Below, in pieces: positions 1 to 42,689 of a DNA stretch of 42,689 nt. The notes below the pieces were generated by a model. The model was not told the origin of the DNA. It did no database searches and worked only from the letters and a program-made list of their open reading frames with translations. The stretch comes from Lewinellaceae bacterium (GTDB taxonomy: Bacteria; Bacteroidota; Bacteroidia; Chitinophagales; Saprospiraceae): assembly GCA_947476195.1 (NCBI GenBank), contig CANJPT010000028.1, forward strand, positions 1-42,689, in the 5' to 3' direction. The position numbers were made by a program, and so were the translations under genes. Position 1 is the stretch's first letter; every line of letters starts with the position of its first letter.

Positions 1-1254
1 ACGCAGGGCATCCTGCTCTCTGCCAACCAGTTCGATTCGCAGGCTGGTTACGACAACTATGCTTCCCGCATAGACAACTCGCTTGGTACTGGCGGCGCAA
101 AGGTTGAATTCAACCAGTTCACCGACATGAACGTCGCCAACCTTTTCGAAAAGGACAACGCGTCCTTAAAGACGCATTGCAATATTTATCAGGGCGCAGT
201 CGGCGAGGCCTCTTGGAGAGTGAAGGGATCGTTGGCTGATCAGGGTGACCCATTTTTCCCGGCTGGCCCGAAGCCTGACAATAAATTTATTTGGGACTGT
301 ATACCAAATATATTGCTGGATATACGGAATTCTAATACTACAGCTTTCGCGTACGTGGAGCGTCAAGTATCACAGGCTAACTTAAATACCATATTAAACT
401 GTTGGGAAAACATCTCGGTCGTGATAGACTTTTCAAGTACTGGCGAAGCTCAATGTGTTATCGAAGATCCTTGCCCCAATCCTCCGTACTGCAACCAGCT
501 TATGGGGCTTTATGCAAGTTCAGGGTACTCGCTGCCCTACCGCAACGACCTGCTCAATGCTTATGTGCGAATGTCCCCGGATGCAGTAGCCGATTCGCTT
601 TACTTGCCAGGCACTACCCGTGCAATAGCATTGCTGGCTAACCGTAACCAACAAGAGGACAAACGCATACTTGCTGCCACCTACGCTTCTTTGGGGAACT
701 ATTCCACTGCTCAACAATACCTGCAACAAGTCACGGGAGCAACTACTGAGATACAGGACTTCATTTTCTATTATACAGTCCTGATCAACGCGGGCTTAGC
801 GGGACGAGATGCCTACCATCTAACGGCGGCAGAGTTTGCTCAATTAGCCCCGTTGATGACACACACATCAACAGTAGTCGAGCAGATAAAAGTGCTTGAT
901 CACATTCTTAACGGCGTGTACCATCCGCTTGTGGCAGAATCGGGTATAGGCGGCAGACCTAGCGGAGATCGCTCCGATGAAACCGTTGATGACTTAACTA
1001 ATGAAAGACTGGGTGTGCTACCCAATCCTTTTGAGAGCGAAGTACGCTTCATTGCCCCCGAAGGAACAGTGATCAAAACCTTGAGCATTGTTGATGTATC
1101 TGGCAAAACAATTTATAGCCAAAAACTGGGAGACGGATCATCGATGCTGTTGTTGAACACGGCTTCCATGCCGCAAGGGCTACTGTTCTACCAATGTCAA
1201 CTTTCCGACGGCAAGACACTTCGCGGAAAGATTATCCACCAATCAAAAAAGTAG
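1..1254 (+). CDS. Secreted protein with T9SS type A C-terminal sorting domain (5' partial)
   Basis: The reading frame is open from base 1 to the TAG at 1252-1254, so the gene starts upstream of the window; the first ATG at 127 is internal. The 417 visible residues hold no enzyme motif that I recognise. A Cys/Pro-rich stretch (DPCPNPPYCNQ) is followed by a helical region that looks like degenerate TPR-type repeats (YASLGNYSTAQQYLQQV). The last ~80 residues are a type A sorting domain: it opens with the LPNPFE motif, continues through a beta-rich segment (LSIVDVSGKTIYSQ), and ends with a basic tail. In this family that domain directs export through the outer membrane by the type IX secretion system and anchoring at the cell surface. 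The next gene, another T9SS cargo, starts 3 bases after the stop, so the two are probably co-transcribed. The function of the mature part is unknown. Confidence 0.85.
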   Translation, partial: TQGILLSANQFDSQAGYDNYASRIDNSLGTGGAKVEFNQFTDMNVANLFEKDNASLKTHCNIYQGAVGEASWRVKGSLADQGDPFFPAGPKPDNKFIWDCIPNILLDIRNSNTTAFAYVERQVSQANLNTILNCWENISVVIDFSSTGEAQCVIEDPCPNPPYCNQLMGLYASSGYSLPYRNDLLNAYVRMSPDAVADSLYLPGTTRAIALLANRNQQEDKRILAATYASLGNYSTAQQYLQQVTGATTEIQDFIFYYTVLINAGLAGRDAYHLTAAEFAQLAPLMTHTSTVVEQIKVLDHILNGVYHPLVAESGIGGRPSGDRSDETVDDLTNERLGVLPNPFESEVRFIAPEGTVIKTLSIVDVSGKTIYSQKLGDGSSMLLLNTASMPQGLLFYQCQLSDGKTLRGKIIHQSKK

Positions 1255-1257
1255 GCC

Positions 1258-2829
1258 ATGCGCTTATTATTGACAATGGCACTGCTCGCTCAAGTTTGGG
1301 TGGGCAGTGCCCAAGTCTACTGGAACAAACAGATAGACTGGCAGCACAATTTTGAGTATCTTTCCAGCATAGTTGCCGTTGATGCTTTCCAAAGTATAAT
1401 CGTTGCTGGAGGAATGTTGCAGTTAAACCCAACTGATGAAAATATCTACTTATCTCGAATCAGTGAAAATGGTGAAACTATTTGGGCAAAATCTAGTCGT
1501 CCTTTTCCGGATAAACTTGGGAAAGGTGGTCAAGTTTATCAAATTGATCAACATTACGGGTTGGTATTGGGTAACGCATATTTGCCAAGTGCTAATGGAA
1601 CGACAGATATGCAAATGGTTTTGGTTAAATTTGATATGGATTCTGGTGATGTTATTTGGACAAAAGAATACGGCAAACCTGATTGGATGGAGTACCCTTG
1701 GAGAATGATAAAAAATAGCGACGGCAGTTTAGTAATGATTGGCCAAACTATACAAATGAATAATAATCCTCCCCAAAAGATTCTTTTTATAAAAATTGAT
1801 AGCCTCGGAAACCAACTGGTCAGAAAAGAATTTGTAGTTAATATCACGAGAAATCACTCAGCATGGGATATTGTTGGTTCTCCAGATGGAGGGTTTTTCA
1901 TATTGGGTTCAGATAATTATTGGGGCAATTGTAATGGTTGCTCAACTGAGACGGGTATGGCAGAAATGATCTTATTAAAAACAGATTTTGATGGAAACTT
2001 ACTGTGGTCAAAAGTATACTCTCCTTGGGAATTCAAGCAAAGTGGTTTAGCTGGTTATGACATCAAATTGGTTTCAGATACTACATTAATGGTTGTAGGT
2101 CATAAACAATATACGCTATTAAATTCATCGTTTAGTTATTTCTCTCGATATATATTGATGAAATTTGATTTGAACGGAAATGTTTTGGACTCAGTATCAT
2201 TCGGAGGGTATGCTGGTGCTTACCCAACAAGGGCAATAAAATTAGCTGATAAAAATTACTTGATAACTGGTCAAGAAAAAGATTCGACATTTAACTTAGT
2301 CGGCCCAACTGGGGTAATAATTAAAATAGCTTCATCGCTTAATGTGATTTGGAAAAAGGAATATAGAGTTAGCCCACCTGAATCCCAATTGCATGACAAA
2401 TTTGATGATGCTGTTGAAATGCCCGACAAAGGATTTATTATTTGCGGCCGAGCTTTCGGGCCATTAGAGGACAGCACCAACCAAAACGGCTGGGTCATCC
2501 GAGTAGACTCCTTTGGCTGCCTAGAACCAGGCTGTCAACTCAACAGCGCCATAGAAGACCCGCCCACTCCAAAGCAAGACATTGGCATCACCCTCTCTCC
2601 CAACCCCACCAGCGGCCAAGCCCGGCTCACGCTCGCGCATGAGGGCGCGGTGCTGCTTGGGGTGCGGGTGCTGGATGTGCAGGGGCGGGTGGTCTCGGAT
2701 ATGCAGTTTTTGCGGGGTGCTGGCTGGCGGGAATGTGTGGTGGACTTAGGCGGGGAGCCTGCGGGGGTGTATTTGGTGCAGGTGCGGACGAGCGAGGGCT
2801 GGGGGGTAAGGAAAATTGTAAAGCAATAA
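1258..2829 (+). CDS. Secreted beta-propeller-like protein with T9SS type A sorting domain
   Basis: A 523-residue protein. It has a Sec signal peptide (MRLLLTMALLAQVWVGSAQ). The body consists of repeated blades of the type W-x-K-x-Y followed by GG/DGS-x-x-x-x-G turns (for example IWAKSSR, IWTKEYG, LLWSKVYS, VIWKKEYR), as in delta-60/PQQ-like propellers. A DSFGCLEPGCQ linker then leads to a sorting domain beginning LSPNPTSG and ending in VRKIVKQ. The protein is expected to be exported by T9SS and attached to the surface. It follows the previous cargo gene by 3 bases. Base composition changes sharply inside the gene: the propeller (about 1430-2460) is AT-rich, while the linker and sorting domain (2500-2829) are very GC-rich, suggesting a separate origin or gene conversion of the sorting module. 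No catalytic residues are recognised; the role could be adhesion or binding. Confidence 0.85.
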   Translation: MRLLLTMALLAQVWVGSAQVYWNKQIDWQHNFEYLSSIVAVDAFQSIIVAGGMLQLNPTDENIYLSRISENGETIWAKSSRPFPDKLGKGGQVYQIDQHYGLVLGNAYLPSANGTTDMQMVLVKFDMDSGDVIWTKEYGKPDWMEYPWRMIKNSDGSLVMIGQTIQMNNNPPQKILFIKIDSLGNQLVRKEFVVNITRNHSAWDIVGSPDGGFFILGSDNYWGNCNGCSTETGMAEMILLKTDFDGNLLWSKVYSPWEFKQSGLAGYDIKLVSDTTLMVVGHKQYTLLNSSFSYFSRYILMKFDLNGNVLDSVSFGGYAGAYPTRAIKLADKNYLITGQEKDSTFNLVGPTGVIIKIASSLNVIWKKEYRVSPPESQLHDKFDDAVEMPDKGFIICGRAFGPLEDSTNQNGWVIRVDSFGCLEPGCQLNSAIEDPPTPKQDIGITLSPNPTSGQARLTLAHEGAVLLGVRVLDVQGRVVSDMQFLRGAGWRECVVDLGGEPAGVYLVQVRTSEGWGVRKIVKQ

Positions 2830-2910
2830 AGGGAGTGTTCAGAAAACGGGGTCAGACAGAATTATTCGTTTCGATAAGCGCTGATTTTGAAATAAGGCTA
2901 CCAAAAATGA

Positions 2911-2948
2911 AAATCCCCCGCTTCCCAAAATCTGGGAGCGGGGGATTT
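2911..2948. terminator. Bidirectional hairpin terminator between T9SS cargo and rpsA
   Basis: The arms AAATCCCCCGCTTCCCA (2911-2927) and TGGGAGCGGGGGATTT (2933-2948) pair with one bulged base around a 5-base loop. A/T-rich flanks lie on both sides. It sits between two convergent genes, so it can end transcription of both the cargo operon and rpsA. Confidence 0.8.
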
Positions 2949-2962
2949 CTATTCCAGTCTGG

Positions 2963-2994
2963 CCGTGAACCGTCCACCGTGAACCGTCCACCGT
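2963..2994. repeat. Heptamer array 1 (3' of rpsA)
   Basis: Four perfect 7-base units plus a partial fifth: CCGTGAA, CCGTCCA, CCGTGAA, CCGTCCA, CCGT. The array begins 5 bases past the rpsA stop codon and lies inside the rpsA 3' untranslated region, before the terminator. On the rpsA mRNA it reads ACGGTNN. It belongs to the same family as the arrays at 18705, 20682, 20760 and 23212. Confidence 0.85.
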
Positions 2995-2999
2995 CAGCA

Positions 3000-5210
3000 T
3001 TACTTGTTCTCCAGCTGCTCGCGCAATTGAGCCAGGATCGAAAGATCACCGAGGGTTTCTTTCTCGACTTTCTTTTGAACGTCTACGATAGCGGCTTGGT
3101 TTTCGCCTTCTTCTTTGACGCGCTCGGCTCTCACGGCTACTTCAGCTTTGTGCTTCAGATCCTCGAGGTAGCGTGTGTGCGATACGAGTAAGCGACGGTC
3201 GTCTTTGTTGAATTCGATGACCTTCACGGTTACTGTTTCGCCAGCGTCCAGCAGATTGCCGTCGTCTTTGCGGATGTGCTTTGCAGGAGCGAATGCTTCG
3301 ATGCCTTGTGGCATTTGGAAGGTAGCACCTTTGTCGTCGCGCTTCAGCACGGTAGCCTCGTGGTAAGAACCAACCGGGAAAATGCTATCGAAAGCATCCC
3401 AAGGGTTTTCCATGATCTGCTTGTGGCCAAGGCTGATCTGACGCTTCTCATTGTCGATGTTCAGTACAACGACTTCGAGTGGGCTGCCAGGCTTCGTAAA
3501 CTCACTTGGGTGCGCATAACGCTTGGTCCAGGAAAGGTCGCTGATGTGCACCATGCCGCCTACGCCGTCGCCGAATTCAACGAAGATGCCGTAGTTGGTG
3601 ATGTTTTTCACGATACCGTCATGACGGCTACCCACTGGGAAGCGGCTTTCGATATCGCTCCATGGATCCTCTGTCAATTGCTTCACAGAGAGTGACATTT
3701 TGCGGTCGCCACGGTCAATGCTGACCACTTTGGCTTCCACTTCCTGACCCATTTTGAAGAATTCCTTGGCGTGAACCGTCTGGTTGCCCCAAGTGATCTC
3801 GCTAACGTGGATCAAGCCTTCAACACCAGGCTGGATCTCCACAAAAGCGCCGTAATCTTCAATATTGACCACTTTACCGGTAACGATAGAGCCTTCGCCC
3901 ACTTCGGCCGACAATACTTCCCATGGATGTGGGGTGAGTTGCTTAAGACCGAGGCTGATACGTTTTTTGAGTTCGTCAAAATCAAGTACCACCACGTTGA
4001 TACGCTGGTTGAGCGCAAGCACGTCGGTTGGGTGATTGATACGGCCCCAGGAGATATCGGTGATGTAAAGCAAACCGTCTACGCCGCCAAGGTCGAGAAA
4101 CGCACCGAAATCGGTGATGTTCTTAACGATACCTTCGAGTACCTGACCTTTTTCGAGGCTGCCGAGGATTTGTTCGCGTTGTTCAGCCAGATCGCTTTCG
4201 ATCAACGCCTTGTGGCTTACCACGGCATTTTTGATCTGTTCGTTGACTTTCACTACTTTGAACTCCATCATTTTGCCTACGTACTGGTCATAGTCCAATA
4301 CAGGTTTGATGTCGATCTGCGAACCAGGAAGGAAGGTTTCGAGACCGTTGCAGTCCACAATAAGACCACCTTTGGTCTTGCTGATCACAGAACCACGGAT
4401 GATCGTGCCGTTTTTGAACGAATCCACGATGCTTTCCCAGGCGCGCAGGATCTTTGCTTTGCGACGGGAAAGACCGAGTTGGCCTTGGCTGTCTTCTTGG
4501 CTTTCTACGAACACTTCTACTTCGTCGCCAGGAGCGAGACCAGGTGTGTCGCGGAATTCGCTTAACGCGATAAGACCGTCACTTTTGTAATTAATGTCAA
4601 GTACCACATCGCCTCCGCTGATAGAGCTTACGCGACCTTTGATGACCTGATTTTCCTCAATCTGGTGCAATGCTGCGTCATAAGACTTTAGCATTGTGAT
4701 TCTTTCTTCCTGGGTGTACACAATTGCACCACGCTTGTCCAGGTTCCAGTTAAAATCGTCGAATGCAGTCGCAGCAAGTGTTTCAAGCAGCGGCGTTACA
4801 TCCTCTTCGTCCTCCTCTTCAGCATTGGCAGCAACACTTTTGCCATATGCGCCTGGAGTTGGCATCCCTTCGTCCTCGGAAGCACTTACTTTAGTGCTGC
4901 GGGTTCTTTTAGGGGCAGGGGCATCTTCAACAACCGCCACTACTACTGGCGCAGCTTCTTCGGTTACTACTTCAGCCACTGGAGCGATTTCTTCAGCAGC
5001 TTCTTCTACCACTGGCGCAGCTTCTTCGGTTACTACTTCAGCCACTGGAGCGATTTCTTCAGCAGCTTCTTCTACCACTGGCGCAGCTTCTTCAACAACA
5101 GCTTCAACAACTGGTTCTGTTTCAGCAACTACCTCAGCAGCAGCTTCCATTTCAGGAGTCTCCGGCGTTTCAGTGGATTCTTGGATTGGATCTTTTTCTT
5201 CTTCTAACAT
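3000..5210 (-). CDS. rpsA: 30S ribosomal protein S1
   Basis: Ribosomal protein S1 binds mRNA and helps load it on the 30S subunit. The 736-residue product carries six S1 (OB-fold) domains in its last ~550 residues. They begin near VIKGRVSSISGGDVVLD, IIRGSVISKTKGG, VLEGIVKNITDFGAFLD, IVTGKVVNIEDYGAFVE, RHDGIVKNITNYGIFVE and the more divergent YHEATVLKRDDKGATF. The first ~150 residues are an acidic Ala/Glu/Val/Pro-rich extension, partly made of exact 22-residue tandem repeats, ending in a basic patch (PKRTRSTK). Start: the frame also has a TTG seven codons upstream, but ATG at 5210 is preferred. A -7 motif lies at 5332-5339. The long N-terminal extension is unusual compared with enterobacterial S1 (~557 residues). 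Confidence 0.97.
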   Translation of the reverse strand: MLEEEKDPIQESTETPETPEMEAAAEVVAETEPVVEAVVEEAAPVVEEAAEEIAPVAEVVTEEAAPVVEEAAEEIAPVAEVVTEEAAPVVVAVVEDAPAPKRTRSTKVSASEDEGMPTPGAYGKSVAANAEEEDEEDVTPLLETLAATAFDDFNWNLDKRGAIVYTQEERITMLKSYDAALHQIEENQVIKGRVSSISGGDVVLDINYKSDGLIALSEFRDTPGLAPGDEVEVFVESQEDSQGQLGLSRRKAKILRAWESIVDSFKNGTIIRGSVISKTKGGLIVDCNGLETFLPGSQIDIKPVLDYDQYVGKMMEFKVVKVNEQIKNAVVSHKALIESDLAEQREQILGSLEKGQVLEGIVKNITDFGAFLDLGGVDGLLYITDISWGRINHPTDVLALNQRINVVVLDFDELKKRISLGLKQLTPHPWEVLSAEVGEGSIVTGKVVNIEDYGAFVEIQPGVEGLIHVSEITWGNQTVHAKEFFKMGQEVEAKVVSIDRGDRKMSLSVKQLTEDPWSDIESRFPVGSRHDGIVKNITNYGIFVEFGDGVGGMVHISDLSWTKRYAHPSEFTKPGSPLEVVVLNIDNEKRQISLGHKQIMENPWDAFDSIFPVGSYHEATVLKRDDKGATFQMPQGIEAFAPAKHIRKDDGNLLDAGETVTVKVIEFNKDDRRLLVSHTRYLEDLKHKAEVAVRAERVKEEGENQAAIVDVQKKVEKETLGDLSILAQLREQLENK
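4945..5094 (-). repeat. 66-bp in-frame tandem repeat in rpsA
   Basis: Two identical 66-base units (4945-5010 and 5011-5076) and the first 18 bases of a third (5077-5094). Each encodes 22 residues of the form EEAAPVVEEAAEEIAPVAEV plus VT in the S1 N-terminal extension. The units are identical at DNA level, so they are recent or kept uniform; copy-number change would keep the frame. Confidence 0.95.
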
Positions 5211-5339
5211 AGTAAAATGTTTGGTTTTCAACCGCTTGGTGGGCGGAACGGGGAGTTTTTCTGGTGTGAACCTTGTGTCGACTACACTTCGGGACGAAGT
5301 CGTTGTCCCCTCGCTTTTTCAAAAGCGGGCGCGAAGGTA
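5211..5339 (-). promoter_or_regulatory. rpsA promoter and structured 5' leader
   Basis: On the minus strand a TACCTTCG -7 motif (plus coordinates 5332-5339) precedes a leader of roughly 110 bases before the ATG at 5210. The leader can form small hairpins such as GCTTTT-gaa-AAAGC and ACTTC-gtccc-GAAGT. S1 genes in enterobacteria are autoregulated through a structured leader; whether this one is controlled that way is inference. Confidence 0.5.
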
Positions 5340-5379
5340 GCATTAATTTGTGGAAAATATTATTTGTGCTTGAAATATC

Positions 5380-5406
5380 CGGGCTGCGACTTCAAGTCGC
5401 AGCCCG
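5380..5406. terminator. Strong palindrome after the hydroxylase gene
   Basis: Perfect 13-base arms, CGGGCTGCGACTT and AAGTCGCAGCCCG, flank a single central C. It begins 2 bases beyond the stop codon of the minus-strand hydroxylase gene. There is no good T-run after it, so it may be a transcript-end stabiliser or an interspersed palindrome rather than a classical terminator. It lies ~40 bases upstream of the rpsA -7 motif. Confidence 0.6.
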
Positions 5407-5408
5407 AA

Positions 5409-6248
5409 TCATGGTTCAAACTTACCGCCGGATGGCGCGCGATATTTTAAAAAAGGCAGTTTGAGCAGTTCCAAGATATTGGAATGTTCTTTTGGGTCAG
5501 GGTGTGTGTCAATGCCGAACACCAGCTTATTATTGTCCATTTTGGCAAAGGTGCCGAACAAGCGGTCCCAAATCGAAAAGATATTGCCGAAGTTAGTATC
5601 GGTGTAAGGCAACACATAATGATGGTGTACCCGGTGTACCCCGGGGGTTACAAAAAACCAACTCAATGCATCATCAAGCCATTTGGGGAATAGGATATTG
5701 GCGTGGTTGAATTGCGTGAATACCAGGGAAAGGGATTGATACATAAAAACCAGACCGATCGGAGCACCGCAAATGATGATGCCCAGGGTCGTAAAAACAA
5801 ACCGAAATATACTCTCGCCTGGATGGTGTCGGTTGGCGGTGGTAGTATCCACATTCGGGTCCGTGTGGTGCACCAGATGAAATCGCCACATCCATTTTAC
5901 CCTGTGTTCCAGCCAATGGATAAAGTAGGCGCCCACCAGATCCATTAAAAGCAATCCGATAATGAAAAACAGCCAGAGCGGCATCGCTGGCATCCACTGA
6001 AGCAGACCAATTTTTTCCGTAGCCACCCAATCTGCCGTACGCAGGAGAATAAAGGCCATCATAAAATTGACCAGTACAGTAGTAAAGGTGAAAAATAGAT
6101 TGATGCCCAGGTGGGCTGCTTTTTTATATTTGGTTCGATAATAAGGTAGACTGCTTTCCAGGAGCAGGAAAAAAGTAAGGCCTCCCAGTAAAATCGCACT
6201 GCGGTGCGAGGAAGGGATATTGGCGAAATAGTTGGCGATAGATTCCAT
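5409..6248 (-). CDS. Fatty acid hydroxylase / sterol desaturase family membrane protein
   Basis: A 279-residue integral membrane di-iron enzyme. The histidine clusters that bind iron are present in order: HWLEH (HxxxH type), HLVHH, HHPGES and HRVHHH near the C terminus, after VTPG. Hydrophobic helices precede the first cluster (SAILLGGLTFFLLLESSLPYY, then VNFMMAFILLRTADW and MPLWLFFIIGLLLMDLVGAYF). The family hydroxylates or desaturates sterols, carotenoids or fatty acids; the substrate cannot be told from sequence. The frame extends to a TTG 6 codons upstream, but ATG at 6248 is chosen because a good -7 motif lies at 6264-6270, just before it. It is transcribed towards rpsA. Confidence 0.9.
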   Translation of the reverse strand: MESIANYFANIPSSHRSAILLGGLTFFLLLESSLPYYRTKYKKAAHLGINLFFTFTTVLVNFMMAFILLRTADWVATEKIGLLQWMPAMPLWLFFIIGLLLMDLVGAYFIHWLEHRVKWMWRFHLVHHTDPNVDTTTANRHHPGESIFRFVFTTLGIIICGAPIGLVFMYQSLSLVFTQFNHANILFPKWLDDALSWFFVTPGVHRVHHHYVLPYTDTNFGNIFSIWDRLFGTFAKMDNNKLVFGIDTHPDPKEHSNILELLKLPFLKYRAPSGGKFEP

Positions 6249-6263
6249 AGAAAGTACCAAGTT

Positions 6264-6294
6264 CAAAGTAGCAAGTGGTGGTAATTTGGCAAAA
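6264..6294 (-). promoter_or_regulatory. Promoter of the hydroxylase gene
   Basis: The minus strand reads TTTTG (6290-6294), 19 bases, then TACTTTG (6264-6270), close to the Bacteroidota TTTG / TAnnTTTG consensus (one spacer base short in the -7 box). The start codon at 6248 would then have a leader of about 10 bases. Confidence 0.5.
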
Positions 6295-6631
6295 CTACAG
6301 TCCGTCTATAAATTTATGGCACCATTCAACAAAAATGTTGTCATTGAAGAGAAAATCAAATTTCCGAGCAACATTCCCTTATTTGCAGCTTTAGCGCTGG
6401 AGATAATAAAAGCAGCATTTCATTAAGGTGATCCGGAGTTAAGGGTTGAATTGTATTCCCAACCAGGGATATTAAAAGTTGCTTCATGGGCCATGTTTGG
6501 GATTTTTCTCCTAAACACCCTCGGAAATTTGCTATCTAAAAACTTGTTCGAAAAAGCCGTTTTTGCACCGAATACGCCGGTAATTTCACTATTTTGGTTG
6601 CGACGAGCAAGCGCAAAACCACCTATATAAG
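6295..6631. other. Intergenic region, no gene seen
   Basis: AT-rich sequence between the hydroxylase promoter and the DUF1348 remnant. A 75-codon minus-strand frame at 6423-6650 has no family resemblance and runs antisense into the remnant, so it is not called. Confidence 0.6.
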
Positions 6632-6757
6632 ATGGAAAATCAACGCCCACCCTTTCCCCCTTTCACCGAAGAGACTGCCCGACAAAAGATCCAGCTGGCA
6701 GAAGACGCCTGGAACAGTAAAGACTCGGAACGGGTTCAGGAAGTTCAGGCGGATTAA
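6632..6757 (+). pseudogene. N-terminal remnant of a DUF1348 (NTF2-like) gene
   Basis: ATG at 6632 opens a 41-codon frame ending in TAA at 6755-6757. The peptide ([20 protein letters not shown], then [11 protein letters not shown]) closely matches my recollection of the start of DUF1348/NTF2-like proteins, which read RPP.PPFT.ETA.QKV..AED.WNSRDPERV and continue for ~150 residues. Here similarity stops after ERV and the frame ends 7 codons later. No continuation is seen in the following 300 bases in any frame that I could read. It is therefore a truncated gene. An expressed 41-residue peptide is possible but unlikely. Confidence 0.75.
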
Positions 6758-7062
6758 GGTAGTAGAAACGTAAAGACAATGTCAAGCGTATACTTGACAT
6801 GAATGCAGGTCAAAGGCTAATTGCACCAATGGGTTTCTCTGTGCCTGTGTCAACGGAGGTTCTTCTTGATTAAAGAGACCCCTATTCGCATAAAAAGATA
6901 GTTACCCTGAAAAAAGGATATATACCTGAAAGGCACAAATTATTATTCGCCCGGTCCTGAAGTATAGCCTACGTTTAGGAAAGCAAAGCTGTTCGGCGAT
7001 TTGGGTAAAATATCCGCTACCGATCAAGTATATCCTGAAATAATCGCCTGTTCAACAAGCAT
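6758..7062. other. Intergenic region, no gene seen
   Basis: No credible frame. It contains a small inverted repeat, GTCAAG-N6-CTTGAC, at 6782-6799. It probably holds the rest of the decayed locus whose start is at 6632. Confidence 0.5.
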
Positions 7063-7797
7063 TTACAACTCCCTAACCCAAATATTCCGGTAACGTACCA
7101 GGCAGTTATGATCCTGAAGCCTAATCGGGGCTTTCCCATGAGCCTTATATTGTGGCAGACCAATATATTCTGTAGGGCCTTTAATTTCTGTGTTCAATTG
7201 AACCACGATCCCATTTTGAAGTACGGTAACGCGTGCAGGTGCAACCAGAAGACTGTCCTGATTAAATCGCGGCGCGGTATATAATATATCATAGGCCTGC
7301 CATTCCCCAGGTTTTCGGCAGGCATTCACCAAAGGAATTGCTTGCTTGTAGATACCTGCTGCCTGGCCATTGGAATAGGTCCGGTTCTGATAGCTGTCTA
7401 ACACCTGTACTTCATATAGGTTTTGCAAAAAAATGCCACTATTGCCTCTGTTCTGGCCTTCACCGCTGGCTACGACCGGCGTACTGAATTCAATATGTAA
7501 TTGAATGTCACCAAAACTTCTGCGGGTAATGATATCCCCTGCTCCTGGCTTAACGGTACAGGCCCCTTCAGCCAGGGCCCAAGAAACCTCCTTATTGTCT
7601 TTGCTACTCACCCATTCCTTCCAATGCGTACCATCGAAGAGCACAATAGCATCAGAGGCTGGTTGGGAGCCTATGCCAGGGGTAACCACCCGAGGTTCAG
7701 GGGACCACACTTCGGTAGCTTTTGGATCCGTAATCTGCGCAAAAACACCGGGTATTGTAAGGGCTGTTAACAGCAGTATTAATAGTATGCGATTCAT
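7063..7797 (-). CDS. Secreted DUF1080 (3-keto-disaccharide hydrolase type) protein
   Basis: 244 residues with a signal peptide (MNRILLILLLTALTIPGVFAQ) and one DUF1080/PF06439 jelly-roll domain filling the rest. Typical blocks are LFDGTHWKEW, IITRRSFGDIQLHIEF, NRGNSGIFLQNLYEVQVLDS, GIYKQAIPLVNACRKPGEWQ and a C-terminal YRNIWVREL. The family includes lectin-like proteins and enzymes cleaving 3-keto-glycosides in the periplasm. It follows the cytochrome gene by 4 bases and is the last gene of a minus-strand cluster that also holds a second DUF1080 protein. The pairing suggests periplasmic oxidation of sugars to 3-keto forms followed by hydrolysis; this is inference. Confidence 0.9.
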   Translation of the reverse strand: MNRILLILLLTALTIPGVFAQITDPKATEVWSPEPRVVTPGIGSQPASDAIVLFDGTHWKEWVSSKDNKEVSWALAEGACTVKPGAGDIITRRSFGDIQLHIEFSTPVVASGEGQNRGNSGIFLQNLYEVQVLDSYQNRTYSNGQAAGIYKQAIPLVNACRKPGEWQAYDILYTAPRFNQDSLLVAPARVTVLQNGIVVQLNTEIKGPTEYIGLPQYKAHGKAPIRLQDHNCLVRYRNIWVREL

Positions 7798-7801
7798 ATT
7801 T

Positions 7802-9784
7802 CTACCTTAAAGAGTTTATCCAACCTGCAATTTTTTCAATGTCCTTTTTAGGTACTTGTGCCATGGGGGCCATGGGTGTGTATCCAGGCCAGTGTTCTGG
7901 CTTGGGATTGTACACCAGTTCTACGATCTGGGCTGTAGAATATTTTCGTTTGGCTACCTCGGAATATGCTGGCCCAACAGAGCGCTCATTGGCTTTGTGA
8001 CAAGCGCTGCAAGTATGCTTCAGTAGGAGTGTCTGGGCTTCGTTATTTGTCAGTACCTGTTTTGGTTTTACAGGGGCTGGAGCTGGCGCTTTAACGGCCA
8101 TCCCAGCCGCAGTGGGGCGCGCTTCTTTCATTTGATTATCCGGGGTATTGGCAGCTGTCCCTGCATCCACTGTAGGGACATCATTTTTTTTGCGCTTGAC
8201 CGCTACCAGTGGGAAGTCGGCTTTAGGTCCGCTTGGGATCTGGTTCAAAGTATAGTAGCCGATACCATGTAGGAGCGACAAGTCGCCTGAAGCAGAACGA
8301 ACTCCTTCAGGTTTTATGGAGTGAATATACCCGAGTCGAAGGCTGTCCACTACAATACGTACCCGGAGACCGTCGCTGCTGGCTTTGGCGCCACGCACTG
8401 CGTTTTCTTTGTAGCCGACGATTGGGCTTCCGTAGACCGGATGGTATTTATAGTTGTTACTAACCACGGTGTAATTGTCCACATTTTCAGCCGTAGTGAT
8501 ATTAACCGGCTGGGTAAATTCGATCTCAAAGCCGTCAGGCATTGCTCGCACTGCCTTCATTTCAAAAGGCATTTGGCCGGTCCAGATGAGGCGCTCCAAC
8601 CCATAAGGTTCCTTGCCTGTGCTTCCCCAGCCGCGGTTGGTGCCGCCGATGTACATGGTTTGGTCCGCTCCCCAGCACATGCGTAAAACACCCGAACGAA
8701 ACCCACTGTGAAAATCAAAGGATGCACCCTGATATTCACCGTTCACTTTTTCCAAAAAAACCCTTGCGATTTTTGACATGCCCTGATCTCCTACCAGTAA
8801 TTGGCCAGCGAATGGCCCAAATGCGCCTTCACTATCATCTGTAATAATCTCAGAGGTAGATACCCCAAGCACGCCATGCGGCAGCCACACTGCCGGACTT
8901 TTGATCTGCCGATCCGTATACGTTGTGTGCGCCATTTCATAGATCGTGGTCATCGGCTCGTTAGCCAAATATTCGGGCTTTTTCTTAGGATCATCGCGTG
9001 GATCAACCTGTTTAAATACCAACTCTTTGCGCATTTTTACCGGCGATTCTGGCCGATCGGCCCAGTTCAGAGAAGCTGGGTGCCCCGTAAAGTCACCTTT
9101 TGAAACCTGCGTCACAAAACCAGAACCCATCCAGTCGCCCTGGTTGTCTCCGTAAAAAAACTCGCCGTTTACCATACCGATGCCACAAGGAGAACGCATT
9201 CCGGCTGCCCATGGCTCCATTTTGCCATCGGGGGTGATATGCATGGTCCATCCACGCCATGGCACAACTGATTTGCCTGACCACCAGTCGCTGGCGCCAA
9301 AACTGACATTGGCCGTAACCATAAAGGACCCGTCCGGCAGAATTTTGGGTCCAAAGCTGTATTCATGGTAGTGGCCGGAAATAGGCCAGGCATATACTGT
9401 TTCATAGCGGTCTGCAATACCGTCGCCATTGCGGTCGGTCAATTTGGTGAGTTCACCACGCTGCGCACAATACAGGCTCCCATCCTTATACGCCAGACCA
9501 AGTATCTCATGCAGGCCGCTTGCAAAATGACGGTAATTGGGTTGCCCGGAGGCGGGGTTTTCAATGACCCATACGTCGCCTCGACGGGTACTGGCGGCAA
9601 TGTTGCCGTTGGGTAGATTGCAAAGGCCGCCTACTTCGAGGACCACACCTTCCGGAACAGGTATTTTTATAATACGGTAGTAAGCATCCTCTGTAGGCTG
9701 TACAGCCAGGGTATCCTGAGCCGAAAGTAAAGAAGCCGCTAGTAGACCTGAAATAGTAAATGTGAATTGAATGAAGGATCTCAT
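7802..9784 (-). CDS. Secreted propeller protein with C-terminal c-type cytochrome domain
   Basis: 660 residues with a signal peptide ending near LLSAQ. Residues ~25-400 look like the glucose/sorbosone dehydrogenase-type propeller found in membrane-bound dehydrogenase proteins (VPEGVVLEVGGLCNLPNGNI, RNGDGIADRYE, GDNQGDWMGSG). An immunoglobulin-like segment follows (FEIEFTQPVN, NYTVVSNNYKYHPVYG), then a Pro/Ala/Lys-rich linker and a cytochrome c domain. That domain has the heme site CSACH at residues ~592-596 and a Met-rich ligand loop (YTPMAPMAQVP). It probably acts in the periplasm as an electron-passing dehydrogenase or its partner. The downstream DUF1080 gene follows by 4 bases; the upstream DUF1080/PA14-like gene is 179 bases away across a palindrome. 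The substrate is not readable. Confidence 0.88.
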   Translation of the reverse strand: MRSFIQFTFTISGLLAASLLSAQDTLAVQPTEDAYYRIIKIPVPEGVVLEVGGLCNLPNGNIAASTRRGDVWVIENPASGQPNYRHFASGLHEILGLAYKDGSLYCAQRGELTKLTDRNGDGIADRYETVYAWPISGHYHEYSFGPKILPDGSFMVTANVSFGASDWWSGKSVVPWRGWTMHITPDGKMEPWAAGMRSPCGIGMVNGEFFYGDNQGDWMGSGFVTQVSKGDFTGHPASLNWADRPESPVKMRKELVFKQVDPRDDPKKKPEYLANEPMTTIYEMAHTTYTDRQIKSPAVWLPHGVLGVSTSEIITDDSEGAFGPFAGQLLVGDQGMSKIARVFLEKVNGEYQGASFDFHSGFRSGVLRMCWGADQTMYIGGTNRGWGSTGKEPYGLERLIWTGQMPFEMKAVRAMPDGFEIEFTQPVNITTAENVDNYTVVSNNYKYHPVYGSPIVGYKENAVRGAKASSDGLRVRIVVDSLRLGYIHSIKPEGVRSASGDLSLLHGIGYYTLNQIPSGPKADFPLVAVKRKKNDVPTVDAGTAANTPDNQMKEARPTAAGMAVKAPAPAPVKPKQVLTNNEAQTLLLKHTCSACHKANERSVGPAYSEVAKRKYSTAQIVELVYNPKPEHWPGYTPMAPMAQVPKKDIEKIAGWINSLR

Positions 9785-9880
9785 ATTTTTTCTTATTTTT
9801 AAATAACGGCATATTATGTGCCGCCTTCGAAGAAGTCAATGCTATGTGTTCTTATACAGAAACACGATATTGTTTTCTTT

Positions 9881-9953
9881 AACCACTTAGTTCACTTAGC
9901 GCATATAATGTGTTTACCATCAATACTATGTGAACTATTTGTGTTATGTGGTT
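9881..9953. repeat. Imperfect intergenic palindrome
   Basis: The left arm AACCACTTAGTTCACTTAG (9881-9899) is mirrored by 9926-9953, whose complement reads AACCACATAACACAAATAG and then TTCACATAG. It separates the DUF1080/PA14-like gene from the cytochrome gene on the same strand. It may act as a processing or attenuation hairpin. A similar style of palindrome occurs at 15818 and 26546. Confidence 0.6.
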
Positions 9954-9963
9954 ATAAACGTCT

Positions 9964-11802
9964 TTACCACATCATGAAATATTCTACCCGGCCGGTCACT
10001 GGGACATACAAGGCCGACAATCCACCCGATTGTTCAATCACAGGTTTTAAACCGGCAGGAAGTTTAAGGTAGTAGTGCTGGCCATCTATGGCGTAGGTCT
10101 GCTTGTCCAGTTTTTCGATGCTTTTCCCCAAGGCCAGGCGGCATACGTAGGCAGTATTCACGGGAACATTATGGAACATCAAAGCCCTGCTGAAGTATTT
10201 TTGGTCTACCACCCGCAATTGGTCTTCTACTTCCAGATCGTCCATTTTGTATCGAAACGTCGGGCGTCCGTCCAGGTCCAGGTCATAGCCTTGAGGATGA
10301 AAATGGGCCACTGGTTCGTATTCAGAGGCTTTCAGGTTAAATAGGTCTGTTTTTAAGACTACTACCGGTACATCATCGAAGCTTAACAGGGAGCCACGCG
10401 GGCGCGAAGAACCATCGCCCCGATCGTCCCACATGGGAGATACATCCAGGAAATCGCCTTTCCAAATCTGGGCCACGGCGCCGTTATCAAGGTCATAGGT
10501 GTAATGTAAACGAGCAGGGTCACCGACCTGTATGGCATGAACGATGCGCTTTTTAGCTCCCCGCGGAGGTTTGATATCCATGAAGGAGCGGAATACTTTA
10601 GGCTCAGCTGCATCCATTAAAATCGGGTCTGAAGCAGCTACGCCCAGAATTGAACTGCTGCTGTGCAAGGCACTTGCCGGTGCATTGGGACCTTCGATCC
10701 ATAAACCCAGGTATGGCTCGAGCCAATTATCCATTTTATAGATAGTCAGGCTGAGCGTATTATTGCCTGTGGGAAGATCTACCGCTGCTGTACGTTGGTT
10801 ATTCCAGTGTGTCCACGCATCCGGCAACAATTCTTTTCCATTTATTTTTAAAGACGAATGACCACTGTTTTCAAGGATAAAATGATGCTTTCCAGCCTGT
10901 TCGACCTGAATTTGGCCTGTAAAAGTAATCGCATATTCATTGTCACGTTTGGCCACTTCCCAACTCAGTTTTTCGGTCGTGCCTTCCAACGCGGTTTTTT
11001 GTCCTTCCAAATCCTCCGGTGCACGAAACTGGCCATAAACGACCTTGTATGCGAATGGCTGGAAGGTTACGGGTTTGCCCTGCCGGTCTTTGATACTAAA
11101 GTTCCGAAAGGCAACCGGGCCATGATCCCCCTGGATCATAAACGGACCAGTTGGTACTTCATGTTCATCTATTGGACCGCCGGTGGGACCCGTGAGTTCG
11201 AGATTTTCATGAATAATGGTTCCGTTCAGCACCACCCTGAGCAAGCGGGCATTAGCTGTTTTTTTTCCTGCAGCATCGAAACGCGGCGCCTGAAAACTGA
11301 TTTCCAGGTGCTGCCATAACCCAGGGGCCAAACAGGCGTTTTTGCGTGGTGCAACGCCGTCAAAAAGTTCTTCCTGTGGATTCCAGCGCCGCCGGGCATA
11401 AATACCGCCACAATCGCCGAAGGTTGGGGTTTGTATACCCCAGGAGTCGAGTAGTTGAACTTCATACCTTCCCTGCAAATAAAATCCAGAGTTGGAGTGA
11501 CTGGCCATCATAAAGTCAAAGGAAACATCCACGTCGCCGAATGCACGGGTGGATTGTAGATTTGCCCTATCTTTTTTGGTAGGCAAATTGACAAGTACGC
11601 CAGTCCCTTTGCTGAGCGTCATTTTGTCGTCCTGATCCAGGGCGGCATGTGCATTTCCGGCTATTTGCCAGTTTGCAGCATTCGCTTTTTTCCAAAAAGA
11701 AAGGTCGGTAAGTTGGAGGGTATCTTGCGCGGGAGCGAGGTGAGCCAAGGCAATCCAAGGCAATATCCGGAAACAATGTAGCAGAAAAGGAGAGAAACGC
11801 AT
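9964..11802 (-). CDS. Secreted DUF1080 protein with PA14-like domain
   Basis: 612 residues. The frame extends 13 codons upstream of the chosen ATG (11802). The ATG is preferred because a signal peptide begins there (MRFSPFLLHCFRILPWIALA, then HLAPAQ) and because a -7-like motif lies between the two candidates. Residues ~20-240 form a DUF1080 domain (FGDVDVSFDFMMASHSNSGF, YEVQLLDSWG, NACLAPGLWQHLEI, GPFMIQGDHGPVAFRNFSI). Residues ~265-385 resemble a PA14 carbohydrate-binding domain (ITFTGQIQVEQAGKHHFILE, LKINGKELL, DNWLEPYLGLWIEGP). The last ~220 residues are a beta-rich module of unknown function (PPRGAKKRIVHAIQVGD). It is the first gene of the minus-strand cluster and is divergent from the BNR gene. 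Confidence 0.87.
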   Translation of the reverse strand: MRFSPFLLHCFRILPWIALAHLAPAQDTLQLTDLSFWKKANAANWQIAGNAHAALDQDDKMTLSKGTGVLVNLPTKKDRANLQSTRAFGDVDVSFDFMMASHSNSGFYLQGRYEVQLLDSWGIQTPTFGDCGGIYARRRWNPQEELFDGVAPRKNACLAPGLWQHLEISFQAPRFDAAGKKTANARLLRVVLNGTIIHENLELTGPTGGPIDEHEVPTGPFMIQGDHGPVAFRNFSIKDRQGKPVTFQPFAYKVVYGQFRAPEDLEGQKTALEGTTEKLSWEVAKRDNEYAITFTGQIQVEQAGKHHFILENSGHSSLKINGKELLPDAWTHWNNQRTAAVDLPTGNNTLSLTIYKMDNWLEPYLGLWIEGPNAPASALHSSSSILGVAASDPILMDAAEPKVFRSFMDIKPPRGAKKRIVHAIQVGDPARLHYTYDLDNGAVAQIWKGDFLDVSPMWDDRGDGSSRPRGSLLSFDDVPVVVLKTDLFNLKASEYEPVAHFHPQGYDLDLDGRPTFRYKMDDLEVEDQLRVVDQKYFSRALMFHNVPVNTAYVCRLALGKSIEKLDKQTYAIDGQHYYLKLPAGLKPVIEQSGGLSALYVPVTGRVEYFMMW

Positions 11803-11821
11803 GTTTATAAACTTGTTTGCG

Positions 11822-11829
11822 CAAAAGTG
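11822..11829 (-). promoter_or_regulatory. Probable -7 element of the DUF1080/PA14-like cluster
   Basis: The minus strand reads CACTTTTG (7 of 8 to TAnnTTTG, counting T to C), 20 bases before the ATG at 11802. It supports that start over the upstream in-frame ATG at 11841, which would lie ahead of the promoter. Confidence 0.4.
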
Positions 11830-11875
11830 GCAATTCGTCACGTATTTTCAGCAGGTGTAATGTAATTCTTTTCAA

Positions 11876-11917
11876 TTGACTTAAGCAAGTCAAATAAACA
11901 CCATTTAAATACCTTTG
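11876..11917 (+). promoter_or_regulatory. Promoter and candidate operator of the BNR gene
   Basis: TACCTTTG at 11910-11917 matches the -7 consensus fully and lies 42 bases before the ATG at 11960. Sixteen bases upstream of it is a perfect inverted repeat, TTGACTT-aagc-AAGTCAA (11876-11893), occupying the place of a -33 box. It is a candidate operator that could control this gene and possibly the divergent DUF1080 cluster. Confidence 0.55.
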
Positions 11918-11959
11918 GGGTTTGTGCCCCACAGGAACTTTCTTATACCATTCAAACTT

Positions 11960-14900
11960 ATGACTAAGAACTTACTATTGGCAACCGGATTGATGCTGGC
12001 ATTCTTTACAGTTGCCGCTCAAACAAAAAAGGATTCAACGACAAATGACCTGAATGCCAGGTTCAAACCCGTTAAATGGCGCAATATTGGCCCTTTCAGG
12101 GGCGGACGTTCCGTTGCAGCCACAGGTGTCTTGAACGACAGTCATACCTATTATATGGGTACTACGGGTGGGGGACTTTGGAAAACAGAAGATATGGGCA
12201 TTAACTGGGCCAACATTTCTGACGGATTCTTCAAAACAGGATCTGTAGGGGCAGTAGCTGTGGCTGAAAATGATCCCAATGTCATTTATGTTGGTATGGG
12301 AGAACATGCAGTCAGAGGAGTAATGACCCACCATGGTGATGGAGTTTATAAATCTACCGATGCAGGCAAAACCTGGAAAAATATAGGACTGGAACTGACA
12401 CAACATATTGCCCGGATCGTCATTCACCCTACCGATGCGAACACCGTTTTTGTTGCTGCACAAGGTGCCTTATACAGCAAATCACAGCAACGGGGAATTT
12501 ATAAGTCCACAGACGGTGGCAATACCTGGAAAAACGTACTGTACATAGATGATAAAACCGGCTGTGCTGAATTATCCATGGACATGAATAATCCAAGGAT
12601 CCTTTATGCCGCGATGTGGGAGCACGGCCGGCAGCCCTGGAAAGTAACCAGTGGTGGCCCCGGTAGCGGCCTTTACAAATCAACCGATGAAGGTGAACAT
12701 TGGGTCAAAATGGAAGAAGGACTCCCAAAAGAAATGGGTAAAATGGCAATTGCGGTCTGTCGTTCCAATTCCGAAAAGGTGTATGCCTTAATAGAAAGTG
12801 ATTCTGAAAAAGAAACGGGGGGCTTATTTGTCTCCACAGATGCAGGGAAAAGCTGGTCTTTGGTAACCAATGACCACCGCTTAATTCAACGTGCCTGGTA
12901 CTATATCAAACTATTTACAGACCCCTTAAATGAAAACACCCTGTACGTTATGAGTGCACCCGCCCTGCGCTCTACAGATGGTGGCAAAACCTGGGAAGAT
13001 GTTTCCAGTACGCACGGCGACTACCACAACCTTTGGATCAATCCAAAGGATTCCAAAAACATGATTATCTCCGACGATGGTGGTGCTGCGATTACCTTCA
13101 ACTACGGCAAGTCATGGAGTTCACAAGACAATATGCCGACCGCACAGTTCTACCGGATCAATGTGGACAATCAATTTCCCTATAGAATTTATGGTGGGCA
13201 ACAAGATAATTCATCCGTTTCGATCGCAAACCGGGAACTTGGAAGCAGCCATATCAGCACCTCCAGCTGGACCTATTCAGCAGGAGGAGAAAGCGCTTTT
13301 TTAGCCTTTGATCCGAACAATCCGAGGTATGTATTCGGCGGAAGTTATCAGGGAACCATTGAGGTGCTCGATACCAAAGCGTCTGCAAGCACGAATATTA
13401 TGGCTGCGCCCATTCAGTACCTGGGGCGCGATGCGAAAGATATCAAGTACCGATTCAACTGGAATGCACCGATCATCTGGTCAAAGCACGAACCCGGTAC
13501 CTATTACCATGGCTCCCAGTATGTATTGCGCACCAGCGATATGGGCAAAACCTGGACTGAAATTTCGCCCGATCTGACCCGCAATGAAAAAGAAAAACAA
13601 GGCAAAGGAGGCGGACCTTATACAAATGAGGCCGTGGGCGCCGAAAATTATGGAACCCTCGCCTATATCCTGGAATCACCCCTCGAGAAAGGGGTTATCT
13701 GGACCGGCAGTGATGATGGATTGGTCCATTTGACCATGGATGGGGGCAAAAGCTGGAAAAATGTGACGCCAAATGGTTTGCAGGAATGCCTGATCAATTC
13801 CATAGAGGTGTCACCTCACAATAAAGCAACGGCTTATATCGCAACAACTCGGTATAAATTTAACGACCATACCCCAGGCCTGTATAAGACCACGGATTAT
13901 GGGAAGACCTGGACAAAAATTGTAACGGGCATTCCGAACAATGCCTTTACCCGGGTGATAAGAGAAGATGAACAACAGAAGGATTTGCTTTTTGCAGGGA
14001 CAGAATTGGGCGTATTTATTTCCTGGAATGGCGGAAAAGACTGGTCACCTTTTCAATTAAATCTACCCCTGGCGCCCATTACTGATTTGAAAATACACAA
14101 AGGCGATCTTATCGCGGCCACCTCCGGCCGGTCCTTTTGGATCCTGGATGATCTGAGTTTGATCCGGCAATATCAAAAGGAGCTAAAAGCCCTGGCAATT
14201 TTTGAACCTGAAAATGCCTATCTCGCCAATGGCAGAAGTGAACTGGATAAAACAGATGATACATTTACGGGTACGACATCCACGGAAGGCGTTAATCCGG
14301 CGAATGGGATCGTCCTTTATTATTATTTGCCTCAAGCAATCAAAGACACCATTATTTTCCTGGAAGTCAAAGACGCCGCTGGCAATTTGGTGCGTAAATT
14401 CAGTTCTAAAAAAGACAGCTTGTATAAAAAATGGGATGGCGGGCCTCCGGAAGACCCTACGCTTACAACCCATAAGGGGCTCAATCGCATCGTTTGGGAT
14501 ATGCGTTATCCAACCATGACTGGTGTTCCGGATGCTTATTATGAATGCAGTTATAAGGGCCACAAAGCAATCCCCGGGAAATACACCCTCAGTCTTAGTT
14601 TGGGCGAACAGAAGGTTACCACCTCGGCAGAAATATTAGCCAACCCCTTGTATGATACCGATTTAGCCACCTATACCGCCTACCACCTGGTGATGTTGCA
14701 AATGGAAAATGAATTCAGCCAAATGCATCAACTGGTGAATACTATTTTTGCAAAAAGGGAACAATTGACCCAATTAATTGCCAACATACCTGCAAATACC
14801 CAATTCAAGTCCATCCGTATAGAAGGAGAGAACCTGATCAAAAAAATGAAGACCTGGGACGAAGATATGGTTCAACGAAAATCTAAAGCCTATGATGATG

Positions 14901-15124
14901 TGGAAAATTTTCCGAATAAATTTACCGCCGAATATGTCTTTCTGATCAACGCAACCGAAAGCGACAAGCCTTCTGTGAATAAGCCGTCCTTAGATAGAAA
15001 ACAAGAATTAGATGCGCAATGGGTTGGCCTCAAGGCGAAAGCGACTGAAATACTTGAAAATGATATTCCATCCCTGAATAAAAAATTGTTTGAGTTGGGT
15101 GTTGGTGGAATATGGAAGCAGTAA
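11960..15124 (+). CDS. Secreted BNR/sortilin (VPS10)-like repeat protein
   Basis: 1054 residues. The frame extends 15 codons upstream, but ATG at 11960 starts a clean signal peptide ([20 protein letters not shown], then Q) and follows the promoter at 11910-11917. The first ~750 residues hold many BNR/Asp-box repeats (S-T-D-x-G-x-T-W type: [50 protein letters not shown]), forming two propellers as in sortilin-like or xyloglucanase folds. After a linker, residues ~800-920 form a beta-sandwich ([28 protein letters not shown]), and the C-terminal ~130 residues are helical. This architecture is common in Bacteroidota proteins annotated as WD40/YVTN/BNR-like. A catalytic role is not established. 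No T9SS sorting domain is seen. Confidence 0.9.
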
Positions 15125-15244
15125 TCATCCGGTAATCTTTAGTGAAACCAAAAATAGTTATCCGCATTTTAAGCGCTTGTTCGGGAATTTGTTTTGAGCC
15201 AAAACTGAGCAAATTCTAAGTATTCAGGCCAAATAATAACAGCT

Positions 15245-15796
15245 TTGACAGACTCCTCCATTATCGCCCAAACTACCCAATGGATCAACTCCGTGGTCAT
15301 TGGCTGCAATTTTTGCCCTTTTGCCGCAAAAGCGGTGCTTCGAAAAAGCATTCGCTATGTAGTATTGCCGGAGGTAACGCTGGAAAGCAGTTTAGAAGCC
15401 GTCATGGAAGAGTTACGCTACCTCGACCGAGCCGAGGATATCGAAACGACCCTGATCATTTTCCCCAACCACTTTGCAGATTTTGAGGAATATCTCGATC
15501 TGGCGGAACTGGCAGAGGATCTTTCTGTGGAACAGGATTATGAAGGGGTGTACCAGATTGCCAGTTTCCATCCAGACTATTGCTTTGCCGAAGCCGAAGC
15601 TAATGATCCGGCAAATTATACCAATCGATCCCCTTACCCTATGCTGCACTTATTACGGGAGGATAGTATTACCAAGGCGTTGGATCATTTTATTGATCCG
15701 GAGGGTATTCCGGAACGGAATATAGCTTTTGCACAGGAGAAGGGCTTGAAGTATATGCAGATGCTGCGGGCGGCTTGTCTAGAGATTGCTCGCTGA
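15245..15796 (+). CDS. DUF1415 family protein
   Basis: 183 residues matching the DUF1415 pattern: a conserved VIGCNFCPFA near the start (two Cys), then VRYVVLPE-like, ETTLIIFPNHFADFEEYLDL, YEGVYQIASFHPDYCFA, and the highly conserved NYTNRSPYPMLHLLRE block. The function of the family is unknown; the conserved Cys/His suggests metal or redox chemistry. The only start that includes the N-terminal conserved block is TTG at 15245. Upstream the frame is open only to a TGA near 15206-15208 without any ATG, and the first internal ATG would remove the Cys motif. It lies between the BNR gene and the GMC oxidoreductase on the same strand. Confidence 0.85.
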   Translation: MTDSSIIAQTTQWINSVVIGCNFCPFAAKAVLRKSIRYVVLPEVTLESSLEAVMEELRYLDRAEDIETTLIIFPNHFADFEEYLDLAELAEDLSVEQDYEGVYQIASFHPDYCFAEAEANDPANYTNRSPYPMLHLLREDSITKALDHFIDPEGIPERNIAFAQEKGLKYMQMLRAACLEIAR

Positions 15797-15817
15797 TTCT
15801 ATTTCACACAGATTTAA

Positions 15818-15872
15818 TTCACAGATTTTATACAGAACCTTCGCTCAAAACAATCTGTGTAAAATCTGTGAA
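15818..15872. repeat. Intergenic palindrome
   Basis: The arms TTCACAGATTTTATACAGA (15818-15836) and TCTGTGTAAAATCTGTGAA (15854-15872) are complementary at 18 of 19 bases around a 17-base loop. It lies between the DUF1415 gene and the GMC gene and may end transcription of the former. A short direct repeat of AAACCTGC-type units follows at about 15875-15900. Confidence 0.7.
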
Positions 15873-15914
15873 GTAAACCTGCGCTAAACCTGCACTAAAC
15901 CTAATTCAACCAAA

Positions 15915-15922
15915 TACATTTG
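15915..15922 (+). promoter_or_regulatory. -7 element of the GMC oxidoreductase gene
   Basis: TACATTTG fully matches TAnnTTTG and lies 21 bases before the ATG at 15944. No clear -33 TTTG is seen at the expected distance. Confidence 0.5.
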
Positions 15923-15943
15923 TCTCATCAAAGCACCCTGTAA

Positions 15944-17512
15944 ATGGACTACGACTACATCATCATAGGAAGCGGCTTCGGGGGCTCCGTAAGTGCCCTC
16001 CGACTCTCAGAAAAAGGCTATAAAGTCCTGGTCATCGAAAAAGGGAAATGGTACCGTACCGAAGACTTCCCCAAAACGAATTGGACCTTCTCCAAATGGC
16101 TTTGGCTGCCCTCTCTGCGCTGGTACGGAATAATGAAGATTACCATTTTCCGACATGTAGGTATCGTGTCGGGCACAGGAGTGGGCGGTGGTTCGCTGGT
16201 GTATGCCAACACGTTGCCCGTTCCCAAGCCAGCCTTCTTTAACTCCGGCAGCTGGGCCCAACTGGCCGACTGGCAACAAGAACTTCTACCCTACTACGAC
16301 CGGGCGCTGAAAATGCTCGGGGCAACCAAAAATCCGCGCTTTTTTGATGGCGAACATGCCTTGGAACAACTCGCCGAAGAGATCGGGCAAAAAGAACATC
16401 TTGATGCCACCCATGTAGCTGTGTATTTCGGCGAATCAGGTATGATACAATCGGATCCCTATTTCGGGGGCAAAGGCCCTGAACGCAGTGGCTGTACCTT
16501 CTGCGGAGGTTGCATGACTGGCTGCCAGCACAATGCCAAAAACACGTTGGACAAAAATTACCTGTACCTGGCCCAGCAACTCGGGGCAGAAATTCTGGCC
16601 GAACAAGAAGTAACGGACGTTCGCCCTATCGGTAAGGAAGACGGTTCCGATGGATACATGGTTGATTATCAATATTCTACCCGATTTATTAAAAAAAAGA
16701 GAACCCTGAAAGTCAAAGGAGTCGTATTTGCCGGAGGCGTGTTGGGAACAGTAGCCTTATTGCTAAAGTTAAAAAACACTTCCTTACCTAATTTGTCTGA
16801 CAGGGTCGGTAAAGAAGTGCGCACCAACAATGAAAGCCTAATCGCGGTCACACAGCTAGACAACTCCTCCGACCAATCACAAGGCATTGCCATTGGCGCC
16901 ATTCTGCATACCGACGAGCACAGCCACCTGGAATTGTGCCGCTATGGTGCAGGCTCCGGCGCCTGGCGACTCACTTTTTTGCCATTTGTTGAGGGGCCAA
17001 ATGCCCTGGTGCGTTTTACTAAAATGATCTGGGAGGTGCTCTCGCATCCCCGGCAATACTGGAAGTATTTTCGGGTGAAAGACTGGGCAAAAAGCTCTTC
17101 GGTCATGCTGTTCATGCAAACGCTCGACAGTACCGTGACTTTTACCAGGTCATGGTGGGGCGGTATGAAGACAGCCGTCGTGGGCAAAGAAAAGCCCACC
17201 GCATTTATCCCCCAAGCTATAGAATTAGCCCGAAAATTTGAAGTGATCCTGAAAGGGAAAGCCGTAGCGTTTGGCCTTACCCCCCTGATGGGCATTCCTG
17301 GCACGGCGCATATACTGGGTGGCGCAGTAATGGGCGCTACGCCCGAAAATGGGGTAATTGACCAGAACAATCGCGTATTTGGCTATGAAAATATGCTGGT
17401 TTGTGATGGATCTATGATCTCTGCGAATCCGGGGGTCAATCCGGCGCTGTCTATTACGGCGATCAGTGAGCGGGCGATGGATCAGGTGGAGCTGCGAATG
17501 CCGATTACATGA
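15944..17512 (+). CDS. GMC oxidoreductase, cholesterol-oxidase-like
   Basis: 522 residues. The FAD-binding Rossmann motif GSGFGGSVSALRLSEKGYKV is at residues ~9-28, and the second FAD motif (SGTGVGGGSLVYANT) is at ~76-90. A Cys-rich insertion, CTFCGGCMTGCQHNAKNTLD with Cys184, 187, 190 and 194, is typical of the cholesterol-oxidase (ChoD-like) branch of GMC enzymes and resembles a 4Fe-4S motif. The C-terminal GMC signature is GTAHILGGAVMGA followed by the NPALSITAISERAM block. No signal peptide is seen, so it is probably cytoplasmic. The substrate may be a sterol-like or other alcohol; this is inference. The last codons overlap the left arm of a 98-base palindrome shared with the end of the next, convergent gene. 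Confidence 0.9.
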   Translation: MDYDYIIIGSGFGGSVSALRLSEKGYKVLVIEKGKWYRTEDFPKTNWTFSKWLWLPSLRWYGIMKITIFRHVGIVSGTGVGGGSLVYANTLPVPKPAFFNSGSWAQLADWQQELLPYYDRALKMLGATKNPRFFDGEHALEQLAEEIGQKEHLDATHVAVYFGESGMIQSDPYFGGKGPERSGCTFCGGCMTGCQHNAKNTLDKNYLYLAQQLGAEILAEQEVTDVRPIGKEDGSDGYMVDYQYSTRFIKKKRTLKVKGVVFAGGVLGTVALLLKLKNTSLPNLSDRVGKEVRTNNESLIAVTQLDNSSDQSQGIAIGAILHTDEHSHLELCRYGAGSGAWRLTFLPFVEGPNALVRFTKMIWEVLSHPRQYWKYFRVKDWAKSSSVMLFMQTLDSTVTFTRSWWGGMKTAVVGKEKPTAFIPQAIELARKFEVILKGKAVAFGLTPLMGIPGTAHILGGAVMGATPENGVIDQNNRVFGYENMLVCDGSMISANPGVNPALSITAISERAMDQVELRMPIT

Positions 17513-17591
17513 TTTGCGATTTTGGCGCCAGAGCGTAATACCCAGCGCTGGCGCTCCTTCAAAAATCTTAAATTCTGTAATCGGCATTCGC
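17494..17591. repeat. 98-bp palindromic element between GMC and mutA-like genes
   Basis: The outer arms GCGAATGCCGATTACA (17494-17509) and TGTAATCGGCATTCGC (17576-17591) are perfect 16-base complements. Inner segments are also partly complementary (around GGCGCCAGAGCG and CGCTGGCGCTCC). A further TGATTTGCG (17510-17518) recurs inverted as CGCAAATCA at 17589-17597. The element provides the last codons of the GMC gene and the stop codon of the convergent gene. It may be a large terminator or a MITE-like insertion. Confidence 0.75.
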
Positions 17592-17594
17592 AAA

Positions 17595-18704
17595 TCAATA
17601 AAACTCCCCCCAGGCCTTCTCCGCCAATTGTCGGGTCAAAGTTTCAATATAGTAACTCCCGGCAGCTGGATCTGCCACCTCATCCAGGGCACTTTCCATT
17701 TTTAATAAATGCTGCACATTTCGGGCAATTCTGCGGCCAAAAGCCTGCGGATAACTGGCCACTTCCTCCCGTCCGGCATCATAAGGCAATACAGTGAGTT
17801 GTCCTGCACCACCTTGCACGGCAGCCATGGCCATCGTGGTTGCGCGGATCATGTTGGTATAAAGATCGTCTGAATAGGCATCTGGTTGAAAATTCACTGC
17901 AATAAAAGGAGACTGTATGGGCGCTTCCCAGGCATTCAATAAATTGAACCACAACAGTTTAAGCGCACGCAAACGGGCAATTTCCACAAAATAGCTTTTT
18001 CCGAGCGGTACAGAAAACTGTACAACCTTTGCGATATCTTCGATCGGAATGCCGCGTTCAGAGAGTTTTTGAAGGTAGGTATTCGCATTTCGGATCAACA
18101 CTGAAAGTTCCTTCTCTTCGACCACACCAACTTTAATAATTTTAAACTGCGGAAATCGATCTCTTGCATATTCCAGCAGATCAGCCAGATAGCGCCAGTC
18201 CACGATCTTTGAAACCGGTACTGGATCATAAGCCAGAGATCCGCTAAGTTGGTTGCAGGAAAGCCCTCTTTGTTTTGCCAGGTATTCTAAAAGGCCCAGG
18301 ACCATCCCTGGGTTGTCTGAAACGGCAGAGCCTGCGAAATGAATACCGATGAAATCCAAATGAATGTCCTGCATCAGATGCTCAAAATCAGCTATTTCAA
18401 GCGGACGGTCGAGCCAAAAGCAAAGACCTTCTGCCCCACCTTCCAAAGCATCGAGCGCATGACGATTGGCTACAGCCAAATCCCCTACCTTTACGTCCTC
18501 ACAAATTTGCCAGGTATTGGGCCGATCTGACAAGGCCTTGGGAGGGCTTTCAAAATCATCCGCATGTACAAAGGGGGATACCACGAGTCCATTTGACATT
18601 GACCAGCTCAGATCTTCCAAAGGCTTGTCTTTCAAATCTTTGGTGATCTGTCGCAGCCAATCAGCCTTGCTTACCTGTGGGAATTCTGAGAAGAGATTTT
18701 TCAT
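17595..18704 (-). CDS. mutA: Methylmalonyl-CoA mutase small-subunit-like protein, short
   Basis: 369 residues resembling the small (beta) subunit of methylmalonyl-CoA mutase, which pairs with MutB to interconvert methylmalonyl-CoA and succinyl-CoA. Family blocks seen: NTWQICEDVKV, ALEGGAEGLCFWLDRP, IKVGVVEEKE, a TIM-barrel-like run through SFVEIARLRALKLLWFN-type sequence, VNFQPDAYSDDLYTNMIRAT, GGAGQLTVLPYDA and DPAAGSYYIETLTRQLAEKA. The protein stops 5 residues later, where relatives usually continue with a helix and a cobalamin-domain-like region, so it appears C-terminally truncated at the palindrome. Start: the frame runs 48 codons further upstream through a heptamer array, but ATG at 18704 begins the family sequence. 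No mutB is in the window. Confidence 0.82.
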   Translation of the reverse strand: MKNLFSEFPQVSKADWLRQITKDLKDKPLEDLSWSMSNGLVVSPFVHADDFESPPKALSDRPNTWQICEDVKVGDLAVANRHALDALEGGAEGLCFWLDRPLEIADFEHLMQDIHLDFIGIHFAGSAVSDNPGMVLGLLEYLAKQRGLSCNQLSGSLAYDPVPVSKIVDWRYLADLLEYARDRFPQFKIIKVGVVEEKELSVLIRNANTYLQKLSERGIPIEDIAKVVQFSVPLGKSYFVEIARLRALKLLWFNLLNAWEAPIQSPFIAVNFQPDAYSDDLYTNMIRATTMAMAAVQGGAGQLTVLPYDAGREEVASYPQAFGRRIARNVQHLLKMESALDEVADPAAGSYYIETLTRQLAEKAWGEFY

Positions 18705-18752
18705 GGACGGTGGACGGTGGACGGTGGACAGTTTACGGTGGACGGTGCACGG
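18705..18752. repeat. Heptamer array 2 (leader of the mutA-like gene)
   Basis: Seven units of GGACGGT type (GGACGGT x3, GGACAGT, TTACGGT, GGACGGT, GCACGG). They abut the mutA-like start codon, so the mRNA reads ACCGTCCATG with nothing between array and start. With the -7 motif at 18762-18769, the array makes up nearly the whole 5' untranslated region. Confidence 0.9.
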
Positions 18753-18761
18753 ATATTGGCG

Positions 18762-18769
18762 CAAAAGTA
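18762..18769 (-). promoter_or_regulatory. -7 element of the mutA-like gene
   Basis: The minus strand reads TACTTTTG, a full match to TAnnTTTG, placing the transcript start near 18755. No good -33 TTTG is seen at the expected distance. It is divergent from the iscS promoter about 100 bases away. Confidence 0.55.
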
Positions 18770-18865
18770 AAGAATCAAAGTGCCGGTGTCCATCATTTTT
18801 CAAGTTGAAAACTTTTTGCTTAGAATTCTTCCAAAAAAGAAAAACCATTTTTCACGCAGCCTGTT

Positions 18866-18873
18866 TACCTTTG
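18866..18873 (+). promoter_or_regulatory. -7 element of the isc operon
   Basis: TACCTTTG, a full consensus match, lies 20 bases before the iscS ATG (18894), giving a leader of about 13-15 bases. Confidence 0.6.
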
Positions 18874-18893
18874 CGAATCAATCTAAATAAGAA

Positions 18894-20114
18894 ATGACTC
18901 AACGCAAGCTAATATACCTCGATAACAATGCCACCACCCCCTGCGATCCGCGTGTGGTAGATGCAATGATCCCCTATTTTTTCGAAAAACACGGCAATGC
19001 AGCCAGCCGAAGCCACCAGTATGGCTGGGAAGCAGAGGATGCCGTAGACTATGCCCGTGAGCAGATTGCTAAACTCTTAGACGTTGAGGACAAGGAAGTT
19101 ATCTTTACTTCTGGCGCTACAGAAAGCAATAACCTCGCCCTAAAAGGCGTGTTTGAAATGTATGCCAAAAAAGGCAACCACATCATAACGGCAGAGACTG
19201 AACACAAGGCAATCCTCGATACCTGTGGTCACCTGGAAAAGGCAGGCGCGGAGATTACCTACCTGAAAGTTCAGGAAGACGGCCTGATCAATCTGGCTGA
19301 CCTGGAAGCTGCCATTAAGCCTAACACGATTCTGGTCTCTCTTATGTGGGCCAATAATGAGACTGGCGTGATTCAGCCCATGCATGAGATCGCACAGATC
19401 TGTGAAAAACACGGGGTGCTTTTTCACTCAGATGCAACACAGGCTGTGGGTAAGATCCCGACACATCCACGTGAAGTAGGCGTACACTTAATGTCTTTCA
19501 CCGCACACAAAATGTACGGCCCCAAAGGCGTAGGTGCCCTTTATGTAAGCCGTAAAAACCCACGCGTTAAAGTAACTGCACAGATAGATGGCGGCGGCCA
19601 CGAGCGTGGCATGCGTTCCGGCACTTTGAATGTTCCCGGCATCGTAGGTTTCGGCAAAGCAGCCGAAATCGCACGCGAAGAAATGCAGCAAGACACAGCC
19701 CGTTTGAGCAAACTCCGTGATCACTTACAGGCGGAATTGACCAAAATGGAAGAAACTAAAGTGAACGGCACCGAGGAAAGCCGTATGCCACATGTGGCCA
19801 ATATATCCTTTAAACACGTAGAAGGAGAGGGTCTTATGATGACCTTCAACCAGAATATTGCTGTTTCTTCAGGCTCAGCCTGTACATCAGCCTCTCTGGA
19901 ACCGTCGTATGTGTTGGTAGGTATGGGCCTGGGCGACGATCTGGCTCACTCCAGCATCCGTTTCTCGCTGGGTCGATTCACCACAGAAGAAGAAGTTGAT
20001 CAAGCCATTGAGCTGGTCCGAAACGGTGTAAACCACATGCGCGATCTGAGTCCTATTTGGGAGATGTACCAGGATGGGGTGGATTTGACTAAAATTGAAT
20101 GGAGCGCACACTAA
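18894..20114 (+). CDS. iscS: Cysteine desulfurase IscS
   Basis: A 406-residue PLP enzyme that removes sulfur from cysteine and passes it as persulfide to the IscU scaffold. Seen: an N-terminal LDNNATTPCDP block, TSGATESNN (residues ~72-80), His104 in ETEHKA, and Lys206 in the PLP site SFTAHKMYGPKG. The IscS-type active Cys330 lies on the long loop SSGSACTSASLEPSYVL. The length is the usual one for IscS. It heads iscS-(small ORF)-iscU-iscA; no iscR or hscAB is present here. A perfect palindrome follows the stop. Confidence 0.96.
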   Translation: MTQRKLIYLDNNATTPCDPRVVDAMIPYFFEKHGNAASRSHQYGWEAEDAVDYAREQIAKLLDVEDKEVIFTSGATESNNLALKGVFEMYAKKGNHIITAETEHKAILDTCGHLEKAGAEITYLKVQEDGLINLADLEAAIKPNTILVSLMWANNETGVIQPMHEIAQICEKHGVLFHSDATQAVGKIPTHPREVGVHLMSFTAHKMYGPKGVGALYVSRKNPRVKVTAQIDGGGHERGMRSGTLNVPGIVGFGKAAEIAREEMQQDTARLSKLRDHLQAELTKMEETKVNGTEESRMPHVANISFKHVEGEGLMMTFNQNIAVSSGSACTSASLEPSYVLVGMGLGDDLAHSSIRFSLGRFTTEEEVDQAIELVRNGVNHMRDLSPIWEMYQDGVDLTKIEWSAH

Positions 20115-20117
20115 GTT

Positions 20118-20140
20118 AATGTGGTCAATTTGACCACATT
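20118..20140. promoter_or_regulatory. Perfect 23-base palindrome between iscS and iscU
   Basis: AATGTGGTCAA-t-TTGACCACATT has 11-base arms. The TGGTC...GACCA core resembles sites of GntR/FadR-family regulators. A further half site, ACCACATT, lies at 20151-20158. Its position, 160 bases before iscU, suits an operator for iscU-iscA; it could also be a short terminator, but no T-run follows. Confidence 0.6.
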
Positions 20141-20162
20141 ATACTAATTTACCACATTTATC

Positions 20163-20267
20163 ATGAGTCCAATTCAAAGTCCTCCAGATCCGTTCACCCA
20201 ACTGATTTACCGTATTTACTACGGGATAAAAGGATTTTATTACTCGTTATTTAAACGAAAAAAATAA
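20163..20267 (+). CDS. Small hypothetical protein, 34 residues
   Basis: ATG at 20163 to TAA at 20265-20267. The peptide starts MSPIQSPPDPFTQLIYRIYY and ends in the basic tail KRKK, with an aromatic middle (GIKGFYYSLF) that could form a short membrane-associated helix. It lies in line between iscS and iscU, 48 bases after one and 32 bases before the other. I do not recognise a family. The case for a gene rests on position and on the ordered amphipathic composition only. Confidence 0.35.
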   Translation: MSPIQSPPDPFTQLIYRIYYGIKGFYYSLFKRKK

Positions 20268-20299
20268 GCCTCACTCATTCACTCAATCACTCATTCTCT

Positions 20300-20740
20300 A
20301 TGGCATATTCAGAAAAAGTACTCGACCACTTCAAAAGCCCACGAAATGTAGGCACGCTCAATAAAGATGCAAAAAACGTAGGCACTGGCCTCGTAGGTGC
20401 TCCTGAATGTGGAGATGTAATGCGTCTCCAGATTGAAGTAGATGAAGCTACTGGTCTCATCAGCGATGCTAAATTCAAAACCTTTGGTTGTGGATCGGCC
20501 ATTGCCTCTTCTTCCTTGGCTACAGAATGGCTCAAAGGCAAAAGCCTCGAAGACGCCATGCGCATTGATAATATGGACATCGTGGAAGAACTGGCCCTCC
20601 CGCCCGTTAAGATCCACTGCTCCGTACTTGCAGAAGACGCGATCAAATCCGCCATCGCAGATTACCAACAGAAAAACGGGATAACGGCTGACGGTACTCG
20701 GCAGACGGTACACGGCGAGCCTGCGCTTGAAACCATTTAA
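20300..20740 (+). CDS. iscU: Iron-sulfur cluster scaffold IscU
   Basis: IscU assembles Fe-S clusters using sulfur from IscS. All ligands are present: Cys37 with Asp39 (GAPECGDV), Cys64 (FGCGSA) and Cys107 (VKIHCSVLAEDAI). The usual IscU ends near AIADYQQKN (residue ~126). Here the protein continues for ~20 residues (from GITADGTRQTVH to the terminal PALETI) that are encoded mostly by a tandem 7-base repeat array (20682-20716), so the tail probably arose by repeat insertion over the original stop. iscA follows after 56 bases that contain a second, complementary array. Confidence 0.95.
   Translation: MAYSEKVLDHFKSPRNVGTLNKDAKNVGTGLVGAPECGDVMRLQIEVDEATGLISDAKFKTFGCGSAIASSSLATEWLKGKSLEDAMRIDNMDIVEELALPPVKIHCSVLAEDAIKSAIADYQQKNGITADGTRQTVHGEPALETI
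20682..20716. repeat. Heptamer array 3 (3' end of iscU)
   Basis: Five units: TAACGGC, TGACGGT, ACTCGGC, AGACGGT, ACACGGC. They are coding, giving part of the IscU C-terminal extension. On the mRNA they read ACGGT. The segment ACGGTACACGG (20705-20715) is the exact complement of CCGTGTACCGT (20767-20777) in array 4. Confidence 0.8.
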
Positions 20741-20759
20741 TGTTTTTGAGCCACATTCC

Positions 20760-20794
20760 CCGTAAACCGTGTACCGTGCACCGTAAACCGTAAG
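20760..20794. repeat. Heptamer array 4 (leader of iscA)
   Basis: Five units: CCGTAAA, CCGTGTA, CCGTGCA, CCGTAAA, CCGTAAG, then TT and the iscA ATG at 20797. It can pair with array 3 to form a hairpin whose loop carries the iscU stop codon. Confidence 0.9.
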
Positions 20795-20796
20795 TT

Positions 20797-21123
20797 ATGA
20801 TTTTCGTAGCAGAAAGCGCCAAGCAAAAAATTCAGGAAGTCCGTCAGGCATCTAAGATGGATGACAACTACTTCGTCCGGGTCAGTGTCACTTCTGGGGG
20901 ATGTTCTGGTTTATCCTACAAATTAGATTTCGACAACGAATCGAAGCCCAACGATCAGGTTTTTGAAAACAATGGGATTAAAGTCGTGACTGATCTAAAG
21001 AGTTTCCTGTACCTGTTTAATACTACCCTGGAGTTTTCGGGTGGATTGGATGGGAAGGGTTTTTCATTTAACAACCCGAATGCTACGAGGACTTGCGGGT
21101 GCGGAGAGAGTTTTGCGGTGTAG
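20797..21123 (+). CDS. iscA: IscA/HesB-type iron-sulfur carrier protein
   Basis: 108 residues of the A-type carrier family, which delivers Fe-S clusters or iron to apo-proteins. The three conserved cysteines are present: Cys36 in TSGGCSGLSY, and Cys100 and Cys102 in TRTCGCGESF. The FNNPNAT block before the last pair is typical. It is the third recognisable gene of the isc operon and ends at a clear terminator. The name iscA reflects the operon context; sufA or erpA would be equally possible by sequence. Confidence 0.93.
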   Translation: MIFVAESAKQKIQEVRQASKMDDNYFVRVSVTSGGCSGLSYKLDFDNESKPNDQVFENNGIKVVTDLKSFLYLFNTTLEFSGGLDGKGFSFNNPNATRTCGCGESFAV

Positions 21124-21158
21124 TTATTTTTGGATCGATTATATGTTATGATTTTTTT

Positions 21159-21184
21159 AGGCCACCTTTGGGTGGCCTTTTTTG
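21159..21184 (+). terminator. Rho-independent terminator of the isc operon
   Basis: AGGCCACC-tttg-GGTGGCCT forms an 8-base stem with a 4-base loop, followed by TTTTT, 36 bases after the iscA stop and just before the convergent rnr gene. Confidence 0.9.
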
Positions 21185-21201
21185 TTGCCCCACATCATAC
21201 A

Positions 21202-23559
21202 TCATTGTTCCACCAGCTCCATCTCAACCTGCCGTTTCGCCAAATCCACCGCAGCAATCTTCACCCTGATCCGATCTCCCATTTTAAAGGATTTCTTATA
21301 CCGGCGGCCTGTGGCGCGAAGGTTCCCTTCTTCCAGGGTGTAGGTATCGTCCAGATATTTAAAGTCCACCAGGCCTTCGGCTTTTGAGCCTGCCAGTTCC
21401 ACAAAGAAGCCCCGTTCGATGATGCCACTGATCACACCATCGAAGGTTTCTCCGATGCGGGTGGACATGAATTCAGCCTGTTTGTATTTGGTGCTTTCGC
21501 GTTCGGCCTCTGCGGCTTTGCGTTCCTGGTTGCTGATGTGCTTGCACTGTTCTTCCAGTTTGGCGGCATCTACCCGGTAAGTTTTACCATCAAGGTTTCG
21601 CTCCAGGATACGGTGTGCCAGCACGTCGGAATAGCGCCGGATCGGCGAGGTAAAGTGCGAATAATGCGTGAAGCCCAGACCGTAGTGACCGATGTTGTTC
21701 GGACTGTACACCGCTTTGGCCATGGTACGGATCGCCAATGGTTCGAGCACTTTCAGGCGGTCGTCTGTTCGGGCCCGTTTCATCAATTCGTTGAAGGACT
21801 GTGCGATCTGCTTGGGCGTATCTACTTTCATCTGAACCCCCAATTCTAAGGCAAAGCGTGCAAAGTCGGCGATCTTGGACATATCCGGCAGATCGTGTAT
21901 CCGGAAAATAAAGGGAATAATAGCGCCGCTTTTCACGCCGGAACCGTCCTCTTCTTTTCCTTTTTTAAGTGGTGGCTGCATGTATAGTGCCACTTCTTTA
22001 TTGGCCAGCAACATGAAGTCTTCTATCAGCAAGTGCGCTTCTTTGCGCTCTTTCACAAAGGCTTCTAATGGTGTTCCATCCGGAGCAAGGCGGAAACGCA
22101 CCTCATCGGTTTCAAAGCCGATAGCGCCGTTTTTCTCGCGCTCCTTGCGCATTTTACTGGCCAGGCGCTGGAGGTTTTTAAGTGCCCATTCCAGTTCGTC
22201 GAAACGTGGATGGTTTTGCAATTCCTCCGAAGGCTTTTTGTCCAAAATGGTTTGGGCCTCTTCGTAGGAAAAACGTTTTGCACTGTGGATCACAGTTTTG
22301 CCAAACCAACGGGAAACGATCTTGTCTTTCGGGTCAAAAGCAAACACCGCCGAAAAAGTCAATCGATCCTGCTCCGGCACGAGAGAACAAAGGTTGTTGG
22401 ATAGTTTTTCAGGCAACATTGGGTTGCAACGATCTACCAGATATACGGAAGTACTGCGTTCAAATGCCTCACGGTCGAGCGCAGAATCGGGTTTCAGGTA
22501 GTGTGTTACATCGGCGATATGGATGCCGATCTCCAGGTTGCCACTTTCGAGCTCCCGGATGCTCAGGGCATCGTCAAAGTCTTTGGCATCTTCCGGGTCA
22601 ATGGTGAACGTAAGGATATCGCGAAAATCGCGGCGGCGTTCGATCTCTTGTGGAGAAATGGTATCAGGGATACGTGCTGCTTCTAGTTCGGCTTCTTCAG
22701 AGTGGGAAAGCTGGAATCCGGCATTGATCAGGATCTTGTTCATCTCCAGCTCATGGCCTCCGATCTTACCCAGCACCTGGGTTACTTTTCCGACCGGAAC
22801 ACGGCCCTTTCCTTCCTGCCAGTCCGTGACTTTCACCACGACCTTATCGCCGTCTTTGGCCTCATGTATGGCCTCGATGGGGATAAAGATATCGGTAGGC
22901 ACATTTTGATTGTCCGGGATAAAGAGGGCGTATTTTCGGTTGAGCCGGAGCGTACCGATGAAAAACTCATTGGCGCGTTTGAGTACCTCTAAGACCTCGC
23001 CTTCTGGTTTTCGTTGTGTTAGTGGGGTACCCCGCCGACCTCCACCCCGAAAAGGAGCAGGTGCAAAGAGTATTACTTGTACGATATCTCCGTTTAAGGC
23101 CCCATTCACGTACTTAGGCGCCACGTAAACGTCCGAATCCAGTAGTTCAGACACGATGTAAGCTGCCCCCGTCCGGGTCATATCTACCCTCCCTTCAACG
23201 ATTTTTCGGGTGGATGGTGCACGGTGCACGGTGGACGGTTCACGGTGCACGGTAGACGGTTCATGGTGTGCGGTGGACGGTTCACGGTGGCCGCTGTTGG
23301 TTTGTGGTTTGTCTTCTATGGTCAGGCGTCCGAGTGCAATTCCGAATTTATTGTCGGCAAACTGCGCAACCGAGCCCACCTGCACCAATTGGAGTAGGGC
23401 ATGTTCGGCGGAGTCCCGATTATTTTCAATACGAAGTTGGTCGGTGATTTGGCGCGGCGCGAAACTCTTTTTGGGGTGGCCGAGCAGGAATTTGAGGATT
23501 TCGATCTGGAGTTCTTGAGCGGTCAGTTTTTTGCCGCTGTTCTTTTTTTTCTTGGTCAT
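21202..23559 (-). CDS. rnr: Ribonuclease R
   Basis: A 785-residue 3'-5' exoribonuclease of the RNase II/R family that degrades structured RNA. Order: a lysine-rich start and winged-helix region (residues ~10-85, LTAQELQIEILKFLLGHPKK); a repeat-encoded linker (91-117, four copies of HREPSTV type); cold-shock domains (from KIVEGRVDMTRTGAAYIV); the RNB catalytic domain with the Asp cluster DPEDAKDFDDA; and the conserved YGLGFTHYSHFTSPIRRYSD block. A C-terminal S1 domain (FDGVISGIIERGFFVELAGS) follows, with a short tail. Length is normal. The linker is built on a 7-base tandem array, so loss or gain of one unit would shift the frame after the first domain. Confidence 0.96.
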   Translation of the reverse strand: MTKKKKNSGKKLTAQELQIEILKFLLGHPKKSFAPRQITDQLRIENNRDSAEHALLQLVQVGSVAQFADNKFGIALGRLTIEDKPQTNSGHREPSTAHHEPSTVHREPSTVHRAPSTRKIVEGRVDMTRTGAAYIVSELLDSDVYVAPKYVNGALNGDIVQVILFAPAPFRGGGRRGTPLTQRKPEGEVLEVLKRANEFFIGTLRLNRKYALFIPDNQNVPTDIFIPIEAIHEAKDGDKVVVKVTDWQEGKGRVPVGKVTQVLGKIGGHELEMNKILINAGFQLSHSEEAELEAARIPDTISPQEIERRRDFRDILTFTIDPEDAKDFDDALSIRELESGNLEIGIHIADVTHYLKPDSALDREAFERSTSVYLVDRCNPMLPEKLSNNLCSLVPEQDRLTFSAVFAFDPKDKIVSRWFGKTVIHSAKRFSYEEAQTILDKKPSEELQNHPRFDELEWALKNLQRLASKMRKEREKNGAIGFETDEVRFRLAPDGTPLEAFVKERKEAHLLIEDFMLLANKEVALYMQPPLKKGKEEDGSGVKSGAIIPFIFRIHDLPDMSKIADFARFALELGVQMKVDTPKQIAQSFNELMKRARTDDRLKVLEPLAIRTMAKAVYSPNNIGHYGLGFTHYSHFTSPIRRYSDVLAHRILERNLDGKTYRVDAAKLEEQCKHISNQERKAAEAERESTKYKQAEFMSTRIGETFDGVISGIIERGFFVELAGSKAEGLVDFKYLDDTYTLEEGNLRATGRRYKKSFKMGDRIRVKIAAVDLAKRQVEMELVEQ
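23212..23288. repeat. Heptamer array 5 (inside rnr)
   Basis: Eleven units of NNACGGT type (GGATGGT, GCACGGT x2, GGACGGT, TCACGGT, GCACGGT, AGACGGT, TCATGGT, GTGCGGT, GGACGGT, TCACGGT), 77 bases in all. Read on the minus strand it codes for a 7-residue peptide period (HREPSTV). Three units equal 21 bases, so only changes by three units keep the frame. Confidence 0.95.
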
Positions 23560-23589
23560 CGTTTTGGTGAAGTCCCGACAAGGTCAGGA

Positions 23590-23598
23590 CAAAATTTA
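23590..23598 (-). promoter_or_regulatory. Possible -7 region of rnr
   Basis: The minus strand reads TAAATTTTG, a TAnnTTTG-like box with one extra base, 30 bases before the ATG at 23559. The assignment is tentative. Confidence 0.3.
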
Positions 23599-23743
23599 CT
23601 TTTTGGATTAAAAATTATAGTTTAAACGTAAACATACTGAAAAAGTCACCTAGTCCAGCAAAAATAATTTTTGTCAAGGTTAAATTGGCTGGGTTAATGT
23701 AGAATTACCCGTTGTATTTAACCTCGAGCTATCCTTACAAAAA

Positions 23744-23778
23744 GGCGGCGACTCCCGGGTTTCCCAAGAGCCGCCGCC
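23744..23778 (-). terminator. Rho-independent terminator of the small T9SS protein gene
   Basis: On the minus strand GGCGGCGGCTC pairs with GAGTCGCCGCC (10 of 11 bases) around a 13-base loop and is followed by TTTTTG. It lies 40 bases after the stop of the gene at 23818-24123. Confidence 0.85.
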
Positions 23779-23817
23779 ATTTCATGTTGGCCAATTTTTC
23801 AACATTGGCCTCATTTT

Positions 23818-24123
23818 TTATCGCTTTTCGATTTTCTGGGTTTTTACTACCTGCTTGTTTCGGCCGACCAACTGTATGAGGTAAACACCTTTGGCAAGGT
23901 CCCCAATGTAATATTGTTCGCCTTTGGAAGCTTCAAATTCTTTCACTTTTTTCCCTAAGATATTGAATACTATAACTTGTCCGATAGCATCAGCATTGTC
24001 ATGTAAGGCAATATTTTCTATTGCAGGATTTGGGTAAACAGAGATTTCTTGGTGGGTGGAACTTTGGGCGTGAAGCGCAACGACCGCAAGCAGCAAAGTA
24101 ACTAAAAGTAAGGTTTGTTTCAT
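23818..24123 (-). CDS. Small secreted protein consisting of a T9SS sorting domain
   Basis: 101 residues: a signal peptide (MKQTLLLVTLLLAVVALHAQ), six linker residues, then a complete type A sorting domain starting ISVYPNPAIENIAL and ending VVKTQKIEKR, with the usual VFNILGKKVKEFEA and GVYLIQLVG blocks. There is no cargo domain. It is a monocistronic unit with its own terminator. Such a protein could be a minimal surface peptide, a decoy or regulator for the secretion apparatus, or the remnant of a larger cargo. No upstream cargo remnant in frame is seen in the 228 bases before it. Confidence 0.85.
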   Translation of the reverse strand: MKQTLLLVTLLLAVVALHAQSSTHQEISVYPNPAIENIALHDNADAIGQVIVFNILGKKVKEFEASKGEQYYIGDLAKGVYLIQLVGRNKQVVKTQKIEKR

Positions 24124-24351
24124 GTATTTAGATTATAGTAAAAGCCGCTTCTGTAACGTCTGTATGGATTAGAAATAAAAGATCGGCTCGATAAAATGGG
24201 AAGTTTGAACAATCTGGTTTAAGAATTTGATTGCAAAATAAGGCGTTTATACCTCTCAGGCAAAATTTTTCAGGTATAGTTTACAAAGATTTAACGTCCG
24301 GCATGTAATATCTGGCAAAAATAACTACCAGTTTACCGTAAACGACACCCG

Positions 24352-25095
24352 TTAGCTATGGGTAACCTGCCGTTCGCTTTTATTTCCGCCCAGTAAATCG
24401 AGGTAGCGCATTTGTGCGTTTTTTTGATCTACCTTAACCTGCGTGATGCTTACGGTTTGTACGCGTCCGGCACGATTCATCACAAAATTATTTTCAGGAT
24501 CACCTATACTTCCTGTTTGGTGAAGGGTGATCATGGACTGGGGTGATGGTGTAGTAGAGATTGGTAATTGGTGATTGAGCCAGTCTCTAAAAACCTGTTC
24601 ACGGCGAATCTGTATTGCCGGAGGGTACAGGGTGGCGGAACACCAAAAATGAGGTGCTTGTGGCGACAATTCTTTTATAAAACGATTTTTCCCGTCCCAA
24701 CGAAGTTCTGTGACGCGTTGAACATGCATTTCGTTGGTTGACTTTTCAAAATAAAGAAAGGTAAAGGGTTCTATTCGTTCCAGGTCATAGTCGCTAAAAA
24801 AAGCATCGGGGTCATCCCAATCAAAAAAGTCAAGCAGAAGGAGTCCACGACTACGCCGATAGGGCAATTGTCGGGTATGCAGCACAAAGGCTCCATTGAG
24901 CAGACAGGCCGTTTGGCCCTTTCCTGATGTTGCGATCCAGGTGCCTCCTGCCTGGGCATCCCGGGGGAAAAGGAGGGTAATACCTTGGGTTGTTTTTTCA
25001 CGAACAATAGAGGAGGACGAGCGGGATGCTGCTTCATCCCGGTTGTGGGTGAGGATATAACCGGAAGGCTTGGGAAGGTAGGTTACGGTGCACAT
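24352..25095 (-). CDS. NRDE (TANGO2-like) family protein
   Basis: 247 residues. It starts with the family hallmark MCTVTYLPKPSGYILTHNRD followed by E (Cys2 plus the NRDE motif), then AGGTWIATSGKGQTACLLNG and RSRGLLLLDFF. The NRDE/TANGO2 family has an N-terminal-nucleophile-like fold with a conserved Cys2. Members are linked to heme or lipid metabolism in eukaryotes, but the bacterial role is unknown. The start codon lies 30 bases downstream of the helicase stop on the same strand, so the two are probably one transcript. No signal peptide is seen. Confidence 0.88.
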   Translation of the reverse strand: MCTVTYLPKPSGYILTHNRDEAASRSSSSIVREKTTQGITLLFPRDAQAGGTWIATSGKGQTACLLNGAFVLHTRQLPYRRSRGLLLLDFFDWDDPDAFFSDYDLERIEPFTFLYFEKSTNEMHVQRVTELRWDGKNRFIKELSPQAPHFWCSATLYPPAIQIRREQVFRDWLNHQLPISTTPSPQSMITLHQTGSIGDPENNFVMNRAGRVQTVSITQVKVDQKNAQMRYLDLLGGNKSERQVTHS

Positions 25096-25125
25096 AATAA
25101 GCGCATAAAAGTCCGGGGATCGGTA

Positions 25126-26451
25126 TTACTTCGCCACTGCGATCTTGTACTTCTTCCCCTTCATCTTTTCATTTGCAATTGCAGTCAGCAATTGCTTTAA
25201 CACGCCTTTTTTGACGGCCACAAAAGACATGTGGTCCATCATTTCGATCTTGCCGAGGTCATCGGGTTTAAGGCCTCCTTTTTTAGATAGGAATCCGACG
25301 ATGTCTATTTTGCTGATTTTGTCCTTTTTACCTCCACTAATATAAAGCGTCACCCAGGGCGGGGACGGTGGCAATGGAAGGTCGGAAGGTAAATGAAGCA
25401 CTTCTGGTGCTTCGCTGAGGTATGCTGGAACGGGAGCGTCGGGAGACAGGATCAGGTAGGCGGCGCCTTGCGCGTGCATCCGGGCTGTTCGTCCATTGCG
25501 GTGGATGAACTCATTGAGCTTCATCGGATGTTCGTAGTGGACCACGTTTTTTACCTCCGGAATATCGAGTCCCCTGGCGGCAAGATCTGAAGAGACCAGG
25601 AATACAATGCTGCCATTGCGAAATTGAACGAGGGTAGATTCACGCTCTATTTGTTCCATCCCACCGTGAAAACTGGCGCTGGAAATACCGCTTTCTGCCA
25701 GGCGTTCCCGCGTGATCTCGGTGGATTCCCGTTGATTGCAAAAAATGAGGGTAGGTTCAGCGCCAAAGTAGCAGAGCAGCTGTACAAGTGCCTCAAATTT
25801 GTCGTGGGTGGGCGACTCCACGCTTTTGATGGTCAACCCATCGGTGGATTTTCCCTCGGCTTCATTATAGTTCAGGGTTACTGGTTTGGTAACGCCAACA
25901 AAGTCTGGAATAACGAGTTTATTGGTAGCTGAAGCCAGCACACGCTTTTCCAGGCCCGGAAGTGCCTTTAAGATCTCTGTCATTTGTTCCTGAAAGCCCA
26001 TGGCCAGGGCTTTGTCAAACTCATCCAGCACCAGAACCCTGACCGTAGTGGCGTCGAAGGATTTACGGCTGATATGTTCAACGATACGCCCGGGCGTGCC
26101 GATCAACAAAGCGGGTGGCTGGCTCAGGTTATTGATCTCGGTCTGCATCGGGTGGCCACCGTAACAGGTATTTACTTTGAAGCCGGTGGACATTTTTTGC
26201 CACACCCGTTCGATCTGGATCGCCAACTCCCTTGTGGGCGAAAGAATCAGACATTGTACGCCTGGCTGGCCTGCTTTTAACTGATATAAGATGGGCAGCA
26301 GAAAAGCAAGTGTCTTTCCGGAGCCGGTGGGGGCGAGAATGATCGTATCTTTTTCGTCCTGAATGGTGTGAAACGCCTGTTCCTGCATTTCATTCAGCAC
26401 CGGGATGTCCAGATTGGAGAGGGTGGTTCGAAGCAATTGATTTGATTCCAT
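25126..26451 (-). CDS. dbpA: DEAD-box RNA helicase, DbpA type
   Basis: 441 residues. The helicase core is complete: Q-motif region (NEMQEQAFHTI), motif I APTGSGKT (~40-47), Ia SPTRELAIQ, Ib TPGR, motif II DEFD (143-146, in place of DEAD), motif III SAT, motif V ARGLDIP and motif VI HRNGRTAR. The C-terminal ~75 residues (VTLYISGGKKDKISKIDIVG through AVKKGVLKQLL) match the DbpA RNA-binding domain, which in E. coli docks on hairpin 92 of 23S rRNA during 50S assembly. A -7 motif lies only 5 bases before the ATG, suggesting a leaderless or near-leaderless mRNA. The NRDE gene follows. Confidence 0.9.
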   Translation of the reverse strand: MESNQLLRTTLSNLDIPVLNEMQEQAFHTIQDEKDTIILAPTGSGKTLAFLLPILYQLKAGQPGVQCLILSPTRELAIQIERVWQKMSTGFKVNTCYGGHPMQTEINNLSQPPALLIGTPGRIVEHISRKSFDATTVRVLVLDEFDKALAMGFQEQMTEILKALPGLEKRVLASATNKLVIPDFVGVTKPVTLNYNEAEGKSTDGLTIKSVESPTHDKFEALVQLLCYFGAEPTLIFCNQRESTEITRERLAESGISSASFHGGMEQIERESTLVQFRNGSIVFLVSSDLAARGLDIPEVKNVVHYEHPMKLNEFIHRNGRTARMHAQGAAYLILSPDAPVPAYLSEAPEVLHLPSDLPLPPSPPWVTLYISGGKKDKISKIDIVGFLSKKGGLKPDDLGKIEMMDHMSFVAVKKGVLKQLLTAIANEKMKGKKYKIAVAK

Positions 26452-26456
26452 TCGGG

Positions 26457-26464
26457 CAAAGGTA
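26457..26464 (-). promoter_or_regulatory. -7 element of the helicase gene
   Basis: The minus strand reads TACCTTTG, a full consensus match, followed by CCCGA and the ATG. Transcription starting ~7 bases downstream would begin at or next to the start codon. Confidence 0.6.
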
Positions 26465-26545
26465 GGCTAAAAGTACGGGGTCTCATGACCTACCGAATGT
26501 ACACAAATCGAACTGATAATCAATGAATACAAGTGTGGAAGACTA

Positions 26546-26638
26546 TTTTTGACAGGATGAACAAGATAAACAGGATATTTGCTCGGCTTCGCCGAGCATT
26601 GAAAAACTGCTCGATCCTGTAAATCCTGTCCAAAAAAA
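26546..26638. repeat. Intergenic palindromic repeat
   Basis: TTTTTGACAGGAT at the left mirrors ATCCTGTCCAAAAA at the right, with one bulge. An inner ATCCTGTAAATCCTGTC also matches ACAGGAT units on the left. In the middle is a hairpin GCTCGGC-ttc-GCCGAGC (26581-26597). It lies between the divergent helicase and mqo genes. It has the look of an interspersed palindromic repeat of Bacteroidota rather than of a regulatory site. Confidence 0.65.
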
Positions 26639-26680
26639 GAAGAATTGTAGAATCTGCACCTTTTACCACTGAGCTTCCGC

Positions 26681-26688
26681 TACTTTTA
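26681..26688 (+). promoter_or_regulatory. Possible -7 element of mqo
   Basis: TACTTTTA (7 of 8 to TAnnTTTG) lies 26 bases before the ATG at 26714. No firm -33 box is seen. Confidence 0.35.
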
Positions 26689-26713
26689 CAGGCTAATTTT
26701 TCAACTTTATCAC

Positions 26714-28186
26714 ATGCGTTCAAATAAAAAAGCAGTGCTCATCGGGGCAGGGATCATGAGCGCTACCTTGGGCGTATTGTTAAAAAAACTACTTCCAGAG
26801 ATCGAGATCAGCATTTTTGAACGGCTCGACAAGGTTGCTGCGGAGAGTTCAGAAGCCATGAACAACGCTGGCACCGGCCACTCTGCTTTTTGTGAACTAA
26901 ATTATACCCCGGAAAAACCCAATGGCTCTATAGACATTTCCAAAGCCATCAAGATCGCTTCCGCCTTTGAGGTATCCAAGGAATTCTGGGCCTGGCTGCT
27001 TCGCCGGAACTGCATCAACTCGCCTGAAAAATTTATTCACACCCTCCCACACATCAGTTTCGTGTGGGGCGAAGAAAACGTCGTATACCTCCGCAAACGT
27101 TACGAAGCCATGCGCTTGCACACGCTTTTTGAGGGCATGCACTTTTCTGAAGATCGGGAAGTATTACAGGCATGGATGCCCCTGGTCATGGATGGCCGCG
27201 ATCGAAGCGAACCGGTAGCCGCTACCAAAATGGACATTGGTACGGACGTGAATTTTGGTGAGCTGACACGGGCTTTGTTCGGATATCTGGTCAAACTGGA
27301 GGGCGTTTCGCTTCATTTGAATTGTGAGGTTCGGGATCTGGAAAAACTGGAAAACGGCGATTGGCACGTAGTGGTCCGGGATCTGGTTCAGGAGAAAAAC
27401 ATCAATCTGGAAGCTGATTTTGTTTTTATCGGTGCAGGCGGCGGCGCCTTGCCTTTGCTTGAAAAATCAAATATTGAAGAAGCTGAGGGATACGGCGGAT
27501 TCCCGATCAGTGGACAATGGCTGGTTTGCAACAACCCAGAAGTGATCGAACGGCACGCTGCAAAAGTGTATGGAAAAGCCAGTGTGGGCGCCCCGCCGAT
27601 GTCGGTGCCGCACCTGGATACTCGGATGATCGAGGGTAAAAAAGCACTGCTTTTTGGCCCGTTTGCAGGATTTTCCACTAAATTTTTAAAAAACGGTTCG
27701 TTTTGGGATTTGCCAGCCTCCATTGAATTTGAGAACTTTTTACCCATGTTGGCTGCGGGTTGGCACAATCTGGCCCTTACCAAATACCTGATCCAACAGG
27801 TAGCTCAATCTCCAGACGACCGCTTCGATGCTTTAAAGGCCTACTTTCCCGAAGCTCAAATGGAAGATTGGGATCTGGCCATTGCCGGGCAGCGGGTGCA
27901 GGTGATCAAAAAAGACGACAAAAAGGTAGGTGTATTGGAATTTGGAACAGAGTTGGTATGCGCCGCTGACGGGAGCCTTGCAGCATTACTGGGTGCCTCG
28001 CCCGGAGCCTCCACTGCCGTAACGGCCATGATCGAGGTGCTAAAAAAATGCTTCCCGAGCGAAATGAGATCGCCGGAATGGAAAAGCAGACTGAAGCAGA
28101 TGGTGCCTTCTCATGGGGCGGCGATGAGTACTGCAGAGCGTTGCCGGCATACCCGGGAGGTTCGGCAAAAGGAGTTGGGATTATGA
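26714..28186 (+). CDS. mqo: Malate:quinone oxidoreductase
   Basis: A 490-residue FAD enzyme of the TCA cycle that oxidises malate to oxaloacetate and reduces quinone at the inner face of the membrane. Seen: an N-terminal FAD motif (VLIGAGIMSATLGVLLKKLL), the family block SSEAMNNAGTGHSAFCELNY with TPE after it, FVWGEENVVYLRKRY, the FVFIGAGGGALPLLEKS block, GFPISGQWLVCNNPEV, LFGPFAGFSTKFLKNGS and the C-terminal ASPGASTAVTAMIEVL. The length is usual. It stands alone, convergent with the PepSY-like gene. Confidence 0.96.
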   Translation: MRSNKKAVLIGAGIMSATLGVLLKKLLPEIEISIFERLDKVAAESSEAMNNAGTGHSAFCELNYTPEKPNGSIDISKAIKIASAFEVSKEFWAWLLRRNCINSPEKFIHTLPHISFVWGEENVVYLRKRYEAMRLHTLFEGMHFSEDREVLQAWMPLVMDGRDRSEPVAATKMDIGTDVNFGELTRALFGYLVKLEGVSLHLNCEVRDLEKLENGDWHVVVRDLVQEKNINLEADFVFIGAGGGALPLLEKSNIEEAEGYGGFPISGQWLVCNNPEVIERHAAKVYGKASVGAPPMSVPHLDTRMIEGKKALLFGPFAGFSTKFLKNGSFWDLPASIEFENFLPMLAAGWHNLALTKYLIQQVAQSPDDRFDALKAYFPEAQMEDWDLAIAGQRVQVIKKDDKKVGVLEFGTELVCAADGSLAALLGASPGASTAVTAMIEVLKKCFPSEMRSPEWKSRLKQMVPSHGAAMSTAERCRHTREVRQKELGL

Positions 28187-28204
28187 ACTATATGGAAAGT
28201 GCGA

Positions 28205-28244
28205 GGAGAAGGTTACGGTGCTACAATAGCCGGCAACCTTCCCC
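28205..28244. terminator. Weak hairpin between mqo and the PepSY-like gene
   Basis: GGAGAAGGTT and AACCTTCCCC pair at 9 of 10 bases around a 20-base loop. There is no T-run. The convergent position is the main support. Confidence 0.3.
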
Positions 28245-28256
28245 TGAACCAGTGTT

Positions 28257-28664
28257 TTAGCCCTTTCCCTCCGACACCATTTTGCCATTGGCATCGAAAA
28301 GAAGGTCCTTGTGCTTCACCTCCGCCTCATACACTGTCGAGCCGTCAGCCCGGAGGATTTTGGAAGCTTCTTTTACTTTTTTGCCTTTTAAAGCGGACTG
28401 AACCGAAGCAGGCAGATCCGCAACTTTGATCTCTGTTTCCGTTTCGAGCCATTTGCCCTCCGCGGAAAAATTGGCGCTCATCTCTCCACCGCCTTGTTTG
28501 AATTCAGCCTCCCATTCGCCATTCTTTTCTTTTCCCCATTCGATTTTCTGTACGTTCTGAAATTTCTGTTTGAAAGCCGTGACAACAGTCGCAGGAGGCG
28601 TCTTTTGGGCCGATGCCGCGAAACTGGCGCCGAAGCAAAGGGTGAGGAGCATTATCAATTTCAT
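28257..28664 (-). CDS. Periplasmic PepSY-like domain protein
   Basis: 135 residues with a signal peptide (MKLIMLLTLCFGASFAASAQ). Two beta-lactamase-inhibitor-like/PepSY-like units follow: VVTAFKQKFQNVQKIEWGKE with GEWEAEFKQGG and AEGKWLETETEIKV, then PASVQSALKGKKVKEASKIL with STVYEAEVK and LLFDANGKMVSEG. Proteins of this type are common in the Bacteroidota periplasm; the role is unknown. The frame extends 24 codons upstream to another ATG, but the signal peptide starts at 28664, and a TACCTTTT -7-like box (28695-28702) lies between the two candidates. Confidence 0.87.
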   Translation of the reverse strand: MKLIMLLTLCFGASFAASAQKTPPATVVTAFKQKFQNVQKIEWGKEKNGEWEAEFKQGGGEMSANFSAEGKWLETETEIKVADLPASVQSALKGKKVKEASKILRADGSTVYEAEVKHKDLLFDANGKMVSEGKG

Positions 28665-28957
28665 TTGTTTGATTTTTTTTAGTGTGATAGGCCGAAAAGG
28701 TAATGGAATAAATTCGACCATGCTTATGTTTTCCACTTCAATCGGTCAAATACCCGCTCAAAGGCTCTTATTGGGCATTCGATTGGGCAAATATACCGAA
28801 TAGCTGACCTTAACGCTCAGTATGTAGCTAAGATTGCAATCCATCTATGGATGTCGCATACCGTATGAATTGAGCGTGACAAACCCAGAACGCATTAAGC
28901 GGTCTACCCGCAGCTTGTCCTAAACAAATAGAACAGAATTCCTCCGTAATCTTATCC

Positions 28958-28965
28958 GACCTTTG
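28958..28965 (+). promoter_or_regulatory. -7 element of the RND efflux operon
   Basis: GACCTTTG (7 of 8 to TAnnTTTG) lies 33 bases before the ATG at 28999. Confidence 0.35.
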
Positions 28966-28998
28966 TCTAAAAATAACCTGTAACCCATCCTGCTGTTT

Positions 28999-30237
28999 AT
29001 GAGATTTCTGGCATTGCTGCTGTTTTGCTTCTCTGCCTCGCTCCAAGCTCAGGAGCGCAATCTGGATTTTTACCTCAGAGCCGCCCTGGAAAAGGCTCCT
29101 GCTTTCCGGGATCTCCGAAATCAGGCCGCCCTCAACAGACAAGACAGTTTGCTCCTCCGCGCCAGCTTGCGCCCGCAGGTAACCGCTGGAAGTGCTGCCA
29201 ATTTTGCACCCACTTACAAGGGTTTTGGATATGATCCTGCACTTAGCAATGGCGGTTTTTTTAACGCGCTCGTCAGCGTAAATCAGCCCGTTTTTGTGCC
29301 AAAACAAAACCTTGCAGACCAATATCAAGCCCTGGCAGTGCAAAACCAAAGCCTCCAAAATAACGCCCGCCTCACAGAACAAGACATTCGCCGAAGCATC
29401 GGAGCACAATACATCACGGCTTACGGAACTACACAACAACTTGCCTTTAACCGCGAAGCCCTGGAACTGCTGCGCCGCGAAGATGTGGTCCTCAAGCGCC
29501 TAACGGAGCAAAATATTTATCGACAGACAGATTATCTGACCTTCCTTGCCACGATTCACCAACAGGAAACTACGATTCGCAAACTCGAGATCCAATACCA
29601 GGACGAATTTGCCACCCTCAATTACCTTTCCGGCCTGACCGACACGACAGCTGTAACTTTACCGGCGCCAGATTTTCAATTGCCGCCGCTATTAACCGCA
29701 GAAAACACGATCTTTTATCGCCAATATGCGTTAGACAGCCTTCAAATCCGTGCAAACGACCAACTCATTGACATTCCTTACCGTCCCACAGTCAGCGTTT
29801 TTGGCGATGCAGGTTTCAATTCTTCCCTTCAAAGTCAAGGCTGGAAAAATATTGGATTCAGTGTAGGAATCGGCGCCACGATCCTGCTGTATGATGGCGA
29901 TCAAAGTCGACTGCGTCATCAAAAAACAGCCTTGCTCGAAAATACCCGACTGGGTTACCGTGATTTTTTCCTCCAACAATACCAGCAGGAGATCGCTCAG
30001 ACCCGTCAGCAACTCGCTGCACTCGACCAATTGGATGCCTCGGTTTACACCCAACTCGAAACCGTCCGCGCCCTGATCGAGGCCAATGGCCGCCTGCTCC
30101 GCACCGGCGATACCCGCGTGGTGGATTACCTGATGGCCATCGGCAACCAATTGAATGCCCGGAATCAATTGACGCTCAATCAAATCAACCGTCTCCAGAT
30201 TTTGAATCAACTTCATTTCCGCAATGCACCGAATTAG
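28999..30237 (+). CDS. TolC-family outer membrane efflux protein
   Basis: 412 residues with a signal peptide (MRFLALLLFCFSASLQAQ). The long helical segments with heptad-like Gln/Leu/Ala spacing and the inverted internal duplication of outer-membrane efflux proteins are present (YLRAALEKAPAFRDLRNQAA for the first helix, LRHQKTALLENTRLGYRDFF and RQQLAALDQLDASVYTQLET for the later ones). Beta-strand segments sit at RPQVTAGSAANF and RPTVSVFGDAGF. It forms the outer-membrane exit duct of the efflux system encoded by the next genes. The adaptor gene begins 13 bases after its stop. Confidence 0.9.
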   Translation: MRFLALLLFCFSASLQAQERNLDFYLRAALEKAPAFRDLRNQAALNRQDSLLLRASLRPQVTAGSAANFAPTYKGFGYDPALSNGGFFNALVSVNQPVFVPKQNLADQYQALAVQNQSLQNNARLTEQDIRRSIGAQYITAYGTTQQLAFNREALELLRREDVVLKRLTEQNIYRQTDYLTFLATIHQQETTIRKLEIQYQDEFATLNYLSGLTDTTAVTLPAPDFQLPPLLTAENTIFYRQYALDSLQIRANDQLIDIPYRPTVSVFGDAGFNSSLQSQGWKNIGFSVGIGATILLYDGDQSRLRHQKTALLENTRLGYRDFFLQQYQQEIAQTRQQLAALDQLDASVYTQLETVRALIEANGRLLRTGDTRVVDYLMAIGNQLNARNQLTLNQINRLQILNQLHFRNAPN

Positions 30238-30250
30238 TTTTTAGTTGCTT

Positions 30251-31177
30251 ATGTTCAAGAAAACCCTCTTCCTACTATTACTGGCTACTTTGGGCTGTCA
30301 TTCTAATACCCCACCAGTCACCGAGCCGCCGCCAATTCAGGCCGGAACGCCTGTTACCGTCACGTCGGTTGAAATCGGGCTCCTGAGCGAGGTCACCGAA
30401 CTGAATGCCACAGCTGCTTTTTTACAAAAAAGTGTTGTAAAAGCCAATGCCAATGGGTACTTGCGTGGCGGGGACATCCATCTGGGGCAATTTGTTCGGA
30501 CGAGGCAATTGCTCTATACCCTGCAAAACAAGGAGGCCAGTGCACTCGGAAACCTGGTGGAGGCCGTAGACACCAGCTTTCATCTTAAAACCCTGATCGA
30601 CATTCGGGCCAACCAAACGGGTTTTATCACCCAACTTGACCGACAAGCGGGCGACTATGTACAGGACGGTGAGCAGCTGGCTGTCCTCAGTGATGCCCAT
30701 AGTTTTGCTTTCGTACTGGATCTGCCCTTCGAATTGCGCCGTTACCTGCCCCAAAACCGAAGGGTTGAACTTATTTTGCCAGACAGCAGCCAGATAACCG
30801 CTACCGTTGAGGCTGCGATGCCAACGGTTGACCCGATCTCGCAGACCCAACGATTCGTGTTAAAAGTGCCGACCTATGACGGCGGGCGCAGCATTCCTGA
30901 AAACCTGATCGCTCGTGTCTTATGGATCAAATCCGTGAAGGCAAAAGCCGCGTCATTACCTAAAGCTGCCGTCCTTACGGACGAAATGCAAAGCGAATGG
31001 TGGGTCATGCAACTCACCGACGACAGCACTGCGGTGAAAGTGCCCATTCGCAAGGGCATTGAATCGGGGGATCGCGTGGAAATTTTGTCGCCCAGGTTTG
31101 GGACAAAGGATCGAATTTTGCTGAGTGGTAATTTTGGGTTGCCGGATACGGCGCATGTGGTGATTTCAGTGCGTTAA
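30251..31177 (+). CDS. RND efflux periplasmic adaptor lipoprotein
   Basis: 308 residues. ATG at 30251 is chosen; the frame also has a TTG two codons upstream. A lipoprotein signal is present (MFKKTLFLLLLATLGC, lipidated Cys in TLGC). Two half-lipoyl motifs occur, VVKANANGYLRGGDIHLGQF and DIRANQTGFITQLDRQAGDY. They are separated by only ~30 residues, so the long alpha-helical hairpin that contacts TolC in typical adaptors is missing or minimal. Beta-barrel and membrane-proximal domains follow (RRVELILPDSSQITATVEAA, LPKAAVLTDEMQSEWWVMQL). It links the RND pump to the outer-membrane duct. Confidence 0.88.
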   Translation: MFKKTLFLLLLATLGCHSNTPPVTEPPPIQAGTPVTVTSVEIGLLSEVTELNATAAFLQKSVVKANANGYLRGGDIHLGQFVRTRQLLYTLQNKEASALGNLVEAVDTSFHLKTLIDIRANQTGFITQLDRQAGDYVQDGEQLAVLSDAHSFAFVLDLPFELRRYLPQNRRVELILPDSSQITATVEAAMPTVDPISQTQRFVLKVPTYDGGRSIPENLIARVLWIKSVKAKAASLPKAAVLTDEMQSEWWVMQLTDDSTAVKVPIRKGIESGDRVEILSPRFGTKDRILLSGNFGLPDTAHVVISVR

Positions 31178-31264
31178 ACGCTGTGGAGTCAAAAGGTGTT
31201 TCGCAAATTCTTTCGAGAAACAATATATCTCGTTTCTGTTCCCGTTTTAAATAAATCAACGTCC

Positions 31265-32284
31265 ATGAAAAATACCATTTTCGGGCTGTTTGCCCTCTTC
31301 TTCTTGCTCGCATGCAATGCCACCAAGAGCCCTAATACCAGCACCTACAAAATCACCAACCGAATCGCTCTGAACGGCGACGGTTTCTGGGATTACCTGA
31401 CAGTAGATGAAGCCACCCAGCGCCTCTTTGTTTCCCATGGGACAGAGGTACAGATCGTGTATTTGAAAACGGGCAAACTGGTAGCTACTATTCCTGACAC
31501 AAAAGGCGTACACGGCATTGCCCTTGCCCCGGACCTGGATTATGGATTCATCAGTTGTGGCCGGGACACCTCAGTGACGGTCTTTAGTTTGTCCAGTATG
31601 ACCACTACCCGAAAGATCAAAGTGACCGGCGCTAACCCGGACGCCATTCTGTACGATGGTTTTAGCAAACGGGTATATACTTTCAATCACAACGGTAAAA
31701 ACGCTACCGTCATTGATGGAGTCAAACATAAGGTGGTTTCGACCATTGAGTTGGGAGGCGAACCAGAGTTTGCCGTGACAGACGGGCAGGGGATGATCTT
31801 TGTAAACCTGGAAGATAAAAGCGAGATCGCTGTAATTGACGCAAAAACCATGAAAGTCGTACAAAACTGGCCTGTTTCACCGGGCAAAGAACCTACCGGG
31901 CTGGCTTTTGATGTGAAAAACAGCCGTTTGTTCTCCGTTTGTGGCAACAAAAAAATGGTCGTTTTAGATAGTAAAACCGGCAAAGTTGTGCAGACCCTGC
32001 CCATTGGCCAAGGGGTCGACGGGGTGGTTTTTGATCCGGGAATGCAGCAGATTTTCAGCTCCAATGGCGAAGGCACTATGACCGTTATTGAAGAAAAAAC
32101 ACCAGATAAGTACCGCGTTTTAGCCACAGTACCAACCCAAAAAGGCGCCCGTACCATTGCACTCAATTCAAAAACGCATTGCCTTTACCTCCCTACTGCC
32201 GAACGCGAACCAGCCGTGGGCGACGAAAGGCCCAAGGTAAAAGCCGGTACTTTTGTGGTGCTGGAAATAGGAGCACCGAAGTAA
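31265..32284 (+). CDS. YVTN-type beta-propeller lipoprotein
   Basis: 339 residues. ATG at 31265 is chosen because it opens a lipoprotein signal (MKNTIFGLFALFFLLAC). The rest is a seven-bladed propeller of YVTN/YncE type with blades such as RLFVSHGTEVQIVYLKTGKL, KRVYTFNHNGKNATVIDGVK and SRLFSVCGNKKMVVLDSKTG. Such proteins bind ligands or partner proteins; no catalytic site is seen. It sits between the adaptor (87 bases before) and the RND pump (19 bases after) on the same strand, suggesting a role tied to this efflux system, for example substrate capture at the membrane. That role is inference. Confidence 0.88.
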   Translation: MKNTIFGLFALFFLLACNATKSPNTSTYKITNRIALNGDGFWDYLTVDEATQRLFVSHGTEVQIVYLKTGKLVATIPDTKGVHGIALAPDLDYGFISCGRDTSVTVFSLSSMTTTRKIKVTGANPDAILYDGFSKRVYTFNHNGKNATVIDGVKHKVVSTIELGGEPEFAVTDGQGMIFVNLEDKSEIAVIDAKTMKVVQNWPVSPGKEPTGLAFDVKNSRLFSVCGNKKMVVLDSKTGKVVQTLPIGQGVDGVVFDPGMQQIFSSNGEGTMTVIEEKTPDKYRVLATVPTQKGARTIALNSKTHCLYLPTAEREPAVGDERPKVKAGTFVVLEIGAPK

Positions 32285-32303
32285 TAAAAAGGCCAACAAC
32301 TTA

Positions 32304-35300
32304 ATGTCCAACATCACTCCACGCCCCTTCTTCTTCAATTACCGCAGCCCTATTGCGGTGCTGACCATATTACTGGTACTCGGCGGCTTTTTTGCGTACA
32401 GCCGACTCCAAACTTCCCTGTTCCCGGAGATCACTTTCCCAAAGATCAAAATCATTGCTGATGCCGGCCAGCAGCCTGTGGACAAGATGATGATCTCCGT
32501 GACCAGGCCCATTGAAGAGGCAGTTAAACAAGTACCTGGTCTTAAGCTCCTGCGCAGCACCACCAGCCGGGGAAGCTGCGAACTTTCGGCTTTTATGGAC
32601 TGGAATGCCGATATTGATCTGGCAAAACAACAGATCGAAAGCAAACTCAATCAGGCCCGACCAAACCTTCCACCCGATCTGCAATTGACGGTGGAAAAAA
32701 TGAACCCCTCCATTTTACCGGTCATGGGGTACACACTGGAAAGCAATCAGCGCAGTCCTGTAGCACTCAAACAACTCGCCTTATTTACGATCAAGCCCTT
32801 CCTCTCTCAGGTGGAAGGGGTGAGTGAGGTGCGCGTGATCGGTGGAAAAACCAAAGAATACTGGCTCCTGCTCAATGTGCCAAAAATGAGCGCACTCGGT
32901 ATCACCCCCGAACAGATCAGTACTACGCTCGCTCAGACCAATTTCGTGCAGAGCAACGGCTATCTTTCAGACTATCGATATCTGTACCTTACGCTTACAG
33001 ATGCCGTAGTTGATCAGTTGGACGAATTGCAAGATCTCGTGATCAGCAATGACGGCAAACGCATCACACGCTTACGGGATATAGCCGATGTTCAAATCCA
33101 GGAAGCCAGGGAATACGTAAAAATCAATGCCAACGGCCGGGATGGTATTCTGCTCGCCATCGTGAAACAGCCCAAATCCAACCTCGTGGCACTCTCTGAC
33201 AGCATGCGTAGCAAAATCGCTGAGTTGCGCGGCATACTCCCCAAAGACGTCCGCTTGGAGCCTTTCTATGTCCAGGCCGATTTTGTGAAAGATGCCGTCA
33301 AAAGCGTCACCGACAGTCTTTGGATCGGGTTGCTGCTGGCCATTGTGGTCGCCATGCTGTTTCTGCGCTCCCTGAAAGCAAGTGCCACCTTACTTGTAGT
33401 AGTGCCCATCACCCTTGCGTGCACGCTGCTCATGCTGTATACCATCGGTGAGACCTTCAACATCATGACCCTTGGCGCTATTGCTGCTGCCATCGGGTTG
33501 ATCATTGACGATGCCATTGTGGTGGTTGAGCAGATCCACAGAACCCAGGAGGAGCACCTGGGTGATCCAGTGCCAGTACTGGTACAAAAAGCCCTGCGTT
33601 ATTTATTCCCAGCCATGGTTGGCTCTTCGATCAGCACGATGGTCATTTTTCTGCCTTTTATGCTGATGAGCGGCGTGGCCGGTGCCTATTTTAAGGTGAT
33701 GACCAATACGATGATGATCACCCTGGCATGCTCGTTTTTTGTTACCTGGCTGGCTTTGCCCGTTGTATACCTGCTTTTTTCCAGCATGAAAAAGCGAAGG
33801 GAGACACCATTTGAAGGTATGCTCTCCGTCGAAGAAACTCCGCGCGGCTGGGTCGTTTTTTTTATTCAACGTCCATGGCTCAGCGCCTTGTTCGCCCTGT
33901 TGTTGTGCTGGCTGATCGTTTGGGTTTTTCCAAAATTAGCAACAGGTTTTTTGCCCGATATGGATGAAGGCAGTATCGTGCTGGACTACAATTCGCCACC
34001 AGGCACTTCACTGGAGGAGACCGACCATATGCTACGCGAGGTAGAAAAGATCATCGTGCAAGTACCGGAAGTAGAAACATACAGCCGCAGAACAGGTACG
34101 CAAATGGGCTTTTTCATCACAGAGCCCAACCGGGGCGATTACCTGATCCAATTAAAAAAGGACCACGTTCGCAGCACAGAGGATGTGATCGCTGATATTC
34201 GCGAGCGAGTCGAGGCCACTCAACCCGCGCTGACCATTGACTTTGGACAGGTGATCGGCGACATGCTCGGCGATCTGATGGCCTCGGTGCAGCCCATCGA
34301 GGTCAAGATCTTTGGCGAAGACCGGGAGCAATTGCAGGGACTCTCCCGCCGGGCCGCGGCACTCATCGAACAGGTACCAGGCACCGCCGATGTTTTCGAC
34401 GGGATCGTGATCGCAGGGCCTTCGGTCAATGTAGAACCTGAGTTTACCCGGCTGGCACAGTTTGGCATTACGCCCGCCAATCTGCAGTATCAGGTGCAAA
34501 CGGCCCTTGAAGGCAATGTGGTCGGCCAGGTTTTTGAAAAACAACAATTGGTCAACATTCGCCTTCAATACCCGGGCAGTCGCAAACTCAGCGTAGCCGA
34601 ACTGCGAAACCTGCCCATTTTTCTACCCAATGGCAAACGCCTGTCGCTGGCAGCACTCGCCAGGGTGAGCGTTTTTTCGGGCGATGCCGAAGTGGAGCGT
34701 GAAAACCTGCAACCGCTCGGTGTGGTCAGCGCCCGACTGGACAATCGGGATCTGGGCAGCGCCATGAAAGAAATACGCACTTTACTGGCGGACAGCCTCC
34801 ACTTACCTTCCGGCTACCATATTCAATACGGTGGGGCATACGCCGAGCAGCAGCAATCCTTCCGCGAGTTGCTGCTCATTCTGTTGATGGCCAGTCTGTT
34901 GGTATTTGGGGTGATGTTGTTTTTATTTCGGGATTTTGGGACGGCACTGCTCATCTTATTGGTAGCAGTACTCGGTATTTCGGGCAGTTATGCAGCTTTA
35001 TACCTTACCGATACGCCACTCAATGTGGGCAGTTATACAGGTCTCATCATGATCGTGGGCATTATTGGAGAAAATGCCATTTTCACGGTACTGCAATTCC
35101 GGGACAACCGCTATACACGCGGCGTGGACGAGGCACTGGCATTTGCCATTTCTACCCGTTTACGTCCCAAGTTGATGACCGCTCTGGGGGCAATTATCGC
35201 ACTCATGCCTCTGGCTTTAGGTATCGGAACTGGTGCACAACTCCATCAGCCCTTGGCAATTGCCGTCATTGGTGGTTTTTTAGTGGCCCTGCCTTTGCTG

Positions 35301-35387
35301 CTGATAGTATTGCCGGCTGGCTTAAGGGTGATCAATGGTGGGAGATGGTGGCCGGAACGGATCAGGAAACTGCCGGCGAAAAAGTAA
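32304..35387 (+). CDS. RND-family efflux pump, inner membrane subunit
   Basis: 1027 residues with the two-fold AcrB/CusA-type layout: TM1 near the start (PIAVLTILLVLGGFFAYSRL), a large periplasmic loop, a TM cluster around 335-500, a second loop, and a final TM cluster. The proton-relay pair of TM4 is present in AIGLIIDDAIVVVEQIHRTQ. The conserved early block SVTRPIEEAVKQVPGLKLLR and the GVSEVRVIGG block are of the RND superfamily. Proton-driven export of a drug, metal ion or metabolite is expected. The sequence does not decide the substrate, and the Met-rich pattern of copper pumps was not obvious. Confidence 0.93.
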   Translation: MSNITPRPFFFNYRSPIAVLTILLVLGGFFAYSRLQTSLFPEITFPKIKIIADAGQQPVDKMMISVTRPIEEAVKQVPGLKLLRSTTSRGSCELSAFMDWNADIDLAKQQIESKLNQARPNLPPDLQLTVEKMNPSILPVMGYTLESNQRSPVALKQLALFTIKPFLSQVEGVSEVRVIGGKTKEYWLLLNVPKMSALGITPEQISTTLAQTNFVQSNGYLSDYRYLYLTLTDAVVDQLDELQDLVISNDGKRITRLRDIADVQIQEAREYVKINANGRDGILLAIVKQPKSNLVALSDSMRSKIAELRGILPKDVRLEPFYVQADFVKDAVKSVTDSLWIGLLLAIVVAMLFLRSLKASATLLVVVPITLACTLLMLYTIGETFNIMTLGAIAAAIGLIIDDAIVVVEQIHRTQEEHLGDPVPVLVQKALRYLFPAMVGSSISTMVIFLPFMLMSGVAGAYFKVMTNTMMITLACSFFVTWLALPVVYLLFSSMKKRRETPFEGMLSVEETPRGWVVFFIQRPWLSALFALLLCWLIVWVFPKLATGFLPDMDEGSIVLDYNSPPGTSLEETDHMLREVEKIIVQVPEVETYSRRTGTQMGFFITEPNRGDYLIQLKKDHVRSTEDVIADIRERVEATQPALTIDFGQVIGDMLGDLMASVQPIEVKIFGEDREQLQGLSRRAAALIEQVPGTADVFDGIVIAGPSVNVEPEFTRLAQFGITPANLQYQVQTALEGNVVGQVFEKQQLVNIRLQYPGSRKLSVAELRNLPIFLPNGKRLSLAALARVSVFSGDAEVERENLQPLGVVSARLDNRDLGSAMKEIRTLLADSLHLPSGYHIQYGGAYAEQQQSFRELLLILLMASLLVFGVMLFLFRDFGTALLILLVAVLGISGSYAALYLTDTPLNVGSYTGLIMIVGIIGENAIFTVLQFRDNRYTRGVDEALAFAISTRLRPKLMTALGAIIALMPLALGIGTGAQLHQPLAIAVIGGFLVALPLLLIVLPAGLRVINGGRWWPERIRKLPAKK

Positions 35388-35446
35388 TTCCAGGGTTGAA
35401 TTTTGTCCGATCCTACCTAAATTTTGCCCGTCTTGCCCGATTTCCA

Positions 35447-35478
35447 TTTGCATATTTACGGTATTGTGTATAATTTCG
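35447..35478 (+). promoter_or_regulatory. Promoter of the 72-residue ORF
   Basis: TTTG (35447-35450), a 20-base spacer, then TAATTTCG (35471-35478): a good fit to TTTG / TAnnTTTG, 45 bases before the ATG at 35524. Confidence 0.55.
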
Positions 35479-35523
35479 TCCCATCGTTTCATTTAAGGAA
35501 CGGGTAAATAAATAACTATACTT

Positions 35524-35742
35524 ATGTACCCATCTCTTTCTAAACTTCTAAAAGAAATGCAAGCATCTGCCGCAAAAAAACTTGGACTGCTTGAAAATGC
35601 TTTAAATGACGATTTTGCTGAACAGGAACGTGTGGCGGATCAGGCAGAAGCGATGCGTTCATTGCGGTCTTTTGAAAACGATGGATCGAATGCACTGCAT
35701 CCATCTGTTGAATTGATTAAATTTCAGAATATTCAACCCTGA
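35524..35742 (+). CDS. Small hypothetical protein, 72 residues
   Basis: Starts MYPSLSKLLKEMQASAAKKL, is mainly helical and charged (EQERVADQAEAMRSLRSFEN), and ends with HPSVELIKFQNIQP. No family is recognised and no signal peptide is present. A well-formed promoter precedes it, which supports a real gene. Its stop overlaps the end of the convergent peptidase gene by 10 bases. Confidence 0.55.
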   Translation: MYPSLSKLLKEMQASAAKKLGLLENALNDDFAEQERVADQAEAMRSLRSFENDGSNALHPSVELIKFQNIQP

Positions 35743-36485
35743 TTCTCATGGCGATCTTGAAGGAGGCCTCCAATATCTTGCCTGAAGATCTTTTCAAGCA
35801 GGACAAATAATTCCGGGTGGCGTTTTTCGAGCAAATGCGGCTGCTGAAAGAAATACTCACTGACTACACTTAGAAACTCTGCCTCATTCGTGCTGCCGTA
35901 AGGATTAATGTCCGATGCTCCCTCCAGAATGGCTTTAATTTCCTGGTGCATCAATTTCACCCAGGGAATCAGGAAAGGCTGTTCCAGGAGTACTTCCGGA
36001 ACACCATCTGTACCACCGTCAGCGCTATCTAACAGGTGTACAAATTCGTGGATGCCGACGTTGTGGGTGCAGTGATTTTCAAAGCCCTGATGTAGTGCCG
36101 GTTTGGACAAAATCATGGTTCCGGTCATGCCACTTCCACCCACCAACCCGAGGATATTTCGTTCCTCGCCTTGCCGGGTGTCATAATCCTGATTAAAGGA
36201 GCCTTCATAGAGGATCACCTCTTTTAATTTCCGGTACTTCCATCCTGGAAATCCAAACAAAGGAATGATCGCACTCGATGCGACCAGCAACCTGTCGGTA
36301 TCATCCAGCTCCGTACCCACACTACTGGACATTTTTGTTTTGCTCAAAGACCTATAAGGTTTCCAAAAACCTTATAGGTCTCGATTTTAGAAAATGTCCA
36401 GTATTATGTCCGTACCCACACCTGTGATTTCAGCCTCATCCAAAAACTGTTGTATACCTAATGCAATTGAGCTAATGTTCCGTTT
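35733..36485 (-). pseudogene. M90/MtfA-type zinc peptidase gene interrupted by a MITE
   Basis: The downstream part (35733-36317) encodes most of an M90/MtfA-like metallopeptidase: LLVASSAIIPLFGFPGWKYR, NILGLVGG, the zinc motif HEFVHLLD, the ADGGTDGVPE loop, DINPYGSTNEAEF and VVSEYFFQQPHLLEKRHPEL. The upstream codons continue on the far side of a 90-base inserted element: 36409-36485 reads IQQFLDEAEITGVGT in frame with the GTELDDTDR of the downstream part when the element and one copy of the flanking direct repeat are removed. Upstream of that is a TAG, and the first ~60 residues usual for the family are absent, so the 5' end is also lost. An ATG inside the element (36332) could start a 199-residue product. 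MtfA-type peptidases act on regulators in the cytosol. Confidence 0.8.
36319..36408. mobile_element. MITE-like element, copy 1 (90 bp)
   Basis: Inverted ends TACTGGACATTTT (36323-36335) and AAAATGTCCAGTA (36391-36403) are perfect 13-base complements. An inner palindrome GACCTATAAGGTTT / AAACCTTATAGGTC fills the middle. The 13-base direct repeat TCCGTACCCACAC flanks it (36310-36322 and 36409-36421); 8-9 bases of this are likely the target duplication and the rest fits the element's own end. There is no transposase gene. It is inserted in the peptidase gene. A near-identical copy is at 40180-40270. Confidence 0.9.
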
Positions 36486-36522
36486 CTACACCCCAGGTTG
36501 GGGCGTCGGAAGAACCCTGCCT

Positions 36523-37248
36523 TTAATGGAAGGATAATACTGGAAGCGAAAACTCCTTCTGATAATCCTGGTAAAAGTGCTCCGTCATTTGCAACAACAA
36601 AGGCTCCTTTTTCGGATCCAGCCATCGCATCAATGCCAATAGATTATTTTCTGACATGGCCGTGCAGCCAAGTGTTCCGGAACCCGGTGCGCGCCAAAGG
36701 TGAAAAAAAATACAGGAACCACATTCTGGCTTCGGGGGCATATTCTGTTTAATAAAAATGCCCCATTTGTATTGCTGGTCCGTTCGCAACATGCTTTCAA
36801 GGGCTTTACAGCCCTGTTTCACTTGTGTGGCATCCACCAACTGATTGTAATAGGGCGATTCACTATCTTCAATACAAAGCTGTGTTTCGGTAATTGGGAC
36901 ATAAGGCAGTTTTAGCGGCAAGGTTTCAGCCTGAGCGTAACCAAAAGCTGTTCCAAAGCGGAAAATACCTGCCGGAGATCTTTGATCCCCTTCTTTTTTC
37001 TGCAATCCAGGCTTTGCAATATTCACACCTCTACCCCATGCAAGGCCTTTTTTGCCGAGGTTTACGGCATGTCGCTTGCCTACTTGCTGCCAGACCTTGC
37101 CTTTTTTTTCAAATTTATAGAGCTGAGCATTTACGCTGTTATCCCTTGGGCTTACGACGACGACCAATTGCTTGCAGGTATCAAAGACACCATGCTTTTC
37201 TTCATGCTGAAACGTAAGCCAAGGCAACAGGAACAATACCTTAAGCAT
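36523..37248 (-). CDS. L,D-transpeptidase (YkuD/ErfK-like) protein
   Basis: 241 residues from ATG at 37248. The frame also has an ATG eight codons upstream, but a TAATTTTG -7 box at 37277-37284 puts the transcript start close to that upstream codon, favouring the inner start. A hydrophobic leader (MLKVLFLLPWLTF) suggests export. The domain has YkuD-like features: KQLVVVVSPRDNSVNAQLYK at the start, RSPAGIFRFGTAFGY, and the catalytic region CIFFHLWRAPGSGTLGCTAM with His and Cys. These enzymes form 3-3 cross-links or attach proteins in peptidoglycan; this branch is of the distant ErfK-like type. The gene lies upstream of the broken peptidase gene. Confidence 0.82.
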   Translation of the reverse strand: MLKVLFLLPWLTFQHEEKHGVFDTCKQLVVVVSPRDNSVNAQLYKFEKKGKVWQQVGKRHAVNLGKKGLAWGRGVNIAKPGLQKKEGDQRSPAGIFRFGTAFGYAQAETLPLKLPYVPITETQLCIEDSESPYYNQLVDATQVKQGCKALESMLRTDQQYKWGIFIKQNMPPKPECGSCIFFHLWRAPGSGTLGCTAMSENNLLALMRWLDPKKEPLLLQMTEHFYQDYQKEFSLPVLSFH

Positions 37249-37276
37249 CTGGAGACTGTGGTATGTATGCATTGGA

Positions 37277-37284
37277 CAAAATTA
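37277..37284 (-). promoter_or_regulatory. -7 element of the L,D-transpeptidase gene
   Basis: The minus strand reads TAATTTTG, a full TAnnTTTG match, 28 bases before the ATG at 37248. Confidence 0.5.
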
Positions 37285-37413
37285 GGACAATGAAATGATA
37301 TGAACCAACTCATATTCAATTCTAAACGATGAAAATTCAGAAAAATGACGCCCCAAGCCTATCTTCGCCAAGCGATCCAATGCCTAAATGCAGCGAATCA
37401 TAACCCCTTTGTC

Positions 37414-37995
37414 ATGAATGGACTTATTTTAGCTGGCGGCCACAGTAGCCGGATGGGACAGCCCAAAAGCCTGTTAAATTATCACGGAAAGCCGCAATGT
37501 CAATACCTTGCCGAGCTACTTCAGGGCCTTTGTGCACAGGTATTTATTTCATGCAGGCCAGATCAACAAATCTTGTTTGAAGGATACGAAACCATTTTGG
37601 ATTCCAGCAATTATGGAGATATAGGCCCTTTGAATGGTGTGTTATCAGCCTTTGACCGGGATAAAAACAGTGCATGGCTGGTGCTTGGGTGTGATTATCC
37701 GTTGCTGGAAAAATCGGATCTGGAACAGTTGGTCCGCGAACGAAATACAACCTGTGTAGCTACCGTTTTTGTTAATCCTGAAACCCGATTTCCCGAACCA
37801 CTCCATTGTATTTATGAACCTAAAGCAGGATCCTTGCTGCTGGAATGGCTACAACTTGACAACGAATCAATGCGACGGTTTCTGGAGCAAGCGTTGGTGC
37901 AAAAAGTAAATCCCTATCATCCGGAATGTCTGAAAAGTGTGGATACTCCGGAGGAATTTATGCGCATCGTTGGAAGGGTAGATGGCGCGGAATGA
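37414..37995 (+). CDS. mobA: Molybdenum cofactor guanylyltransferase-like protein
   Basis: 193 residues from ATG at 37414. The nucleotide-binding signature LILAGGHSSRMGQPKSLL lies right at the start. GPLNGVLSAF and the metal-binding LGCDYPLLEKSDL (variant of GCDxP) follow, and FPEPLHCIYEP is characteristic. MobA attaches GMP to molybdopterin to make the bis-MGD cofactor. The frame opens 23 codons earlier (37345), but those residues do not look like MobA, and a TATCTTCG -7-like box (37360-37367) lies inside them. fdhD is downstream, which fits a molybdoenzyme maturation context; no formate dehydrogenase is in the window. Confidence 0.88.
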   Translation: MNGLILAGGHSSRMGQPKSLLNYHGKPQCQYLAELLQGLCAQVFISCRPDQQILFEGYETILDSSNYGDIGPLNGVLSAFDRDKNSAWLVLGCDYPLLEKSDLEQLVRERNTTCVATVFVNPETRFPEPLHCIYEPKAGSLLLEWLQLDNESMRRFLEQALVQKVNPYHPECLKSVDTPEEFMRIVGRVDGAE

Positions 37996-38100
37996 ATATA
38001 AGTGACCAGTAATCTCATAAATGACTTTCCGCATATTGAACCAAAAGTGCCTAACAATTTAAAAGCCAATCATTTGAAAATGAGAAACATAGAATATTAA

Positions 38101-38289
38101 ATGGCTTCTGGCATTGAAGTTAATACGCGTATTTACATGGATGAAAATGTCATAAACGAAGAAAAAATTGAGCAACTTTATAAGGTTATGACTGGATATT
38201 TTGATTATTTACGTCACCGTATTTCATTCTTGAAATCTGTGGACCATCCCTACTCAAAACCTCCAAAAATCACAAACTACAAAAAATGA
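38101..38289 (+). CDS. Small hypothetical protein, 62 residues, overlapping fdhD
   Basis: ATG at 38101; the TGA overlaps the fdhD ATG as ATGA (38286-38289), the usual sign of translational coupling. The peptide is charged and aromatic (MDENVINEEKIEQLYKVMTG, YFDYLRHRISFLKSV) and ends in a basic tail. No family is recognised. The AT-rich composition differs from fdhD, so this may be chance. Confidence 0.4.
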   Translation: MASGIEVNTRIYMDENVINEEKIEQLYKVMTGYFDYLRHRISFLKSVDHPYSKPPKITNYKK

Positions 38290-39131
38290 AAAATCCGGCC
38301 ACCAAAGAGGTCATCATTCTCAAATACAATGGCATCACCCACCGGGAAGCTCCCGATCTGCTCGCAGTAGAAGAACCCATGGAAATTCGCATGGAATTTG
38401 GCCCACCCACCAAACGCAAAAGCCAGAATATTTCCATCACCATGCGCACACCAGGTGCAGACGAAGACTTGGCTATTGGTTTTCTTTTTACGGAAGGTAT
38501 TGTAAAAAAGACCTCCGATATTTTTTCAGCGCGGGCATTTGGAGAGAATATGGTGACCGTTTCCTTACAGCCTGATTTTGATTTTGATATCAAGAAATTG
38601 GAGCGGCATTTTTATACCAGTTCAAGCTGTGGAGTATGCGGAAAGGCTTCGATGGATGCGGTAAAAACCATAGCAACCCATTCCTTATCTTGCCAGGAAA
38701 TTGGCTGGAAAATCCAGCCTGAAATCATTTACGGCCTACCTGATACGCTTCGAAAAGCACAGGATACCTTTGACTCAACGGGGGGCTTGCATGCCTGTGC
38801 CATTTTTAATCCTGCGGGAGAAATGCTTGCCCTGCGCGAAGATGTGGGCCGCCACAATGCCCTGGATAAACTTATTGGCCACTATTTACAGCAAGATCAG
38901 ATCCCGCTCGATGCGCATATTTTATTGCTAAGTGGTCGGGCAAGTTTTGAATTAATACAAAAGGCTGCCATGGCAGGGATCCGATTTGTTTGTGCCGTTG
39001 GAGCGCCTTCCAGTCTGGCGGTTGAAACTGCCGAATCATTTGGGATCACTTTGATCGGTTTTTTGAGGGATGGGCGGTTTAATGTTTATTCAGGCGTAGA
39101 CCAGGTTTCATCGCTGCCTGGTTCTGCCTGA
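38286..39131 (+). CDS. fdhD: Formate dehydrogenase accessory sulfurtransferase FdhD
   Basis: 281 residues. FdhD transfers sulfur from IscS to the molybdenum cofactor of formate dehydrogenase. The conserved CGVCG motif has its two sulfur-carrying cysteines at residues 115 and 118 (SSSCGVCGKAS). Also seen are RTPGADEDLAIGFLFTEGIV, TGGLHACAIFN, REDVGRHNALDKLIG, LSGRASFELIQKAAMAGIRF and VGAPSSLAVETAESFGITLI. Length is normal. It uses the sulfur pathway of the IscS encoded at 18894 in the same window. A hairpin follows the stop. Confidence 0.95.
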   Translation: MKNPATKEVIILKYNGITHREAPDLLAVEEPMEIRMEFGPPTKRKSQNISITMRTPGADEDLAIGFLFTEGIVKKTSDIFSARAFGENMVTVSLQPDFDFDIKKLERHFYTSSSCGVCGKASMDAVKTIATHSLSCQEIGWKIQPEIIYGLPDTLRKAQDTFDSTGGLHACAIFNPAGEMLALREDVGRHNALDKLIGHYLQQDQIPLDAHILLLSGRASFELIQKAAMAGIRFVCAVGAPSSLAVETAESFGITLIGFLRDGRFNVYSGVDQVSSLPGSA

Positions 39132-39192
39132 TTTGCGAGGAGTACTTGGCTGGTTTCCCCCAATTTTCCAATACGCTACCTCCCCCAAAAGC

Positions 39193-39229
39193 AAGCGCCC
39201 CGGCACCGTAGAAACGGTTCGGAGCGCTT
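39193..39229 (+). terminator. Hairpin after fdhD
   Basis: AAGCGCCCCG and CGGAGCGCTT pair at 9 of 10 bases; an inner ACCGT-agaa-ACGGT stem lies within the loop. It is 62 bases after the fdhD stop. The T-run is weak. Confidence 0.5.
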
Positions 39230-39337
39230 ATGATCAAATCTATTTTAAAGCAGCTGGATCAATGTAGTTGTTTTGTTTATAGCTAATTCATGCTCAAAAT
39301 GCAATTGATTAGCACGTTTTTGTTACCGGTAACACCG

Positions 39338-39545
39338 AGCATCGGTTGGGTATTATGCAAAAAGGGCCATTGGCCCGTAATGCCAGCTTTTCGTGGTAAG
39401 CCTACATTTTTTAAAAAGCCCACCCAAGACGTTACTTGGGTGGGGGTCCTGAGTGTACATGAGCATCTGCTCTTAATCATGTCGGCCAGACATTTCAAGC
39501 CAACGGTATACAAATTGCCATCTCACAAATTGCATCATGAGACAG
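39338..39545 (+). repeat. Degenerate repeat, copy A
   Basis: Opens with AGCATCGGTTGGGTATTATG and contains a terminator-like hairpin CCCACCCAAG-acgtta-CTTGGGTGGG (39419-39444) preceded by TTTTTTAAAAAG. It ends with GACATTTCAAGCCAA and CCATCTCACA segments. The same parts in the same order recur in copy B (40531-40862) and partly in copies C and D. There is no coding sense: frames across it are read through the hairpin. A perfect GTTACCGGTAAC palindrome lies just upstream at 39321-39333. Confidence 0.75.
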
Positions 39546-40028
39546 CTGCATCTAAAACTATTTACTTAATACCACCGGTGCGGATCTTCGTGTTGCCCGT
39601 GTTCGTGTTTATTGCTGCTTAGTGTCAGGCGACTCAAGCCTGCTTTCGTCAGTTCTACCATTCTAATGCCAGAGGCAGGTCAATGCTGCCCGCCGTCAGG
39701 GTTGGCGCGCCACTGGCTTACCCTAATGGTCAGTCCTGCTTCGGGAGCCGGCTGTCAGGTAGAAGCTCGAGCACGTCAATGTGCCCGTGTCAGTGAGTTT
39801 GCTGGAGGTTGTATCGGATTGGGTCGCCAATGTTCATCGCATGTCTGGATGCTATGGTCATATCATCCTCCTCCCCCAGGTACGCCAACGTGACTTCAGG
39901 CCAGAATTCTGTGCTGGTAGGGGTATAACTGATTTGTGTATAAAGACTGCCAGAAACTGGCAGCCCGCGAGGAGCTCAAGTGATTTTACTTTTTATGTTT
40001 GAAAGGGTACTTTTTTTCGCTATTAGGT
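39546..40028. other. Gene-free, GC-richer stretch between repeat copies A and D
   Basis: No frame resembles a known protein. The composition is more GC-rich than the flanking repeats, and short frames on both strands are broken by stops, which suits a decayed gene or element cargo. I cannot name it. Confidence 0.4.
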
Positions 40029-40315
40029 AAAGTTTAAGATATAGCCGTCTTACAATTGTTGCCTGTGAGGTGGCCATTTTTTACGGTTGGTTTGACAAGT
40101 CAGTTTACAAGGAGAGCACCCAAGTAAAGTTTTGGGCGGGCACATTAAAAAAATCAGGCCTACTACGGATAGCTGGCACCACACTACTGGACATTTTTGT
40201 TTTGCTCAAAGACCTATAAGGTTTCCAAAAACCTTATGGGTCTCGATTTTAGAAAATGTCCATTAGTATGAGCTGGCACATATCTACTTTTTGCATGATA
40301 CGCAACCGATGCTTG
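40029..40315 (-). repeat. Degenerate repeat, inverted copy D
   Basis: Read on the minus strand it starts AGCATCGGTTGCGTATCATG, continues ATATGTGCCAGCT, is interrupted by the second MITE, then ATCCGTAGTAGGCCTGATTT and the hairpin region. It ends in CTCACAGGCAACAATTGTAA then GACGG. That last 25-base stretch is identical to copy B (40822-40846). B and D together form a large inverted repeat around 40029-40862. Confidence 0.75.
40180..40270. mobile_element. MITE-like element, copy 2 (~90 bp)
   Basis: It is the same sequence as the element at 36319-36408 with few differences (the inner arm reads CCTTATGGGTC and the right end reads TGTCCATTAGTATG). It is flanked by the 9-base direct repeat AGCTGGCAC (40171-40179 and 40271-40279). 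The host repeat D without the insert would read ATGTGCCAGCTATCCGTAG, matching copy C (ATGTGCCGGCGTTCCGTAG), which shows an empty site. Confidence 0.92.
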
Positions 40316-40530
40316 GCTGTATCGGCAATAAAAATGTGCTATCCACTGACCTTCTACTAAACTAGGGGCAAAATTACAGGGATACTGACGCTGACAATCT
40401 TTAAATATGGGCCTAAAATCTTTTATTATGGCTCTAAAATCTTTAAAAAAGGATAAAGTCAGGAAATTTGACCTTTTCTAAAGGTCGTGGGGGGGGCACA
40501 AGGAATTCTTTACTGAATGAGAAATGATTG

Positions 40531-40862
40531 GCATCGGTTGGGTATCAAGCAAAAAGGGCCTGATCCCCGTAATATTTTTAGCGGTTCAAAAGAACTGGTT
40601 CGGTTTCTATGGCGATAATCATACGAAAGCAAGTATGAAAGAACCAGTTCATCGCATATGTGCCAGTGCTCTGTGGCAAGTCTACAATCCTGCTCCACTG
40701 GGGTAGGGAACATATTTTTTAAAAAAAAGCCCACCCAAGACATTACTTGAGTGGGAGCCCTCCTTGTAATAGAGCAGTCATATCGACCTGACATTTCAAG
40801 CCAATTGTAAAAGATGACCATCTCACAGGCAACAATTGTAAGACGGTAGTATCTTAAATTCT
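40531..40862 (+). repeat. Degenerate repeat, copy B
   Basis: Starts GCATCGGTTGGGTATCAAGC and contains an inverted pair GAACTGGTTC / GAACCAGTTC (around 40591-40650). ATGTGCCAGTGCTCTGTGGC follows, then a TTTTTTAAAAAAAAG run and the hairpin CCCACCCAAG / CTTGAGTGGG. It ends in CTCACAGGCAACAATTGTAA and GACGG. It is the most complete copy and gives the order of parts for A, C and D. Confidence 0.75.
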
Positions 40863-41164
40863 TTATTTCATTCCGTATCGGCGAAGATCAGGGCGTTACC
40901 AGAGTAGGTAATCTTTTCGCTCAGTTGCGGGGTATGCATGCCCAATTTGGGCATTTATTTTTCAAATTGAAATCATCAGAAGGTTTGGGTGCAAAGAAAA
41001 GGAGGATTGATGGATCGAAACGGCAAATTGTTGCGAATATTCGGCAATATTATATGCAATATTTATTATATTTAAATATTACATATATTGGTTATTTCCA
41101 TATTACTTGAAAAAAACGGGTAATCAATACCCAATTTGAGTCATGGGCTTATACCCTTATTAAG
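40863..41164. other. AT-rich gap, no gene seen
   Basis: Between repeat copies B and C. There is a run of AT-only words around 41030-41110 (ATATTTATTATATTTAAATA type). A 61-codon frame at 40925-41110 ends in this AT-rich run and is not credible. Confidence 0.5.
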
Positions 41165-41440
41165 TATGAAAGAACTAGTGCCGCGCCCGGCCATTAAGGT
41201 ATGAATTGGTGGTACACTTTTGGTGATTAGTGACAATCAAGGCGTGAGAAGGGCGCAATGCGGGACATTTTAACCGACGAACAACGCAGAGAAAGGAAAA
41301 ATTAGACCACCATATTCACACCTTAATGGCTGGACACGGCACTAGGTCATCGGTTATGTGCCGGCGTTCCGTAGCAGGCCTGATTTTTTTAAAAAAGCCT
41401 ACCCAAGACTTCACCTAAGTGGATGTCCTCAGTGTAAATA
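41165..41440 (+). repeat. Degenerate repeat, copy C
   Basis: Begins AGTATGAAAGAACT as in copy B, is split by a 163-base inserted element, then resumes with TCATCGGTTATGTGCCGGCG, CCGTAGCAGGCCTGATTTTT and the hairpin region CCTACCCAAG / CACCTAAGTGG (decayed). It ends with GTCCTCAGTGTA as in copy A (GTCCTGAGTGTA). Confidence 0.7.
41179..41341. mobile_element. Second MITE-like element (163 bp, CTAG target)
   Basis: Inverted ends of ~34 bases. The left starts TGCCGCGCCCGGCCATTAAG and continues GTATGAATTGGTGGT. The complement of the right end starts TGCCGTGTCCAGCCATTAAG and continues GTGTGAATATGGTGGT. CTAG flanks both sides (41175-41178 and 41342-41345), a 4-base target duplication as made by IS5-type transposases (YTAR). 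Removing it joins AAAGAACTAG to GTCATCGGTTATGTG, matching the uninterrupted AAAGAACCAG then TTCATCGCATATGTG of copy B. No transposase is encoded. Confidence 0.85.
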
Positions 41441-41554
41441 GTACCGTGCATGAAACATACTACGTAACAATCTGTTTAAAAGGTTGATTCTTTACATCGA
41501 TTTAAGTGATTTACCTTCAAACACAATTTGACACCTTCAAATTAAAAACGGATT

Positions 41555-42689
41555 ATGGGTTCTTTAAAGTGGATATTTATTATTTATCTGGCCTTATTTC
41601 AGGATTCGTTTCTGGTAAGCGGCCAGGAGGTAGATAATATTTCACTTGGCAAAAAAATGCTCCGAATCAGCATCTGGCGCCCAAGTCACGGGTTGCCCAC
41701 GTGGAAAATTCGGGATATGGTGAAAGATCAACGGGGGCTGTTGTGGTTGGCAACAGATATGGGGTTGGTTTCATTCGACGGCAAGAAGTTTTGTACCCTT
41801 TCTTTAAACACACCCGGTGCTCAGGCTAAAGATCTTTCGAAGATTATTATTGATCATCGGCAAAATATCTGGCTGTTTTTTCGTTCGGAGGATTCTTTAG
41901 CTATCCGTATTTATGATCCATTCATCGACCGAACCTACACCTCGAGGGAGTATGCAGGCAGGGAGATGCACTTTTCAAACAGCCTACTACCGAGTATTTG
42001 TACGGTTCATGATACCATTTGGCTGTTGGACCCAGAAAGGCGCAAAGGAGGGTTTATTGATTTGAATGGGCTGTGGAACAAGGTATTTAATGATCTGGAA
42101 CCACATGCTGCAACATTGGTTTATTTCCCTGCCGGGAATAGGTTGTTCTGGAGTTTTGAAACTGGGCAAATGGAAATACGCCTGAAGGATGCCAGTGGGC
42201 GGACTTTGGAAACATATTCGTGTCTGAATACGCCGATTTACAACGGTAGGATTTCGAGTCGCGGCGACTTTTTACTCACCCCCATTCGACACGACCAGGA
42301 TGGGTCACTAATTGGGGTATTCCGCTGTGTAAGGGGTAAAGGCCTAACGGCATTGACAAAAGCAGAAAAGTATCAACTGGCATGGGGCAGTAATATGATT
42401 GTATTGAGTCCGCTTCTATTAAGAGCCAACAATTCACAAGGCATAGAAATCAACCAGAGTGTAACAGGGTGTGAACTGTATGACCAGGGCAATATTCTTT
42501 ACAAAGGCCTTGACAACTATTTGATGAAAAACCATCGTAAGGTTTTGGAGCGAGTCCTTTTTCAACCGGAGGAACAAGCTTTCTGGATGATCGCTCCAGG
42601 TGCTCTGATACGGCTGGAGATATTACCAAACCAATTTACCAGCTATTTAAATGGCATTCCAATTTTGCCCAGCACACGAGGGCTCCAGG
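41555..42689 (+). CDS. Two-component-regulator-propeller sensor protein (3' partial)
   Basis: ATG at 41555 opens a frame with no stop through to the window end (378 codons). A signal peptide (MGSLKWIFIIYLALFQDSFL, cleavage near VSGQ) is followed by the typical start of Bacteroidota propeller sensors: the ISIWRPSHGLPTWKIRDMVK block, then DQRGLLWLATDMGLVSFDGK, then KIIIDHRQNIWLFF. These are Reg_prop blades as found in hybrid sensor kinases and in propeller-LuxR/LytTR regulators. The output domain lies beyond the window, so its type is unknown. A TACCTTCA -7-like box is at 41512-41519. The direct repeat ACCTTCAAA occurs at 41513-41521 and 41532-41540 in the leader. Confidence 0.85.
   Translation, partial: MGSLKWIFIIYLALFQDSFLVSGQEVDNISLGKKMLRISIWRPSHGLPTWKIRDMVKDQRGLLWLATDMGLVSFDGKKFCTLSLNTPGAQAKDLSKIIIDHRQNIWLFFRSEDSLAIRIYDPFIDRTYTSREYAGREMHFSNSLLPSICTVHDTIWLLDPERRKGGFIDLNGLWNKVFNDLEPHAATLVYFPAGNRLFWSFETGQMEIRLKDASGRTLETYSCLNTPIYNGRISSRGDFLLTPIRHDQDGSLIGVFRCVRGKGLTALTKAEKYQLAWGSNMIVLSPLLLRANNSQGIEINQSVTGCELYDQGNILYKGLDNYLMKNHRKVLERVLFQPEEQAFWMIAPGALIRLEILPNQFTSYLNGIPILPSTRGLQ

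Follow-up and report, generated by a model that had tools for sequence, protein, structure and literature searches.

The tandem ACGGTNN arrays found at gene boundaries in a 42,689-nt stretch of Lewinellaceae DNA (the window) are very likely, judging from sequence comparisons, the end arms of small IVS/S23-like selfish elements that reside outside rRNA, mostly as gene-less copies or solo ends. A complete element would consist of a PF05635 gene, coding for the four-helix-bundle protein IVP, flanked by two facing arrays that use the same short word, which here would be ACGGT followed by two free letters. Most copies appear to lack the gene and to persist as two-armed hairpins or as solo arms.

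All five NNACGGT arrays that the original prediction had placed in the window were present (Table 1). Four of them lie at gene boundaries (the rpsA stop, the mutA-like ATG, the end of iscU and the iscA ATG) and the fifth is in frame in rnr. Their orientation also agrees with the earlier description, with ACCGTNN preceding starts and ACGGTNN standing at gene ends. Exact ACGGTNNACGGT pairs occurred 15 times on the two strands of the window, whereas 200 second-order Markov sequences had 0.075 such pairs on average and never more than 1. The iscU array, located in a lengthened 3′ end of this gene, is weak, with two exact units and the others degenerate, and the iscA array is found 5 nt before the iscA ATG (2 nt if the NN letters are counted). 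An alignment with 19 orthologues shows that the linker holding the tail of the rnr array is freely variable and that none of these orthologues has an array of this size at that position. The Rnr genes of the genomes G009 and G007 harbour a three-unit ACGGT-like stretch (two exact units; LERLTVDD codons) just before the linker. When predicted folding was compared to that of shuffled sequences, three two-armed arrays folded strongly (z -7.2, -9.3 and -3.0), and the single arrays at rpsA and mutA folded no better than shuffles (z -1.05 and -0.10, respectively).

Table 1. Arrays of the window, with window positions, and the complete element on contig C57 of the same genome (G000), with contig positions
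Feature	Positions	Strand	Context
One-armed ACGGTNN array	2962..2994	-	Follows the rpsA stop codon, with 5 nt between stop and head, and precedes a terminator-like hairpin
One-armed ACGGTNN array	18707..18753	+	2 nt 5′ of the start of a methylmalonyl-CoA-mutase-like gene (mutA-like; PF01642)
Octamer array (TCACTCAT)	20271..20299	-	Ends directly before the iscU ATG
Degenerate left arm	20684..20716	+	Overlaps the 3′ end of iscU; faces 20759..20791
Right arm	20759..20791	-	Directly 5′ of the iscA ATG; faces 20684-20716
In-frame ACGGTNN array	23214..23288	+	Variable linker of ribonuclease R (rnr); head abuts the conserved RKIVEGRV block
Complete element, G000:C57	+ arm 21521-21574; PF05635 gene 21650-21964; - arm 22052-22098		ACGGT arms

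Other repeats were noted as well. A 33/66-bp tandem repeat was reported by TRF at 4940-5114 of the window, close to the N terminus of rpsA. Nine- and eleven-mer arrays (ACAGGATAA, TAAACCTGCAC and ATCCTGTAA) at 26552-26577 and 15801-15902 of the window and at L069:13819-14372 resemble further word families, and short stretches at about 6861-6961 and 17496-17611 of the window recur several times in G033 and G010, respectively, at about 72-87% identity.

PF05635 genes and facing word arms

A scan of GTDB yielded at least 116 named stretches with ACGGT arrays, from many phyla. Comparison of 748 ORFs of these loci revealed one small protein in three genomes, located beside or between the arms in two of them. 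This protein belongs to PF05635, the 23S rRNA intervening-sequence protein (IVP), and to TIGR02436 (four helix bundle protein), and it has weak bAvd/Avd matches as well.

The genome to which the window belongs (G000; 4.76 Mb in 224 contigs) has seven PF05635 matches, of which five are over the cut-off. These five have facing word arms, as judged by eye, and the two sub-threshold matches are without arms. The IVP copy on contig C14 has facing arms of opposite polarity, and the gene of the complete C57 element matches PF05635 with an E value of 4e-29 and PDB 2gsc with an E value of 5e-14. The window arrays themselves harbour no PF05635 gene. The words of the octamer array before iscU, read by eye, are those of the arms of a broken PF05635 locus (G000:C21:13502).

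The C57 element occupies the gap between pyrR and pyrB (genes identified by eye). The same gap holds a gene-less ACGGT hairpin in G021, G060 and G028, a TGAACGA hairpin in G010 and another G-rich stretch in G022, and it is interrupted by N in G017. The ATG found at this gap in G010, G017, G021, G022, G028 and G060 is replaced by the outer arm in G000, where an in-frame stop is closely followed by the first in-frame start candidate, a GTG that the last array unit forms; the other candidate, a TTG further in, was chosen by the gene caller. The arrays share words, facing geometry and this orthologous gap with PF05635-bearing elements, which supports the mobile or amplified element proposed earlier. 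On the same contig, L053:2876-2994 (G000:C57:20475-20593) contains a repeat of about 100 nt that accounts for dozens of the 71 matches in G033, frequently with both strands matching at a single site; this repeat is another high-copy palindromic element.

Within the genus, PF05635 was found in 39 of 42 genomes, in 38 of them over the cut-off. The flanks of the genus IVP genes scored above the maximum inverted-repeat score of 122 control genes in 29/33 cases and above the 95th percentile in 32/33. For IVP genes of other genomes these counts were 22/31 and 28/31, which is slightly generous as their flanks were 350 nt long compared to 300 nt in the controls, all of which were taken from G022. Tandem arrays were present on both sides of 19 of the 23 IVP genes sampled (G022, n = 11; G034, n = 8; G009, n = 4). 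The IVP genes of L513, L517, L521 and L529 are without tandem arrays on both sides, and the two sides of L527 differ in word. A G-rich left flank together with a C-rich right flank was seen at just 20/35 IVP loci, by a crude count over 130 nt before and 120 nt after the gene in which one gene was counted twice.

ACGGT pairs were found on both sides of the IVP gene at eight loci, from four named phyla, among them Gemmatimonadetes, Planctomycetota and Chloroflexota, and one unassigned genome. A PF05635 match is present in 298 of 395 Bacteroidota genomes, so that its presence in 13/13 array genomes searched is weak evidence when taken alone. Because a four-unit ACGGT match was found in only 11 of these 395 genomes (own included), PF05635 presence alone predicts nothing about the ACGGT word. 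Among 20 high-scoring IVP genes of other Bacteroidota, hand-picked from the PF05635 list at one per genome, 5 scored above the control maximum and 11 above the 95th percentile, and 10 had arrays on both sides. These counts suggest that word arms are frequent but shorter outside the genus. IVP genes of other Bacteroidota (L562-L581) carry other short words, AGTGGCT, AGGTAGC and TGAGCTA among them.

The genus IVP genes with ACGGT arms (G000, G023, G031 and G060) form one clade (100/100), together with a G009 gene whose arms, AGGGTNN, are one base off. The G060 gene (L438) was labelled ACGGT by hand, exact pairs being present on just one of its sides. L469, whose score of 32 did not exceed the control maximum, was left out of the IVP tree because it has fewer than 80 residues. 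On the tree of 64 IVP genes the ACGGT label needed 5 changes, and none of 500 shuffles gave a number as low. At least 4 changes are forced, and therefore, across phyla, the word does not belong to a single protein lineage. Arm similarity correlated with protein identity among the 33 genus IVP genes (Mantel r 0.37, 0/2000 permutations). In addition, gene-less arrays with half or more of their 9-mers in common with IVP arms were more numerous for the arms of the own genome than for those of two other genomes (G034, 11/24 versus 0 and 0; G022, 18/77 versus 5 and 4; G009, 3/8 versus 0 and 1), and 59/77 gene-less arrays of G022 match the IVP arms of their own genome poorly. Array density increased with PF05635 copy number (Spearman 0.83, p 0.0016, 11 genomes), as measured in samples of 57-400 kb at an array score of at least 45 and with a statistic that ignores descent. 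The closest relative, G033, has 10 IVP matches versus just 8 four-unit ACGGT matches.

The arrays might instead be made by another driver, such as a RAYT/IS200 transposase or a reverse transcriptase, with the IVP gene as one passenger. We know of no catalytic activity of IVP, and several IVP clades have ACGGT arms, both of which would fit such a driver. Nevertheless, we consider it unlikely, since IVP is repeatedly the enclosed gene, the words follow IVP relatedness, and the other recurring ORF clusters in the at least 116 named loci were only common families or array-encoded frames.

Composition and distribution of the arrays

The three-unit exact pattern ACGGTNNACGGTNNACGGT (ACGGTNN) has 166 matches in G000, compared to 1 for the reversed control. 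This difference, the Markov sequences and the restriction of four-unit matches to the same genus among 60 genomes searched speak against chance or an artefact, which we reject. The arrays of G000 are either one-armed or facing pairs, (ACGGTNN)n followed by (ACCGTNN)m, which form inverted repeats. Their free NN letters carry 3.4 of 4 bits and the core positions deviate in 2-9% of the units, a fixity that is overstated because array calling favours the core. Several other readings were considered and set aside. The units are arranged head to tail with two free bases and no unique spacers, which rules out CRISPR, and the core A is not singled out as it would be by DGR-like adenine mutation of the NN letters. 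A front growing toward the head and overwriting DNA was not adopted, because the cleaner heads observed in G000 (19 versus 5, p 0.007) were not observed in two other sets (10 versus 6 and 45 versus 38).

A four-unit ACGGT match was found in 10 of 60 genomes (own included), all of them among the 37 of the same genus and none among the 23 others. On an rnr tree of 30 genomes, in which G060 and G062 were scored positive from array-like matches, the array-positive genomes fall in several separate places. Whole-genome searches behind loci of the GTDB scan gave matches in 14/14 genomes, ranging from 1 to 871 and reaching tens to hundreds in 12; one of these genomes (Saprospiraceae Bin_29) has counts equal to those of G022 and is probably the same genome. 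Viral contigs contained at least 120 three-unit stretches, many of which may be chance. The reversed control TGGCANN had many tandem matches in the Bacteroidota genomes G437, G284, G182 and G157 (89, 39, 29 and 22, respectively), which probably represent another word family.

In orthologous gaps of sister species, arrays of different words were found (words read by eye). The iscU-iscA gap contains ACGGTNN in G000, TGAACGA in G010, GGACNNN in G028 and ATATGAG in G017; no obvious array was seen by eye in G033, and in G021 the gap consists of only 2 nt (TC) between stop and start. Downstream of rpsA, G033 carries GGACGTT units and G021 and G060 carry degraded ACGGT units, in each case followed by a terminator-like hairpin. 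The zone before the mutA-like gene has other words in G033, G010, G028 and G060. In 400 kb of G022 chosen blind, the intergenic DNA contained 70 arrays of period 7 and 77 of periods 8-11, and the small genomes G035 and G011 had 1 and 2 arrays in 80 kb each. The target preference that the original prediction had suggested was not borne out: the sites fit insertion in unconstrained DNA followed by selection, as illustrated by the variable Rnr linker and the 2-nt gap in G021.

Plain replication slippage could expand heptamers in unconstrained DNA, in gaps that IVP genes merely share. Among long simple repeats, heptanucleotides form the most abundant class in most genomes rich in such repeats, and slippage has been put forward for them (Mrazek 2007, as told in PMC4679880), and higher-order duplications inside the arrays point in the same direction. 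However, the core is nearly fixed whereas the NN letters are nearly free, and the same ACGGT core recurs tens to hundreds of times in 9 genomes of other phyla and one unassigned genome (chosen for prior matches). Moreover, IVP genes are enclosed by facing word arms, and three genomes that lack PF05635 had no arrays at score 45 over the 257 kb covered (at score 40 there was one, in G035). Slippage by itself thus seems quite improbable.

Polarity of the arrays at gene edges

The ACGGT strand generally begins beside a gene and points outward from it, whether the adjoining edge is a start or a stop. If the arms are the outer ends of elements, their heads would adjoin genes, and the ACGGT strand of each arm would begin beside the flanking gene and read toward the middle of the element. 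The polarity set of G000 comprised 50 runs of at least three exact units, 9 of which lie within predicted genes. For the 41 non-coding runs, the head (5′ end of the ACGGT strand) was within 8 nt of a gene end in 29/41 cases (median 4 nt), compared to 3/38 for the tail (median 72.5 nt); these genes came from a simple predictor of our own, so that start codons are approximate. Of the 26 G000 gaps that hold a single run between two known neighbours, 23 have the nearer gene on the head side. In the at least 116 named loci elsewhere, heads were within 9 nt of stop-codon ends in 30/65 cases and tails in 10/62, and for start-codon ends the counts were 8/56 and 3/47, respectively, based on crude ORF calls and with several loci from one genome.

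The polarity is not restricted to ACGGT, as many words show it. Outward polarity was observed for ACGGT arrays in G022 (9/12), G021 (23/23) and G000 (27/31), and for non-ACGGT words in G022 (65/80), G021 (26/31) and, more weakly, G000 (18/30); the stretches used for G021 had been selected because of their ACGGT arrays. In G009 and G034, two large genomes that are ACGGT-negative, arrays of other words followed the same rule (12/15 and 19/26, respectively). Of 37 arrays between convergent gene pairs, taken from three genomes and from all word families, 32 kept the polarity. Over the first 15-nt bin, non-array gaps had an outward G skew of about 0.3 beside starts and of about -0.03 to 0.07 beside stops, and array gaps had 0.12 to 0.37 at stops. 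These values indicate that a general gene-edge skew explains the polarity partly at starts and hardly at stops. Genome-wide, the arrays were neither placed at random nor indifferent in orientation, and they were not absent outside the five sites of the window.

It is very improbable that the arrays are a host regulatory signal kept for function, with trailer and leader arrays acting on the mRNA (pairing, RNase III or translation): the outward polarity at both kinds of edge, the strong predicted folding of two-armed arrays and the proposal that TAACTGA repeats are translational signals (PMC4679880) would agree with it, but sister species differ in word at the same gap and G021 has no array there, the polarity persists in convergent gaps, one array is inside Rnr and the single arms at rpsA and mutA do not fold. 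For the last reason and because of the convergent genes, the RNA-level signal that had been offered as an alternative is not needed. Taken as a whole, the mobile or amplified element of the original prediction was supported, and its target preference and RNA-level signal were not.

Related systems and proposed mode of spread

In MITEs and REP/BIME-RAYT pairs, small non-autonomous inverted-repeat copies exist beside a rarer gene-bearing form, and the gene-less copies described here resemble them in this respect. The ends here are tandem words, in contrast to those systems, and no target-site duplication was noticed by eye in the arrays and gaps inspected. Terminal inverted repeats without a gene, by which MITEs are recognised, are found in the two-armed copies and not in the one-armed ones. 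The cyanobacterial STRR heptanucleotide repeats are tandem heptamers between genes, as are the arrays here. To our knowledge, dispersed bacterial heptamer repeats have no agreed source so far.

For terminal arms of IVS/S23-like elements, an IVP oligomer would bind the phased words of its own element and help copies to spread in trans. The arms might be copied or inserted in trans, perhaps via a polymerase or reverse transcriptase as with the relative Avd, which serves a reverse transcriptase. As PF05635 resembles Avd (PMC10053308), a borrowed polymerase is a reasonable guess, no more. Insertion would be broadly random, and selection would purge it from functional DNA, leaving copies at gene edges, in gaps and in variable linkers. 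Solo arms may arise by loss of the remainder of the element.

The 23S rRNA IVS with an S23/IVP gene (Leptospira, Coxiella) have the PF05635-type gene in common with these elements. The Coxiella IVS contains tandem GACAGAT heptamers before the S23p gene, in two or three sets among strains; its stem is removed by RNase III, and it has been termed selfish (PMC4990558). This is reminiscent of the C57 element, with its ACGGT heptamers and its gene enclosed by inverted repeats. According to the same source, S23p is probably not made in vivo in Coxiella, the Xanthomonas IVP is a homopentamer, no function is known for S23/IVP proteins and little is known about what rRNA intervening sequences do (PMC4990558). 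Unlike rRNA IVS, the copies described here lie outside rRNA, in gene gaps and a protein linker, number tens to hundreds, are mostly without a gene and use many words per genome. We file the C57 element and the window arrays as IVS-like and not as rRNA IVS, as they are located in protein-gene gaps or a linker.

TAACTGA heptamer repeats have been described in Beggiatoaceae, cyanobacteria and Bacteroidetes (PMC4679880), and TAACTGA-like words are present in G034. Their unit differs from ACGGTNN, but they are similarly patchy over phyla. In Maribeggiatoa they are mostly forward just before starts, and in one Bacteroidetes species a set is reversed right after a stop, both of which correspond to the outward polarity observed here, whereas Microcystis has both orientations (6 forward, 8 reversed, 8 between stops) (PMC4679880). 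We noticed neither a link to IVP nor a facing-arm rule in that account of these repeats. The GGGACCG heptamers of Geobacter metallireducens, at 49 sites, are likewise dispersed and tandem and were described as putative regulatory elements (PMC2700814). In the open-access literature we noticed no paper linking IVP genes to dispersed tandem arrays, the nearest being the Coxiella IVS paper (PMC4990558), and, by title and start of the abstract, nothing related to the array sequence and none on Saprospiraceae repeats.

More tentatively, we suggest that a small Avd-like protein without its own transposase might define and spread tandem-word arrays, with one word per protein lineage, and that the dispersed 7-11-nt intergenic repeats of many phyla (ACGGTNN, TAACTGA and perhaps the cyanobacterial heptamers) might mostly be its gene-less ends. 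Arrays as the ends of IVP elements would provide one possible origin for a widespread and unexplained class of bacterial repeat, and linking S23/IVP proteins, rRNA intervening sequences and dispersed heptamers makes each of them testable. IVP genes have been reported at CRISPR loci (PMC3936711; PMC10910872), which raises the question whether they are there owing to their own repeat arms. If true, this origin would account for much of the fast-changing intergenic DNA in the genus, and perhaps in other phyla.
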